Part shown: piece by piece, positions 1 to 64,000 of the stretch
Layout of the letters: each line of letters starts with the position of its first letter
Position numbering within the stretch: the first letter of the stretch is position 1
From: Gari tellinella
Lineage: Eukaryota > Mollusca > Bivalvia > Cardiida > Psammobiidae
Assembly: GCA_922989275.2 (NCBI GenBank)
Contig: OV277856.1
Span: 87,253,038 to 87,317,037 of the forward strand
Reading direction: 5' to 3'
Length of the DNA stretch: 64,000 nt
Program-made: the position numbers and the translations under genes
The notes under the pieces: model-generated
The model's database searches: none
Told to the model about the DNA's origin: nothing
The model's input: only the letters and a program-made list of their open reading frames with translations

Positions 1-31
1 TCTAAAATGACGAAGCTTAAAACCGACTGTC

Positions 32-96
32 TAACAGTTTGAATTCAGATCAGACGCCGCGTCACATAGCGTCTAATCCGGTTCCAAACTGTTTGC
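32..96. repeat. Type-1 hairpin, imperfect
   Basis: Arms TAACAGTTTGAATTCAGATC and the complement GGTTCCAAACTGTTTG, centred on CGCCGCGTCAC. No element ends were recognised around it. Confidence 0.6.
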
Positions 97-1770
97 ATAT
101 CCAGTCAAGTCGCTATTGACAGGGTGAGGATATAAATACATAACAGGATCACGCCAACTGACAATTAGTCTTAAAACATACCTGATAAAACAGAGCACCG
201 TCTGAATATCAATGTGTCGTCCACTGGCCTTTAAAGACTTTGTATGTAATGATATGAGCCGAGCCATGAGAAAAACACGACTTAATGAATAGCAAAACTA
301 CGCAGACTCAACACTGTACTCATCTCAGGCTCGGCATCTTCAACAAAGTTAAAACACGGGGTAGCCTAAAACATGAAACGCTTGAACATGTCAAACAATA
401 TAAATCATGACCACCTATCGCGTCTGGTCTATATATACACTGTTTGCCATGCAAATTCTTGTTTTCCCATGGTACGACTCGTATGTTATATTGAGAAACC
501 TTAAGATAAATGTCAAACAGTTTTATATCTGAGCAGACACCGATTTACTTTGCAGTCGATCTTTATCCGAACGATTCGGCAATACTTGTCCATTTATCAA
601 TCAAGGCGCGATGTGCATGGTAATATTAACAGAAAAGTTAGCCATGACATCATAACCCGTCGAACACAGTCGATGCCATATAGTCGTCTGTTTGTATTCT
701 CCGTCTACCTTTATGTACATGTATAAACTCAGGAATTACATATATGTTTAACTGCCGAAACATTAAAAATAGTGTCAGACTGTCTGATCAGGACCCGAAA
801 TGGTTACTAGAAAAACATTTACCCAATAACAGCCCCTCCAAATACACTAATATTTTGACTTCGCGTAAGAATGTTTATTATCATGCATTTGTTCACAGTT
901 AAGAGTTGAGCTGTTGAGCTATTAGATCATGCGGCCTTTAGGCCGAGTGATCTGATTACCCATATCTTAACGACTTCTTTATTGAAATTCTAATTCAATT
1001 TTTATTATAAAAATACTTCAGCCCGGATAATACGCCACATTGGAAGAGTTGTCGGTGGCTACGCAATATTGGCTGTTTCGGTCGGCACTTTATTTGACTT
1101 TCACCCCTGCTGTTTTACGAGTAAATGGCAATAGCTCAATAGAAATAACAATTCAAAGTCAATAATGCCGCGTGCTGTTCATTATCGCACAATAAAATAC
1201 GTTGCTCGTTATTTTTTGTCTATTTGCTGTATCCGAGTCGTGTTAGAATAACATATCAGGCGGGTTTGCCAAAGCAGCGTCTGATATGGGCCTTTATCCT
1301 TAACTGAAGTTAAATATGCATGTTGTGACTCAGTTGTGCAATTTCCGAAAACAAATATTTTTCTCGAGACACGGGAAATATTAGCAATCATAATGTAAAT
1401 ATCCTTCTTTCGACTTTTCGTCTTGTGATAAATGATGGAAGCTTCCCTTGATTTAAGATGATGTTTCCTAGTTTATATCACCAACAAGACATCTGTGTCC
1501 CAGACAAATCGCTCATGTCCAATCTTCATCTGCAAGAATGCAAATATATTTTTAGAAAACAGAACAGAATAAGTTGCATTCGTGTCAAGCTATCACAACA
1601 AGATATAAACATTTTTAAGACAGTTGCTTGCTTTCTGCATGAAATATACTGATGAAAACTGCTACGTATATAAGAACGCAACTATCTTTAAAGAAACAGA
1701 AACGGAATAATCCATACCCGTGAACAATCAACCACTACAAGAAGATGTTTATATGTTTGAGAGACAGTTG
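97..1770. other. No gene recognised
   Basis: AT-rich. Only eroded half-hairpins of type 1 (about 509-545 and 776-806) are visible. Open frames are below 65 codons and show no domain. Confidence 0.5.
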
Positions 1771-1779
1771 TTTGTTTAA

Positions 1780-1980
1780 CCAATTACTCCATAAATACGC
1801 ATTTTAACGCATCGTTTGTATTCTTTCACAAAAGAAAATACTTCCACTATATACCATCATAAACAATATGCACAACAGGAAATAGTTTCTATATGCTAAC
1901 AGATGACAACGTTACAGACTGGGAATACTGTCAAGTGGTAACCTGTCTTAAACATTAGAAACAGGCTATGATGTTAAGGG
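1780..1980 (-). mobile_element. MITE-D, degenerate
   Basis: TTAA at 1776-1779 is followed by an eroded D right end (CAATTACTCCATAAATACGC). It ends with the complement of the D left end (AGAAACAGGCTATG, then GGG at 1978-1980). The central hairpin is lost. Confidence 0.5.
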
Positions 1981-2124
1981 TAAATACATAAACGTTCTGT
2001 ATTACTTTTGCCATACACGAACATTTGTCATACTGTGAAAATGGCGCCTGTAAAGTTTGTCGTCTTGGAAGATTCTCAAAATTGATTAAAACACACATTC
2101 CTTCAAAATTGATATTCAGGGTGG

Positions 2125-2190
2125 TTAACAGTCCGGGTTCAGATGACACTTGGTTATTCGGCGTCTCATATGGATCTGAAACTGTTTGCA
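2125..2190. repeat. Type-1 hairpin, imperfect
   Basis: Left arm TTAACAGTCCGGGTTCAGAT, right arm GGATCTGAAACTGTTTG, with a CGGCGTCTCAT core on one side only. Confidence 0.5.
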
Positions 2191-2214
2191 CCAGTTTCAA
2201 TGGTCGTTAATTAC

Positions 2215-3050
2215 AGGTTTAACTGAACGTTGGGGAAATGCAAATATATTCATAGACATGTGGTGTAGTTCGAAGTTTGAATCCATTTAGCGTTGTGTAA
2301 CACAGGTTCGTGGATCTGCTTTGTAATAAGCCCAACGTTTCTGTCTAACTTTTATTTCCAAATCTGTTCCCCGGTAGTGTCTGTCTAACTTCACCCCTAC
2401 ACCTCTCTTATCCCTGCTCTAATTCCTACAGTTTGCCAGTTCTAAACTTTACATTCCGCCTACAATTCGCCAGTACCTTCTGCCACTCTCGCAGAGCGCG
2501 CACTCTTTATATACTGTCTGTACGAGCTTGAATGAATAATCATGTGACTTAACGTCAGAGCTACATAGACACATTCCAGCCACGTCCTAGCAACGTAACT
2601 TGTATGATTGTGACTAACCCTGAATCCTTTTACGGCAATCTACCGCGGCTCATGGCTAAATATATTATTGACGTAACATCCGTTGTTATTTAATTTGCAT
2701 AACGGAAGCGTGGGATGACAGAACATTGTATTATCGGGATAAGGGCGGTTACCAAAGTCTTTCTAATCAGTGCCATGGTTTGACCTTTCGTAACCCCCGC
2801 ACATTCCAGAAGGCGTGACGTAGATTGAGTAATAGTTTACTTTAAGAACGTAATGTTAAAAATACTGTTCCGAACAGATACGGATTCGGCAGCGCTTTCT
2901 GTAGCTATGCTACACAATAATGGAGGTTATTATACTTGATCTCATTATATATGTACTAGACTCTGTAAAGAAAGTTTGTATCCAGATGCGATACCGAACA
3001 ACTTGACACTTTAAATCAACAGTAGAACCTCGATAAATAGAGCTCGCTTA
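2215..3050. other. No gene recognised
   Basis: No domain-bearing frame or clear repeat. At 3023-3051 CAGTAGAACCTCGATAAATA resembles a pogo/Tigger terminal repeat, but no partner end was found. Confidence 0.4.
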
Positions 3051-3056
3051 ACTTAG

Positions 3057-3293
3057 CCTTTCCCTTTTACTGCCATCAGATCTATGACGTAATTACTCGT
3101 CAAACACAGTGGCTGCCATATTATCGTCTTCTGATTTTAATTATTAAAATTTGTTTTTCTTTTGACGTGTTTTACTTTACAAATATTGATATGAGTGTAA
3201 AACTGTTTGGATCCTGATCAAACATTGCATTGCGTCTGATCAGGGTTCATACTGTTTGCAAACGTCAGTGCGATCGGCTTTACCAGTGAACGT
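3057..3293 (-). mobile_element. MITE-A with type-1 hairpin
   Basis: Begins CCTTTCCCTTTTACTGCCAT and holds the hairpin at 3196-3262 (CTGTTTGGATCCTGATC and its complement), then ends near CAGTGAACG. TTAA-type ends are eroded. Confidence 0.55.
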
Positions 3294-3299
3294 GTATAC

Positions 3300-4125
3300 G
3301 GATATGTTCGGTGCAAGCGAGCTGAAGTTTAATTTTTAACTAAAGAAATGTGTAGATCTAGAAGTTTGATTTAATCGTATGTATATTCTAAAAGGGTTAA
3401 CGCATGTGCGTCTACATTTGGATTTTAATTCATTCATCATCAACGTAAGCAAGTATTGTCTCTAACAATATCGCTTGGTTTCCAGCCTCTATCAGAATCT
3501 CGACCTGCAGCACATTAGAATGATACTCTGATTTGGAACAATTAACAAAATCTGTGAAAATTTGCTTTTGCAGAAACTGGTGTTAGACCAATATGTTCGA
3601 GAATGTTTTTCTAGGCTGCGATTGTGTTTGTTATTTCGAAACTAATTGTTCAGAGGGGTGCCATTTCGATGTCTCACTAACTGCAGTTGGAATATTCCAC
3701 ACCTTTGAAGTTAATTCAGCAGTATTCACGTCCATCTGTTGTTGACTGGTGTCGTGCTGTTTATGTCGAGACCATAGATGTCATTGGTATTTAGACAAGA
3801 ACATAGATGTCACTGGTATTTAAACGAACTTTTATGCAAAGCAGGGTGCATTAAGACTGTAAAGTTCGCCGATTTATTGATGAAATTCCCTAGGGCTGAT
3901 ACTTATAACATATATACTTTGATTATACAGCAAAGCAACTCCTATGTTTAGCGACACAATACACAAAGTACATGTGCCATCGTTATGAAGGTTAATGCAG
4001 ATTCACGCTATATCAGAAATATAACGTTAATAACTGTATGTATGACAGCCGCCAGCTGTATGCGGTCCAAGCTTTTGGACAGCGCTTTGCAATTAATTGT
4101 TTGCTTGACTACATTTCATTCCAGT
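3300..4125. other. No gene recognised
   Basis: Non-coding in all frames beyond short stretches. A local tandem duplication around 3767-3825 repeats ACATAGATGTCA(C/T)TGGTATTTA. Confidence 0.4.
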
Positions 4126-4157
4126 CGAAATTAGAACAATCGAACTCGCATAAATCG

Positions 4158-4224
4158 AACATACCCGTATTTTAAAGTTAAAACGTGGCCCAGCCACGTT
4201 TTAACGTTGAAATACGGGTATGTT
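4158..4224. repeat. 67-bp hairpin, separate family
   Basis: AACATACCCGTATTTTAAAG and its near-exact complement flank AACGTGGCCCAGCCACGTT. It is unrelated to hairpin types 1 and 2. Confidence 0.75.
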
Positions 4225-4966
4225 GGACATAATTTATCAAAATTCAACTGATAAAATACAGTTAAAAATACAGTTCGAAATTTCGAGGGTCGACTATTCT
4301 CCATAACCAATATTAATATTCGAGGTGTCAGTATTGCACATAGCGTGCTTAACACATTTTGCTAGTTTATAGACATAAGAGATCAAACAAGTCACATATA
4401 CTATTCGTTCCAATAAACGCATGTCAGTGACGCCCAAAAGCGCCCTTGCATTAAACTGAAATCTTTATCAGACACCGCGTAACGCGAAAATGGTTGACAT
4501 TCGTTTCGAATTTCGTCATTCATTCTGATTGAAATCTAACTTCGGAACATTATTGTTCAGTATTGGAAACATAAATATTGAAGCAGACGACACTATGGCG
4601 ATGAAGCGGTAAAAGCCTCACGATAAATCGTTATATATTTACATAATTATGGTATGAATATACTGTATAATATAACTGATACTATATGTTTTACATATAA
4701 TGATGTACTATATACTAGTCAATAAAATATAATGTTCTATTCTGTTTTGTTAAAGCAGTTTTTTTAAAAAGTCCAAGATAGTTCCTTTATGAGTATTTTG
4801 CTGTATTTTTCAAATAGTTTTGCTCATTCAATGCCGAAAGCGACTACTACCGGATTGGAAAACAGTTTATATTACGTTTGGTATCGTTCAATGTGCCAAA
4901 ATTCACAATTTTAAAGCAAACGATTAAATTAACCCTTATCAAGCTAAGCGCGACCTGGCTAAGATT

Positions 4967-5034
4967 TTGCAAACAGTTTAAATCCAGATCATACGCCGCG
5001 TAACACAGTGTCTGGTATGTATCTAAACTGTTTA
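4967..5034. repeat. Type-1 hairpin
   Basis: GCAAACAGTTTAAATCCAGA on the left and ATCTAAACTGTTT on the right, core CGCCGCGTAACACAGTGTC. MITE-A-like flank (GCAGACGACAATT... GGGGTTAA) follows at about 5095-5145. Confidence 0.6.
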
Positions 5035-5659
5035 TCACTCATATTCAACTCTTTTCAGTTGAAAAGGCATACAAAACTTATTTTGATTTTGATTTCGCAG
5101 ACGATATATTTGAAGAAGACGACAATTCAGATGATAAGGGGTTAAAGATTTAAAGAAACATCTGATATGAATAGGAAAATCTGTCTCTGAACAATACAAG
5201 TTCCCGAACAAAATGCACGAACTGCACCATAAAACAAAAAGGAGCAATGTCTTTAGAAAATAAATATCCGTCAGGCAGGGAAATTGCAGCTTATACTCTA
5301 CATTATAACTTTGCAGTCGTTGACATGGTAATCCCCTAAGCTCTATTCTTAAATATAGGAATTTGTAATTCAGTCTTAGCATCGTGTGGATTGTAGAAAA
5401 GGTGATTAAAACTTTTCCACCAGACAGTATTGTCTGATATAACCATTTCATTCCCCGCCATATATATTATGCTTTTAAATCTAACTTCAAAATTGTTTAA
5501 TCACTATACTGCCAAGGCCGACAACACTATTATTTGCTAATAGTTTGGATTCTGATCAGTTACTGCCATAATTATGATTATCACCTGCTTAAATGGTTGA
5601 TTTACTTTTATTGATAATACGTATATCGAGGTTTATGCGTTTTGAAAAATTGCTATTGG

Positions 5660-6090
5660 GCCCGTCACACCATAACGTTTTGGCCAGCGTTCTCTGACGA
5701 TTGAGGAAACGTTGGTAGTCGCCTATGGTCGCTGGGATAGCGCCAGAAGAACGGTGTGTGAACGCTAGTAAACGCTGGTAAACGTCGGTGATCGTCGGTA
5801 ATCGTCGGAGAACGCTGGTCCGAAAAAAATGTTTTGAACATGCACAAAAGTTTTCTCTGAGACCAGCGTTCTTCTTACGTTTAATGTTAAACGCTGGAGA
5901 TCGTTTAATAACGTTCGTTGAACGTTTTACTAACGTTCACCGAGCGTTGCACGCGTTCGGCTATCGTTAGTCAGTCGTTACTCTAGCGTTACCTTGGTTG
6001 TTACTAATCGTTTGCTTTGCAGTGAACGACTCACTGGCGACCTGTCAACGACCGTTGAACGGTCCCCTAGCGTTCGCAGCGTGTGACTAA
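5660..6090. repeat. Left subterminal short-repeat cluster of the Harbinger-like element
   Basis: Dozens of short variants of AACGCTGGT, AACGTTC and CGTTAG in both orientations fill the first ~430 bases inside the left end. Such subterminal arrays may be binding sites for transposase or its Myb-like partner; that role is inferred. Short open frames here are by-products of the repeats. Confidence 0.7.
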
Positions 6091-6225
6091 AGTCAAAGGA
6101 ACGTCCTTTTGCGTCCGTTTAGCGTTATTCGAACGTTTTCCGAACGTCCATGGATATGGGTATATAAACTAATGTTTTGTAAGCAAGGTTCTTTTGATTT
6201 TGAACTACCGTAGAGAACACCTACT

Positions 6226-6946
6226 ATGGAGGATCCAGAAAGACTAAGGAGGCTATATGTGATTGTTATATAGCCCAGCATGAAGTAGATGTACTGGACT
6301 TGAACATAGCTGAACACATTGAGGGACATCGCCCGCAGAGAAAAATACCCTGACGAAGACGACAGTGCTGGAGTAAATCATGGATATTAAGGCGTAAAGA
6401 GTTTGGGCTGTACAACCAACTCAAGGTTGAAGTTCGCCAGGAAGATCTCAGTACCTTTACCAACTTCATTCGCATGCCACCGGAAATGTTTGATGAAATC
6501 CTTGGACGTGTCATAGGGGGCAGATTGACAAAACAGCACACCGTCTCCGTCCTTGTCCTAGAAGTGTGTCGGGCTATTATTGACGAGTATCTGCCTGAGG
6601 TAATGACTCCTCCAAGCACTCATGGGGCCCGTTTTATAAAACTTCGTACGACAATTGTTGTCGTTATGCAGATTATAAAAGTCTCAATTATTATTTATCA
6701 ATCTATTCCTGTATTGTGACATTATTTCGGAAGACATGATTAGATAGAGAAAACAGAATGTAAATGTATTTTAAAGTTTTGACTTACGACAGTTTTTGTC
6801 GTACGAAGTTTTATGAAACGGGCCCCTTAAGCCTGGCGTGAGATTGCCAACCAGTTCATGACAAGGTGGAACGTCCCTCATTGTGAAGGAGCCACTCATC
6901 AAGGACGAAAAGGGCTTTTAGACAGACAGCTGCTGAAAGGAAAACA
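6226..6946 (+). pseudogene. Harbinger-type transposase, N-terminal part, broken
   Basis: The ATG at 6226 opens MEDPERLRRLY. A frameshift near 6270 leads to IAQHEVDVLDLNIAEHIEG, a TGA lies at 6351-6353, and the frame then continues through CWSKSWILRRKEFGLYNQL and DLSTFTNFIRMPPEMFDEI. This is the typical N-terminal half of PIF/Harbinger transposases (W.RR..FG.Y, then F.NF.RM.PE.FDE). About 40 codons seem deleted between LTKQHT and the EVCRAIIDEYLPEV segment. A 203-bp MITE interrupts the frame at 6624-6826. After it, AWREIANQFMTRWNVPHC matches the family's W..IA..F...WN.P segment. The DDE region is not found. Confidence 0.8.
6624..6826. mobile_element. Small MITE nested in the Harbinger transposase
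   Basis: Inverted ends GGGGCCCG(T/C) followed by ATAAAACTTCGTACGACAA match over ~30 bases with one mismatch. The element separates two halves of the recognisable transposase reading frame, so it inserted later. No clear target duplication is seen. Confidence 0.75.
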
Positions 6947-7160
6947 GAGGTAACGGAGACTGCTTTATGCATTACTTATACCCCCCACACAATTATGCTG
7001 CCACCTATCATAAAGGCCAACAGTGACGTATGTTTAGAGATATTTACCGTAGATATACATAAATCTACATTACAATAAAAGTATATGATGGTTGAAATGA
7101 AATTGGAAATAAGGTAATTATAGAATCTTTAATATGTTTTAGCAAAATTAAACAGTTTTA

Positions 7161-7252
7161 GGTTGATGCGAGATTCGAACCCACGCCAGATAAAATTTCC
7201 CCGACCATATACCGGTACTTGCTTATGGCCCTACGACTTATCCATTACGCAA
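7161..7252 (-). repeat. tRNA-like sequence (possible tRNA-derived SINE piece)
   Basis: On the minus strand GTAATGGATAAG resembles a D-arm/A-box of tRNA-Arg type, and GGTTCGAATC ~60 bases further resembles the T-arm/B-box. The region between does not form a convincing anticodon arm and the acceptor ends do not pair, so this is not a functional tRNA. It lies in the presumed intron of the Myb-like gene. Confidence 0.35.
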
Positions 7253-7475
7253 TGTTTTCTGATAACTAATTCGCTCATTGTTTATGCTATAACTTAATTT
7301 TTTCTTTAAAAGAATGAGACGAATATATCTGAAATGCTGATCTTCCTTAAAAATGGACTCGGCGACTCCGTGACACGTTAGACCTAGTTGTTTGACTATA
7401 AGTATATAAATTCCATTATTGTTAAAGTCAGGGCGATTATGAAGTATTTTCAAAAATTTCAACGTAAATACTTGC

Positions 7476-7777
7476 CTTGTAAACGTGTCTCTGAGGGACT
7501 TGAACCAAGTCCACAAGTGGTTCATGCTCATCTCCAGTTCAAGTGCCTTGCCCTCGAGTATTCGTTGCCTCTTTGCCTTGTTCCTGTTATCTGTCTTCTG
7601 CGTGTTCAACAGCCGTTCGTTTTCGCGGGAAAACTCGACCAGACTATCTTCTTCCACCGCCCAGACCACGATCTTACAATCCTTTCTCTGCTTCTTCCCT
7701 CTCTTTGCAATGGTTGGACCGTCATCATTGGGGGTAACACAGTGTTTAGGGTCTTCAGAGGGTGTCACATGGTCCAT
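7476..7777 (-). CDS. Myb/SANT-like accessory protein exon of the Harbinger element (partial)
   Basis: About 100 codons from ATG at 7777, read on the minus strand. It starts acidic, then has a basic stretch (KRGKKQRKD), then a Myb/SANT-like helix-turn-helix with DSLVEFSRENERLL, a KAKRQRILEGKALEL helix, and HLWTWFKSLRDTFTR at the end. This pattern (FV.EN..L..., then L..W...LR.R) is typical of the DNA-binding partner of Harbinger transposases, thought to carry transposase into the nucleus and to the ends. The reading stays open past 7476, but homology stops at the sequence CAAG|GCAAGT, a good non-canonical GC splice donor, so the remainder is probably intron. No later exon was recognised. The open frames on the + strand here are antisense shadows. 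Confidence 0.65.
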
Positions 7778-7949
7778 AATTTCTCAGAAATGCTATTCCT
7801 CATGGTTCTTCTTCGTCAGAGGACATTGCTAGTGGAAGAAGCTTCTTCTTACCTGCAGTGCTAGTAGCAGAAGTCACCTTCCCATCCTTTCTTGCGTCAT
7901 GGCGGCATGTTGCTGTCTGTTCAAACTCACAAGAACAACTGAATTCACT

Positions 7950-8280
7950 ACGAAATTACCAGCGTTTTTTACCCGTTCGACCGTAGAAATCACACGCCAG
8001 CAAGACGTTATTCTGTCGTTAGTCACACGTTAGTCGAACGCTCAACACGCTCGTCTAACGTTGGCAAATCGTTCGTCGCACGCCAGTATCACGTTAGAAC
8101 ACGCTAATGGTTTTCGGGGGTTTCTTACTTGGTCGCTGTCACACGTTTCTTATGCGTTAGAAACACGCTAGTCGTGCGTTAGGCACACGTTAATCAAACG
8201 CCAGAAGTGTCATCTTCGTTCTAGAACGCTCGAAAATTGAACGATTGAAACGGTCAGAGAACGTTAGCCAGAACGTTATG
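7950..8280. repeat. Right subterminal short-repeat cluster of the Harbinger-like element
   Basis: Repeated ACACGTTAG, AACGCT, CGTTAG and ACGCCAG variants run to the right end, the counterpart of the left cluster and mostly in the opposite orientation. Confidence 0.65.
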
Positions 8281-8306
8281 GTGTGACGGGCCCATATGAG
8301 ACTGAG

Positions 8307-8370
8307 TGTCAAACAGTTTGGATCATTTCAGACACCGCGTTTACGTCTGATCAGGATCCAAACTGTTTGC
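8307..8370. repeat. Type-1 hairpin next to the Harbinger right end
   Basis: TCAAACAGTTTGGATC on the left, GATCCAAACTGTTTGC on the right, core GACACCGCGTTTACGTC. It lies 13 bases outside the transposon, so it was probably part of the DNA into which that element inserted. Confidence 0.7.
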
Positions 8371-8572
8371 TAATGTTAGACTAGTAGTGTTGTCGAGATT
8401 AGCAATTAAGAAATGAATTAGCTTTATCTTCCTTGACCAAAGAATGACACTTACATGTAACACATATTTGACGGTATTGACCAGGAGCCCGTCTAACGAA
8501 ACGTCGTACTATGAAAACAGTCGCAATTCAAAACTTTAAAAGACATTAATGCCCGATTTATCCATTTAATCA

Positions 8573-8635
8573 TGTCCTGTGACATCGCTATGTAATCGTC
8601 TTGAAAAGACGATTCTAAGGAGATGTCACAAGACA
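8573..8635. repeat. Hairpin with AATCGTCTT core
   Basis: TGTCCTGTGACAT and complement ATGTCACAAGACA enclose TAATCGTCTTGAAAAGACGATT. The core resembles that of the palindrome at 23618-23692. Confidence 0.7.
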
Positions 8636-9189
8636 AAATCAGAAATAAATAGTAATTGAGAGAATTTTAGAATCTGACAATATTGTCGTTTGACATTTCA
8701 TAAGACAGGACCCAGGATACCTAAAGATTCGGGTAACAGATAAACACATCTTGTAATCAGTGTTACAAAAAAGGTGAAATAAACGTCAACATAGATGTTT
8801 CCATATCTGTAAAAGATGGAAAAGGAATATGAATTTTTCATTTACCCTTGGTCTTATCAACTAGGCCGAGAATTAACTTATGAACCTTTACTTGGGACTG
8901 AGGTTATGACGAGGCGCCTGATCTTGACCCAAATTTGTATCATATTGAAAAGTTGTCGAGCTTGACACGGACATGGTTACTATTTCGGGGATAACAAACC
9001 TGGTTAGTGTGCTTTTTAATCTGTTGCTTCTGTAATATTGGGTAAATTGGTCGAACTAAATTAACCTGAATTTCTTTAGGCGTTACTAGACAAAGATTTT
9101 CAAAGAGTGTTTGTCATGATTGTGCGTCGTATTATAAGGCGTCCGATTGGGAGTCGAACCTTTGACACTTGTACGGTAACCCTCCCCCC

Positions 9190-9437
9190 AAATATGTATT
9201 AAATATTAGGTGTTTTCGACAGGTGATTGCTTAAAACAATATAATTGTGAAACAGAAAGCTTCTATAAGAGCTTTTAGTTTTACATGTAATGTCCCCTTG
9301 CTTTAACTGCTAAACGCAACGTGATAGTAACACAGAAAGCTCCTTTAGGAGCTTTTTGCTTTAATTAGGCTGTCACATGTCTTTTGTACAACCAATTAGC
9401 CATTTGTTAGTGGTCGTAATAGAAATGTTTTACTACA
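9190..9437 (+). mobile_element. MITE-B, degenerate, with two type-2 half hairpins
   Basis: GACAGGTGATTGCTTAAA is followed by two successive copies of the AACAGAAAGCT(T/C)CT...AGGAGCTTTT core, then AGTGGTCGTAATAGAAATG and an eroded TTTTACT end. The internal hairpin seems partly duplicated. Confidence 0.6.
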
Positions 9438-9526
9438 GTTGTTTCTTCTATCAAAAACACATTTATAAATGCTGATTGGCTGTTTTGCGGCAATTAAAGT
9501 AAATTGTATTCAATGGAATAAATGTT

Positions 9527-9700
9527 ATACTGCGTTCCCTCCCTACGACACCAAATAGGAGACAAACATTATGTGCGTTATTCGGAGGGAGTCGTTATAG
9601 GGAGGGACATTGTTCATTTGCAAACAGCTTGAATCCAGATCAGACGCCCCGTAACGCATACATATGTCCATGCTTACTTTCAGTGTGACGCCTTTCTCGT
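9527..9700 (+). mobile_element. Left part of a CCCTCCCTAC-ended MITE with a half type-1 hairpin
   Basis: TACTGCGTTCCCTCCCTACG, then GGAGGGAGTCGTTATAGGGA, then the hairpin arm GCAAACAGCTTGAATCCAGA. This is the same order as in the complete copy at 35398-35695. The right half is missing. Confidence 0.6.
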
Positions 9701-9706
9701 TCACTT

Positions 9707-10079
9707 TAAGAAATGAACCGATTTTTCGGCGTTTAACCCTTTCCCCCATAGAAGCGCCTTAAAGCGAATATGATTTATTACTCCGCTGAAGAAAATAGTT
9801 CCAATTTAATCAGTCATGAATATATATCATAGAGAATCTTTATCATATTCTAGCACGTGATAGCTTAAAGCAGGCTGAAAGTATAGCAGAATGCGCCCTA
9901 AGGCGCATTCTGCTTTACTTTCAACCTGCTTTAAGTAGTCACCTATCTTCAAAACTAGAAATTGGCTATCAGGTAATGGGTTAAGCAAAATAAACGACAG
10001 AAAATGTTGGGCAAATTTGCGGATCAATTTCTGTCGGTTATTTTGCTTAAACGCCGAAACAAAATCAGTTCATTTCTTA
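9707..10079. mobile_element. Long palindrome interrupted by a MITE-D
   Basis: The left arm TAAGAAATGAACCGATTTTT...CGGCGTTTAA stops at 9736 and resumes at 9981 with TTAAGCAAAATAAACGACAG. The right arm (10028-10079) is the continuous complement (CTGTC..TTATTTTGCTTAAACGCCG..TTCATTTCTTA). Removing the MITE-D and one TTAA restores the palindrome. Confidence 0.85.
9737..9980 (-). mobile_element. MITE-D with type-2 hairpin, inserted at TTAA
   Basis: TTAA copies sit at 9733-9736 and 9981-9984. Ends are CCCTTTCCCC(C)ATAGAAGCG and GCTATCAGGTAATGGG. The central hairpin has arms CAGGCTGAAAGTATAGCAGA and complement about GCGCCCTAAGGCGC. Confidence 0.9.
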
Positions 10080-10363
10080 TAGTTTACATTACATTTCCTG
10101 TAATTTCAAATATAAAATGAACATTTTATTAATGTATGTTTAATCCATATTAGAGGTTGTTAACACGTATAATGTGTACCCTGAAAGGAAGAGCCAAAAC
10201 GGCCTTACCTAAGCAACGCAACAAAATGATTCGCGGATAGCAGACCGATAAGCCACGCCTCCCCTATGGAAAGGTATACACAAGTCACGCCCCTAGATAA
10301 ATTGCGTTTATACAAATTGAACTTCACTTTGCTCAACGGAATTGAATGGGGCGAATGCAAATA

Positions 10364-10568
10364 CAGTAGAACCTCGCTATAACGACCACTAAAATGTCTC
10401 AAATATTAGTCGTTTAAGACAGGTGACTGCTTAAAGCAATGTGAAAGTGAATCAGAAAGCTCCTACAGGAGCTTTCTGTTTCACTTTCACATTGCTTTAA
10501 GCTGTCACCTGTTTTTTATACAGACAATTATCCTTCTTTTTAGTGGACGTAATAGAGAGGTTCTACTG
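10364..10568 (+). mobile_element. MITE-B, complete, type-2 hairpin
   Basis: TA duplications at 10362-10363 and 10569-10570. Ends CAGTAGAACCTCGCTATAAC and GTAATAGAGAGGTTCTACTG, 205 bp. The centre is a near-perfect hairpin around AAGCTCCTACAGGAGCTT with outer arms TTAAAGCAATGTGAAAGTGA. Confidence 0.92.
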
Positions 10569-10625
10569 TATATTATAATAGTGTTTGCTACTAGACTTAT
10601 CATCTCAAGTTTTATTATCAATTAA

Positions 10626-10870
10626 CCCTTTACCTGATAGCCTATTTCTAGTATTGAAGATAGTTGACCATTTAAAGCAGGTTGAAAGTAAAGCAGAATG
10701 CGCCTTTAAGGCGCATTCTGCTTTACTTTCAGCCAGCTTTAAGCTTCCGTGTGCTAAAATATAGAAAATATTCCCTATACTATATATTCATGGCTGATTA
10801 AATTGGAACTATTTTCTTCAGCGGAGGAATAAATCATATCCGCTAAAAAGCGCTTCTATTGGGGAAAGGG
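10626..10870 (+). mobile_element. MITE-D, complete, type-2 hairpin
   Basis: TTAA at 10622-10625 and 10871-10874, 245 bp, ends CCCTTTACCTGATAG and GGGGAAAGGG. Hairpin arms AAAGCAGGTTGAAAGTAAAG pair across TGCGCCTTTAAGGCGCA. Confidence 0.92.
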
Positions 10871-11357
10871 TTAAGACTTGATACATTTGAGCCAAACTCA
10901 TCGACACAAGCGCCAAACAATCTGGATACAAATAAAACGACAAGATACTTGGCTTCTGATCTGGTTCCAAACTGTTTGAAAAAAGAACAGTCGCACTTAG
11001 CAATGGAAATGATATCATATACGCGTGCTGCACTGAGACCTAAGAGCAAATCTGGAGCAGGCATTGTAACCTTATAATATGTCGACCGAAAACAACACCA
11101 TCAGCTGAAAATTGAACTAGTTAATAATGTATAGATATTCTCCTTTTGGCCTGTCTGCAAAAATAGATATGAGGTTTTTTTGTACTGTCGACATGCAGTA
11201 GAATAAGCAAACCTCTATATTGCTGCGTTTTCTGCGAGGCCACTATACGTACCTTTCAGCCGCCATCTCGTTGAGATATCGCCTGCTTTGAAACAATTGT
11301 CGTCTGCAACAAATTGTACTGATGTAAGTTTTACACTTAGTTAATATCAACACAATG

Positions 11358-11437
11358 GTAGAAAAGTTTGAATGTAGATAATATGTCGAGTTACTCGGCG
11401 TCTTATCTGCATCTGGAATGTTTGCAATTTCACTTCG
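11358..11437. repeat. Type-1 hairpin, degenerate
   Basis: The core TCGAGTTACTCGGCGTC is kept and the outer arms are eroded, with only GTTTGAAT and AATGTTTGCAA recognisable. Confidence 0.45.
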
Positions 11438-11573
11438 AATTGATCTGTATGCACGGATCTACATTTTGCAGAAAAATTATACTCTTTTCAATCAGAATAT
11501 TTATGCTCGTGATCTGAAGTTCAATCAATATGAGTAAAAGAAACAGCTTTGTCGAAAGGCAGCAGCTGATAAA

Positions 11574-11777
11574 CCCCTTCACTGCCGTGACGTCATCAAT
11601 TTTAAACAATTGTCGTCTGCTTTGATTTCTTAAAATCAGTGTTTAGGTTGTTTCAGTTAAGAAATATTGAAATGAGTGTCTTACAGTTTGAATCCGGATT
11701 GGACGCCGCGTTACGCGGCGTCTAATCAGGATTTAAACTGTTTTGCAAATAACCGTTGTACTCGGGGTAAGGTAATG
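11574..11777 (-). mobile_element. MITE-A with type-1 hairpin
   Basis: Starts CCCCTTCACTGCCGTGACGT and includes CAATTGTCGTCTGC. The hairpin is at 11680-11747 (core CGCCGCGTTACGCGGCG). Ends CTCGGGGTAAGG without a clear TTAA. Confidence 0.7.
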
Positions 11778-12113
11778 TACATGTAGAGGTTAATATCTGC
11801 ACAGTTCAAGGCTTTCATATTCTGCAGAATACTGCCCGTTGCCTCTTAAACCATTTTAGACTTTCACCAGCTACAGCGTTTTTAAAACAACGACTGGTCT
11901 GGATCTAAATCTTTTCAGTTGTCGAAATGTCGTTTTAATAATGACGTAACCTACTGGTCATGGTATCGAGGTGTTTTAGGACTGTCCAAATGCGTTGCCC
12001 ATTTCATTGCTGACAGGCGTCTGTTGCGACCGCTGGTTTTACGTGTTTCCTGGTTTCTCACGTCATATACCGAAATTATCCCCGTCACTGCAAATCCTGA
12101 CTATGCTTACATT

Positions 12114-12183
12114 TGCAAAGAGTTTGAATCTAGATCAGATGCAGTGAGAAAATAAGTTTGATAAAGATCCAAGCTATTTGATA
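12114..12183. repeat. Type-1 hairpin, degenerate
   Basis: GCAAAGAGTTTGAATCTAGA on the left and GATCCAAGCTATTTG on the right with an eroded core. The short frame over 11919-12155 runs into this repeat and is not a gene. Confidence 0.4.
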
Positions 12184-12908
12184 ATCATGTCGATGTAAAT
12201 ATTTTAAAGTATGTATTTTAGTAATTTAATAGCAAACGACAAATATGCCAACAGATCATACGACGTATTCTAGCATAGCAGTGATGGGGTGAAAGCCATA
12301 CTGACTTCGACAGTGTCGCCGAATCCAATCAATAGCTGTTACAAAAATATACAGACGAGTCCTGCTGATGGCTTTGTTAGAGAGCCAGAGTTTCTGACGC
12401 ACATATCCTGACCGCGTACGGTTATCGAAAATAGAGAAAGAGAACTACGGGAGAGAGCGCGAGCGAGCGAACTCAGCTGCCTGGCTGGCTAAGGCAGTAC
12501 AGAAATATTGGGTGAATTCTAAGCCGCCTTGGTTATAACGTTCAAGCAGTAGACATCTCCGCTGTATATTATTCAGTTTAGCAGCGATCGTGAAAGAAGT
12601 AGTTTGTGTATTGGTTGTTCGCGGGTAAAATACTAAGACAGGCACTCGGTTACCTACGGCATAGTAAACACATATGGTATATGGTATATTTGTGGTTCCC
12701 CCACGTATTGGTACGAACAGTGGTGGTGTGAAGATAGTGGAAGATACCGTGCTTTGTTAAAAATGGATAAGGAATATGCAAAAGGTTTGTATGAATTGGT
12801 TTGCACTAGAAATGTAATTTGGTGGGTGATTTCGTCATCATACATTGTAACATTATTCTTTTTCTTACAAATGAATTGGTGCTAAAATAAACAGAACGTC
12901 TATTGGAA

Positions 12909-12971
12909 ACGAAGTATGGATCCTGATTAGACACTGAGTAACTCGGTGTCTGATCTGGTTCCAACCTGTTT
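12909..12971. repeat. Type-1 hairpin
   Basis: The core ACTGAGTAACTCGGTGTC pairs as a GAG/CTC variant, with arms TATGGATCCTGATTAGA and GGTTCCAACCTGTTTG. Confidence 0.6.
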
Positions 12972-13036
12972 GATACTCAGATTGTTGACAATTTCAAGAA
13001 TGTGTCATTTTCTACAGTTTACCACAGTGAGCCTTT

Positions 13037-13283
13037 CCTTGAACCCATTCTCTTTCAATGACGTCAAAAGGCGCGTTTGCAAACAGTTTATATCCTGATC
13101 AGACGCCGCGTCACTGATCAGGATTCAAACTGTTTGACACTTGTTTCAAACATTCGTCAATCATACTGTCTTACATGTATATCTTACATTGAAACGATAT
13201 TGCTGACAACAATATTAAAACAGACGACAATATGGCGGTGTACGGGTACAAACTTCACGACAACTTTGATAATGAAACAGTAA
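13037..13283 (+). mobile_element. MITE-A with shortened type-1 hairpin
   Basis: Starts CCCATTCTCTTTCAATGACG. The hairpin at 13076-13139 lost one side of its core (GACGCCGCGTCA is followed directly by CTGATCAGGATTC). Later parts AAACGATATTGCTGACAACA and ACAATATGGCGGTG are standard A sequence. Confidence 0.7.
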
Positions 13284-13979
13284 TCATTTTGCCGCTCTAT
13301 ATGTCGCATAATATTAATTCATTATAGACATGTTACAAACAAGAGTGTTATTTACATTCAACTGAAGTGTTGTAAAACATTTGTTGACATTTCATTAACA
13401 ATTTGCATATTTGATTAATTATTTATTTCATATTCAATTAATTGCTAAGGCATTTGAAAACCTCAATTCATCCTATATGACAATTTCTATTGAAAGTTAC
13501 AATTTCTGTGCTACAAGCCAGTACATGTATATGTAACTGTTCGCAAACAGTGATGAACCTGATCAGATGGCTCCTTAAGGAACCATATGGCCGGAGTACA
13601 ATGTATGCGCTGTTTCTTTGAATTCTATTTTTCTGAAGTATGTCTTAAAACAGCCCTTAAATCAACTTGAGCTTGTCATGTTTCAAAACTTTAATAATCT
13701 ATATAAATTATGTAAAAAGAAAAGAAAAATAGCATAACATGGTTTAGTGGCTGCTATTTGACAACATACCTGAACACAGATTGATGATGCTGAAGATGGG
13801 TGTTAGATGTCATCATACAATAGATTGCTTTGTAGCTTTGATCATTGTAGGTTGGCAATTATTTGAATTATATACCCAACCAAACCAAACATTATCTTGA
13901 ATGTTTGCAATAGAGCATTTCAACTTTACTGTAAGCTTTAAACTTATGGATTCGAAGCTACCATTTGCTACAATTTTTA

Positions 13980-15645
13980 ATACATTTGCAACAAAACATA
14001 TTCATGACTGCAGAAACTAACACTGAAGATAGGTGACAACTTAAAACGGTTTTAAACCCAAAGCAGAATGCGCCGTAAAGCGCACCCTGCTGTGCTTTCA
14101 GTCTGCGGTAAGCTTGGAGCTTTAAGCAACTACCTGCTATAATACCGAGAATATTTGTTAATACATATTCAAGACTGTATAGACTTTATAAATTCATTGC
14201 CAGTATCTAGCATCGAATATAGGTGACCACTTGAAGTGGAATTAAAGTAAAGCAGAATGTACCTTAACATGCATTCTGCCTTGCTTTCAAACTGCACTAA
14301 GCTTAGAGATGTATGCTATCATCTGCTACAATATAGAACATATTGATTATGATGAATATCCAGGATTGTATAAACATTATAAACCTATAGTCAGTACCTA
14401 GCATTGAAGACATGAAACCACTTAAAGCGGGATTAAGGTGAAGCAGAATGCATTAGGCGCGTTCTGCTCTACTTTCAGTCTGCTTTAAGCTTAGAGTTGA
14501 GGCAAAGAGTTTAACAAAAAACTCCCATCTGCTATTCCTAGACTTGACAGGTGTTCACTTGGGGTGGTTTAAAGTGAAGCAGAAAGCACATAAACGCGCA
14601 TTCTGCTTTACTTTAGACTTGCTTTAAGTTTAAGTGTTTTAAGCTACCATCTACAATAATATCGAATATATCTGTTACGATACATATCCATGCTTGTATA
14701 AACCCGTTGTCATTTTCTTAGGCGGTTTAAAGCAAATCAGAACTCGCCTTAGGACATGTTCTGCTTTGCTTTCAGCCTATGTCAAGCTTAGCGTTTGAAG
14801 CTTCCACCTGATACAATCTCAATATATATGTATTGATACATATTCATGACTGTAAGCTAGTTTCTAGCATCGAAGACAGGTGAACACTTAAAGAGGGTTT
14901 ATATATATGTCTTGATACATATTCATGACTGTAAGCTAGTTTCTAGCATCGAAGACAGGTGAACACTTAAAGAAGGTTTAAAGTAAAGTAGTATACACCT
15001 AAACATGCGTTCTGCTTTACTTCTAACCTGCTTTTAGTTAAGAGAGTTAAGGTATCATCTACTGTTTACTACGATATAGAAACTATTTGTGGTTCTAACA
15101 TATTCATGACTATATAATCGGGATATGTTTAGATGATCACGTGATGCGGGTTTAACGCAAAAGGAGAACGCCTATTAAGGCGCGTTCTGCTTTGCTTTCA
15201 ACTTGCATTAAGCTCAAAGAACTAAGGCATCATATATTGTCTACTACAATGTAGACAATATTCGTTATAATATATATTCATGATTATATAAACGGGATAT
15301 GTTTAGTAGTTTACTTGAAGCGGATTTAAAGTGAAGTAGAAAGCGCCTTAAGGCGCGTTCTGCTTTACTTTAAGCCTGCTTTAAGTTTCAATCTCTAGGC
15401 TACCATCAGCTAGAGTATAGAGATAATTTATGTTAAGAAACGTGACTGCATAAGCAAGAATTACTTCGAAATAAATACAAAATTGTTGAATTGCGTGTCT
15501 ATGGAGCAATAGGTTAACAAACGGGGGCTCCATAGCTCGTTTTTAGAAAGTTGAATACTTGAAGCGGGTTTAAAGTAGAGTCGGAATGCGTCATAATGCG
15601 TATTCTGCCTTACTTTAAACCAGTTTTAAGCTTAAATCTGCAAAC
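13980..15645. repeat. Tandem array of MITE-D internal units (nine or ten copies)
   Basis: Units of about 170-190 bp each hold a type-2 hairpin (GC..GGTTTAAAGTAAAGCAGAA and complement) followed by ACATATTCATGACTGTATAA. Hairpins start near 14036, 14223, 14407, 14550, 14722, 14958, 15140, 15312 and 15552. A ~75-bp near-exact duplication sits at about 14820-14900 against 14895-14975, with a truncated unit between. The TTAA ends of MITE-D are absent inside the array. Confidence 0.85.
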
Positions 15646-15649
15646 TTCT

Positions 15650-17000
15650 AGAGTTTTGAAATATTTGTATGCTGGGATTTTTTTCCTGAACAAAAACAAT
15701 GTGTTAAATAATCAATAGTTCATATACAAAAAATGTAAAATGTGCAGATTCTAATATACTTGGCAGATTGTGTTTATAAGAATGACTGCCCGTCATTACT
15801 CGTCTTTATATGTATTATATTATACAATGCTGATAGACATGTATGTCTTTGCTGAATAAAACATATCATATCATATGTATAATCACTGATGGCCTTATTG
15901 ACATGTAGTAGCTGGGGGAAATATGTAGGTAAAACATGAAGAGTTTTCATTAAACTCTCTGGTTTCCTAAATTTGAATTAAGAATCGACATGCCTTGTAC
16001 AATATATACAAACACATCATGATTTAATGTTAATAGTAGCTAGATTGTGTATAATCAGGTTGTCAATTAGTTTAGATCCTAATCAGACAATCAGCTATTT
16101 AGAGGAACATGCTTCCGAACAGGTTTTACAGATTATTCAATGGTCATTCAATACAAAGCATTACCTTTGACAGGAAAACTCGAAGTAAGGCTAGCTACGA
16201 ATTTGGTGTTTAAGTCAGATATATTCTCAAAGCAGAATGAACGCTAGTAAGTTATCGCCTTACTGGTTTAAGAGAACATAGCTGTGTGACATGACAAACA
16301 GTAAAGATCTAGACAACAAGTATAATTCTAGTATATGTTTTTTAAAAGTATATAGGTCTTGTTTTCGATATAATGCAAAAAACCCATCTTATTTTCGATA
16401 ATGTAAGTATTCTTACTAATAAGAAAAGATTACAAAGCAACGTTTGTGGCAACACAAACACCGATACCTGAGGTATCAAAACATGATTAGCTACATTTAA
16501 CTTTGAACTATGGGAATGTTCGACTTGGTGATCTTGAAAGATCGGAAATTAATTACAGACTTATATGGATATGTTCGAGTTATCAAGGATATACTTTGTC
16601 TTGATTCCTTTCTTCTTTGATTACTGTTATGTTTATGATTATTTGAAAGCAATTTCAGAATCTCATGAATATCAAAGGACCACCGTTTTAATCATTCCAA
16701 ACAATACACTTATGGCAAAGCAAAAGACGGCAAAAGATGGCAGCTTAAAACTCGTTGATTCAATGTAGCATTATGTTAAGAATGCCAAGGCATCTGCTAA
16801 ATCTGCTGTAAATTGTGGATCGTCAATCAAATGATCGCCCAGTTATAGACAGCAAAAGCGTTGTTGTTAATTCTTCAAAATCAAAATACAGTTGGACACA
16901 TTTTGTTTCCTGCTTACGAAACAAAATCGAAACAAATTTTTATAAAATATCAAACAAGACAGATGTTTGACAATGTAAGTGTAAATATTTGTTAGGTCTG
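15650..17000. other. No gene recognised
   Basis: AT-rich. A (CATAT)n-like run at 15860-15880 after GAATAAAA could be the tail of a retroposon or an old 3'UTR. A small perfect hairpin GATACCTGAGGTATC lies at 16463-16477. Half a type-1 hairpin is visible near 16058-16090. Confidence 0.4.
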
Positions 17001-17005
17001 CGCGG

Positions 17006-17071
17006 CAAACAATTTGAAGCCTAGTCAAACATCAAATCCCTTCGTGTGTGATCTGTATACAAACTGTATGC
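17006..17071. repeat. Type-1 hairpin, degenerate
   Basis: CAAACAATTTGAAGCCTAGT on the left and GTATACAAACTGTATGC on the right with an eroded core. A second eroded copy lies at 17470-17545. Confidence 0.4.
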
Positions 17072-17636
17072 AATTAACAACAATGCGCAAAGCACTGACG
17101 GGTTGCTTTAGAATAACGTAGGTCCCTTGTATCAGCTTGTAAAATCAAACCTGTTGCACTGTCAAGTTCATTTTGTATCAGCTGTCTCTGCAATGTTATT
17201 CAAAACTTCACAATGAAAACAACCAAAACTTTGTATGTTCGTGCAAGTTAACGAAAGCTTGTTGAATAGTACTGCCAGTTTAATCTCCGGAATAATCCAC
17301 ATAAGTTGCCTAACGATATTCTCTGATACTTCAATCAAATTGTATGTATGTGTTGTAAAAGGGATACATTTAATATCTACCTAATGAAAGTTAGAGAAGT
17401 ATAATAAGAAGTAAAAAAAAATGGTATGTTTTTTTTTAAATAAACACGTTAGTGTAAACACAACAATGTTTATTGCAAATAGTTTTAAGCCAAATCACAT
17501 GCTGAAGAACCAAGATCGGGGTCTGATCACCTCCAAACTGTTTGCTTTTTTATAAAAACTAATTGTTTACAGTTTTCAAAAAGTGCCCTTTCTACATCTT
17601 ATTGCATTAGGTGAAAAGTGTGCACGAATTAAGTGT

Positions 17637-17800
17637 ACTATAATAAAACTTCTGTATTACGACCACTAAGAAGAAGGCTAAGTGACTATATAAAATACAG
17701 GTGACAGCTAAACGCAAGTGAACGTTCAAACAGAAAGTTCCCAAAAGGAGCTTTCTGTTTTACTGTCATCTTGCTTCAAGTAGTCACATGTCCTTAACAA
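17637..17800 (+). mobile_element. MITE-B, right end missing
   Basis: TAATAAAACTTCTGTATTAC, then GACCACTAAG, then CAGGTGACAGCTAAACGCAA and a hairpin around AAAGTTCCCAAAAGGAGCTTT. It stops after AGTAGTCACATGTCC. Confidence 0.65.
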
Positions 17801-18715
17801 CTTATAAATTACACTGTTTGAAACCCTTGTTATGCTTCCTATAAACAATTACAGACACATCTTAGATTTTGATGGCTGAAGTAGATAAACTTTACAGGAA
17901 TATCTCGACATTGCTTCTTTACAACCCAACTTGCTATCAGCAACATTCGAAAAAGCACAGGCGGGTTCTAAACGCAGAGCAAAGTATGTACAGAAAGCTT
18001 CAGAGAAGATTCTGCATATTTTTCCTCAGCACTATTTGGCCATGAATTGTGGAAACCTTACGATGTGCCCTCTTTTGAAAGGTCTCATAGGACTAATATA
18101 TGTAACATGCGATTGAAATGTGTTTGTTTGTTTGAAAAGAAATTCAATGATTGACCTCGAATAGTTCTCTCCTGTACTTCTCCCGGGAATATAAGTTTTA
18201 AGATTCCGATCAATACTTTTACCAATATGCAGTCATATTTGTAGATTTATGAATGCAATTTGCCTATCGATTCGTCTGGAGGTGAAATCTTTTCATAACC
18301 GTGAGCACCTAGCAATAATATGTGGGTCAGGGATGTAACTCATCAGCTATAGAAAACGCCATTCGCTATACACAATAAAACATCTATAAATCGAGTTTGC
18401 GTACGACGAACATCCCCATTATTTCAATATTCAAATGTGGCAAAGCCTTAAATTGACTGAAGCGATTTCAATTTATTAACATATATCAGTTCAAATGTGT
18501 GTATGTTCGCCTTAAGCGATCTCGTTTTTTCGATGTATAACAGTTTTTTTTAACTATTTCAAATCAACTGGCAGTATAATAGTGTCGTATTTCTTCCTTA
18601 CTATTAAGAGTTTCATCATTTTGACTCAAAAGAACATCGATATGAATGTCAAATAGAAAATTGGCGTCTTATCTAGATTTAAACAGTTTGCTAAATTATT
18701 TTTGTAATATATAAA

Positions 18716-18791
18716 ACTGTTCTTTTCTAATTTTAGAACCACTAAGGGCCTTTAAAGGCCCTTAGAGGTCGTAATATTAGAACAGAGCAGT
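18716..18791. repeat. Palindrome with GGGCCTTTAAAGGCCC centre
   Basis: ACTGTTCTTTTCTAA on the left and TTAGAACAGAGCAGT on the right. The inner part has ACCACTAAGGGCC paired with GGCCCTTAGAGGT. It resembles a very short MITE-B relative because AACCACTAA and GGTCGTAAT are kept. Confidence 0.7.
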
Positions 18792-18799
18792 TGTATATA

Positions 18800-20020
18800 T
18801 TAACATTGTTTTAAAACCCTATTTGGAATATTGGTATATTTATTGTAAACTATTTTTGTTGTGTAGATGAAAGTGAACGCGATAAGACATCGGTTCCGAA
18901 CTGGTTTACCGAATGGCGAACACTCTAGATGTTGGGGACGTTGCTGCGGTTTATAGGATAGGAATAGCATATAGGAACAGAGACAATCCCATGAATAGGA
19001 TAGTTACAACCTTTATTGAGAAAGATGCGATACCGAAGCGTCTTATTAGGAAATATAAAGGTTTTGAAACCTTGGGATGTTGTCATTTGCATCCATGATA
19101 TAACACATCGTCATCATGAACATAAAAAGCAACTCACTTTTTATTCTTCATAGATATTCACTGTTATTGTTAGTAAATGTCATATTCGGGGAGGACTATG
19201 CATGACTTGGATAACCAGATTGAGATGGTGTATCAAGACAGCTCGTGATCTTCATATTTGCAAGTCAAGACAAGTAATTCGGACTTATACTAGGTAAATT
19301 ACTATGTTATTATTTCCTGTTTAACGCAACTAAATGCAAACGTAAAGCAATGAGGCAGGTGTTTTAACCTCTTGACATTTTTTCGGAAAGGCAACAGTTT
19401 TTGTATCTTATCAGACCCAAGGTGATCAAGTTCGAAACGGTTTACAACATATACATTGTTGTTTTAGCATAAACGTCTATATTCGAAACGATCATCTATA
19501 ACAGGTTCACCTTCAACTCTCTGAAGGCAATACGTTTGGGTTAAGTGGAGAAGGTGTTTCTTTCCTGTTCAATCGCAATCAAACCATAAGCGCAGTGCAA
19601 TACAATTAGAAAAATACGTTTTTAGAAAGTTCGAACTTGATAGCGCAATGTGAGTGGTAAATAGTAGTAAATAGAACCCACCCGGCGTCTAATCTGGCTC
19701 CAAAATGTTAGCAAGGTAAACTAGTTTTTATTGTAAACTTGTTTGTTGGGAAAACCTGATTTGGGAAAACAGGTAAAAGACAAATAAAAACCAAGCGAAC
19801 TTATGTAAATTAAAGTGCTAAATCCATTATGAAAGAAAATAATCCACCGTTAACATCGTTTCTGAGAGTGTATACGAGTAGTAAACAGGTGGATCTTATC
19901 TCTATCCCTATGTATCAGTTTTCATCTCCTATTGGACATTCAAGTACATAAAACATTCATAAATGTCGTATATTAATCGTAACAAAAATGATACAAAATA
20001 CATGAATATATGATACTCCC
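18800..20020. other. No gene recognised
   Basis: A 61-codon frame at 18913-19098 has no recognisable domain. Eroded type-1 half hairpins occur near 19395-19450 and 19680-19715 (CACCCGGCGTCTAATCTGG). Confidence 0.4.
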
Positions 20021-20025
20021 TTTTT

Positions 20026-20245
20026 AACCATTTCCAACTTAGAAACTTCTTTTAGCGCATATAATGTATTTCCTCCACTGAATTTATTTTCACAATTTAT
20101 ACAGCATATAGATCTAATGACAATTTACTATAAGAAGGTTTTCTTAATCCTAGCAGATGATAGATTAAAGCAGGTTGAATATTAAGTAGAATGAGCCGTT
20201 TTAAGTGGTCATTAGTTTTCAAAACTATAAACAGGTTATAAAGTT
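20026..20245 (-). mobile_element. MITE-D, degenerate
   Basis: CTTCTTTTAGCGCATATAAT begins the right-end side. The hairpin has only one arm, GATTAAAGCAGGTTGAATAT, and the left-end side AACTATAAACAGGTTAT follows. Confidence 0.5.
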
Positions 20246-20712
20246 ATATGTTGCATTATCTATTTAGTAAAATCAGTATTCGGCAGTGGCAATTTAAAAC
20301 AACACATATTTATGCAACCAACCATTAACATCAAAACGATTATTCAACTTAGGACCCCCTCTGATCTGGGTTTACACGGTTTACCCAGGGCAAGCCTATT
20401 ATTCACATATATGTTTGTTGTTAGGGACGGCTAAACACGGCATTAGGGTTAAATGGGTTCATGCTGGTGACTGCTGATAGAAATTTGTGCATTTCTGCAT
20501 TAGTTGCAAATATTCTGAAAAACACAACTTCTTTTGTTCAGCACAGAGCAGCCATCTGTCTGTAGGACTGGTATGGTTTTTAAACTATTTATGTCTCGAT
20601 ATTGTAATGAACGATCTAGTTATTATTCATATTCAAATCCTCTTTATTTTAAAATTATAAAGTTAGCCTAGAATGTATACAGCTACATGTATCTACTAGG
20701 ATAATAACTAAA

Positions 20713-20928
20713 CCCTTAGCCCGCCAAATAAATTGTCGTCTGCTATATTTCTCGTCTGCTTCAAGTTTCAAAGTGCTTCAAAGTTGCTCAAAATTGCTGA
20801 AAATGTTGTTCGGGTATCAAACAGCTTGGATCCGGATGAGACGCCGAGTTACTCGGCGTCTCATCCGGATCCAAGCTGTTTGCATATGGAGCTATAGTCG
20901 TGAGTGGCAGGCTAAGGGTTAATAAGCA
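20713..20928. mobile_element. MITE-A with a perfect 65-bp type-1 hairpin
   Basis: Starts CCCTTAGCCCGCC and ends GGCAGGCTAAGGG with TTAA at 20929-20932 (left flank TAAA). The hairpin at 20818-20882 has two identical 31-base arms around TTA. The arms contain the GGATCCGGATGAG variant and a GCCGAG/CTCGGC core. Confidence 0.85.
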
Positions 20929-20986
20929 CATGCGTTCATTCTCATTCTAATGTGCACTTATGTATGATTATAAATAAATATGTTTA

Positions 20987-21130
20987 CCCTTTCACTCTTA
21001 ATAACACCAAAAAGTGCATTTGCAAACAGTTTGGATCCTGATCAGACGCCAAGTAACGGTGCGTCTGTGTTTGACACTAGTTTTGAAATGACTTCAGTCA
21101 TACTGCCTTAAATAGAACTTGAAATGGAAT
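20987..21130 (+). mobile_element. MITE-A, 3' part missing
   Basis: CCCTTTCACTCTTAATAACA, then the hairpin left arm CAAACAGTTTGGATCCTGAT. The right arm is cut short (TGCGTCTG joined to TGTTTGACAC). It continues as A sequence to about 21130. Confidence 0.7.
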
Positions 21131-21210
21131 GGCAGACAAGGGATTTTCTCAAAAGAGCGTTTTTTTCCCAAAACTTTATTGTTTATTGATGCCTTCAGTA
21201 CATGTACATA

Positions 21211-21398
21211 CAGTGGAGAAAACGTTATTTTCCCAATAAAAGCGTTACCCGGCGTCTGATTAAGCACCAATCTGTTTGCCACTCAGATTAAAATTAATGT
21301 ATAGAATTGTCAACGTGTTGTCATTTTCTATGTTTTAATGCAATGCGTTTTGCATTTCGTCTGCGTTTAAACGGGAAAGAATAATGTTTTCTCCACTG
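21211..21398 (+). mobile_element. MITE-C, left hairpin arm missing
   Basis: CAGTGGAGAAAACGTTATTT to GTTTTCTCCACTG, with TA before the left end. GTTACCCGGCGTCTGATTAA follows the left end directly, so the left arm was deleted and only the right arm remains. Confidence 0.8.
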
Positions 21399-21617
21399 TT
21401 TGTACAAGAAGGTAACATAAGGCGGAATGAGAAGATAATCATTTGGATAAAAGTAATACCACTAAAATTACCATATCGTACTGTTATATTTATAATTTTA
21501 TACTTCAAACTGTCTTAATATCAATACTATCTATCATAATAATTAACAACCATCCAATATTTCCCAATTATTAAAAGTACTATGATACCATTCATTAGTT
21601 GCGTTAACAATGTTTAA

Positions 21618-21745
21618 CCCTAGCGACGAGTATACTCGTCATTTACAAACCATGTAGATCTATATGTGAGGAGTACAATTATCCAATGCAAATAGTTTGA
21701 ACCCTGATCTATGAAACCCTCTGATCAGGGTCTGCACTAGTTGTC
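21618..21745 (+). mobile_element. MITE-A subtype 2, partial
   Basis: TTAA at 21614-21617, then CCCTAGCGACGAGTATACTC, then an eroded hairpin GCAAATAGTTTGAACCCTGA with right arm TCAGGGTCTGCACTAGTTG. Subtype 2 hairpins carry ACCCTGATCAG next to CAGTG. Confidence 0.55.
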
Positions 21746-21959
21746 ATTTTGTAATTATTATATTGTAAATTTAATGTTAACCCGAAATAATAAAAACATT
21801 AATCAGACTTTAATGGAATCAGGAGTTGTCCGTTCATAATTTCAGGGGTGAGTGAGTTGAGGCATAAATAGGTTCACAATGTTTTAGTCTACATTATAAT
21901 AATAAAGATACAAACGTTCTTGAGCGGCAACCATTACTTATAAAGAATGGTGACTTTGT

Positions 21960-22125
21960 AAGGCAGTTGGTTGCTTCAAGCAGGTCAACATTCATTCACA
22001 ATATACGCTAAAATTTCCTTTTGGAGCAATCTGGATTACTTATGGTCTGTTCTAAGTCGTCACCTGTCTTAAAGCCGCCCAACGAATAGATATTTTTGAA
22101 ATGGTAAATAACAAAGGTTTTACTG
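21960..22125 (+). mobile_element. MITE-B, degenerate
   Basis: GGCAGTTGGTTGCTTCAAGC, eroded hairpin, AGTCGTCACCTGTCTTAAAG and a right end GGTTTTACTG followed by TA. The left end was not found. Confidence 0.5.
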
Positions 22126-22346
22126 TATGTGTATAATAATGAGACAGAAGACCAGTATTCTTCGTTAATTACTTCCAACACCGCGAATACCCGCTACATT
22201 CCAATGGTAATGCTTAGAAATACCGCATACCCTGGCATACTGTCATAATTATAGCGGTACTAATGTGTCTTACTACAGAATAACATATGTTTAGCGGTCA
22301 TTCCATAAACATGCTTGGAACACTCGATAGACATATCACATCTTCA

Positions 22347-22424
22347 TGCAAGAAAAAAGGAAATGCAGAAAGAAAACTCCTGTAGGAGCTTTCTGCATTA
22401 CTTTTGTCTTGCAAGTACTTGTGG
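22347..22424. repeat. Type-2-like hairpin, CAGAAAGCTCC variant
   Basis: ATGCAAG and CTTGCA outer arms with GGAAATGCAGAAAGAAAACT and AGGAGCTTTCTGCATTACTT inside. The same short hairpin occurs at 33506-33566. Confidence 0.65.
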
Positions 22425-22596
22425 AAGGTTTGTTAATGTAAAATTGGTTTATTTTATTCGCTTGAGCTGCTGCTTAATGCACATCTACTGTATACATATA
22501 TCGAGAAGAACTATTGCCGTGCCAACATTAATTTGAGGTGTTCTCCTCATTTGCAATAACGCCGTGTCCGTAGCTTATAAACACGAATATGTTGTA

Positions 22597-22640
22597 CAGT
22601 AAAATTGCGATACTACGACCTCTAAATGAGGTTGTGTACA
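22597..22640 (+). repeat. MITE-B left end fragment
   Basis: CAGTAAAATTGCGATACTAC then GACCTCTAAATGAGG, after a TA. No hairpin or right end follows. Confidence 0.45.
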
Positions 22641-22649
22641 TACTTGCAT

Positions 22650-23550
22650 GTTGTGCTGCCATTAAACAAGTGACTCTATACTTAAATATTGATATAAAGC
22701 AGACGCCTACTTCATTTTCATCCTCCTGATCAGATATTTACTGCTTTAGATTTGTCAGGCATTCAAAAAATTCGTCTTTGCAGAGCTAGATTGTTGTTTA
22801 AAGAATGGCCACTAAACTAAATTGTCACTCTACTGAAAAAGTTTCTTGGTAATATCTAGGCAATATCGGGTCGATATATCTCAACCTGTCATTGAGTCAA
22901 ATATCATACAATACAGTATTGGAAATCATTTCTCTTTGAAAAATAAATCAACGAAATGCATTGAGGTCGAAGGACTCCGTGATATGTAAAATCAGGACAC
23001 ACTGTGCTCGAAATTGCTTGCCCTGGAAATTAAAATTAGGATCAATATATCTTGAAAGATGTAATTTTCAACGCTTTACTTTCATACGTACGGTTGTGTA
23101 CAGTTTCGTTTAAACGGAAACGGATAACGTCTTCTCCATTGTCTATAATCTTGTTGTAAATACCATTCATTATACATGAAGTATGATCAACACCAGTATT
23201 AAACAGTTTAGATCCTGTCAAAACTGTTTACAGTGCAACTATGATAACAGAAGAACAATAAAACAAAAGATCTCCAAAGCATTAAACTGCCACCCTTCTT
23301 AAAGGTAACCCAGCCATATTCTTATGGCGTGTCACTTAACACATATTGAACACCAGTTGTGCTAAGCAAACATTCTTCAGTGTGGGTGAATGGGCTGCAT
23401 GGAAATCATATTTCCTATTGATAAGCAAAGACACGGCCATTGCAGTTATCAGGACACGCTTTGGGTATCACGCATGTGCGACATGAAAGGGAGTGATAAT
23501 GATATTGACTGAGATAACCGCAGTTTACGTCAGCATCCACTCACCCAATA
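22650..23550. other. No gene recognised
   Basis: Only a collapsed type-1 hairpin at 23200-23233 (AAACAGTTTAGATCCTG joined to TCAAAACTGTTT) is visible. Confidence 0.4.
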
Positions 23551-23559
23551 CACAGGGCT

Positions 23560-23739
23560 CCAGATAAGAGGTAGTTTTTTCAACAAATCCAACATTTTTT
23601 AAACTCTTTTTAGCACCAAATCCTATGGTGTTACTACTCATTAGAATCGTCTCGAAGAGACGATTCTAATGAGTAGTGACACCATAGGGTTTCATTCAGA
23701 AATAAAGATTTTAGTGTTTGAAAAACTACCCTTATCTGG
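23560..23739. mobile_element. Palindromic MITE with 75-bp near-perfect centre
   Basis: Outer inverted ends CCAGATAAGAGGTAGTTTTT and complement (AAAAACTACCCTTATCTGG). The inner palindrome 23618-23692 pairs AAATCCTATGGTGTTACTAC with its complement across AATCGTCTCGAAGAGACGATT-like sequence, with about two mismatches. Confidence 0.85.
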
Positions 23740-23801
23740 TGCTCTGAATACATATGCTTCCTTTGATCTCTGTGTCTCGCCATACGAGATGTGATCTTGC
23801 A

Positions 23802-23869
23802 TTTGAAAAAGTTTGGATCCAGCACAACAGCTGAGTAACTCAGCTGGTGATCTTGATCCAAACTTTGTG
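23802..23869. repeat. Type-1 hairpin with altered core
   Basis: Arms GAAAAAGTTTGGATC and GATCCAAACTTTGTG. The core CAGCTGAGTAACTCAGCTG is fully paired but differs from the usual GACGCC core. Confidence 0.65.
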
Positions 23870-24397
23870 ATAGTCGTATTCAAGTTGTCTTCAGTGAAAG
23901 GGCATTTACGTAACCTAAATTTGAAGACGAATCAGATTAAAACCAGTTTATTGTTTTGCTACGAAATCGATTTACAATAAAATTGCACATTCAGAATATA
24001 TGTGCAATTTACTAAAACATGATATCAGATCAAATTCATAAATTGCATCTTGTTTTATTTATTAACTGATGTATAATTCGAGTGATAAATGGTTTGGATA
24101 CAAACTAAAAAAAACACTAATTGTTTGGCATCTGTTCTGGACCAAAATTGTTTGTAAAGGTATCATAATTCTTTGCCGCGCTCCTAAAATGGTACTCGAT
24201 AAGGGAGTAAAAGCTGTAGTAGGCAGATTTATTGTTTTCTAGATTATCAGCGAAACAACATTCAAATGCCTTTGAATAAATTGCAAGATGCTGACTAGCA
24301 GTCTTTAACTAAAACCATATTGTAACTTGAGACTTCAGTAAAAGCAAATAATACATTTAATATTGTTGCAATCGAACTATCTTGGAAGAACCTTCTA

Positions 24398-24644
24398 CAG
24401 TGGAGAATCTGTTATTCTTTCCCAATAAACGCGTTTTACGCTAAAACTATTATTTGCAGTGCAAACAGTTTGGAGCCAGATCAGACGCCGGGTTACACGG
24501 CGTCTGATAAGGCTCCAAACTGTTTGCCACCAAGATAAACAAGAATTATCAGAATTGTCCAAATGTTGTTCTTTTCTACGTTTTAGTGCTTTGCGTTTGC
24601 GTACGTTTGCGTTTAAACGGGAAAGAATAACATATTCTCCACTG
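24398..24644 (+). mobile_element. MITE-C, complete, type-1 hairpin
   Basis: TA at 24396-24397 and 24645-24646. Ends CAGTGGAGAATCTGTTATTC and ATATTCTCCACTG, 247 bp. Hairpin 24462-24526 has GGAGCC/GGCTCC arms. The inner flanks AACGCG.TTTACGCTAAAAC and GCGTTTGCGTACGTTTGCG are family-specific. Confidence 0.92.
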
Positions 24645-24659
24645 TACCTGTCATGAGAC

Positions 24660-24745
24660 TGATTAAATGCGTAGTGCAGGGCGAAAGTAAAGCAGAAAGT
24701 TTCTTTTGGAGCTTTTTGATTAACTTTTAAATAGTTTTAAGCGAG
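24660..24745. repeat. Type-2 hairpin fragment
   Basis: GCGAAAGTAAAGCAGAAAGT pairs with GGAGCTTTTTGATTAACTTT; no element ends are visible. Confidence 0.45.
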
Positions 24746-25292
24746 TATTTAAAAATATATCATCTGTTTGAGGGCAGTTGATTTACTGGTAGTTTACTGT
24801 TTTAAATGTAACCCATAATTTAGAGACATGGCGATACTATCTGCAAATGATTGTGATACAGACGAGACGCCGAATGCCATGTGATTAAGAAGCATCCATA
24901 CTGCTCGATCTCATGACATTTGTTTTCATTATCAAATGACAAATACACTCCAGCCAAATTTAGAAACTGCTGAATATGAGCTTTTTGCAGGAGACATATG
25001 TCAATATGAATAAAGGTTGAAAATGCTAAGTTCCTAGCACTCTTAGATTTAAGACATTAACCGTCTGTACGATGTGTGAGACTTTGTGATTGCAAACAGT
25101 TCATCAGGATCTAAACTGTTTGTCACTTTGATGATATTTCTGAAAGAAAATGCCTTCAAATCAACTTTGATAGACGACAATTATATAGGGTGTAGAACTT
25201 TCTTTTTTAAAATAGTTTCCATCCTTTCAGGTGTATTGTCTGCATCAATTGGTACATTTAAGTTATTATTTTAAACTATATAACCAGCACGC

Positions 25293-25358
25293 ACAAACAG
25301 TTTAGATGCAGGTGATACACCGAGTTATTCGACGTGTCACCAGAACCTAAACTGTTTG
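25293..25358. repeat. Type-1 hairpin
   Basis: CAAACAGTTTAGATGCAGGT and ACCTAAACTGTTTG, core CACCGAGTTATTCGACGTG. A collapsed copy is at 25091-25121 (arms joined with the core deleted). Confidence 0.6.
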
Positions 25359-25894
25359 CAATATGCGTCACAATTTCCCCGATGGCGTGTTAAAGATTAA
25401 ATAAAGTACTACCACATTTTGTCATCCGATACATTGTTAAGCAGAGGATGACGTAGATAGTTTTGTGTCAGATTGACAATAATTGAATTCATCATTTCTG
25501 CCCGGAATTAATGATTCCGTGTATCAAACCAACTTTAATGCTATCTTTAAAATGAGATGTCATTATTCAAATGAGAAACATGTGTTAACTCATTGGGCCC
25601 TAGTGACGCGTGTATGCACCGTTTACCCAAAGTGTATCTTTGAAGAGTACACATGTCCTATGCAAACAGTGAAGTCCCTGATCAGTGGGATCCTGCAGGA
25701 CTGAGCTAGACCTTTTGTGTATATCTTGACCATCAATCAAGATAGCCACCAATCAAGATAGCCAGACTCTATTGTACCAAGATTTTACGGGTTTGACAAT
25801 CGATCAAAGTATATGCACATTTATACAATCTGATTGTAAAATCGGTAAAATGAGACTGAATACATGAAAGAATCTCCGTGGTTCCTTGTCTTGC

Positions 25895-26117
25895 ATCAGC
25901 ATAAGAAGTTCACTATTTCTACTGCCAAAGTATCATCCGCTTAGATATTTTCGTCTGCTTTTATTTCTTAAATTTTTATCTTAAATATCTTAGACGCAGA
26001 TGTTTTAAGTCTCAAACAGATTGGGCTCTGGCCAGACTCCGAATAACCTCGGCGTCTGATCTGTTCTATACAAACTGTTTGCAAATTTAGATGTAGTTGG
26101 TTTTGTAAGCGAAGGGG
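25895..26117 (-). mobile_element. MITE-A with type-1 hairpin
   Basis: TTTCGTCTGCTTTTATTTC, hairpin 26013-26081 (AACCTCGGCGTCTGATCTG right side), end GAAGGGG followed by TTAA. The left end is uncertain. Confidence 0.6.
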
Positions 26118-26386
26118 TTAAATTTGGTCAATTATTCAACGTATTGGTTTCATTGCATGCTTACAACACATAAAATATTTTTCGGCTGAAACTTGAAGCT
26201 TACTTTGAATAAAGCAAACAACCGTATATAATTGTTGTTATAGGTTTATTCGTACTCGAAGCGTCAAATTTTTCAGCAGACGAACTTAAACAGCATGCAT
26301 AAAATTCCACAGACGTCAGAAATAAGCGGAAATTAGTGAGCGCACTATAGCCATTAGCCTGTTTACTGCCACAACATTTGCCTTTG

Positions 26387-26445
26387 GCAAATCAGTTCTG
26401 ATCTTGATCAAATGCAGAGTAACTCGGTGTCTGATCGGGATTCCT
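26387..26445. repeat. Type-1 hairpin, degenerate
   Basis: Core GCAGAGTAACTCGGTGTCTG with GATCTTGATC and GATCGGGATTC beside it. Confidence 0.4.
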
Positions 26446-26674
26446 TGTACAATACCTTCAATTAAATATACCAAAGCCTTAGCTAGCCTTGGGCCTATTT
26501 TCATCGACAGCAGACGAAAATTGTGATGCAGACTAAATTCCAGCGCTTAAAGGGTAAACAGGGATAGATAAACAAGAATTGGCAATCTAATTTCTCTTTT
26601 GTCTTCCACTCTGTAGCATCATTTAAATATTTATGCGCATTTTATTCATGTGTTAACAAAACAAGTCTCGTTAA

Positions 26675-26882
26675 CCCATTCACTGCCATGACGTCAGCAG
26701 CTTTATACAATTGTAGTCTGCTTTTAGTTCTCGAATTAAGTTATTTAAAAAAATGACCGAAGAAATATTGTAATGACTGTCCAACAATGTGGATCCTGAT
26801 CAGACGCCGCGTAACGCGGCGTCTGATCAGGATCAAAATTGTTTGCAAATGACCATTGTACGCGGGAAACTGAGTGAAGTGA
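26675..26882 (-). mobile_element. MITE-A, TTAA-flanked, type-1 hairpin
   Basis: TTAA at 26671-26674; ends CCCATTCACTGCCATGACGT and CTGAGTGAAGTGA; possible TTAA at 26883-26886. Hairpin 26782-26845 has GGATCCTGATCAGACGCCGC paired to its complement. Confidence 0.8.
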
Positions 26883-27283
26883 TTAATTCTCAGAGTGAAA
26901 AGAGCCTGTGCGTTTAGGTGTTAGATATTTAAATGCAAACACATAAATAGTTTTGTACAATGTTTGCACTAGGAGAGGCTCGCTTAATAATTCCTTTTGA
27001 ACTAGGCTTGAACGTAGTTTGGACATAACTTTCAGGAGAATAAAGTTCTTTCTTGTGAAATGCACAGTGAACAACAAATGGTTCGCGTTTTATCTTTGAG
27101 CCAGTATCCAACTTACTGCACTTGATAAGAAACATCAAAATGTTGTTTTTACCAGTCCGAAAATTAATGAACCAAACATTGAAAAATGGTTTTGAAGCAA
27201 ATCGGATCAAAGCATTTCAGGTATGTGGTTATATAAACGTCTTATGACAGAAGGAGAAATACAGAGAAAAAACGTCACTTTAA

Positions 27284-27513
27284 CCCTTAGGGTACATATC
27301 GCGACTGGGTGAGCATTTACCAACAGTATTGGTCCTGATCAGGCGTCGCTAACTCGGTGTCTAACCAGGATCCAAACTGTTTGACTACCATATATATGCT
27401 TCTTTGGTCAAAATACATAAAATGTGACTTTGAAAAAATACATGCAAACAAATGTTTTCAAGCAGACAATAATACTGTAGCATAACCGTCAATAATCATC
27501 ATGGCAAACGTAA
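27284..27513 (+). mobile_element. MITE-A, eroded right end
   Basis: TTAA then CCCTTAGGGTACATATCGCG; hairpin 27321-27383 (TTGGTCCTGATCAGGCGTCG left arm). It continues with A-type TTCAAGCAGACAATAATACT; the end is uncertain. Confidence 0.55.
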
Positions 27514-27526
27514 GGTTACGTTATTA

Positions 27527-27600
27527 GCATTTGTACACAGATTAGACTCGGGCCGAATGTCGAGTTGATCGGCGTCTGATCTGGAAACAAACTGTTTGAC
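27527..27600. repeat. Type-1 hairpin, degenerate
   Basis: ATGTCGAGTTGATCGGCGTC core, right arm AAACAAACTGTTTGACAC. Confidence 0.4.
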
Positions 27601-27604
27601 ACTC

Positions 27605-28335
27605 ATTTCCCATAAAAGCCAAAAGATATAAAAACAAAACAATTTAAAAGGTAAGTACAAAATTTCATAAAAGTAAATTAAGGAATTTAAAAACTAAATA
27701 CAAACAAAGCAAATCAAGTGCAAAACGGTAATACATATCTAAATAGGTATAAAACATACCACTACGTGTAGACGTGTCTGATTAGCAAATGCAAACAGTA
27801 TGTAGTAACAATTTAGAGAGTATGTTGACTCGGATCCTATACAGCAAAGGCAAATGATGTAGTTTAAAAAGAAAAGTACATAACCGCTGTTTTAAAACCG
27901 TGTGTTACAGTAGAGTATAAATATGCGCTATAGGAGGTTAGGTGTTGAGTTTAAACAGGCATTTGCTAAAAGTAGGATAAATAAAACAGAAGAAGTTCCA
28001 AACAGCTTTCACCTGTCTTTCAAAAAAACAAAACAATTAATGTTCTGTTGAGCACAAAACATATTACATGTTATCCAAAGTTCGTATCCTAGTAATTTTA
28101 TAGTAGACAACACAAATATAACAGACAACACGAAACTGAGTATAAAATCACGTGACTTCATATCCGCATTTTTCTAGGTACACACATTTCAACTATCCAG
28201 TTTAATTAATGTTTATTTTACCTTTCGTCTGAGACTCGGTCACTAGAGGATGGATCGTTGTTGGAACATCTCCAACCTGGAAAAGTGCACCTACGTCTAT
28301 TGTCATTCAAATTTGATGTTTATGTCAGTAAACAA
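27605..28335. other. No gene recognised
   Basis: AT-rich, with no open frame above 60 codons and no clear hairpin. Confidence 0.45.
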
Positions 28336-28338
28336 ATA

Positions 28339-28525
28339 CAGTAAAACCCTCTATTTCAACCACAGTAACTAGGTTTAGTTTTCGGTGTTTAATATAAGTG
28401 GGTGCTAAAACGCAAGACAGAAATAATCCAAGAATGTATATATCAATATCTCAAGGCAAAAGTAATGCAGAATGCTTCATGTTGGATTTTTATACTATTG
28501 TCATTCTGCATGCGAAATGCTTTAC
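28339..28525 (+). mobile_element. MITE-B, degenerate
   Basis: TA then CAGTAAAACCCTCTATTTC; hairpin arm GCAAAAGTAATGCAGAATGC with partner GTCATTCTGCATGCG. The right end is not found. Confidence 0.5.
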
Positions 28526-28796
28526 ATCAGCGACGCTTGTTCATTTAAATCAAAACTGTTCGACACTAGTATTAAACTCTACCTAAGTAAACCGTACCAT
28601 ATAAACTGATTTTGATTTATTGGCAGACGATATGTTTAAAGGAAGGGACAATTCAGCATGATAAGGGTTACAGCCTGCCGTTGGATCGTTCATTTGAAGG
28701 ATCATTATCCGTCCAGTCCCCTCGTATTAGTAGTAAAGTCATGTCGCACTGACCTATTCCCTTAGAACTGCCTATTTGTGTGTGTGCCCAGACCCA

Positions 28797-28915
28797 AAGG
28801 TTATAAATAATTTTAGTTGAGTCCTAGATCGTTCTCAAGCATTGGATTAATCAGATTGACAAATCAAATGCTTGATAACGATGTCAGACTGCACTCAAAC
28901 ACTTTATAACCTTGG
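28797..28915. mobile_element. MITE-E (TTATAAA..GAGTTGAG palindrome)
   Basis: Inverted ends AAGGTTATAAA and TTTATAACCTT. Inner arms CGTTCTCAAGCATTGGATTA and AAATCAAATGCTTGATAACG. Confidence 0.75.
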
Positions 28916-29010
28916 ACTATGTCCTGATAAATTGCCTATAGGAAACATTCCCTGTGTCCAATTCGGCATTTGCTGTTTTACTTCCGGCTTGCTTAAAATA
29001 GGCACAAGTC

Positions 29011-29400
29011 TTAGATAGATAGATAGATTTATTTCGGTAAAAAGTGTACATAACATGGCAAAGCATAATTAAAGCAAAACATATAAGAGTAATGCGATGC
29101 GCACTAGAAACCAAGGATAAAAACACAAAAAGGAAAAAATTGAATACAAGCTAAGTGGCAAAAGCATAAGCAGGTGTGACGTTTATTGAGTTGTAGAACA
29201 TTCCATCTCTTGAATACCATTTCCCAAAGAAGCGAGTTGACGGATAATATACATACATGTACACTTTCTACAAGATGAACGGAGTTTTTAAGCATACTCT
29301 TAGCATATTTTTGAATAATATGTGAGTACTCTGTGAAACTGGACGGTTCATATGGCACGTTTTACTTATTATTGATGGATAACGTTTATGAAGGTATCAT
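29011..29400 (-). repeat. Possible non-LTR retroposon 3' end with (ATCT)n tail
   Basis: Read on the minus strand, ACCGAAATAAATCTATCTAT ends in four ATCT units (29011-29030), the usual look of a LINE or SINE tail. An 84-codon open frame upstream (29104-29358, minus) has no recognised domain. Confidence 0.35.
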
Positions 29401-29493
29401 TTGTAACGTATGCCATCATGTCTGGCACTGACTACATGTTTTTCAAACTCTTATTATAGACAGCAATGTCCTTAGAAACAATACATATACGTA

Positions 29494-29718
29494 CAGCGAG
29501 AATGCTGTTATTCTGTCCTAATATTCCATTGGAAATAGTTTGGAGTCAAACCAGACGCCGTGTCACCCGGCGTCTGATCTGACTGCAAACTATTTGCCAT
29601 TCATATTAAACGAAGTAAATATTTTCAGGAAGTTGCAATTAATTTTTCACAGTAAAGAACATTTCGTTTGCGTTTTGTTATTTTCGTTTAAACGGGAAAA
29701 TTTACGTGCTCTCATCTG
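29494..29718 (+). mobile_element. MITE-C, complete, type-1 hairpin
   Basis: TA at 29492-29493 and 29719-29720. Ends CAGCGAGAATGCTGTTATTC and GTGCTCTCATCTG. Hairpin 29532-29596 has the GGAGTC/GACTGC arm variant and a CCGTGTCACCCGG core. Confidence 0.75.
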
Positions 29719-29857
29719 TATCAACATATCATTGAAAAGCAGAAGAGAACAAATTTATATGTTTTACCAGTGACTTTGATGCAATATTCCGGCCCATATC
29801 AAACTAGATTATGTCTTTGAAGGAAAAGGTAACACTTCTTGCTGAATTAATGTTACC

Positions 29858-30075
29858 TTATCCTTTTCACTCACAATGGCACTTAATAGCGCGTTTGCAA
29901 ACAGTTTTGATTCTGTTCAGACGCCGCGTAACGCGGCGTCTGAGCAGGATCCAAACTGTTTGACACTCGTATCGAAGTGTGTTATGTCATACTACACTGA
30001 ATATTACTTTTAAACGATTTTGCGAACAACAAAATTGAAGCAGACGATAATGAAACGGTGAAGGGGTATAACTCT
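29858..30075 (+). mobile_element. MITE-A with type-1 hairpin
   Basis: CCTTTTCACTCACAATGGC start; hairpin 29898-29962 (arms identical over GACGCCGCG); tail GAAGCAGACGATAATGAAAC then GGTGAAGGGG. Confidence 0.75.
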
Positions 30076-30079
30076 CACG

Positions 30080-30630
30080 ACAAATTAGAATTCTAAATCA
30101 GTTTTTAAAAGGTCAGTCATGTAATACATATATACTTGTACACATCTCTAAGAATATGTTTATGCTTTAAGAAACCCAAAAGTAATACAGTAACATCCTT
30201 ATATGAAACGTATGCATTATGTATACTATAGAAGTTTAGTGCATGAAAAGACGCCGTGTTTGTTGGGTCTCATGTTAAAGCACGAAGAATGCAAATATCA
30301 AATTTTTCGGACATTTGTTTTTCTCAAATAGCGATTCTCAAATCCTGACAGTGCTTCAGAAGTCTGAGAATAGTATACAAAATATTCAAACATTTATCAA
30401 TAGACTTGTAGCTGAATGGGTTGTCGTTGAAATATGAATGTCTTGGTGCGCTGAAAGGAATTCTGTCCAAGCACACACTCAATGAATATTAATACTGATG
30501 GAGTATTTCAAATTTCCAATGAGGGCACCCACACACTATTGGCCGAATGAATTCAATCACATTATCTTAGAAACACGTAGGTGTGCCATTTTGGAAACGT
30601 TTAATCATGTGTCGCCTAAAGCGATTACAA
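30080..30630. other. No gene recognised
   Basis: Nothing recognisable in either strand. Confidence 0.4.
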
Positions 30631-30635
30631 TTACA

Positions 30636-30697
30636 AACAAATCATAGTGTGGATCCCGATAAGCCACCGAGTATCTGATCAGGCTCAAACTTGGTTG
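30636..30697. repeat. Type-1 hairpin, degenerate
   Basis: TGTGGATCCCGATAAGCCAC and TGATCAGGCTCAAACTTGGT; the core is half deleted. Confidence 0.45.
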
Positions 30698-31710
30698 ACA
30701 CCCTTGTCCATGTTTCTAGTAGAAATACATGTACCAAAATATTTAATACTAGAACAAAAACCTCATTCAAACTATTGCAAAAGACGGTTTTTAAGCAGAC
30801 GGTGTTTTGGCGGGAAAGTGGTACACCTGGCCTCAGCGTCGTCTGAATTTTTATCAACTCAAAATCATCCTTTTTAATCATTTTCATGGAATCGCATTTG
30901 GACGCATTTACCATTACTCCTTGGAAATAAATTTGCATGTATCTAGTTTGTCGTGATAACTCCTAGTAGGTTTTTTGTATGCTTACAGGTCTATTCCTAA
31001 AGCAGAGTGTAAAAACAGCAGACCATCCAAATAATTTTGCTCTATTTTCAGCATGCTTTAGGCAAAAATCTGTGTTGTATGCTGTATCAAGCCCGTGTGG
31101 GGTTAATATGCTGCATACGCTATGGATTTGTATACGCAGCGGATCTTTCAACTTAAGTGATGTCGAGTTATCGAGACCAATAAATCAAAGAATGGCCTTA
31201 TCATCCAATCACCTTTTAGACATAAAATGCTGATTCAATTCTTTTTAAGCATTTGCAAGCATTTAAATCTAGGTCAAACACAGAGTAACGTTGGATTTGA
31301 TAGAATTTTACTTTTCTCTTTCACATTAGTATTTGCACTTTATTCGTTGAACTAATAAAACATACATTTTAGAAAATACAGCCGACAAAGAAGCAGACGA
31401 CGTCGTGCCTTGTTAAAATTAATATGGTGATTGCGTTGTGTGTTTACAAAAACTTTGAAATCTAAACTTCAAAAACATGTACGCTTGGAAGATCAAAGAA
31501 TATGCGTCGAATCACCGGTAATGATCAAGCATGTTAAACATGACGTTGCTATGGTATTGAAACTTTTTGACACGTATCCATTCTGTTATAAGGGCAACTT
31601 TACTCTTTCGTTGATAATTTGACATCTGCTTTATAATTGTTGTATGCGCATTTTTCTTTTGAAGGAGATACCTGTTGGCATGTGGACTGGTGCATGAATG
31701 ATTCGAGTGT

Positions 31711-31774
31711 CAAACAGGTTGGATCTTAAGCAAAGGTCGAGTGATTCGGCGCCTGATCCGGATTCAAACTGTTT
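31711..31774. repeat. Type-1 hairpin
   Basis: CAAACAGGTTGGATCTTAAG and GATCCGGATTCAAACTGTTTG-like right arm; core GTCGAGTGATTCGGCGC. Confidence 0.55.
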
Positions 31775-31835
31775 GTTAATGCAAGTCAAGTCGCGATTGA
31801 CAGTAAACGAAGAGTCATATATACATGTATCATTG

Positions 31836-32075
31836 AACCCATTACTCCATGAATACGCCCTTTTTTGCCTTTAATTCATTCACCCACTTAAGACAACAAT
31901 TCCTCAACGTACAATCATGAGTATGTACCATAAGAAATTATTTCTACAGTGGAGCAGATTGTATCTTAAAGCAGGCTCAAAGTGAAGCAGACTGCGCCTA
32001 AAGACGCATTCTGCTTTACTTTCAGCCAGCTTTAAGTGTTCAGTTGTGATAAAAACTAGGAACAGGCTATGGGAT
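31836..32075 (-). mobile_element. MITE-D, rearranged
   Basis: CCCATTACTCCATGAATACG at the right-end side, then an intact type-2 hairpin at 31961-32037 (CAGGCTCAAAGTGAAGCAGA and complement), then AACTAGGAACAGGCTATGGG. Confidence 0.65.
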
Positions 32076-32089
32076 AATGAATCAAATCA

Positions 32090-32735
32090 TATTGCGGAGG
32101 TTAATTCTTACTGAAAGTATCGTTAATATACGAATAGTCTATAGGGAGTTGTTCTGGATTTTCATTATGCTATCGCCTATCTCAAACACTATATATTTCA
32201 TGATAAAACGCAGTGAAGTTATTACAGGCACATCATGTATCAATCAATGTATATCAATGCCATATGCGCTGGAAAATGACTATGTATTTCAATATGCATC
32301 TCATTCACCATGACATTTAACAATAGTTTTATAGCAAAAATATTGGAACGAAACCTAATTCATACAAAGTTTGAGAAGACGATGCTGTGACTTTGACTTA
32401 TCACCTGGTTTAAAATATTGGAAATATATGCTAGCTTGACTTTTCGTAATTGTGTGCCTTATTATAGCTTGATTGGACAGACAGGTTTGTTTACCATTTC
32501 TTCAATATGTACTTTAGTTAGTTATGTAAACAGTTAACAGTAGACCAATGTAAATACTGTGAAAAGTACCACCCATCCCACTTAGGGTACATTCAAAGGC
32601 TTTATAAATGATGTAGACCGAGAAGAGACAGCGCGTATCACGGTATAGCATCTTGGTCTGCACAATTGCAAAATGATTCTTAAGTATACGTTATTCTCTT
32701 TAATGTAAAACGCACCGTCTCGATTTTACATGAGC
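32090..32735. other. No gene recognised
   Basis: A 78-codon frame at 32077-32313 has no domain; otherwise featureless. Confidence 0.4.
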
Positions 32736-32742
32736 ATATTAA

Positions 32743-32986
32743 CCCTTTAACCCATAGCCTTTTTCTAGTATTTAAGATATGTGACCTATTAAAGCAGGCT
32801 AAAAGTAAAGCAGAATGCGCCCTAGGGCGCATTCTGCTTTACTTTCAGCGTGCTTTAAGTTACTATCTGCTAGGATATAGAAAAGAACTCTTATGGTACA
32901 TATTCATGACAGTATAAAATGGAACTATTTTCTTTGGCGGATGAATAAAATGAATGCGCTAAAAGTCGCTTCTATAAGGGAAGGGG
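32743..32986 (+). mobile_element. MITE-D, complete, type-2 hairpin
   Basis: TTAA at 32739-32742 and 32987-32990. Ends CCCTTTAACCCATAG and AAGGGAAGGGG. Hairpin arms pair across TGCGCCCTAGGGCGCA. Confidence 0.92.
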
Positions 32987-33505
32987 TTAAGAAAAATTGA
33001 TAAATGTACATTACATGTTTTCCATTGCACGGTTTGCAGACGTCATTTATATGACAATCATTTTAACGTAGATGAATTTATTTTCCGTCGTTTCCAATTA
33101 CAATCATAAAGGAAATATGGACATGTCTATACTGTTAGCAAACGTCCTTACCCTGGTGAACGCTTAACCTTTGTATTAATTGATTAAATACTCACCATCT
33201 TATCTAATTATGAGCACAAAGAAAAGATGATAAGTCTTCACTACATGTTGCCTGCGGGGAAACACTTCAAGGTGATAGAAACCCTCTTGCATGTACTAAT
33301 AGATCTAATAAAACGCGAGTAAAAATAGGACATAACTCGGTGAACAGACCCGCTTGCTCCACATCTCCGATCCCGATATAGACACGTCTGTTTTCATTTC
33401 CCGTGAAGCCTCAACCGTCCTACTGCAAAAGCAAACATCACAACTTTTATCGAGCGAACATCTCCACATACTATGCGAACTATCTAAGACATGTATTTGT
33501 TTAAT

Positions 33506-33566
33506 GCAGGACATACGTAATGCAGAAAGCTCCCTTTGGGAGCTTTCTGCATTACTTTTGTCTTGC
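33506..33566. repeat. Type-2-like hairpin, CAGAAAGCTCC variant
   Basis: TAATGCAGAAAGCTCCC and GGGAGCTTTCTGCATTA are perfectly paired around TTT. Outer arms GCAGGACATACG and CTTTTGTCTTGC are weaker. Confidence 0.75.
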
Positions 33567-33599
33567 ATTGAGCATGACCTGTATTAAGAGAGCTGTACG

Positions 33600-35200
33600 C
33601 ATCATCAGAAAAGTGTGTTGGGTATCAACGTTATGTCTGTGTACTGCCTCTGATTGGTATACAAGATAACATAGGTATCGCCGAAGATCCCCAATCGACC
33701 GAAAATCTCTCCATACTTGAATTTCGATCAGTAAACTGAATCATTTGAAGCAGATCCTGTATAAATTGCAAATTCGTAGATTTTTTAAATAATCTAAACA
33801 GAAAATCGATATTCCAGTACCAATGCTAGAACTTAATTGCTGCTGTGTGCTAGAGTCTGGTAGAACAAGATAAGTGTTACCCAAGATAATAAGATGTAAG
33901 TTACGAGTGCCAAAGGCCTTGTACGTAATTTGCACAACTAACTACTTTGACTGGCTTGGATTTGCACAGGGTTTTGGAATTTACGTCATATTTGCTGTAA
34001 CTCCAGGTCGGATAGGACATAGGATTTGATAGTGGCTGCTTGTGTAACAATGTCTTCAAAGTATATGATGTCAGATCAATTTCCGAGTTCAATGCACGGT
34101 ATATGTGAAGATATAAAACATAACAACCGCCAAGGGCGATTTACCTCTATTCGAAATACATTTAATCACTTTTATACTGTACTCAATTGACTTGGTTTTG
34201 CATAAGTAACTCGGTGTTTGATCTGGATCAATACTTTTTGTCACAATGTTCCACAGTTTTAGACTTAAAAACTTAAATCAAACTTTGACAAAAACACGCA
34301 GACAACGACGTTTAGCTGACGGTAATATAATGGAGAAGAGGACAGACGTTATAGAAGCCAGATTTTACAAGGGGAAACACATACTTATGTTTGACCTTCA
34401 CATGAGATTGCCAACCGATTATTCAATCCAACTACGAAATACCATGCAATTGTTCGCCAACAGCGCCTCAATCAAGATAAAAAGCAACTCGATGTTTAAT
34501 CACAGACCAGTCCATTATGTACGCAATCAGACAGGTGACCGGTTTTCGTAGAAAACAGGAGTGTATATTAAGAAAAGATACGGCATGGTATCCTAAACTT
34601 AAGGCACTTTTATTGCGCGAAGCGGATCTCTGATATATTCGAATGGTTCGTCGTTTGTTTTCTTACGTTAACTTCCTTTTTGCTAGAAACACAGGCGTAA
34701 ATATTTATAACCTAGTTTTAATCTGTAGTTTTTAAAGACTATTTGCAACACTGTAAATCTTGAAGAGATCCTGCAATATGCGGTGCCTCAGCATCAACAT
34801 TGTTCGTTATGCTGTTCTCCATCCTGGCATATTTGATATGATATACATTGAAAACTATCGAAATAAATTTTATATGATGACAATTTTTAAGTATATTACA
34901 CGATCTGCATAATGTATGCAATTTTATGTTTAAGACATTGATTGTTTATGACAATTTTTCTGATAGACTTAGAAATAATATTAGAAAACATTCACTTACC
35001 ATTGAGGCGAAAACTGGGTTAGGAGAAGATGCTCTGAGAGATCCAATCAATTTATAAGACAAGTGAGGTTATTTACACTGAAGTGCCGTAATCACACTGC
35101 TAATATATAGCATTATGAATAATTTACAAAGATTTGCTGATAGCGACAAGTAATATATTCTTACCCAAGAAACTTGTTAAACTCTCTCAATGTTTATTTA
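33600..35200. other. No gene recognised
   Basis: Includes a 101-codon frame (34246-34551) with no recognisable motif, starting within an eroded type-1 half hairpin (34200-34245). No other repeats stand out. Confidence 0.4.
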
Positions 35201-35216
35201 AATTCGCTGGTATTTG

Positions 35217-35281
35217 CAAACAGTTGCGAACCAGATCAGACAGTGAGTCACTCATCATTTGACCAGGATCAAACTCGTTTG
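35217..35281. repeat. Type-1 hairpin
   Basis: GCAAACAGTTGCGAACCAGA and GACCAGGATCAAACTCGTTTG-like right arm; core GTGAGTCACTCA. Confidence 0.5.
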
Positions 35282-35397
35282 ATTTTTTTAATCGATGTAC
35301 TGGAATTCCGGGTTTTCGGTCTATGGGACCAGGCACCGATCATTTATAATCTTCAAAGTGAAATGCAATAGTTGTCTGCAAAACATATCGCAGTTTA

Positions 35398-35695
35398 CAG
35401 TAATCCCTCTCTACAACGACACCCAATGGGAGACAAAAATGTGTGAGTTTTTCGGAGGGAGTCGTTATGGGGAGGGGCATTCATTTACATTTGCAAACAG
35501 TTTGAATCCAGATCAGATGCCGCGTTGCGTTAATGTTTGTCTCTCGTCATTAAGTGTTTTTGCTGTCAAAATATTCAATATGTATCTTTGAGAAAAACAG
35601 CATTATACTTAATTGCCCTGTTTAAGGAACTTCAGCAAGGGTCGTTGTAAGGAGGGAGTCGTTGTTGGGAGGGCCGTTGTAGGGAGGGAACACTG
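35398..35695 (+). mobile_element. CCCTCCCTAC-ended MITE carrying a half type-1 hairpin
   Basis: TA at 35396-35397 and 35696-35697. Left end CAGTAATCCCTCTCTACAAC; right end is the complement of CAGTGTTCCCTCCCTACAAC. A GGAGGGAGTCGTTATGGGGA block precedes the hairpin arm GCAAACAGTTTGAATCCAGA, whose partner is missing. Confidence 0.8.
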
Positions 35696-35728
35696 TATTT
35701 ACAATAACAGACACAATAAGAAGAGTTT

Positions 35729-35793
35729 CAAAATGTTTAGATCCATATGAGATGGCGAGTTACTCGGCGTCTCAATTGAATCCAAACTGTTTG
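35729..35793. repeat. Type-1 hairpin
   Basis: Core GGCGAGTTACTCGGC with ATGAGA/TCTCAAT beside it, arms AAAATGTTTAGATCC and GAATCCAAACTGTTTG. Confidence 0.6.
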
Positions 35794-35895
35794 CATCACA
35801 GATTCACCCACCGCGTGACAAACTCCCAGACGTCCACAGGTGCTAAATGCTATGAGGTTTACAGTGGAGAAGATGTTATTTTTAAAACCCGTTAA

Positions 35896-36103
35896 CCTTT
35901 TCATGATCAAATTATTCGGGAGAATTTTACACCTTCACCACTTTATTGTCGTCTGCTTCAGTAATGTTCACCGCAAAACACATTTCAGGTTGTATGACTT
36001 AATAAATAACAATAAGAGTGTCAAACAGTTTGGGTCCTGATCAGACGCCGCGTTTCGCGGCGTCTGATCAGGATTCAAACTGTTTGCAAGCGCGCTTTAA
36101 GGG
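35896..36103 (-). mobile_element. MITE-A with type-1 hairpin, possibly inside a MITE-C remnant
   Basis: TTAA at 35892-35895. Starts CCTTTTCATGATCAAATTAT and ends CGCGCTTTAAGGG then TTGA. Hairpin 36022-36086: core GCCGCGTTTCGCGGC. MITE-C start TACAGTGGAGAAGATGTTAT lies just before (35861-35880), and CGCCGGGTTACTTGGC follows at about 36153, suggesting A landed in a C element. Confidence 0.75.
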
Positions 36104-36109
36104 TTGACG

Positions 36110-36840
36110 AGTATTTCAAATCTTGGCTGCAAAAATAAATTGAAAATTGGTCAAACGCCGGGTTACTTGGCATCTGCTCTGACTCCAAACTGTATGCAGT
36201 GGACGATTTGTTCGTAAACGCGATTTTTGGGAATTATATACTTCTTCGCTTCTGCCTTCAATAATTTAGAACGGATATGAATTAACACACCCAACCACGG
36301 CGACGGGTATACGGTACGCACCATAAGAGAGCTCCAGCAGGATCCTTAAGATTAGGGTCTTAACTGTTTGTCAGTTTGCAATATAATGCAGAAAACAATC
36401 CTATATACGTACATGTATATAGCCATAAATGGACACTTGCCACGTGATTTATCCGTTAAAACGTTAAAGTGAATGCATTAAGACAGGTGTATGTTTACTC
36501 ATGTGGACGTGATGCAGGAAGTCGCAAAATACCACCTGCAATGAAGCATGTGTTTTGAAAGGTCGCCAAACTGGGAGTTGGCTGTATTTCACGGCGTTCC
36601 AGGACTGGAATCTCTCTGATACACGAGACTAGTCTGCAAGTTTTATGTATCATCTTTTAGCAAACAATGGTATTCTTTCCAAACACATTGGTTTCTGATA
36701 AGACGGCAAGTAATCTGACTCAACTTTGTTAATACTATCCAAGTTTTAAGAAGAATGTTCTGCGTTTGATCTGAATCCAAACTGGTTATTTATTAGTAGG
36801 AATGGAGTACCTGTGGGCAGTGAAAATGTTTATTGGCGAA
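36110..36840. other. No gene; eroded type-1 pieces
   Basis: Half hairpins at 36140-36198 and 36331-36375 (subtype 2), and CGACGGGTATACGG at 36300. No coding signal. Confidence 0.4.
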
Positions 36841-36844
36841 ATTC

Positions 36845-36975
36845 CTTATCCCTTTTCTCCTTAGATAGGCCTTTTTACGTATTTTATTTGTTCCGCTTCT
36901 GAAGCAAAAATAGCTTTAAATTTTTAAGTGGTCACCTGTCATCATAACTAGAAACATGCTGTGAGTTAACTAGCA
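36845..36975 (-). mobile_element. MITE-D, hairpin lost
   Basis: CCCTTTTCTCCTTAGATAGG to ACTAGAAACATGCTGTGAGT, with AAGTGGTCACCTGTC but no paired hairpin. Confidence 0.5.
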
Positions 36976-36979
36976 AAAT

Positions 36980-38225
36980 AAACACTAAATCACACATTGA
37001 AGCATACCAAACACTTAGGCATAAGAAAAAAACATACACTTCATTGAAACCAACAAAACTGAAGCATGTACTTATCATATTAAGGTATACGAAATATTGA
37101 AGCAGACGCAAATAAGAAGTATACGATTTATTAAAGCAGGCCGAAGTTGTATAGGGATAATAATGCTGCAGCAATATCAGGGCTGAACTGAGCAATAATA
37201 TGACTTGATTGCTTTGTCTGAACTCCATAAACTTACAACCCTAATCTTGTTTCGTAATTTGCTAATTCCTATAACAATAAAACAACAGTTTTCTTGGGAT
37301 ACAAATGCCCTCTGTTATTCGAATAGAAGCTTAACCCTTATCCTGTCATACTATCGTATGCTTTGCAATAATGTGTCGCCTGCAAACTTTCTTGAAAATA
37401 TGTAACGTGGCACCTGATCTTGATCGAAACTGTTTGCAAATATCCGTCTAGTCGCTATTGGTAGGATGTGAGATAAAATTACGACGAAGACAACAAATGG
37501 GCAAACTGTAAGACCCTCTCTTACACGACATTGGAAACAATTGTATGTCTGTCAGATAGGCTCTCGCTCCACTTGGAGCTTTTTGCTTTACTTGTGTTAT
37601 GTATTTAATCAGTTTCTTTCCGATACAGATTCCATTATTCAATTCTTATTAGTTAGTCGCTGTACAGAGGTTTTACATGTACAGCTTCTGATAACAAGAA
37701 TTTGTTTTATTCTACTTCCAGAATACTAAAAGGTCTTTATGGTCATTTATCGTTGAATAAAGGTTAATTATTCTGTAAATTCTGAGAAAAACCAGACGGT
37801 CGAAGACTTAGAAGATTAAGTCTTTGACAGCTAATCACGCATAGACTTGGCATTTGTAAACATTTCTCATCCGAATAATTCGCCTAGGTTGCCAACGATG
37901 TTGATGCTCTTGATCAACAAAATGGAATTCGATCCGGGTCGAGCATACAGAGAAATATCATAAGAATGTTTTTGTAGTGACTGCTACAAGAACCATGGAA
38001 TAAACATGGGCAACTGCAACAGTTGTATTTAATTTCGCCCAGCTTTAAACTTCCATCTAAGTCGAAATGATAGTTTCCTCAGATATATTGGGCTACTGTA
38101 TATAAGGAACTGCTTACATGTATTTAATTACTCTGTTTTTATGTAATGCAATGTTGTCGGCGAGTTTATTGATCGACTGTAGATAACGTTTTCCAGATTT
38201 ATGCTTAAGTTGTGTTTCTAACAGC
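36980..38225. other. No gene; one type-2 fragment
   Basis: CTCGCTCCACTTGGAGCTTT at 37561-37580 is a type-2 core fragment. A right half type-1 hairpin lies at 37405-37440. Nothing coding is recognised. Confidence 0.4.
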
Positions 38226-38232
38226 TTGGATA

Positions 38233-38296
38233 AAACAGTGAAGACCCTGATCAGACTGCTCCTCCAGGAGCAGTCTGATCAGGGTATACACTGTTT
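38233..38296. repeat. Type-1 hairpin, subtype 2, near perfect
   Basis: AAACAGTGAAGACCCTGATC paired with GATCAGGGTATACACTGTTT. The core ACTGCTCCTCCAGGAGCAGT is fully paired and unlike the usual GACGCC core. Confidence 0.8.
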
Positions 38297-38561
38297 ACGA
38301 TTCAATGTACACATTTTGGACAAATAACCATGTGATAAAAAGTTTGTTCAATTGATGATTATAGCAGTTACGCATGGTTTAAAAACTTTCAGGATTTTTA
38401 CGTTATACGCGTGATGACGAAATCAGGAAGAATGCTACAATACCTTATCTCTGGGCTACATGTTGTATCTGTTTCACATTACCAGGTAATGCATGTTTTA
38501 CCTGCCTACGCCAGCTGTGCTACCCTACTTCCGATTAACTGCACAGTCTAGTCTCTATTAA

Positions 38562-38806
38562 TCCTTTCTCTGCCAGGTCAGACAACACTGACATTTGCAA
38601 ATAATTTGGATCATGATCTAACGCCGCGTAACGCGGCGTTACATCAGGATCAACACTAATTGACACTCACATTTAATGTTTGTTAAGTTAAAAAATCATA
38701 TATCTTCAAATTTTATAAATAAGTGCAGACGAAAAACATATGCAGACGATTATATGACAGTCATGGTGTTGGACGGGTTATTACGTCATGAACGTGCAGT
38801 GAATAT
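38562..38806 (+). mobile_element. MITE-A with type-1 hairpin
   Basis: TTAA then TCCTTTCTCTGCCAGG. Hairpin 38598-38662 pairs TAACGCCGCGTAACGCGGCGTTA, where both arms read AACG instead of the usual GACG. Right side TTACGTCATGAACGTGCAGT. Confidence 0.75.
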
Positions 38807-38829
38807 TTCTTCGAATAAAGACAGCTTAA

Positions 38830-39068
38830 CCCTTTCATGATCAAATTATACGGGAGAGTTTTACCCCTTCACCGCTTGATTGTCGTCTGCGTCAATATTG
38901 TTGTCTGCAAGACACGTTTCAAAGTTAGATTTGAGGTTGTATGACTTAATAAATATTGATATGAGTGTCAAACAGTTTGGGTCCTGATACAACGCCGCGT
39001 TACGCGGCGTCTGATCAGGACCCAAACAGTTTGCAAACGCGGTTTAAGGCGTCATTGAGAGTGAAGCG
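38830..39068 (-). mobile_element. MITE-A, complete, TTAA-flanked, type-1 hairpin
   Basis: TTAA at 38826-38829 and 39069-39072, 239 bp. Ends CCCTTTCATGATCAAATTAT and TCATTGAGAGTGAAGCG. Hairpin 38969-39033 carries GGGTCC/GGACCC arms. Confidence 0.9.
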
Positions 39069-39195
39069 TTAACATAAGTTTGACCTATTTAAAAGTATCA
39101 AGGTTGGTCATTGACATAATGATCAAAATTGGTTTGCTTGTATTGGAGTTGGTTTACTTTATAAAATCAAAGGTTAATGAACTCGTACATAAATT

Positions 39196-39340
39196 CAACT
39201 CTTTCACTGTAGCCGATATGCGACGTTTCACTATTTGCAAACTTTCAAATATAAATAAATATAGTGCAGAAGACATTATCAATGCAGATGATATGTTTAG
39301 CGGTGAACATATTATAGAAGAGGATGAAAGGTCGTAGTGA
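39196..39340 (+). repeat. MITE-A remnant without its hairpin
   Basis: CTCTTTCACTGTAGCCGATA, then ATTTGCAAAC joined directly to TTTCAAATATAA, then GTGCAGAAGACATTATC. An 85-codon open frame runs through it but is repeat-derived. Confidence 0.5.
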
Positions 39341-39380
39341 AATAGTTAGTTTACATATACAGACTACAATATCATAGATA

Positions 39381-39586
39381 CAGTAAAACCTCGCTATTAC
39401 GACCACTAAATTATGTTAATTATTAGGGTGTTTACGATAGGTGACCGCTTAAAGCAAGGTGACAGTGAAATAGAAAGCTCCTATAGGAGCTTTCTGTTTC
39501 ACTGTGACCTTGCTTTAAGCTGTCACCTGCCTATTATACACTCAATTAGCCTTCGTTTTAGTGGTCGTAATAGCGAGGTTTTACTG
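39381..39586 (+). mobile_element. MITE-B, complete, type-2 hairpin
   Basis: TA before, TT after. Ends CAGTAAAACCTCGCTATTAC and TAGCGAGGTTTTACTG. Hairpin CAAGGTGACAGTGAAATAGA pairs across GCTCCTATAGGAGC with one mismatch. Confidence 0.92.
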
Positions 39587-39631
39587 TTTCCAAATCTAGA
39601 CTGAAGAGAACAAACCTCTGCGATACATAAA

Positions 39632-39835
39632 CCCATCACTGCCTTACCCCGAATACAATGGTCATCTGCAAACAGTTTGGTTCCTGACCAGACGCCATTT
39701 ACGCGGGGTCTAAACAGGAGCCAAACCATTTCCAACTCGTTTATATTTCTTAAGCCAAAATTTAAATTTTAGAAATAAAAGCAGATGACAACTGTATAAA
39801 GTTATGACCTCAAAGGTCTCATGGCAGTGAAGGGG
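39632..39835 (+). mobile_element. MITE-A with type-1 hairpin
   Basis: CCCATCACTGCCTTACCCC to ATGGCAGTGAAGGGG, 204 bp. Hairpin 39669-39731 has GGTTCC/GGAGCC arms and a partly deleted core. Confidence 0.75.
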
Positions 39836-40087
39836 TTTAATATTGCAACAGTCGGACAATACCAAATAGTTCGGTGAAATTGCCTGCCTATTGTATCAAG
39901 CACCTTTTTTCGTGACACAGATTTCTCCGACCAATCTAATGAAATAGACAAACGAAATATCGACAAACGTTATTGTGTCCAGTATGTGATATACTGTTGT
40001 CAACAGTCCAGCTAGGCCTGCCATGGCACCGGACCACTAATGAGTTTCTATAGATAGAATAATGTTGTTACAATAAGCCCTAGATCA

Positions 40088-40265
40088 CTCAGTAGAAGGA
40101 TGAACCACGGTTTAAACGAGTTTCTGCTCAAAGCAGTGTAAAAGTATAGCAGACTGTCCTAAATGAGCTTTCTGTGTGCTTTCATTCTGCTTTAAGCTGC
40201 TATGATCTGTTATTGATGACATGTGATTTTTGCTAGTGAGTTATTATATTTGCGGGGTTTTACTG
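40088..40265 (+). mobile_element. MITE-B, degenerate
   Basis: CAAAGCAGTGTAAAAGTATA and TGCTTTCATTCTGCTTTAAG arms around GTCCTAAATGAGCTTT; right end GGGGTTTTACTG then TA. Confidence 0.55.
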
Positions 40266-40471
40266 TATGCTGTAATAGACAGTGTTATAACAGTATATAA
40301 CCATTGACGTCAGAAACCCCAGCATGCAATGTGTCATAGATAATGTGATCATGTCAGCTACAATTCGTAAAACCACATTATTGTAAATGACTTGTTCCGT
40401 TTCAAGATGGGGAGCTACTTTAAGCAGATAGACAAATAGACAGAACAGTTCTGAATGAGTTTTTCTGTTAA

Positions 40472-40678
40472 CCCTTAACTGCCTTACCCATAGTGCAATG
40501 GTTATTTGCATACAATTAAGACCCTGATAAGACACCGCCTTACGCGGCGTCTTATCAGGATCAAACTGTTTGATATGTGTTACGATGCTACTTGAGTCAG
40601 TTTACCTAACCTTTAAATATGAGAAATAAAAGAAGACGACAATTGTTTAAAGCAGATGCCATCATGTCAGAGAAACGT
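40472..40678 (+). mobile_element. MITE-A with type-1 hairpin
   Basis: TTAA at 40468-40471, CCCTTAACTGCCTTACCC. Hairpin 40509-40572 has the paired variant GATAAGAC/GTCTTATC. Tail AAGACGACAATTGTTT and ATCATGTCAGAGAAACG. Confidence 0.75.
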
Positions 40679-40763
40679 TTTATCCTGCTCCAAGCTATAA
40701 CTACATACATGTATCATCACAAAGACTTTCTTTTGCGTGGCCATGATAGATGAAGTTATGGTA

Positions 40764-41008
40764 CAGTGGAGAATGTGTTTATTCTTTCCCGTTTAAACGC
40801 AAACGAAACGCAAACGCAAAACATTAATTTGTAGAAAAGGACAATTTTTTAACAATTCTGACTTTCAATTTTTATCTGAGTGGCAAACGGTTTGGAGCCT
40901 GGTCAGACGCCGGGTTACCCGGCGTCTGATCAGGCTCCAAACTGTTTGCACTTGAAATAATAGTTTTAGCGTAAACGCGTTTATTGGGAAAAATAACGTT
41001 TCTCCACT
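40764..41008 (-). mobile_element. MITE-C, complete, type-1 hairpin
   Basis: TA before CAGTGGAGAATGTGTTTATT; right end ACGTTTCTCCACT. Hairpin 40884-40948 pairs GGAGCC/GGCTCC with a GGGTTACCC core and two mismatches. Confidence 0.9.
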
Positions 41009-41014
41009 TATATG

Positions 41015-42410
41015 ATGATCTATTATGTTATAGCACGTGCTTTAGTGATTAGGGTCAGACCAGTCCGCGTACAAAAAAAACAATAACAAAAGAATAGATC
41101 TTTCACAGGCGTATCTTTTTGGAATTTGTGAAATATTGCATATGCTGCAATATAGAACGTATGTGGCAAACCGAAATATTGCATTAATGAGGCAGCGAAA
41201 TATATGGATTAGAATCTCAATAAAATTATTTTCGAGTTAATTGAAAGCAAAAAAGTATAATATAATGCTTCTGTATGTATACGCTCGTATATATTAACGT
41301 TTGAACTAGTTTTAGTTCAATGACATCATAACTACCAAAGCCATTCTCTCTAGGTCGGTATTATAGAATATACTAGTTTAATCTGCAATAAATTATAGAT
41401 TCTTTTATGTAGGTAATTGAAACTGTGGCGGCTTCCTTCGATCGAACTCAGATAAAAGCTAGGCTGTTGATATGCGGTTCGCTTGTCTGTTAGGTAGATA
41501 AAAGGTTTAAATAATTAAATATGCCAGTAGGGGCTAGAGCGCCAGTCTATCTAGCATTAAAAAAACTTTGAAACTCCCATTGATGATTAGATTGTTCTTT
41601 GTGTACAACAGTAACATCTATATTAGTCAACCACTCAAATTAACATTGATCATGCTAAAAAGTCGTCTGCTTCAAATTTATCGTCTGCGGAAACAAATTA
41701 AAATTGGTTTTATTGTTTTTCTTGCTGAAGAAAAATAAATCTTAGTAACAAACAGTTAGGATTCAGATCACACACCTCTTAGCTGGATCCAAACTTTGAT
41801 AAGGCTAAAAATGCATGGTCAGGCTCAGAAAAGACGATTGCTATACATATATGACATACTTTTGTTCTGAAACAAATATTCAAATATATTTCATATGTGT
41901 AATGATTCTTCATCAATTGAGCTGCTTAATACAGGTTTGAATGTATCGAATCGACCTTCAGCCGCTTTCATGAACTTGTAGCCGAAATAGAGTTCGTTCA
42001 CTTCCGAACATTGTTTGAAAAATTTGTAGAAACCTGGTTTTGAATTTAAAACCAATTGTTGGAAAGGAAATTGTACTCTAACAAATGTCAAGGACATTCA
42101 AACCATTTGTAATTTTGTGAGGCGTTCATAAATTTCATGTGGTTTCAGATTAATCGTTCTTTGCCAGGGAAAACTAATGGATGAAGGGGGATGTTGCTGA
42201 TTCGATTTCCAGGAGAAACTAAGTCCTATTCGACTTAATTGCGCCATGATTCAGATATCTGAAGCATTAAGATCAGTAATAAAAGCTGATCGTTGTAAAT
42301 GTGTGACCTGTATGGGCTTAAACGAGATTAAATACGATAACGTAACCTATTTGGAGCTTTCTGCCTGGTTTACACAAGTTTTAACTCGTTGAACGCTGAC
42401 GACGAAACTT
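41015..42410. other. No gene; one truncated type-1 hairpin
   Basis: AAACAGTTAGGATTCAGATC with GGATCCAAACTTTG at 41752-41805. Elsewhere there is no domain or clear repeat. Confidence 0.4.
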
Positions 42411-42416
42411 TGAGTA

Positions 42417-42474
42417 TAGTTTTAAATCCAGATGAGACGCCGAATATCTCGGCGTCTCATCAGGATCCTATTTG
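42417..42474. repeat. Type-1 hairpin
   Basis: AATCCAGATGAGACGCCGA and TCGGCGTCTCATCAGGATC, the GATGAG variant also present at 20818. The outer arms are lost. Confidence 0.6.
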
Positions 42475-42637
42475 ACACCCTGAATATATTTTGAAAAAAA
42501 GAGGTTTTAGAATATGTAGCAGACAATGTTTGTTGCAGATGACAATTCCACTACATTTACCCATTCGATTAATAAATTGAAATAGTTACATTATAAACCC
42601 AGTGTTACCATATATAGCACAACATTATGTAAAATGT

Positions 42638-42840
42638 AGTGTAACGTCTAAATTACGACCACTAAATGACACCATGTTTTGGTGTTTAAGACAGCTGACT
42701 GCTTAAATCAAGATGAACGTAAAGCAGAAAACTCCGACAGGAGCTTTCTGCTTTACTTTCATCTTATTTAAGCCGTCATCTGGTTTTAATACAACCAATG
42801 TGCTATTTTCAGTAATAGTAAGACTAGAGATGTTCTACTG
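42638..42840 (+). mobile_element. MITE-B, type-2 hairpin
   Basis: GTGTAACGTCTAAATTACGA start and GAGATGTTCTACTG end. Hairpin GAACGTAAAGCAGAAAACTC pairs with GAGCTTTCTGCTTTACTTTC. Confidence 0.8.
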
Positions 42841-43295
42841 TTTATGAACATCGTTACAGTAGGAACAAAAGTTTTAAATATGTATGTTCAACACGAGACT
42901 AATAGTAAACCGTTGATTGCAGTTATAGTAAAACAGGGAATGTGCAGTACAAACACACGTGGTTGAGGGGGAACATGAGCCACGTTATGAGAAGTGAACA
43001 CTGTGTATATACCGACCAGAGACTGCGTTAGTTTAGCATATCATTAGAGGTTGTAGTGTTAAACACGGGTCTATACAGAGATAGATATAAGCATCACTGG
43101 CTTACTAGTAGTCAGAAAGTTAGTTCTAAATAATATATACGATACCCTTTGTTGAGTTATTGACACTCAGCTTCTGGATATTAATGACTAGTACAATGGC
43201 AACATGTTCTATTACAGTATAATAAAGATAGAGTAAATCCCTCTAAAGCGGCATTCAAAAGCTCACTGTCAGTCTGAAAGATAGGTTGCAGCGTA

Positions 43296-43414
43296 CAGTG
43301 GAGAAAACGTTATTCTTTCCCAAAAAACGCGTTTACGCTAAAACTATTATTTCAAGTAAAAACAGTTTGGAGCCAGATCAGACGCCCGGTAACCCGGCGT
43401 CTGATCAGGCTCAT
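43296..43414 (+). mobile_element. MITE-C, right half cut off
   Basis: TA then CAGTGGAGAAAACGTTATTC. Hairpin 43358-43414 keeps the left arm and core GCCCGGTAACCCGGC, then breaks in GATCAGGCTC where unrelated sequence begins. Confidence 0.85.
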
Positions 43415-43437
43415 AATTCCCAAGGAGGAACATTCTT

Positions 43438-43682
43438 CGGGCCCGAGGTTATAAAACTTAAAATGCACTCCGTGGCCAAAACTCATTTTTGATTACAGGC
43501 TCAAGATTTTACAAAACACGCTTTATTTGATTTTAGCAAGCTCATTTCGATTCAACTTTACAGCAGAAGTTTGCATGCATAGTTATAAATAAAATGTCTC
43601 TCGACATGTTATAGGCTTAGAAAAATTCTGAGTTTTGAGCACTGAGTTCATTTTAAGTTTTATAACCTCGTGGCCCGGCCCC
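43438..43682. mobile_element. MITE with GGGCCCGAGGTTATAAAAC ends
   Basis: Left end GGGCCCGAGGTTATAAAACT, right end complement AGTTTTATAACCTCGTGGCC. Second inverted block AACTCATTTTT and AAAAATTCTGAGTTTT. It lies just after the broken MITE-C. Confidence 0.75.
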
Positions 43683-43686
43683 AAGT

Positions 43687-43806
43687 CTATAAAGCTTTTG
43701 TGATAAGTCTGAGATCGTTCTCAAGTATGTGATTGGTCAGAATTTAGCTTTTGCTGACCAATCAAATGCTTGAAAATGATATCAGACTCAACTCAAAAGC
43801 GTTCTA
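43687..43806. mobile_element. MITE-E, upstream of the kinase gene
   Basis: TATAAAGCTTTTG and CAAAAGCG ends, inner arms CTCAAGTATGTGATTGGTCA and TGACCAATCAAATGCTTG. The right end lies 161 bases before the kinase ATG. Confidence 0.7.
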
Positions 43807-43870
43807 ATATGTATTTAGTAGGCTAAAAACAGTTTGTACTCGGCATGTCTCTAAATGTTTGCTTTACATT

Positions 43871-43882
43871 TGTATTTTGCAG
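43871..43882 (+). other. Candidate 3' splice acceptor in the 5'UTR of the kinase gene
   Basis: A pyrimidine-rich run ends in TTTTGCAG, 85 bases before the kinase start codon. It would let a distant non-coding first exon join here. No matching donor could be identified, so this is an inference from the motif only. Confidence 0.35.
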
Positions 43883-43967
43883 ATACAATTTAACAGTTGA
43901 TGTCCATGACAAGAATGCTGATTCAGATGTGTGGTATATTCTGCTGAACCTGTTAAGTCGATGAAAT

Positions 43968-45005
43968 ATGAGTATGCCGAAATCACCACGATCCAGTACT
44001 TCCGACAATCTTCTACAACTCAATCTGAAGGACCATTACGAGATTTTGCGAGATCTCGGCAGAGGCACCTATGGTAAGGTTGTTCTCGCGAGATGTAAGG
44101 AGACGGGCACGCAGGTTGCCCTAAAGGTCCTTCCAAAGAACACCACAAAACTTCGAGAATTCCAGAGAGAGTTCCAGTATAGTTACTTTCTTTCTCCTCA
44201 CATAAATATTGTAGACTCGTACAATGTAGCATTCGAGACGAGGAGTTCTTTCGTTTTCGCACAGGAATACGCCCCCGTTGGTGACCTGTTTGATGCCATT
44301 CCACCACAACTTGGTATGAAGGAAAAAGACGTGAAATTAATCATCAGGCAAGTTGCGTCAGCTATGGAGTTTATGCATAGTAAACATTTAGTTCATCGTG
44401 ACATTAAACCTGAAAATGTTATAATTTTCGAACAAGATTTCAGTAAAGTGAAACTTATGGATTTCGGCATGACGCGAAAAGATGGTACTGTGATAAGAAA
44501 AACCAACGGAAGTATTCCGTACACTCCTCCGGAAATATGCGAAGCAGTTCGGAACGAAAGCATTACGGTGTCGGCCAGCGGAGATGTGTGGGCATTCGGT
44601 GTCCTTCTGTTTTGTATGTTGACTGGTAATTTTCCATGGGAAAATGCAGACATTGGTGATATTTATTTTAATGAGTTTGTCTCCTGGCAGCGGAGGAAAA
44701 CTACTAAAATTCCGTCACAGTGGAAGCGGTTTACACCGCGACTGCTGAGGTATTTCCGAAAAGCTCTAGACATTAAGCCAGAAAGAAGATGTGGCGTCCA
44801 AGAAATCACAAAATACATGAACAATGGCTGGTTACTTCCGTCCAAGAACTCTGACGATTCGTCCGACGATGATGATGACGAATACGATTCCGGAAGTGAT
44901 CATGCGGATAACTTGGCACTTATCCTTCAAAACCATGGTATTGACACAAAAGTGGACAAACACCTCCGAGAAGTCCGAATATCGGAGTGGCTTTTGTCGT
45001 TGTGA
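43968..45005 (+). CDS. SBK-family serine/threonine protein kinase (SBK1-like), intact single-exon reading frame
   Basis: 345-residue protein kinase, predicted to phosphorylate Ser/Thr; substrate unknown. Seen: glycine loop GRGTYG (31-36), VALK with Lys53, probable helix-C Glu68, catalytic loop HRDIKPEN (143-150, Asp145), DFG (165-167), an activation segment ending PPE (187-189) where most kinases have APE, DVWAFG (206-211) and Arg274 near the domain end. All catalytic residues are present, so it should be active. The stretches DFGMTR, GSIPYTPPE, LTGNFPW and PSQWKRFT are characteristic of the SBK (SH3-binding-domain kinase) family. After the domain comes an acidic Ser/Asp-rich stretch (295-312) and a short C-terminal tail; the proline-rich SH3-binding tail of vertebrate SBK1 is absent. 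An in-frame TGA at 43962-43964 lies just before this ATG, fixing it as first in frame; Met3 is an alternative. The whole CDS is one exon. No neighbouring gene is visible. Confidence 0.93.
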   Translation: MSMPKSPRSSTSDNLLQLNLKDHYEILRDLGRGTYGKVVLARCKETGTQVALKVLPKNTTKLREFQREFQYSYFLSPHINIVDSYNVAFETRSSFVFAQEYAPVGDLFDAIPPQLGMKEKDVKLIIRQVASAMEFMHSKHLVHRDIKPENVIIFEQDFSKVKLMDFGMTRKDGTVIRKTNGSIPYTPPEICEAVRNESITVSASGDVWAFGVLLFCMLTGNFPWENADIGDIYFNEFVSWQRRKTTKIPSQWKRFTPRLLRYFRKALDIKPERRCGVQEITKYMNNGWLLPSKNSDDSSDDDDDEYDSGSDHADNLALILQNHGIDTKVDKHLREVRISEWLLSL

Positions 45006-45132
45006 CTAACAAAATGTGTACAGTCAGTGTTGTGTTACTTGAAAAAATCTCTCCGGTGCTTCTCACTTAAGCATGAAACAAGGCTTATCTTAGTAATAGT
45101 GGCTTTCTTAAGTTTCCTTGTAATGATATTTC

Positions 45133-45189
45133 AATAAATAACATACGAATATATTAAAGACAGACAATGCATACTGTTATTTCAATAAA
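45133..45189 (+). promoter_or_regulatory. Two AATAAA polyadenylation signals for the kinase gene
   Basis: AATAAA occurs at 45133-45138 and 45184-45189, 130-185 bases after the stop codon, in AT-rich sequence. This fits a short 3'UTR of about 150-210 bases. Confidence 0.5.
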
Positions 45190-45194
45190 CTACA

Positions 45195-45725
45195 CAAATC
45201 AAACATGATAAATTATCTGAGCAGAAAGCCAATTTAAAGTTGTTTTTTTTTAATATCTAGCATGTGATAGGTCGTAAGCAATCAGCGTATACCCATATGA
45301 GACACCACGAAACGCAGCGTTTCATTAGGTTCTACTGTGTTTACCACGATTTTTTAAAAATATAATAAGATCTCTGTATAGCGGCTCTATAATTTATTTT
45401 GGACAAATACATCATTTAAATTGCAAGCGCCGAATGAACTAACAATGTACAGATGGGTTACATAATGCTTTGGAAGTCTTAAGTATTTCGGAGAAAAAAG
45501 ATATTGCTTAAGTACATTATTGTTAGTAGACTAGATACATCACATGGCTTTCAACTGCTTGTCATAGAGTGTTTATCCATCCGCAGCTTTGATTAAACAT
45601 GAACATTTTCAACTTCAAATAAATTAATTACAGTTCTTTATTTTAAGCTATCTGTCAACTAATTTCATAGTTTAAGTGACAATACGGATTAAGTTATCTA
45701 TCATGATTTTGCTTTTAACCCTTTT
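45195..45725. other. No gene recognised
   Basis: Eroded GAGACACCACGAAACGCAG near 45300 may be a half hairpin; otherwise empty. Confidence 0.4.
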
Positions 45726-45732
45726 TGTGCAA

Positions 45733-45803
45733 AAACTAGTGGTTTGATTCCAGATCAGAATACGATAACTCGGTGATTGATCCGGTTCCAAACTGTTCGA
45801 TAC
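45733..45803. repeat. Type-1 hairpin, degenerate
   Basis: GTTTGATTCCAGATCAGA and GATCCGGTTCCAAACTGTTC around ACGATAACTCGGTGA. Confidence 0.5.
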
Positions 45804-45829
45804 TCTACAAATGTTTGTTTCTTAATTTA

Positions 45830-46037
45830 CCCCTTCACTGTCTTACCCTAAGTACATTGATTATTTGCAAACAATTTGGATCATGATCAGACGCCGCATT
45901 ACGCGTCGTCTGATCAGAGACCAAATTGTTTGCAAATAAATTCAATATACCTTAAGTCAAATAACTTAAAATCTAAGATTGAGAAATAAAAGCAGGCGAA
46001 AATATTTTAAAGCTCATGACGTCATGTCAATGGAGGG
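45830..46037 (+). mobile_element. MITE-A with type-1 hairpin
   Basis: CCCCTTCACTGTCTTACCC to GTCAATGGAGGG. Hairpin 45868-45932, in which both arms carry CAATTTGG/CCAAATTG, a paired departure from CAGTTTGG. Confidence 0.8.
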
Positions 46038-46184
46038 TTTAAATACATTCCAAATTTGAAAAACGTAGAATAATATCATTGCATGATAAGGGTTGAAGTT
46101 TCATATTACGCTGACATGTACACGTGTTACTAACTCTGATGAGTGAGAGATAGACGGAAAAATGGACAGATGATATAAATGCAA

Positions 46185-46350
46185 AAATAAATGAATTAAT
46201 TGAAAGAATAATCGATGCCAGAATGAATGAATGAATGAATGACTAAATTAATTGAATAAATGCATTATTGAAAAAAGAATGAATGAATGAATGAATGAAT
46301 GAACGAATAAATGTTGAACGAATAAATGAATGAATGAATGAATGAATAAA
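46185..46350 (+). repeat. (GAAT)n microsatellite
   Basis: Imperfect GAAT/GAATAAAT runs in three blocks, the longest at about 46279-46305. Confidence 0.9.
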
Positions 46351-46545
46351 ATTCCTAATATCAGTTCGGCCAAACTTGTGTTGAGCGGCCATTTGAAAGA
46401 GTAATAAATGTTAGATGTGGTCAATTAGACTGGGTCAACTAATGTGAAGACAAATATCATACAGAAAATGTATTGATAATACCATATCATATCATAACAT
46501 CTAGCAAAATAACCATGCTCAACACAGGTTTGGTCGTCTTTGTAC

Positions 46546-46793
46546 AGTAGGGAAAATGTTATTCTCTCTCAGTCAACGGGTTAATGCTGAAACAATTATT
46601 TCCATTGCAAACAGTTTATATCCAGATCAGACGCCTGGTAACCAGGCGTCTGATCTGGATATAAACCGTTTGCCACTCAATTATTAAATATAACTGTTAA
46701 CTGTTTTCAATTATCATCCATTTTCTACACTTTACTGAGTAGCATTTGCCATTAGTTTTGTTTCAATGGGAAAGAATGTCGTTTTCTCTACGG
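46546..46793 (+). mobile_element. MITE-C, complete, type-1 hairpin TGG/CCA variant
   Basis: TA at 46544-46545 and 46794-46795. Ends CAGTAGGGAAAATGTTATTC and TCTCTACGG. Hairpin 46608-46672 has 31-base arms with one mismatch; the core reads CCTGGTAACCAGG and the arms TATATCC/GGATATA, all paired changes. Confidence 0.88.
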
Positions 46794-46799
46794 TATTCT

Positions 46800-47625
46800 T
46801 GTAGTATTTTATGTGGGTGTACAAAAAACAAGACGCCGAGAACTGTCATGCCTTACTAACCGGCAACTCAAAAGAATAGGAATCATCAATATTTCATACA
46901 TCTGACAGCTTAATGAAGGGCAAAGGTAAAGCAGAAAGTTCGAGATTTATGTCATCTTTGTTCTGTGTTCGGTTAGATGTATTTAATTTCTGCGAGCGGC
47001 CGCTTAAATAGAGTTTGATTGCAAATTATAGCTCAAATGCCTAGTGTTGTACAAACGTCCAAAACTGTATCGTGTTTATTGGTCATGGTCGTACTTAAGC
47101 ACGGATTGCAACATAAAATATCCAAAAGGCTCCTTCAAAAAGACATTCATTACTGTTGTCCGTCAGTGCACAGCAATCTGTATTACTTGTTTCCAGGCAT
47201 TTTTCAGTTGTATTTATTCAATACAGGTTTTAATGCAAGTATATGATTTTTGGTACAAGCCCAAATAATTACTGACGGGTTTGAGTCTATGGGAGTTCAA
47301 GGGCATCATTTTCGTGAAGAACAAGCGAAATTAATGCAAAGTGGTATAAATAGTAACACTAATAAACAATCAAATATGTATCTAACGGCTTTGAAATAAT
47401 GCATTTCGAAGAATTTTGAGGTCGTGTTACACAAATGGTATTTGTGTGCAAGACAAAGAAAAATAGAATAGCCATAATGTTTAAGTGCTTGCGACTTGGC
47501 CTATGTCCTGCAATGGGAAGTCATACCACTTAGGATAGTTTTTTGCTCCTACAAAATTTGGTTATTTAAAATAAGTTTGATTGTTATTATTATAAACTCA
47601 ATGCCCTCAAACATAGACCCAATAC
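46800..47625. other. No gene; one type-2 fragment
   Basis: GGCAAAGGTAAAGCAGAAAG at 46919-46938 is a type-2 arm without its partner. Short overlapping frames at 47019-47268 show no domain. Confidence 0.4.
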
Positions 47626-47631
47626 TTCAAC

Positions 47632-48141
47632 TAGAATGGACAATACATTATTCGTTCCCAATAAAAAAAATCAATGCTGGTAACCTAATTCTTATGCCCA
47701 TTGGAAACAGTTTGGAACCAAACAGACTTCGGGTTACAGTGGAGAATCTTTTATTCTTTCCCGTTTAAAACGCAAACGTACGCAAACGCAAAGCACTAAA
47801 ATGTAGAAAATAACAACTTTTGGACAATTCTGATAATTCTTGTTTATCTTTGTGGCAAACAGTTTGAAGCCTGATCAGACGCCGGGTTACCCGGCGTCTG
47901 ATCTGGCTCCAAACTGTTTGCACTGCAAATAATAGTTTTAGCGTAAACGCGTTTATTGGGAATGAATAACACATTCTCCACTGTACCCGTACCCGGCTTC
48001 TGGTCAGACTTCAAACATTTTACCAATCTGATTAACGAAAGGTCATTGACATATTCAAATGGTTTTCATTTTCTACATTGAGTGCAATGCGTGTTGCATT
48101 TTGTGTCGTTTGAAAAGTAACGAATAACGTATTCTCCACTG
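47632..48141 (+). mobile_element. MITE-C interrupted by another MITE-C
   Basis: The left half (ATGGACAATACATTATTCGT to CTTCGGGTTA, ending 47736) and the right half (TACCCG.. from 47984 through GGCTTCTGGTCAGAC to ATTCTCCACTG and TA) lie either side of the complete copy at 47737-47983. The break is at the TA of the GGTTACC hairpin loop. Confidence 0.75.
47737..47983 (-). mobile_element. MITE-C, complete, nested
   Basis: TA at 47735-47736 and 47984-47985, 247 bp. Ends CAGTGGAGAATCTTTTATTC and ACACATTCTCCACTG. Hairpin 47856-47920 with core GCCGGGTTACCCGGC. Confidence 0.92.
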
Positions 48142-48149
48142 TACCATAT

Positions 48150-49090
48150 CAAAGATAGACGGTTTTCTTCAAGAACTCTTGTCTCCCTTGAATACGAACT
48201 AAGATTGATAAACTAATTTCTACGTGAACTTGCACTTGAGGCAAACAGATTTGATCTACATAGGCTCCTATCTGACCCGGAGTTTGATAAGTGCCCACAC
48301 TTATTGAGACATTGCTACATTACTAATGTTATTCACTTATTTTTACGTTGTCAAGCAGTGATTGGCCTCAGCCAATTATTTTCCCTTTGTCTTTCACAAT
48401 AGTGAAGACCGACTTGTGAAACTGAAATTAGCGGTTGCTCATCAGAGTCTGCATTATTTGCTAATCAATATTAATGTTTCCGGTGTTTAAACCATTGCAC
48501 TGTCCTTTACTCACGTTTATATGCTGATGTAAAATCGTCCAATTAGCAATAGGGCTCAATTCCTTCAGCTATATACTAGGGCATTAACTGGCGAAAGGAC
48601 ATTTTGGCATAAATAAGCCTCCAGGTGCCTGGTGCTTTACCTATTTTCCCACCGAACAAGATTACGATTTCTTGCAATACTTGCGATAGTTAACGCACGA
48701 ATGATTGTGATACATGCAACCAGCATGACTCCATACACACTTATAGACTAAACCTAAGTACATCGACAATTCAATGTCAAAACACAGTACACATGTGCAA
48801 GACAAGCATATGCTGAATGTAGAAAAAAAGTAATGCAGGAAGCTCATAAAGGAAATTTCTGTAGTTCTTTATTTCTGCATGTACATGTAGTTGCAACTCG
48901 TTTTAAATACTATGTGTATACTTTATGTCGAATGGTCGCTGAATGCCAGTTTGATTGTATTTGACAATGCTTTTTCCAGACATTGCAGTCCTGATGTTAA
49001 TTAGCTTTGTTCGCTACCCTTGGTGAATTATCGCCCATTTGATGTAGTCTGGCATGGCTCTATCAGATACAGACACAGACAGTGCTGCGC
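48150..49090. other. No gene; one weak type-2-like hairpin
   Basis: GTAATGCAGGAAGCTC with TTTCTGTAGTTCTTTATTTC at 48828-48886 is an eroded CAGAAAGC hairpin; nothing else recognised. Confidence 0.4.
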
Positions 49091-49095
49091 TTGAA

Positions 49096-49334
49096 GCCTT
49101 TCACTCTCAATGACGCCAACAAGCGCGTTTGCAAACAGTTTGGTATCTGATCAGACGCCGCGTAACGCGGCGTCTGATAAGGACACAAACTCATTGACAC
49201 TCGTTTCGAAATTACGTCAGTCATATTGCCTTATATCTAACTTTGAAACGATATTGCAGACAACAATATTGAAGCAGACGACACTATTGTGGTGAATGGT
49301 TAAACAACTCCCGACAAATTTGATCATGAAAGGG
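49096..49334 (+). mobile_element. MITE-A with type-1 hairpin
   Basis: CCTTTCACTCTCAATGACGC start; end GATCATGAAAGGG with TTAA at 49335-49338. Hairpin 49132-49196, core GCCGCGTAACGCGGC. Internal TGCAGACAACAATATTGAAG. Confidence 0.88.
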
Positions 49335-49845
49335 TTAAAACATCTTCTATAGTACTTTGATAGATATAATTTTTTGAGATTTGAGAACACAAAGGTTAAT
49401 GAATCAGTGTCATTTTCTTTAAATTCTGAAACATTGATCATTCAAATTATTACATTGCACCAAAATGATTTATAATGTTTTTTCTGAAATTGTTGAAGGT
49501 TCATAAGCGTTCACTACAACCACGAAAAGGGGCTTAACTCTTACCATGCATATCGACATGGCAGTTGTCCTTTAAAGCAATGTTGATGCTTCCCTTAGAA
49601 CTTAATTAACAACCAGATTTTATCATGAATCTGTGAATACAATGTATGCAGTTCCGTAGGGTATACTTTGATACAAATCTACAGCAGAACACACAATTAA
49701 GTCAGTTATATAACTTGTATAATCATGAAACTATGATTTTAAATTTTCAATACAACTCATGAACAACAAATAAATCATGCTGAGATATCAGATTTAAAGT
49801 AATGATACACCAACCAATGCCTGCTGGAACTCGGGCATAGCATTA

Positions 49846-50050
49846 CAGCAAAACCTCTCTATTACGGCCACTTAATTCTGTTCATTATGTGGGGTTTAAG
49901 ACAGGTGACTGCTTAAGGCAAGGTGACAGTGAAACAGAAAGCTCCTTTAGGAGCTTTCTGTTTCACTGTCACCTTGTTTTTAGCTGTCACCTGTTTTTTA
50001 TACAGTCAATTAGCCTTCTTATTAGTGATCGAAATAGAGAGGTTTTACTG
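49846..50050 (+). mobile_element. MITE-B, complete, type-2 hairpin
   Basis: TA at 49844-49845 and 50051-50052, 205 bp. Ends CAGCAAAACCTCTCTATTAC and AGAGAGGTTTTACTG. Arms CAAGGTGACAGTGAAACAGA pair perfectly across AAGCTCCTTTAGGAGCTT. Confidence 0.95.
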
Positions 50051-50054
50051 TATA

Positions 50055-50500
50055 ACATTAAAGGCTCTTGAACTAAGTTGCACTTGTGAACGTAACAAGA
50101 AAATCGGCTACGTGTAAACAAGTACTCGAATGATATCAAAGATAAGTCTATCAGAAAAGGTTGAATAAACCTTGCATCAAGCGACCACTAACTGAAATAG
50201 CGCATGGAAGGTCTGATTAAGACAAATGACGGCTTAATACTAAATATAATCATCCTACATTAAGTAAGCATCTGCTTCTAAGACTATCAACAGAGTTTCT
50301 TTTGTGCTATTGCTTATTGCAAGATTGGCTGTATTATATTGCAAATTGGAATATTATTCTTGAAAGCTGTTGTTGACTTACTTATGTTGCATTACGAGAT
50401 TATGTTCTTTATACATTAACACAGGTTTGCCAAAACACATTTTCGGTGTTATGCCAGCTCGAAGAAAGACTTGTTGATTATTCTACAGATAGAATCTGAT
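50055..50500. other. No gene recognised
   Basis: No coding or repeat signal seen. Confidence 0.4.
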
Positions 50501-50502
50501 GA

Positions 50503-50577
50503 TAGTCTAAATCAAGATTGAACGTAAAGCAGAACGCTCACCCAGGAGCATTCTGTTTTACGCTTATCTTGTTTTAG
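50503..50577. repeat. Type-2 hairpin without element ends
   Basis: AAATCAAGATTGAACGTAAA and complement around AGAACGCTCACCCAGGAGCA. Confidence 0.6.
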
Positions 50578-50765
50578 GTATTTGCTTCCAATAACTCATT
50601 CAACCCTGAACCTTTTAATTGACAATTTCAATTTCCAATAACATTGAAACGTTTGTTGATTTATGAGTATTAAGGGTTGATTTAAACAACATATTGCAAA
50701 CCGACAAGCAGTGCAGACCATGATCCCTATGTTCAGTGCCTACACTATTTCACTATTAACATGTA

Positions 50766-50945
50766 CAGTAAAACCTCTCTATTACGACAACTAAATTGTG
50801 TTAATTATTAGGTGTGTACGACATGTCGCTGCTTAAAGCAAGGTTGAGCTATCTGTTTTACTGTCATCTTGCTTTAAGCTGTCACCTGTCTTTTATACAA
50901 TCAATTAAGCTGGGGTTTAGTGGTCGTAATAGAGAGGTTTTACTG
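50766..50945 (+). mobile_element. MITE-B with collapsed hairpin
   Basis: TA at 50764-50765 and 50946-50947. Both ends are typical, but the left arm is shortened (GCAAGGTTGAGCTATCTG), leaving 180 bp. Confidence 0.88.
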
Positions 50946-51389
50946 TACACTGTTTGTTACTGACGATTATACTCGTCCCTAGGGTTCACTGTATTAGAAT
51001 ACGAAAACAACTTTCTTTCGAGTGATATCTATACCTGGATTTTAATGCAGTGACAGGCGGTTAAACAGCTGCTTTTTCCTGGAAGATATGTTTCACCAAT
51101 ATTTGGTTGAACTACTCTCCTGTAAGCCATAGAAATGCTCTAATAGTTATGAGGTTTTAACTGTTTGTTTAAGTACAAGTTCTCTGCTCAAAGTCTATCG
51201 TTACATGAAAATGTGGAAAATATAACTATAATTATATATAAAAAGTGTATTGAACTGATAACCCAATTGTTGTTGTTTATTATATATCCAATATGCTTCT
51301 CGGTACATACAAATGTCCTCCCTTGTTAACCCATTTATTACTTTGAATTTTGATTGACGTTTACGATGCTAAGCGCCACCTGACTTAAT

Positions 51390-51460
51390 CTTGCGAACAG
51401 TTTGGACCGGGATCAGGTACCTGGTGAAATTTGGTGTGATCTGGATGTAATATGCATGAC
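51390..51460. repeat. Type-1 half hairpin
   Basis: GCGAACAGTTTGGACCGGGA left arm, with eroded partner. Confidence 0.45.
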
Positions 51461-51565
51461 CTCCTCGTAATGCTGCTTCGTATACCAAAACATGGATTAA
51501 AGTTAATGAACCCTAATGCGATCGGGCCAATGTCGGTCAATAACGAAATTTGACGGAGAGCGATC

Positions 51566-51647
51566 GGCCATTCTCGTCAATTGCGGCCCTGTTCCAAACC
51601 ATGCTAAAGCATGGTTCGGAACAGGGCGGCAGTTGACGAGATTGGCC
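51566..51647. repeat. 82-bp palindrome, separate family
   Basis: GGCCATTCTCGTCAATTGCG and complement enclose CCTGTTCCAAACCATGCT, AA and its complement, with few mismatches. A related GGCCAATGTCGGTCAATAAC precedes at 51526. Confidence 0.75.
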
Positions 51648-51756
51648 TATTGCTATACATCGAGTTCCGATTTGTGTTTAATCTAAGTAAGGGTCATCAA
51701 CCTTTAAACTAGATGTAACTTTGTTATTTACACAAATGGAAGCAGACGATTATTAA

Positions 51757-52001
51757 CCCTTTACCTGATAGCATTATTTCTAGTATTGAAGATATGTGAC
51801 TACTTAAAGCAGGTTGAAAGTAAAGCAGACTGCGCCCTAAGGCGCATTCTGCTTTACTTTCAGCCTGCTTTAAGCTATTAACTGCAAGAATAAGGAAAGT
51901 ATTAAATATGACACATATTCATTACGGTATAATTTGGAACTATTTTCTTCAGCGGATGAATAAAATGAATGTGCTAAAAGTCGCTTCTATAAGGGAAAGG
52001 G
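51757..52001 (+). mobile_element. MITE-D, complete, type-2 hairpin
   Basis: TTAA at 51753-51756 and 52002-52005, 245 bp; ends CCCTTTACCTGATAG and AAGGGAAAGGG. It is inserted right after GGAAGCAGACGAT, a MITE-A-like flank. Confidence 0.93.
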
Positions 52002-52009
52002 TTAAGCGG

Positions 52010-52675
52010 ACCAAGGGTTCCTCCCATATCGACAGTTTTGCTGTACTCTAATCTTGCTTACATGTTACATGTACTCGCACTCAATATACACTAACAAACT
52101 TGACCTCGGTATTTAATGCAAAAGATTGCTTAAAAATACAAGTTTCCGGGTTTGTTGAACATCGTAAATAAATGTATTGTTGAGTGATCATGATATTAGG
52201 TTTTACAGTATCTTTAGGAAGAACTTGCCAAAAGAAGGTTTATTGATTTGATCCAAAGTTTCTCATCGATAACGACATTATGTGCAATTGATATGCTTTT
52301 GTAGTCTGTTATCAGTTTTGAAATTAAGTTTGCTCCTGTATTCTTTGCTCAGCCATGTCAAGACAGCTATTAAATATTCGATTCACTCAATGGAATACAT
52401 GAAACACGGCGCGACTAAAGATGGTCTAGTCTGGTCACGGCATACGTCACAAAAGGGTTTGCAAAATGGGCAATACGGATTCCCTTGCAGACAAACGGCA
52501 ACTTGAGACTGCAAAGAAAAAGCTTGTCTAACACTTTATACTTGACCTCTCTTGGAATTTCAAATCTGCTTTGACAGACTACATATAAAGCCGTTTAGAA
52601 GATCTCATACAACAGCTCTACAGTCAGTTAATGAACCAAAGGACAAATGATGATAAATGGCAATGGCTGACAAAT
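52010..52675. other. No gene recognised
   Basis: A 74-codon frame at 52282-52506 has no domain; no repeats. Confidence 0.4.
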
Positions 52676-52680
52676 ACACA

Positions 52681-52882
52681 CAGTAAACTACTCTATAAGG
52701 ACGAATAAAATGAAGGCGTAGTGATTAATCAAAGGCAATTGGTCGCCTAAAGCAAGTGGAAAGTAAAACGAAGCTCCAAAAGGTGATATTTCTGTTTTAC
52801 TTTCATTTTGTTTTAAGCAATCACCTGCGTTAAACACCAATATATTTACATTTCTTAGTGATCGTAACGGAAGAGTTTACAG
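52681..52882 (+). mobile_element. MITE-B, diverged
   Basis: CAGTAAACTACTCTATAAGG, hairpin GCAAGTGGAAAGTAAAACGA with TTTACTTTCATTTTGTTTTA, end GTAACGGAAGAGTTTAC. Confidence 0.65.
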
Positions 52883-52923
52883 TACTGGTGTATAGAATGA
52901 TACGATACACCTCTTGGTCAAAG

Positions 52924-53018
52924 GTTATAAAGCGTTTGACTCAGACTCAACTCAGGCTCATATCTGACCAATCAAATGCTTGAGAACACACTCAGACTCA
53001 ACTCAAACGCTTTATAAC
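52924..53018. mobile_element. MITE-E, shortened
   Basis: GTTATAAAGCGTTTGA and TCAAACGCTTTATAAC ends. The middle has ATCTGACCAATCAAATGCTT on one side only. Confidence 0.8.
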
Positions 53019-53029
53019 ATTCGAGCCTG

Positions 53030-54645
53030 GTGAAACACTGCGTTGTCTAAAGTGTATGACTATTACATTGTTTAGGTGCTACACACGTGAAGCATATTTT
53101 GTATAATATCTGAAAAAACGAACATAAATTGAATCTTTTATACCATGCTACAAACATACAATGAATAGCTGCATACTGCATTCAAAAGCATAATACAATC
53201 GAAAACTGATTATACGAAATTGCTTATGTCGAACCTACCCCTAATTTATACTCAATGCGTAGCTAATACATATTTCCCTTTCAATAAGGGTAGGTTCGAC
53301 ATAAGCGAATTCAGCCTATTTGGAGACGACTGTTTACAAAAATACCAGGATGCCAAAAGAGTGACATAGACTTCAGCCGACGTATCGGGTTATTTATTTG
53401 CACAAGGCCATATTCCCGACCCCTACTGAGACAAAACATATGTAAGTACCATTCGTTATTGATTAAGACAGGTGAAGCCAATCTAGTGCTTAAACTAATC
53501 TGGAAATAAATCAAAGGATAGCCATTATTGTTCTAAAAAAACATATTAACCCAACGAATGCCAAGTCCGATTATATCAGTGCTTGCAAAAATCTGGATCA
53601 AGATCAGACACCGCATGATCAAAACGGTTTAACATTTACTTTATATGTATTTGTATCTACATATATGTAATATGTCAAATGCCAAAATTCTTAATTTTCG
53701 ATATAAAAGTAGACGACAATTTAGCAGCCAGCCGACGCTACAGCAGTAATTGTGTCAGACGGGTTATGTCGTCATAGTGACAGGGAAATTGTTCATGGAT
53801 TTATTCCAATGCTTCATTTATCACAAAATGTTGGACACGCAAAACATAATTGCTATGAAGTATGTTCTGCTTCGCTGTTTACGGTAACGTCATCGCAAAT
53901 GATGTCATTTGGTGTCTAGCTACATGCAGCGCTTGTGGACGAAAAAGTTTGGCCTGAGCCCAAAAAGCGATATTTCACTAGTGGATTACGACTTTTATAT
54001 AATGACTTTATTCCACTCCCCGACCGCAAATTATGTGATAAATATATATTCCACACCCACTACCAGCGTGGCATTTTGACTCTTAGTCAAATCAAGCCTA
54101 TGTAAATGTCACAATGAGTTTAGGCGATAAATGGTTCAGTCCAATACATGTATATAAGTGTACTGTAAAAAAATTCTAGTGAGCACGGACGGACATGTCA
54201 ATCACTAAATGCCTCCAACAGCGGTAGACGCCGAGGCACAACACGTCCGTTTTTCAGGAGAACTTAACCATATTTTCAAACACGGCATGATTATTAGTGC
54301 TTTTACAATACGCCACATCTGTGATGTTTGATATTTATTGCCAAATCATATACAATCAGAACCAACAACGTTCGATTTCTTGTCAGAAAGCGAGAGAAAA
54401 TACATTAAGGAGTAACATAAATAGACACCAAAGCTTCCCGGAATGCGTAACGAATAATAAGCGGGTTTATTTCTCGAGCAATATGCCAAGATGATTCATT
54501 ACCCTAGTTCCTCGAATAATGTGATAAAATGTAATATTCTCGTCCTGAAAAGGAGGAAATGAAAGGACGATTTGATATATGTTCTTTCGCAGAGTACATG
54601 TACGTAACTGTGTCAGCATTCTTATGGGGTTTTATCGGCGTACTG
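53030..54645. other. No gene; small palindromic MITE and a broken type-1 hairpin inside
   Basis: Apart from the palindrome at 53215-53312 and TTGCAAAAATCTGGATCAAG with a truncated partner at 53583-53630, nothing is recognised. Confidence 0.4.
53215..53312. mobile_element. Small MITE, TTATGTCGAACCTACCC ends
   Basis: CGAAATTGCTTATGTCGAAC and CTACCCCT pair with AGGGTAGGTTCGACATAAGC across a ~35-base loop. Confidence 0.75.
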
Positions 54646-54654
54646 TCCTTGGTA

Positions 54655-54803
54655 CAGTAGGACGGATGTGCCATGTCCCGATAACGTGTTTCTGCTAAAA
54701 CGTCTATGTTCATTGCAAACAGTTTGAGCCAGCTCTACATTTTATTGCATCGCGGTTAGGGTTAGTTTTGTTTAAAAGATTAAGAATTACGTATTTTCCC
54801 CTG
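54655..54803 (+). mobile_element. MITE-C, right hairpin arm missing
   Basis: TA then CAGTAGGACGGATGTG. Left arm GCAAACAGTTTGAGCCAG joins directly to CTCTACATTTTATTGC; end ACGTATTTTCCCCTG. Confidence 0.7.
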
Positions 54804-55082
54804 TGTACGGTGATAAAGAACAATCTGTATATGGTATCCAAAGACATCCAAGCACCATGGAATGAAATTACACCAAACTCTCATTAACACTACATGTACT
54901 CGAAGAAAGGCAATATTCAATGTGTGTGGCGAATTGCAGCATTAAGAGGTTGAAAACAGACTGAAGTTAACGCAAAACTTTCGTCGTAAGTTTACTTCTT
55001 TCATATCATCCGGTTTTGACATAATGTGTTGGAGACTATTATTTCTCACTGAACGAGTTAAAACAAAACTATGACGCTCGTT

Positions 55083-55147
55083 GCAACAGTTCAGAGTCTG
55101 GTCAAGTGCCGGGTAACCCGGCGTCCGATCAGGCTCAAATCTGGATG
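55083..55147. repeat. Type-1 hairpin, MITE-C-like
   Basis: CAACAGTTCAGAGTCTGGTC and right arm GATCAGGCTCAAATCTG, core GCCGGGTAACCCGGC. Confidence 0.6.
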
Positions 55148-55339
55148 CCTCTCAATTGAAAACAAATCGTTAACACTTTTAAAAAAAACTCAAATCATTG
55201 TATACAGTTTATTACATTGAATTTATGATTCGTAACGTGTAAATAGAAAAGAAAAACATATAATCTACTGTAAGGCTTGTTCATAATCCCATAAATTAGT
55301 TTTCGTTTTGAAAGGTCGTAAAGGTTGGACCTTTCTGTA

Positions 55340-55522
55340 CAGTAGAGAGGACGACCGTATGTCGAAATAAACGCGTTTATGCTAAAACTTATTATATGCA
55401 TTGCAAACAGTTTGGAGTCAGGCTCCAAATCATTGACTACTCAAATTCAAACGAATCGTTAGCATTTTGAAAATAATTCCATTTTCGATTTGTTTTGTGA
55501 ATTGCGTTCATGTTTTGTTTAA
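55340..55522 (+). mobile_element. MITE-C left part, broken by MITE-D
   Basis: TA then CAGTAGAGAGGACGACCG. Collapsed hairpin GCAAACAGTTTGGAGTCAGG joined to CTCCAAATCATTG. It runs to GTTCATGTTTTGTTTAA where the D element begins. Confidence 0.7.
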
Positions 55523-55767
55523 CCCTTTACCTGATAGCATTGTTTCTAGTATTGAAAATATGTGACTACTTAAAGCAGGTTGAAAGTAAAGCAGAATGCG
55601 CCCTAAGGCGCATTCTGCTTTACTTTCAGCCTGCTTTAAGCTATTAACTGCTAGAATAAGGAAAGGATTAAATATGACACATATTCATTACGGTATAATT
55701 TGGAACTATTTTCTTCAGCGGATGAATCAAATGAATGTGCTAAAAGTCGCTTCTATAAGGGAAAGGG
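55523..55767 (+). mobile_element. MITE-D, complete, type-2 hairpin
   Basis: TTAA at 55519-55522 and 55768-55771, 245 bp. Nearly identical to the copies at 51757 and 56860, so these are the youngest D copies seen. Confidence 0.95.
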
Positions 55768-55790
55768 TTAAATATGCGAGAACATAGAGG

Positions 55791-55947
55791 ATAACTGTTT
55801 TTTTTCAGTGTAAGATCGAAATTTAATCCATTGAGTGAACATCAGACGTTATATTTTCACGAGTGGCGAAGCCACGAGTGAAAATATAACAGTCTGATGT
55901 TCACGAAATGGATTAAATTCGATCTTACACTGAAAAAACACAGTTAT
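55791..55947. mobile_element. 157-bp near-perfect palindrome
   Basis: ATAACTGTTTTTTTTCAGTG and complement form the outer arms, centre GAGTGGCGAAGCCACGAGTG. A possible partner end TTTATTTATGCTTTT (55951-55965) against AAAAGCATAAATAAA (56305-56319) suggests a larger element to 56319. Confidence 0.85.
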
Positions 55948-55950
55948 TCT

Positions 55951-56319
55951 ATTTATTTATGCTTTTAAGCCACTTTTTAAACGAAATTGTTTAAAAATTG
56001 AAAGCGAACGTACATTATTTATCCCGTGTTGAGCCCCACGTTTTATGTCGAACACATGCGCGTGACAGTTGGCGGGGTATAATGACGTCATCCGAATGAC
56101 TTCGTTGCTCCCGAGTTTGGATTCGTGCTCTCCGGTGAGTAGTTCGCGACAAATCGGACTGCCGGAATTTAACGATAAGACACGATTGACTACGACTCTT
56201 GGGGAGCACTACGGGGAAAATTCCTAATAAAAGCGATTGGTGATAATCCACTGCAGTGGATTACCAAGTGATCATCCACTGCTATATCGTGGTAATCCAC
56301 CGAAAAGCATAAATAAAAC
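55951..56319. mobile_element. Possible element with TTTATTTATGCTTTT inverted ends
   Basis: 15-base inverted ends enclose non-coding sequence, including the perfect hairpin GATAATCCACTGCAGTGGAT near 56244. Confidence 0.5.
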
Positions 56320-56722
56320 GTCTTCTGCACTGTATTATTAATCAACATGCTATTTTTAAGCCCTGGTACATTGTATCTTTCATTCTTTCATCTAGTAATC
56401 AAAAGTACATGTACTTTATTAGCGAAACATGAAATGCATCAAGATAAAACAGTTGACTTATTGATTGAGGCTAACTTTATAAGAATTAAATTAATCTATT
56501 TACAATCTTTTTTATCATGCATGTTAAGATTGAAACTTTCATATAAAGGTCAAACTACAAAGGACCTGTAGCACTGTGGGGAGGGCATACAAAGACGGTC
56601 ATGAATGTGTCTACTATCAAAACATGTATTTAGCTTTTTTGGTATTTTTTACGTAAATAAAATAACGTTTCCTTTATTACAAGCGACCATAAGAGCAAAA
56701 ACATTACAGGTTTATTTTACTA

Positions 56723-57175
56723 CAGTAACACCTCTCTATAACAACCACTGAAAAAAGGCTAATTGACTACATACATGACAGGTGACACCTTAAAGCAAGG
56801 TGAACGTAAAACAGAATGCCCCTAAGGGATCTTTCTGTTGTACGTTCATATTGCTTTAACCCTTTACCTGATAGCATTGTTTCTAGTATTGAAGATATGT
56901 GACTACTTAAAGCAGGTTGAAAGTTAAGCAGAATGCGCCCTAAGGCGCATTCTGCTTTACTTTCAGCCTGCTTTAAGCTATTAACTGCTAGAATAAGGAA
57001 AGTATTAAATATGACACATATTCATTACGGTATAATTTGGAACTATTATCTTCAGCGGATGAATAAAATGAATGTGCTAAAAGTCGCTTCTATAAGGGAA
57101 AGGGTTAAGCAGTCACCTGTCTCAAATGTCTGATAATTAACATAATTGAATGATCGTAATAGAGAGGTTTTACTG
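56723..57175 (+). mobile_element. MITE-B interrupted by MITE-D
   Basis: TA then CAGTAACACCTCTCTATAAC; hairpin 56781-56859 (CAAGGTGAACGTAAAACAGA and partner); resumes at 57109 with GCAGTCACCTGTCTCAAATG and ends GAGAGGTTTTACTG. The break is exactly at a TTAA present in intact B copies (GCTTTAAGCTGTCACC). Confidence 0.92.
56860..57104 (+). mobile_element. MITE-D, complete, nested in MITE-B
   Basis: TTAA at 56856-56859 and 57105-57108, 245 bp, ends CCCTTTACCTGATAG and AAGGGAAAGGG. Confidence 0.96.
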
Positions 57176-57464
57176 AATGTTCCACCTTTCAGTTACCATT
57201 CGCTAATATAAACAGATTGCTCAGTAGGAGGATTGACTTGTTAAACAATCAACGACCTCTTTAAGTCTGCCTAGAACTATTAAGATAAATTGCTTATACA
57301 CAGAGCAATCAGTCATGGACGTTTTCAGCAATACCGAATGATGCTATCAGTTCAGTGCCCTTGTTATATTAGGTTAGTGTGTGTGGACAGAAGAGTAATA
57401 GATCTACTGTAAACATGATCATCATAACTCAATAACCTTGTAACAAGACAATAACGATATGTAT

Positions 57465-57846
57465 ACAGTGAAACCCCTCTAAACCGGACATGTGTGGGGA
57501 CGACATAAGTTTTCAGTTTAGAGGGGTTTCTGTTTTAGAGGGGTTTATCCCAGTATCCTATGGCTTGTTTCTAGTATGGAAGAGAGCTGACCACTTAAAG
57601 CAGATTGAAAGTAATGCAAAATGCGCCATAAGGCACATTCTGCTTTACTTTCAACATGCTTTAAGCTATAATCTACTAGACTATAGAAATTATTTCTGGT
57701 AATACATATTCATAAATGTATAAAGTGCGTATTTATGGTGTAATTTAAAACAAAGAAGGGTTAGAAACGGGACCAAATTTTTTGTCCTGTTTAGAGAGAA
57801 TTCCGGTACATGTATTTAGAGGTTCCGGTTCGGAGGGGTTCCACTG
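57465..57846. mobile_element. Pogo/Tigger-like MITE with CAGTGAAACCCCTCTAAAC ends
   Basis: TA at 57463-57464 and 57847-57848. Left CAGTGAAACCCCTCTAAACC, right complement CGGAGGGGTTCCACTG. A worn MITE-D occupies the middle. Confidence 0.8.
57545..57765 (+). mobile_element. MITE-D, diverged, nested
   Basis: ATCCTATGGCTTGTTTCTAG, hairpin CAGATTGAAAGTAATGCAAA with CATTCTGCTTTACTTTCAAC, and AAGAAGGGTTAGAA at the end. Confidence 0.7.
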
Positions 57847-57870
57847 TACCGACTTTGTGCATTTAACAAC

Positions 57871-57945
57871 TTCACTGCCTTGTCCCGAGATCAGTGATTA
57901 TTTGCAAACAGTTTGGATCATGAACAAAAGACACCATCAGTGGGG
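57871..57945 (+). repeat. MITE-A fragment
   Basis: ACTTCACTGCCTTGTCCC then GCAAACAGTTTGGATCATGA; broken after the left arm. Confidence 0.5.
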
Positions 57946-58268
57946 CTAGTGAATGTTTCGAGAGTATAGGTTAGAAGATTGCAAACAAATGAAGACAAAA
58001 CCAGCAACAGCGTTGACAGAGTTTAAAGGAGTTTGTTTTGAATTACTAGTGTGAGCCCATCACCACGTTCCAACTCAGCAGGTGCACAATTGCAGTTGCT
58101 CAGTTGGTTGGTTTTTGGCGGAAAAGTGACTTACTGGAAGTATTCAATAAACGCGCTGTTTCAGTTTTGTACTATGGAATGTAGTGTGCTAACAATTAAT
58201 GAGGCATTTTAAACACGTTTTTTATATACTGAACCAAAATGGCCAGTGAAATACACTACAATACATAG

Positions 58269-58414
58269 AGGATATTGAATGAGTGTGTGTTCAGTCGTGA
58301 ATTTATTGAACGAGTTGGATAAAATCATATGTTGCGAGCCTTGGCGAGCAACATATCATTTTATCCAACGAGTTCAATAAATTTACGACTGAACACACAC
58401 GAATTTGATATCCT
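58269..58414. mobile_element. 146-bp near-perfect palindrome
   Basis: AGGATATTGAATGAGTGTG and complement outside, AACGAGTTGGATAAAAT inside, centre TGCGAGCCTTGGCGAGCA. Architecture is like the palindrome at 55791 but the sequence differs. Confidence 0.85.
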
Positions 58415-58419
58415 ATTTA

Positions 58420-59145
58420 TCACATAAACACCAAAATGACACGAAAATCCGAACGGTCTTACTTTCACTTTTGCCCTCGGCTCTTAGGAAACGATTCGTC
58501 AAAGGCGTTATTCGGTTGTATTCATCCGTAATGAAAAATACCTATCAAACTAAAATAAAGAAAATAAACATCAATGTGCTGTGAAAAGACTTCCCTGATA
58601 CCATATTCAATTTTAAATTAATATTTAATTTAAAAATTGTTGTAATTGACTAAAAATGATCAGTTGACATATTGAATCTAGTTTCGTTTTCAAAATAACG
58701 TCGTTAGAGCAACATGACGTCATTATCATTGTAACGTCTGAATTTGAAAAACAGTCTGAATCACTGTTAATACTAGAGCTCTATGCAGCCTGATTTGCAG
58801 CCTGAGTTTGCGGGACTGCTCGGAATAATGTTTCTAGGACACTTGGGAATGTTTCAACACCTAGTGGTGATCTAAGTTTGTCTAGATTCTCTTTACTGAT
58901 TCACAGTCGGCGTAGTAGTACAGTATTGTTGTGATTCGAAAATAAGTATAAAATATATGCCCAGTGGGCCATACGATTTTTACGGCCCTCTATATTTTAC
59001 ACGTTTGTGTGATAAAACATAGTACGTACAAAAGAGAACAATACAATACAGTACAGTTTTATTCGAATATACAAGTTTCGTGGCTAAAACGCATAATTTG
59101 TACTCAACATTACTACATGTAATAGTTGTAGAGAAAGACAATCTT
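58420..59145. other. No gene recognised
   Basis: AT-rich with no domain-bearing frame. Confidence 0.4.
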
Positions 59146-59151
59146 ACATTA

Positions 59152-59392
59152 ACCATTGTACTGCAATGGCTGCCATTACTAGCATTTACAGCAGTTTGGA
59201 TCCTGATCAGATGCTGCGTAACGCGGCATCTGATCAGGATCCAAAATGTTTGATATTTAAATCAATGTTTCCTATGTAAAGAACGCATAAAACTCCAATT
59301 TCTGAGACAATAAAAGCAAATATGTCATACAGACGATAACCTGGCAGCGACTATGTAAGACGGGTGTTTCCGTCATAATGTCAGTGAAAGGG
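59152..59392 (+). mobile_element. MITE-A with type-1 hairpin, GATGC/GCATC variant
   Basis: TTAA at 59148-59151. Hairpin 59188-59252 pairs GGATCCTGATCAGATGC with GCATCTGATCAGGATCC, a C-to-T change in one arm matched by G-to-A in the other. Ends GTCAGTGAAAGGG. Confidence 0.8.
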
Positions 59393-59407
59393 TTCATCTA
59401 ATATCGT

Positions 59408-59500
59408 ATATTATTATTATTATTATACCCGATTTATATAGCGCTCTTTTCACACAGGAGTTGTGCGTTCAAAAGCGCTTCACATGTAATTATATAAATG
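59408..59500. repeat. (TTA)n run with TATATAGCGCTCTTTTCAC repeat
   Basis: A (TTA)6 run precedes TTTATATAGCGCTC and TTCAAAAGCGCTTCACA, a pairing GAGCGC/GCGCTT stem. It looks like the tail of an interspersed retroposon, family not known to me. Confidence 0.35.
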
Positions 59501-59812
59501 TACCTACAAAGCAAGAAAGACAAATAAATACATTCACAGTAAAAATGATACAATGTTGAGATGCATGTAAACATGGAAATTCTTTCAATATTATTACAAA
59601 GATTATAAAAATGTTATAGTAAGTTTAACAGTATAACAGAACTTAAAATAATGTGTATATAACCAGTAAACCCTGCAATAAACTATACTTTTACATACAA
59701 ACCTGCTCAATACGGGACAATAGCAATGTTGAAGAATCCGCACTGCTGTCCTGTAGTAGGTGACCATACGCTTTAACTCTGTGCCTGCTGATCGCGACTT
59801 TACTGAATTTTG

Positions 59813-59877
59813 CAAACAGTTTTATTTCAGATCAGACCCCATGTTAAGTGGCGTCTGATATGGATCCAAACTGCTTA
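59813..59877. repeat. Type-1 hairpin
   Basis: GCAAACAGTTTTATTTCAGA and GATATGGATCCAAACTGC; core CCCATGTTAAGTGGCG. MITE-A tail (CAAAGCAGACGATC) follows. Confidence 0.55.
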
Positions 59878-59979
59878 AATCTTATTAAGGCTTCAATCCT
59901 TCAAGAATATATAAATTTAAATTTGACATGTTTTACAGACGACAATTTCAAAGCAGACGATCTCACAGCAGGATAATGG

Positions 59980-60635
59980 TTGAATATCATTTATACATTA
60001 AAAACTTGTTGCAATGCAGTTTCTAAGATAGTGTGCAGCTTTATACAGGACTTTTGCATTTGAAAGAAAGTTCCTGTAGGAATTTTCTGTATTATTGTTC
60101 TTCTGCTTTACATATTCAACTGTCTTCAGAGATAGGTTTACCTCTGTTTTCCATGGCTGGTGATCACGTAGCACATGTGTTTAAGGAATTAATTTTCGTA
60201 TGACGTTTCGTAAGACAGGTGTTTAGGTATTCAGGGTTGATTTTAACAACAGAAACAGACCTTGATCGTTGGGCTCTGACCAAGGCCGTCAATGTTTGCA
60301 CAGAACCAATGTATTCTTCATTAGTACACTGTTAGTAAAGGAGGCAAATATGTTGGTGTTGATGACTATTGTACAAGGTAACTCCCCTGTATTGTAATCA
60401 TGAATTGACCGTTGGTAGATGATTGATAGTTCTATACCAAATAGCGATATCAATTACTACGTCATGTTCGACGGCCTTCACTATTAGATGATTTAAACAA
60501 ATGTTTTTCTACGTATATTGAGATCTTTGTAAACAAAAATTAATTGATGTTCAAAATTAGTCATCAATGAATGTTAACGTTTTAGCGTAACGTCAAACAA
60601 TCTAACGAAACCAAGTGAACTCGCAGTGCTTCCCA
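59980..60635. other. No gene; one weak type-2-like hairpin
   Basis: GAAAGAAAGTTCCTGTAGGA with ATTTTCTGTATTATTG at 60062-60098; otherwise nothing. Confidence 0.4.
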
Positions 60636-60643
60636 AATATTAA

Positions 60644-60863
60644 CCCTTTTGCTGCCTGGCTCTGTAACATTTTAATATGCAAACAGTTTTGGTCCAGAGC
60701 AGAGTATGACCCCAACTGTTCGACACTAATATCAATGTTTTTTAAATAAAACACGCATACATTCCAAATTTCATCAATAAAAACAGACGACAACTTTAAG
60801 CAGACGAGATTACGTTGACGACTGTCTTAGATAGGAATTTACGTCATAAGGGCAGCGAAAGGG
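60644..60863 (+). mobile_element. MITE-A, hairpin core deleted
   Basis: TTAA at 60640-60643, CCCTTTTGCTGCCTGGC to AAGGGCAGCGAAAGGG. CAAACAGTTTTGGTCCAGAG joins TATGACCCCAACTGTTCG without the GACGCC core. Confidence 0.75.
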
Positions 60864-61007
60864 TTGATGCTGAAACCGTTAGGTCGGTTATGTTGACCAC
60901 TTAACTTCTACAATATTTGTTTCTAGTGCTGAATATGCAGTAGGTTGCTTGATGCAAAGTGAAATGTAAACAGAAAGTGTGTCTACCCAAGAGACATGGA
61001 CCAGCGC

Positions 61008-61138
61008 TTATAAAGCGTTTGAGTTGAGTTTGAGTGCGTTCTCAAGCATTGTATTGGTCAGATTTGAGCCTAGGCTCAAATCTGACCAATCAAACGGTTG
61101 AGAACGATTAAAAGACTCAACCCAAACGCTTTATAAGG
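61008..61138. mobile_element. MITE-E, best copy
   Basis: CTTATAAAGCGTTTGAGTTG and complement at the ends; TTGGTCAGATTTGAGCC and GGCTCAAATCTGACCAA pair around TA in the centre. Confidence 0.85.
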
Positions 61139-61149
61139 ATGAACCATGG

Positions 61150-61605
61150 ACAGACATCTTATTTTACCAGCATCAAAGCATATTCATTTGAGAAGATGTG
61201 TTTAATGTTTTGCAAACACAGATATCTTCATAGATCATGTCTCCAATAAATGTATTTGTGTAGTAAATGTCTTATTGATTTTGATATTAAGCTATAAATA
61301 TCGCTCTGGATTTGGTTTAAAGTCTTGAAATAGACTCCCTGATTTTGACCTAAGTTAAAAATATCGGATTGATTTTGATATTATTGTTTAAATATATAAT
61401 ATTGACTGACAGAGGCCATTACGAAAACAAATTTGAACAAGTCCCACATGATCGCTGTACAAATAAAGATACATTTCAAGTGTCCTAGTCTTTTAAAGTA
61501 CAAACGTACACTGAAAACGTTTATGACTAAACTAACCTTTTTCGTTAAAAAATAATATAAGATAATTTGAGCGAGCTTATGATTATCTCTTTCCTCCAAA
61601 GCTTC
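61150..61605. other. No gene recognised
   Basis: No coding or repeat signal apart from repeated TTGATATTA-like AT runs. Confidence 0.4.
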
Positions 61606-61613
61606 TTTTCAGT

Positions 61614-61855
61614 GATTGACTCTTTCCCTCATAGCTTGGTCTCAGTATTGATAACAGGTGATTGATTGAAGCGGCCCAAACGCAAAGCAGAATGCGACAT
61701 TCTGCTCTATTTTTAGCCTGATTTAAAATCCTATCTGCTAGAAGTTGAGAAATATTTCTTTTGACGGGTATTCAGGACTGTATAAAGTGGAATTATTTAC
61801 ATCAGTAGAGGAATAAAATAATGACGTAAAAATGCGTTCTTGTGGAGTAATGGTT
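61614..61855 (+). mobile_element. MITE-D, diverged, hairpin collapsed
   Basis: CTCTTTCCCTCATAGCTTGG, short hairpin AGCAGAATGCGACATTCTGCT, tail ATTCAGGACTGTATAAAGTG, end GTGGAGTAATGG then TTAA. Confidence 0.75.
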
Positions 61856-61941
61856 AAAGGCATGCAACTTCATAAAGCACACTGGAAATCAAACATATAT
61901 CCTCAAAAGATGGTATTATGCATTGTTTTCAGCCCATTTAA

Positions 61942-62127
61942 CCCTTTCACTCTCAATGACGCCTGAAAGGGCATCTGCAAATAGTTTTGATCCAGATCAG
62001 ACGCCGCGTAACGCGGCGTCTGATCAGGATCAAAACTATCTGACACTCGTATCGATATGTTTTAAGTCATACTACAATGAAACGGTGAAGGGGTAAACAA
62101 CTAACGGAAAATTTGGCAGTGAAAGGG
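61942..62127 (+). mobile_element. MITE-A, complete, TTAA-flanked, type-1 hairpin
   Basis: TTAA at 61938-61941 and 62128-62131, 186 bp, inverted ends CCCTTTCACT and AGTGAAAGGG. Hairpin 61978-62042 with core GCCGCGTAACGCGGC and paired TAGTTTTGATCC variant. Confidence 0.93.
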
Positions 62128-62134
62128 TTAAAGC

Positions 62135-62990
62135 AGCTCACAGTCAGATTGTAGGAAAACTTCCTACGACTGAATTATCAGAACATGGTTGGGGTAAAAA
62201 AACATTTCTATAAGGATTTAGCAAAGGTGTAACAAGGCGTTTCTATAAAGGGGAATACTTACATTTATGATAATTCAACGATTCACTCGCTCGACGCAAT
62301 TTTTACTAAGGGTCATGCCTTAAATATTGACCCATACTAAACACATTTAGAGACTGTCATATTACCATGCAATATCTCCATTTATATCGCCGTCAAATCA
62401 GAATATGGCAATGGTATATGGTCTTCGTCATAATCAGTTCAATGATTATACGAGAGCTAGAATGGGTTTAAGTATATATATTATATTCTGAGACGGAGAC
62501 GTATATCAAATGAACTAGTCCAGTAAACATTAGAACACAGATGTCTTGTTTCTGCAGAAACAGAGAAATTGTATGTAATGTCAAACATGTTGAACAAGCT
62601 ACACTTCATATATGATAGCAAACAGTGAATGCCTAAGATAGACAGCAGCAAAGGACTATGCTCACCAACTCATGTTTGGGTCATGTAAATATTAACAATA
62701 AAGGTACACTTGCATGTGTAAAATATATGCACTATATTTTATACATATACCGTTAAGTTATCTTTGGATAAAAACAGACACTCTCTATATAAAACAATAA
62801 GTGTTGGACTATTAGTTGGTTCCTTTAATATCCCGGTTATGCATTTAAGTGTCATTTACAAGCCGCGTACACGTGAATTAATACACTTGTCCTATGCAAA
62901 CATTTTAGGAGCTCTCTTATCAGGGTCTGCACAGTGTGTCATAATACATGAAAAAGAAACCAAACTGGTTAGATAGTTGACTAGACTCAA
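62135..62990. other. No gene; faint subtype-2 remnant
   Basis: GCAAACATTTTAGGAGCTC with TCAGGGTCTGCACAGTG at 62895-62936 is an eroded subtype-2 hairpin. A 70-codon frame overlapping it is not a gene. Confidence 0.4.
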
Positions 62991-62999
62991 CAGATTTAA

Positions 63000-63237
63000 C
63001 ACTTTCACTCTCAATGACGTCAGAAAGCGCATTTGCAAACAGTTTTGATTCTTGGTCAGACGCCACGTATCGCAGCGTCTGGTCATGATCAAATCTGTTT
63101 GCCTCTTGTTTTGAAATTACGTAAGTTATACTGCATTAAATCTAACTTTGAAACAATATTGCAGACAACAATATTGAAGCAAACGAAACTATGGCGGTGA
63201 AGGGGAAAGCCTCATGATAACTTTGATCATGAAAGGG
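63000..63237 (+). mobile_element. MITE-A, complete, TTAA-flanked, type-1 hairpin
   Basis: TTAA at 62996-62999 and 63238-63241, 238 bp. CACTTTCACTCTCAATGACG to GATCATGAAAGGG. Hairpin 63036-63101 with TGGTCAGACGC and GCGTCTGGTCA partly paired. Confidence 0.9.
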
Positions 63238-63288
63238 TTAAAGTAAAATTAAGATTATCAATTTATTGTTTCAGGGGACAGTGATTAA

Positions 63289-63508
63289 CCATTTTATGTC
63301 AAGTGGATTCTTCCTTGTTTAATATTGGATTAGCCCATTTTTTTATCAAAGGGATACCTGGTCAACATTTTCATTTCATTTTGTTTTATGTTAAAATTCC
63401 TATCAGTAAACAGTGTAGACTCTGATCAGACGCCGCATAATGCGCCGTCTGATCAGAGTCTACACTGATTGCCTTTGTCCCATATATGGCATCGTGGGCA
63501 CAAATGGG
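63289..63508 (+). mobile_element. MITE-A subtype 2, TTAA-flanked
   Basis: TTAA at 63285-63288 and 63509-63512, end GGGCACAAATGGG. Hairpin 63406-63472 pairs CAGTGTAGACTCTGATCAGA with its exact complement; the core CGCCGCATAATGCGCCG has two mismatches. Confidence 0.8.
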
Positions 63509-63648
63509 TTAAAGTACATATTTTGTAGTTTTTCTATTTGTTTGTTTGTTTTATTCATTTATACGACGTTCACCCTAACAAAGTTGTCGTCTTTTACGAG
63601 TATCTACACGTCATTTTCTTCCCAAACGGTCAAAGAACATTTTGAGTG

Positions 63649-63714
63649 TCAAACAGTTTGGATTCGTATGAGATGTCGAGTTAATAGGTATTTTATTCGG
63701 ATCAGACCTTTGCA
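63649..63714. repeat. Type-1 hairpin, degenerate
   Basis: CAAACAGTTTGGATTCGTAT left arm with eroded GTCGAGTTAATAGG core. Confidence 0.45.
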
Positions 63715-63804
63715 ATAGTGATATGAAGTGTGAATTCGATTAAGTGTCCATTCGCCGCCAAGCTAATACACTATCACACATAACTATTTAGTTCCTAGCC
63801 ATAT

Positions 63805-63900
63805 GCTTATAAAGCATCTGAGTTAGTCTGAAGTCCATCTCAGATGAGAACATTCTGCTCAAGTCTGACCAATCAAAGCTTGAACACATGCTTTATAAGC
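63805..63900. mobile_element. MITE-E, shortened
   Basis: GCTTATAAAGCATCTGAG and CATGCTTTATAAGC ends, with TCTGACCAATCAAAGCTTG inside. Confidence 0.75.
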
Positions 63901-64000
63901 ATGGACCTTGGTCAGATGCGAAGAAACTCACCATAGCTTGGAGAAAATAAAAAGAGAGACTTTAACACAGGATTGCATGACGGTTAAAGCATTCTAGCCA

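Follow-up and report, generated by a model that had tools for sequence, protein, structure and literature searches.

The window analysed here, 64 kb of the 1.6-Gb genome of Gari tellinella, contains 68 copies of a 65-bp hairpin (type 1), and 173 hairpins were counted in 250 kb sampled outside it, a density that extrapolates to about 1.1 million copies in the genome. Stretches L001–L008 are biased because they were fetched for holding the exact arm word; they were excluded from this density and enter the counts of frames, deletions and pairs below, while L006 was left out of later analyses owing to its overlap with L005. The hairpin and all eight elements named in the initial annotation are real, whereas its statement that nothing is shared outside the hairpin was wrong: NCACTC follows the hairpin in some copies of every frame, and a GCAGACGACAAT motif is common to the TTAA frames and the CCCTCCCTAC frame (V).

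Elements with the TTAA-CCCTTTCACTC frame (X) lie at 38830–39068 (minus strand; hairpin 38969–39033; profile match of 283.8 bits over 38810–39070), 49093–49356 (plus; hairpin 49132–49196; 275.7 bits), 29860–30092 (plus; hairpin 29898–29962; 251.5 bits), 35875–36124 (minus; hairpin 36022–36086; 249.1 bits) and, missing an internal segment of its right part, 61942–62127 (plus; hairpin 61978–62042; 194.2 bits), all scored with a profile whose alignment includes these copies themselves. Further X elements lie at 62998–63244 (plus; hairpin about 63036–63101; 192.2 bits) and 13042–13281 (plus; 166 bits), the latter with an 8-bp tip deletion at hairpin positions 35–42. The TTAA-CCCTTAGCC frame (W) is represented at 20713–20928 (minus) by an element with a predicted fold of -41.4 kcal/mol, a perfect hairpin of the GAG subtype (20818–20882) and GCAGACGACAAT downstream of it. 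Elements with the TA-CAGTGGAGAA frame (Y) lie at 24397–24646 (plus; hairpin 24462–24526; 266.4 bits), 47735–47984 (minus; hairpin 47856–47920; 267.6 bits), 40762–41008 (minus; hairpin 40884–40948; 248.8 bits) and 46544–46795 (plus; hairpin 46608–46672; 223.6 bits), again all copies within the profile; the last is divergent, and its hairpin carries four two-sided complementary changes and one arm mismatch. In a fifth Y element (21210–21399, plus) the left arm is missing as far as the hairpin tip, through a deletion from -24 to 33. The X element at 35875–36124 has Y-like pieces on both sides, with decayed junctions, which suggests that it may be nested in a Y remnant. The remaining frame, TA-CAGTGCTCCCTC (V), encloses a nested TTAA core at 35395–35695 (plus), where the right arm is gone from near the tip (37–53); its left part recurs at 9527–9700 (plus) with the hairpin loop and a single arm, and the sequence after that has no match to V. 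We take Y and V to be of Tc1/mariner type on account of their TA sites and CAGTG ends.

The TTAA group shares a layout of left TTAA, 36–39 nt, the 65-bp hairpin, NCACTC, a variable stretch and a GGGTTAA tip, often with two GCAGACGACAAT-like motifs between the variable stretch and the tip. In the sampled stretches, on which all flank fractions are based, target sites read TTAA on both sides in 3/5 pairs for W and 3/9 for X, the rest deviating on one or both sides, and the left end of X is TTAA in 11/19 copies. The X consensus ends (AACCCTTTCAC...GTGAAAGGGTTAA) and the W copy ends (TTAACCCTTAGCC...GGCTAAGGGTTAA) are CCC-type terminal inverted repeats; together with the TTAA target duplications they would class X and W as piggyBac-like MITEs and the hairpin as an internal part of a diverse TTAA-flanked MITE group, as judged from sequence. 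CCCTT-like tips are typical of piggyBac-type elements. The genome has 86 matches to PF13843 (piggyBac transposase), 20 of them free of stops over 346 or more of the 349 positions, and in one piggyBac family, whose copies are about 99% identical, three of the four loci read show TTAACCCTTT ends. The type-1 hairpin was absent as an own part from both autonomous piggyBac families read (L034/L035 at one end). Compared with these families, the X and W tips match at 13–15 of 24 bases overall, the shared TTAACCCTT included (X 14–15, W 13), while the tip of a MITE with a different (type-2) hairpin matches the L034/L035 piggyBac at 22/24.

Hairpins frequently lose one arm, starting at the tip. Of 21 deletions in hairpins, 16 had a breakpoint at positions 28–38, a zone chosen after the data were seen, against 5.3 expected (0/20,000 simulations). 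Most 'half' hairpins of the initial annotation are accounted for by such tip-centred deletions and are not half-modules. The arms also change in matched fashion far beyond chance. Among 47 hairpins, hand-picked from 82 listed (the 35 omitted were mostly older, L012:1847 among them), 20 of 30 pairs had changed on both sides against 8.7 after shuffling, with 94 two-sided cells against 21.5 (0/500 shuffles). In a set of 78 hairpins, complementary changes on both sides numbered 56 where 5.4 were expected; one element contributed 14 of them, and L012:1847 kept its palindrome with a single mismatch through 14 changed pairs. Related copies share many of the two-sided changes, and copies with more than 9 or more than 12 arm mismatches were excluded from the tree and pair counts. 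Such co-variation fits template switching and selection on pairing alike. Loop inversion would be a mark of template switching; the centre base had switched between A and T in 12 of 17 changes, compared to 40 of 100 for A/T positions of the stem, which is suggestive only.

An alternative explanation, possible but unlikely, is that the palindrome might be bound by the C-terminal domains of the transposase, in the manner of piggyBac and piggyBat ends, and that the matched changes would reflect selection on both half-sites. By analogy with the piggyBat palindromes in the available passages of that study (PMC11707139), the palindrome of the TTAA group lies near one end only, with the GCAGACGACAAT repeats on the opposite side, and the word CAGACG is common to both. 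However, the sites described in those passages, about 14 bp and imperfect in piggyBat and 19 bp in piggyBac (PMC11707139), are far exceeded by half-sites of 30 bp, the two autonomous piggyBac families read lack the hairpin as an own part, and the 14 changed pairs of L012:1847 left it palindromic. We give a lower probability still to selection on a transcribed RNA hairpin, which might serve as a small-RNA source or precursor: the 30-bp stem is near-perfect and co-varies strongly, but an Rfam scan gave no match at gathering thresholds and G-T cells did not outnumber A-C cells (100 vs 140 in 110 hairpins; 18 vs 21 in 54 young ones). The latter comparison is not clean, because a transcript of the opposite strand could be compatible with the A-C surplus (p value 0.012).

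The relation between the two target-site classes is clearest in V (CCCTCCCTAC), which in our reading of its sequence is a TTAA MITE inserted in another MITE. Beyond the hairpin, the V core resembles X over 60 nt of right flank (z 5.7, 0/1000 shuffles; 2/1000 without NCACTC), and the core end CAGTGAAAGCGTTA is identical to a TTAA-family tip at 13 of 14 positions (2/2000 shuffles; this was the best match among three tips compared, with 292/2000 and 425/2000 for the other two). We also found an empty V frame at C6:86505902–86506073, one among the 41 matches listed (40 of 2546 candidates scored); it has TA on both sides, reads GGGAGGGAAAATTAAGACATAATTG and carries a single TTAA exactly at the predicted joint, and could be either an original site or the product of precise excision. 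Frame and insert are each recognisable and one empty frame exists, as expected of a composite MITE. The filled copies are less regular: the left joint reads TTAA in 2/14, a shorter TTAA-less form in 10/14 and TTAT or TTAG in 2/14, the right joint TTAA in 2/10 and TTAG in 6/10, and the left core end measures 17 nt, compared to 36–39 nt in the TTAA group, and has no clean CCCTT tip. TA flanks are present on the empty frame and partly on the filled copies. The composite recurs many times over in the form of a TA element, so that a second transposition system has taken up the hairpin. Joined-flank matches to hairpin-free frames were found in the first 288 kb for none of the seven frames (X, W, Y, V, Z, U and T).

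Y is far more abundant, with some 240,000 copies extrapolated genome-wide from 51 in 335 kb, and has TA on both sides in 29/37 target-site pairs. Three Y copies contain a type-2 TTAA hairpin MITE, two at Y's only TTAA and one at most 10 nt away, so TTAA hairpin MITEs evidently do insert inside TA-flanked MITEs; the MITEs nested in Y carry type-2 hairpins, not type-1. We infer that Y obtained its own hairpin as V did, longer ago. Homology between the Y and X flanks past NCACTC was tested and was not significant (right flank z 1.1, 151/1000 shuffles), while Y-U and Y-W gave z values of 3.9 and 3.3 but fell to 30/1000 and 70/1000 shuffles once NCACTC was removed. Y was not detected by a TTAA-flank profile search trained on 48 flanks, a set in or near which X, W, Z, U and probably T-like flanks fall and from which V was excluded. 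In these flank comparisons Z, U and T are single-copy flanks, W and V were typed from few copies, and the motifs were picked after the data were seen.

There is little sign that the hairpin moves on its own. Frames were assigned to 165 near-full hairpins, those with fewer than 56 model positions being excluded, and in the window and sampled stretches 52 of 54 young hairpins (at most 3 arm mismatches) lay inside an assigned frame; the remaining two show CCC-type ends on visual inspection, one with TTAA and one with TTAC. None of these 54 was a clear case of a hairpin standing alone between target duplicates of its own, and a solo mobile hairpin was rejected on that ground. Hairpin subtypes mostly track frames: the hairpin tree had 14 frame-label changes (minimum possible 6, shuffled mean 35.3, 0/200 shuffles as low), and the nearest neighbour was in the same frame in 68.2 of 80 cases. 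This clustering by frame is clear in Y, V and W, slight in X (13 label changes vs 17.7) and absent in Z (6 vs 6.5). The interpretation in the initial annotation holds as far as the hairpin occurs both in TTAA and in TA frames, hence in two target-site classes, and has passed between them, and finds no support for a self-moving 65-bp hairpin. That the hairpin is itself mobile, or is exchanged freely among MITE families by recombination, seems to us very improbable. The identical hairpin type in TTAA and TA frames would favour it, as would the fact that Y shares almost nothing but hairpin and NCACTC, but the confinement to assigned frames, the same-frame neighbours, the common sequence extending beyond the hairpin on one side and the TTAA insertion that accounts for V all argue against it. 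Least probable of all is one anciently diverged family whose TA and TTAA ends derive from each other, with NCACTC in all frames and left tips of W, U and T alike by eye (shuffles as good: W-U 14/1000, U-T 5/1000, W-T 79/1000) on its side, but with differing ends and target classes against it, and for V it was rejected because a coreless TA-flanked frame exists, so that the V ends are not diverged TTAA-element ends.

Taken as a whole, the best explanation, which we hold to be probable, is an internal hairpin of TTAA MITEs that passed by nesting to TA frames, with co-varying arms and tip losses through processing of the extruded hairpin. A TTAA hairpin MITE would insert at a TTAA inside a TA-flanked MITE, and the composite would then multiply as a TA element, carrying the hairpin into a second transposition system (V, and by inference Y). 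The hairpin may extrude as DNA during replication, where template switching between the arms could copy one arm onto the other, and opening of the tip with loss of one arm may yield half hairpins. More tentatively, and with the odds rather against it, these palindromes, about one million occurring naturally within a single animal genome, might evolve as two-armed units, with frequent DNA extrusion, template switching that matches the arms and tip opening that removes one. Form, not sequence, would survive stem turnover and a change of transposase system; since the hairpin form persists, hairpin-bearing MITEs would be a class sustained by the hairpin itself, and their copies would record hairpin processing. 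Such processing is usually measured on a few engineered palindromes; the huge natural replication of one 65-bp palindrome could make extrusion, arm correction and tip-centred arm loss measurable in an animal genome.

A search of IMG/VR with the hairpin core gave no match, and no description of the hairpin was found in the open-licence PMC literature as judged by titles and abstract starts; the passage of a mollusc paper matched by sequence word (PMC6011040) concerns an unrelated octopus sequence. According to the accessible passages of a bivalve transposon survey, MITEs occupy much of bivalve genomes and the PiggyBac and Mariner superfamilies are present, as here, but MITEs were left without finer classes and those passages hold no such hairpin (PMC10294476). 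The TTAA target and CCCTT-like tips are those of piggyBac-type MITEs. A palindrome near one end recalls the piggyBat and piggyBac ends in the passages cited above (PMC11707139), and near-identical piggyBac copies occur in the same genome as the hairpin MITEs, whereas the palindrome here has a length of 65 bp, is almost perfect and was missing in both autonomous families seen. The asymmetric remnants left by deletions that start at the centre resemble the centre-break palindrome resolution reportedly described by Cunningham et al. 2003 in cells with engineered palindromes, while the palindrome here is natural and short and its copies are genomic. Multi-base changes that match between the arms are also known from the passages available on RNA genes, where template switching creates and maintains hairpins (PMC8794818); here it is proposed for a very high-copy transposon palindrome. 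Finally, in the available part of the MER6/MER6A study, the V domain of SINEs is conserved inside a Tc1/mariner MITE and multiplied by it, similarly placing one module in two transposition systems, but there a retroposon part was captured, compared to a DNA MITE with its hairpin via TTAA insertion in our case (PMC6887750). Here, moreover, the empty frame still exists and the module is a palindrome. Whole-element insertion at a matching target, followed by multiplication of the composite, gives a module a route between unrelated transposon systems; nested capture itself is of a known kind, and what is notable here is its scale, the co-evolution of the arms and the tip-centred losses.

In some copies of every frame that carries the type-1 hairpin (a palindrome of about 65 bp with a GACGCC core), namely the MITE families X, W, Z, U and T of the TTAA group and the TA-flanked Y and V, the motif NCACTC adjoins the hairpin on one side, and almost never on the other. 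With hairpin orientation fixed from the outer flanks only, NCACTC (at most one mismatch) was found on one side of 97 of 257 hairpins and on both sides of one (1.2% at random positions), and NCACTC plus GCAGACGACAAT on one side of 60 and on both sides of none (0.1% at random positions), both motifs having been spotted by eye beforehand in the same data. When right flanks were compared, none of 1000 shuffles was as good for seven of the 21 frame pairs (X-V, X-Z, X-W, V-Z, W-U, U-T and Y-U), one was for Y-W, and 10 to 418 were for the remaining 13 (151 for X-Y). Removing NCACTC took away most of the support for Y-U (30/1000) and Y-W (70/1000). A profile of the TTAA flanks built without this motif picked up X, W and Z, all three in its training set, matched V weakly (1/500 shuffles as good) and did not match Y. 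The view of the initial annotation that the families share no obvious sequence outside the hairpin is therefore wrong for V and almost correct for Y.

In the hairpin-bearing core of V, the hairpin is followed by NCACTC, two GCAGACGA motifs and, at the end, CAGTGAAAGCGTTA, which is identical at 13 of 14 bases to one of three TTAA-family tips tried. Because the core ends like such a tip, the V flanks were joined at the presumed TTAA and searched against the genome. Among the 41 matches listed (40 of 2546 candidates were scored), one crossed the joint, with 82% identity at C6:86505933-86506044. The stretch there, L040, contains an entire V frame, flanked by TA on either side and reading GGGAGGGAAAATTAAGACATAATTG at the joint. 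The best-kept filled copies read GGGAGGGAAAATTAAGACTTGGC...core...GC(G)TTA(A)GACATAATTG; the left joint was TTAA in 2 of 14 copies read, a shorter form in 10, TTAT in one and TTAG in one, and the right joint was TTAA in 2 of 10 and TTAG in six. An empty frame with one TTAA and best-kept copies with two around the core fit the insertion of a hairpin MITE at a TTAA within a TA MITE, and make V a nested element. L040 is either the original state or the product of seamless excision, and either requires a TTAA-specific transposase.

The same insertion process is also visible in Y, whose consensus holds a single TTAA, at position 217 of 250. TTAA elements of about 210 to 300 bp, with TTAA at both ends, lie inside Y copies of three stretches outside the window, at Y's own TTAA in L020 and L027 and at most 10 nt from it in L018; they contain a hairpin of the distinct type 2, full in L027 and L018 and reduced in L020. 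In the window, an X element (35875-36124) sits among Y-like pieces with decayed junctions. We infer that Y acquired its own hairpin earlier; the joints around it can no longer be read. Since the TTAA group is the more diverse, transfer probably ran from it to the TA frames.

The piggyBac transposase domain PF13843 gave 86 matches, 20 of which are free of stops and span 346 or more of its 349 positions. Four loci of one 3.1-kb piggyBac family (L036-L039; 698-3821 in L036) share 98.7-99.8% identity, three of them having TTAACCCTTTCGGCGCC ends, and the two loci of another (L034/L035, 1-3987) are 98.8% identical, with one visible end, TTAACCCTTTCCCACATGGAAGCG, and the other beyond the loci. A piggyBac system is therefore present and, judging from copy identity, was recently active. 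L034/L035 is a family likely to mobilise type-2 hairpin MITEs, on the basis of its one visible tip, which is like theirs at 22 of 24 bases. As an own part, the type-1 hairpin is absent from both families (for L034/L035, with one end visible); L034/L035 contain a nested TTAA element (944-1144 in L034) with a type-1-like remnant, recognized by eye (6.2 bits).

Hairpin and frame share descent in part. Among 80 hairpins, identity was 0.885 within frames versus 0.778 between them (0/500 permutations as extreme), and the hairpin tree, poorly resolved with 65 columns and good support for 6 of 65 inner branches, had 14 frame-label changes versus 35.3 when shuffled (0/200). The hairpins follow the frames for Y (37 of 38 copies in one cluster), V and W (two label changes each), and are intermixed for X (13 changes versus 17.7 shuffled) and Z (6 versus 6.5), whose consensus hairpins are identical.

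The 92 frame elements examined (Y 51, X 24, V 11, W 6) contained 43 deletions of at least 6 bp, 21 with a breakpoint inside the hairpin (two of those in one element). Sixteen of the 21 broke at hairpin positions 28-38 compared to 5.3 expected (0/20000), a tip zone picked after inspecting the deletions. Most simply, the tip would open and one arm would then be lost, leaving half hairpins; of the halves previously described, that at 35494 fits this class and that at 9621 fits plain truncation.

Other hairpin families occur as well: 69 of 145 near-perfect palindromes in the window and 250 kb are not type 1, with centres at 9896, 10704, 32820, 51835, 55601 and 56938 in the window and others in most sampled stretches. 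Type 2 (arm CTTAAAGCAGGCTGAAAGTAAAGCAGAATGCGCC; 91 of 160 arm matches) and type 5 (9 of 21) lie between TTAACCCW and WGGGTTAA words more often than random positions (17%), and types 3 (10/49) and 4 (3/14) show no such excess. In L012 (1847-1912), a TTAACCCATT frame holds a near-perfect palindrome that has the type-1 outer arm and an entirely different tip. End sequences like GTCGTAATAGAGAGGTTTTACTGTA are common in the window (10546, 39564, 50923, 57153 and others) and in sampled stretches.

In the 1.6-Gb assembly (80 contigs; window at C1:87253038-87317037), CAAACAGTTTGGATCC has 97,770 exact copies (48,816 + 48,954) compared to one for the reversed control. A profile search found 68 hairpins in the window (1.06 per kb) and 173 in 25 regularly spaced 10-kb stretches, where 0.69 per kb extrapolates to about 1.1 million genome-wide; the window is somewhat hairpin-rich, yet ordinary. 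Density is very uneven: of the first 20 random 10-kb stretches, three (L011, L014, L016) lack type-1 hairpins altogether, whereas 16 each lie in L020 and L017. The window also contains an open SBK1-like kinase ORF (43968-45005), whose best named relatives are molluscan (Haliotis 78%, Potamilus 76%; nearest matches 84-89%); the host is probably a bivalve.

Overall, the original observation was largely right, and its headline of one hairpin inside several unrelated MITE frames partly so. What most deserves further study is the co-evolution of the arms and the tip-centred loss. As an explanation, nested MITEs with one amplified composite family are of an ordinary kind, but the case is unusually clear and its scale very large.
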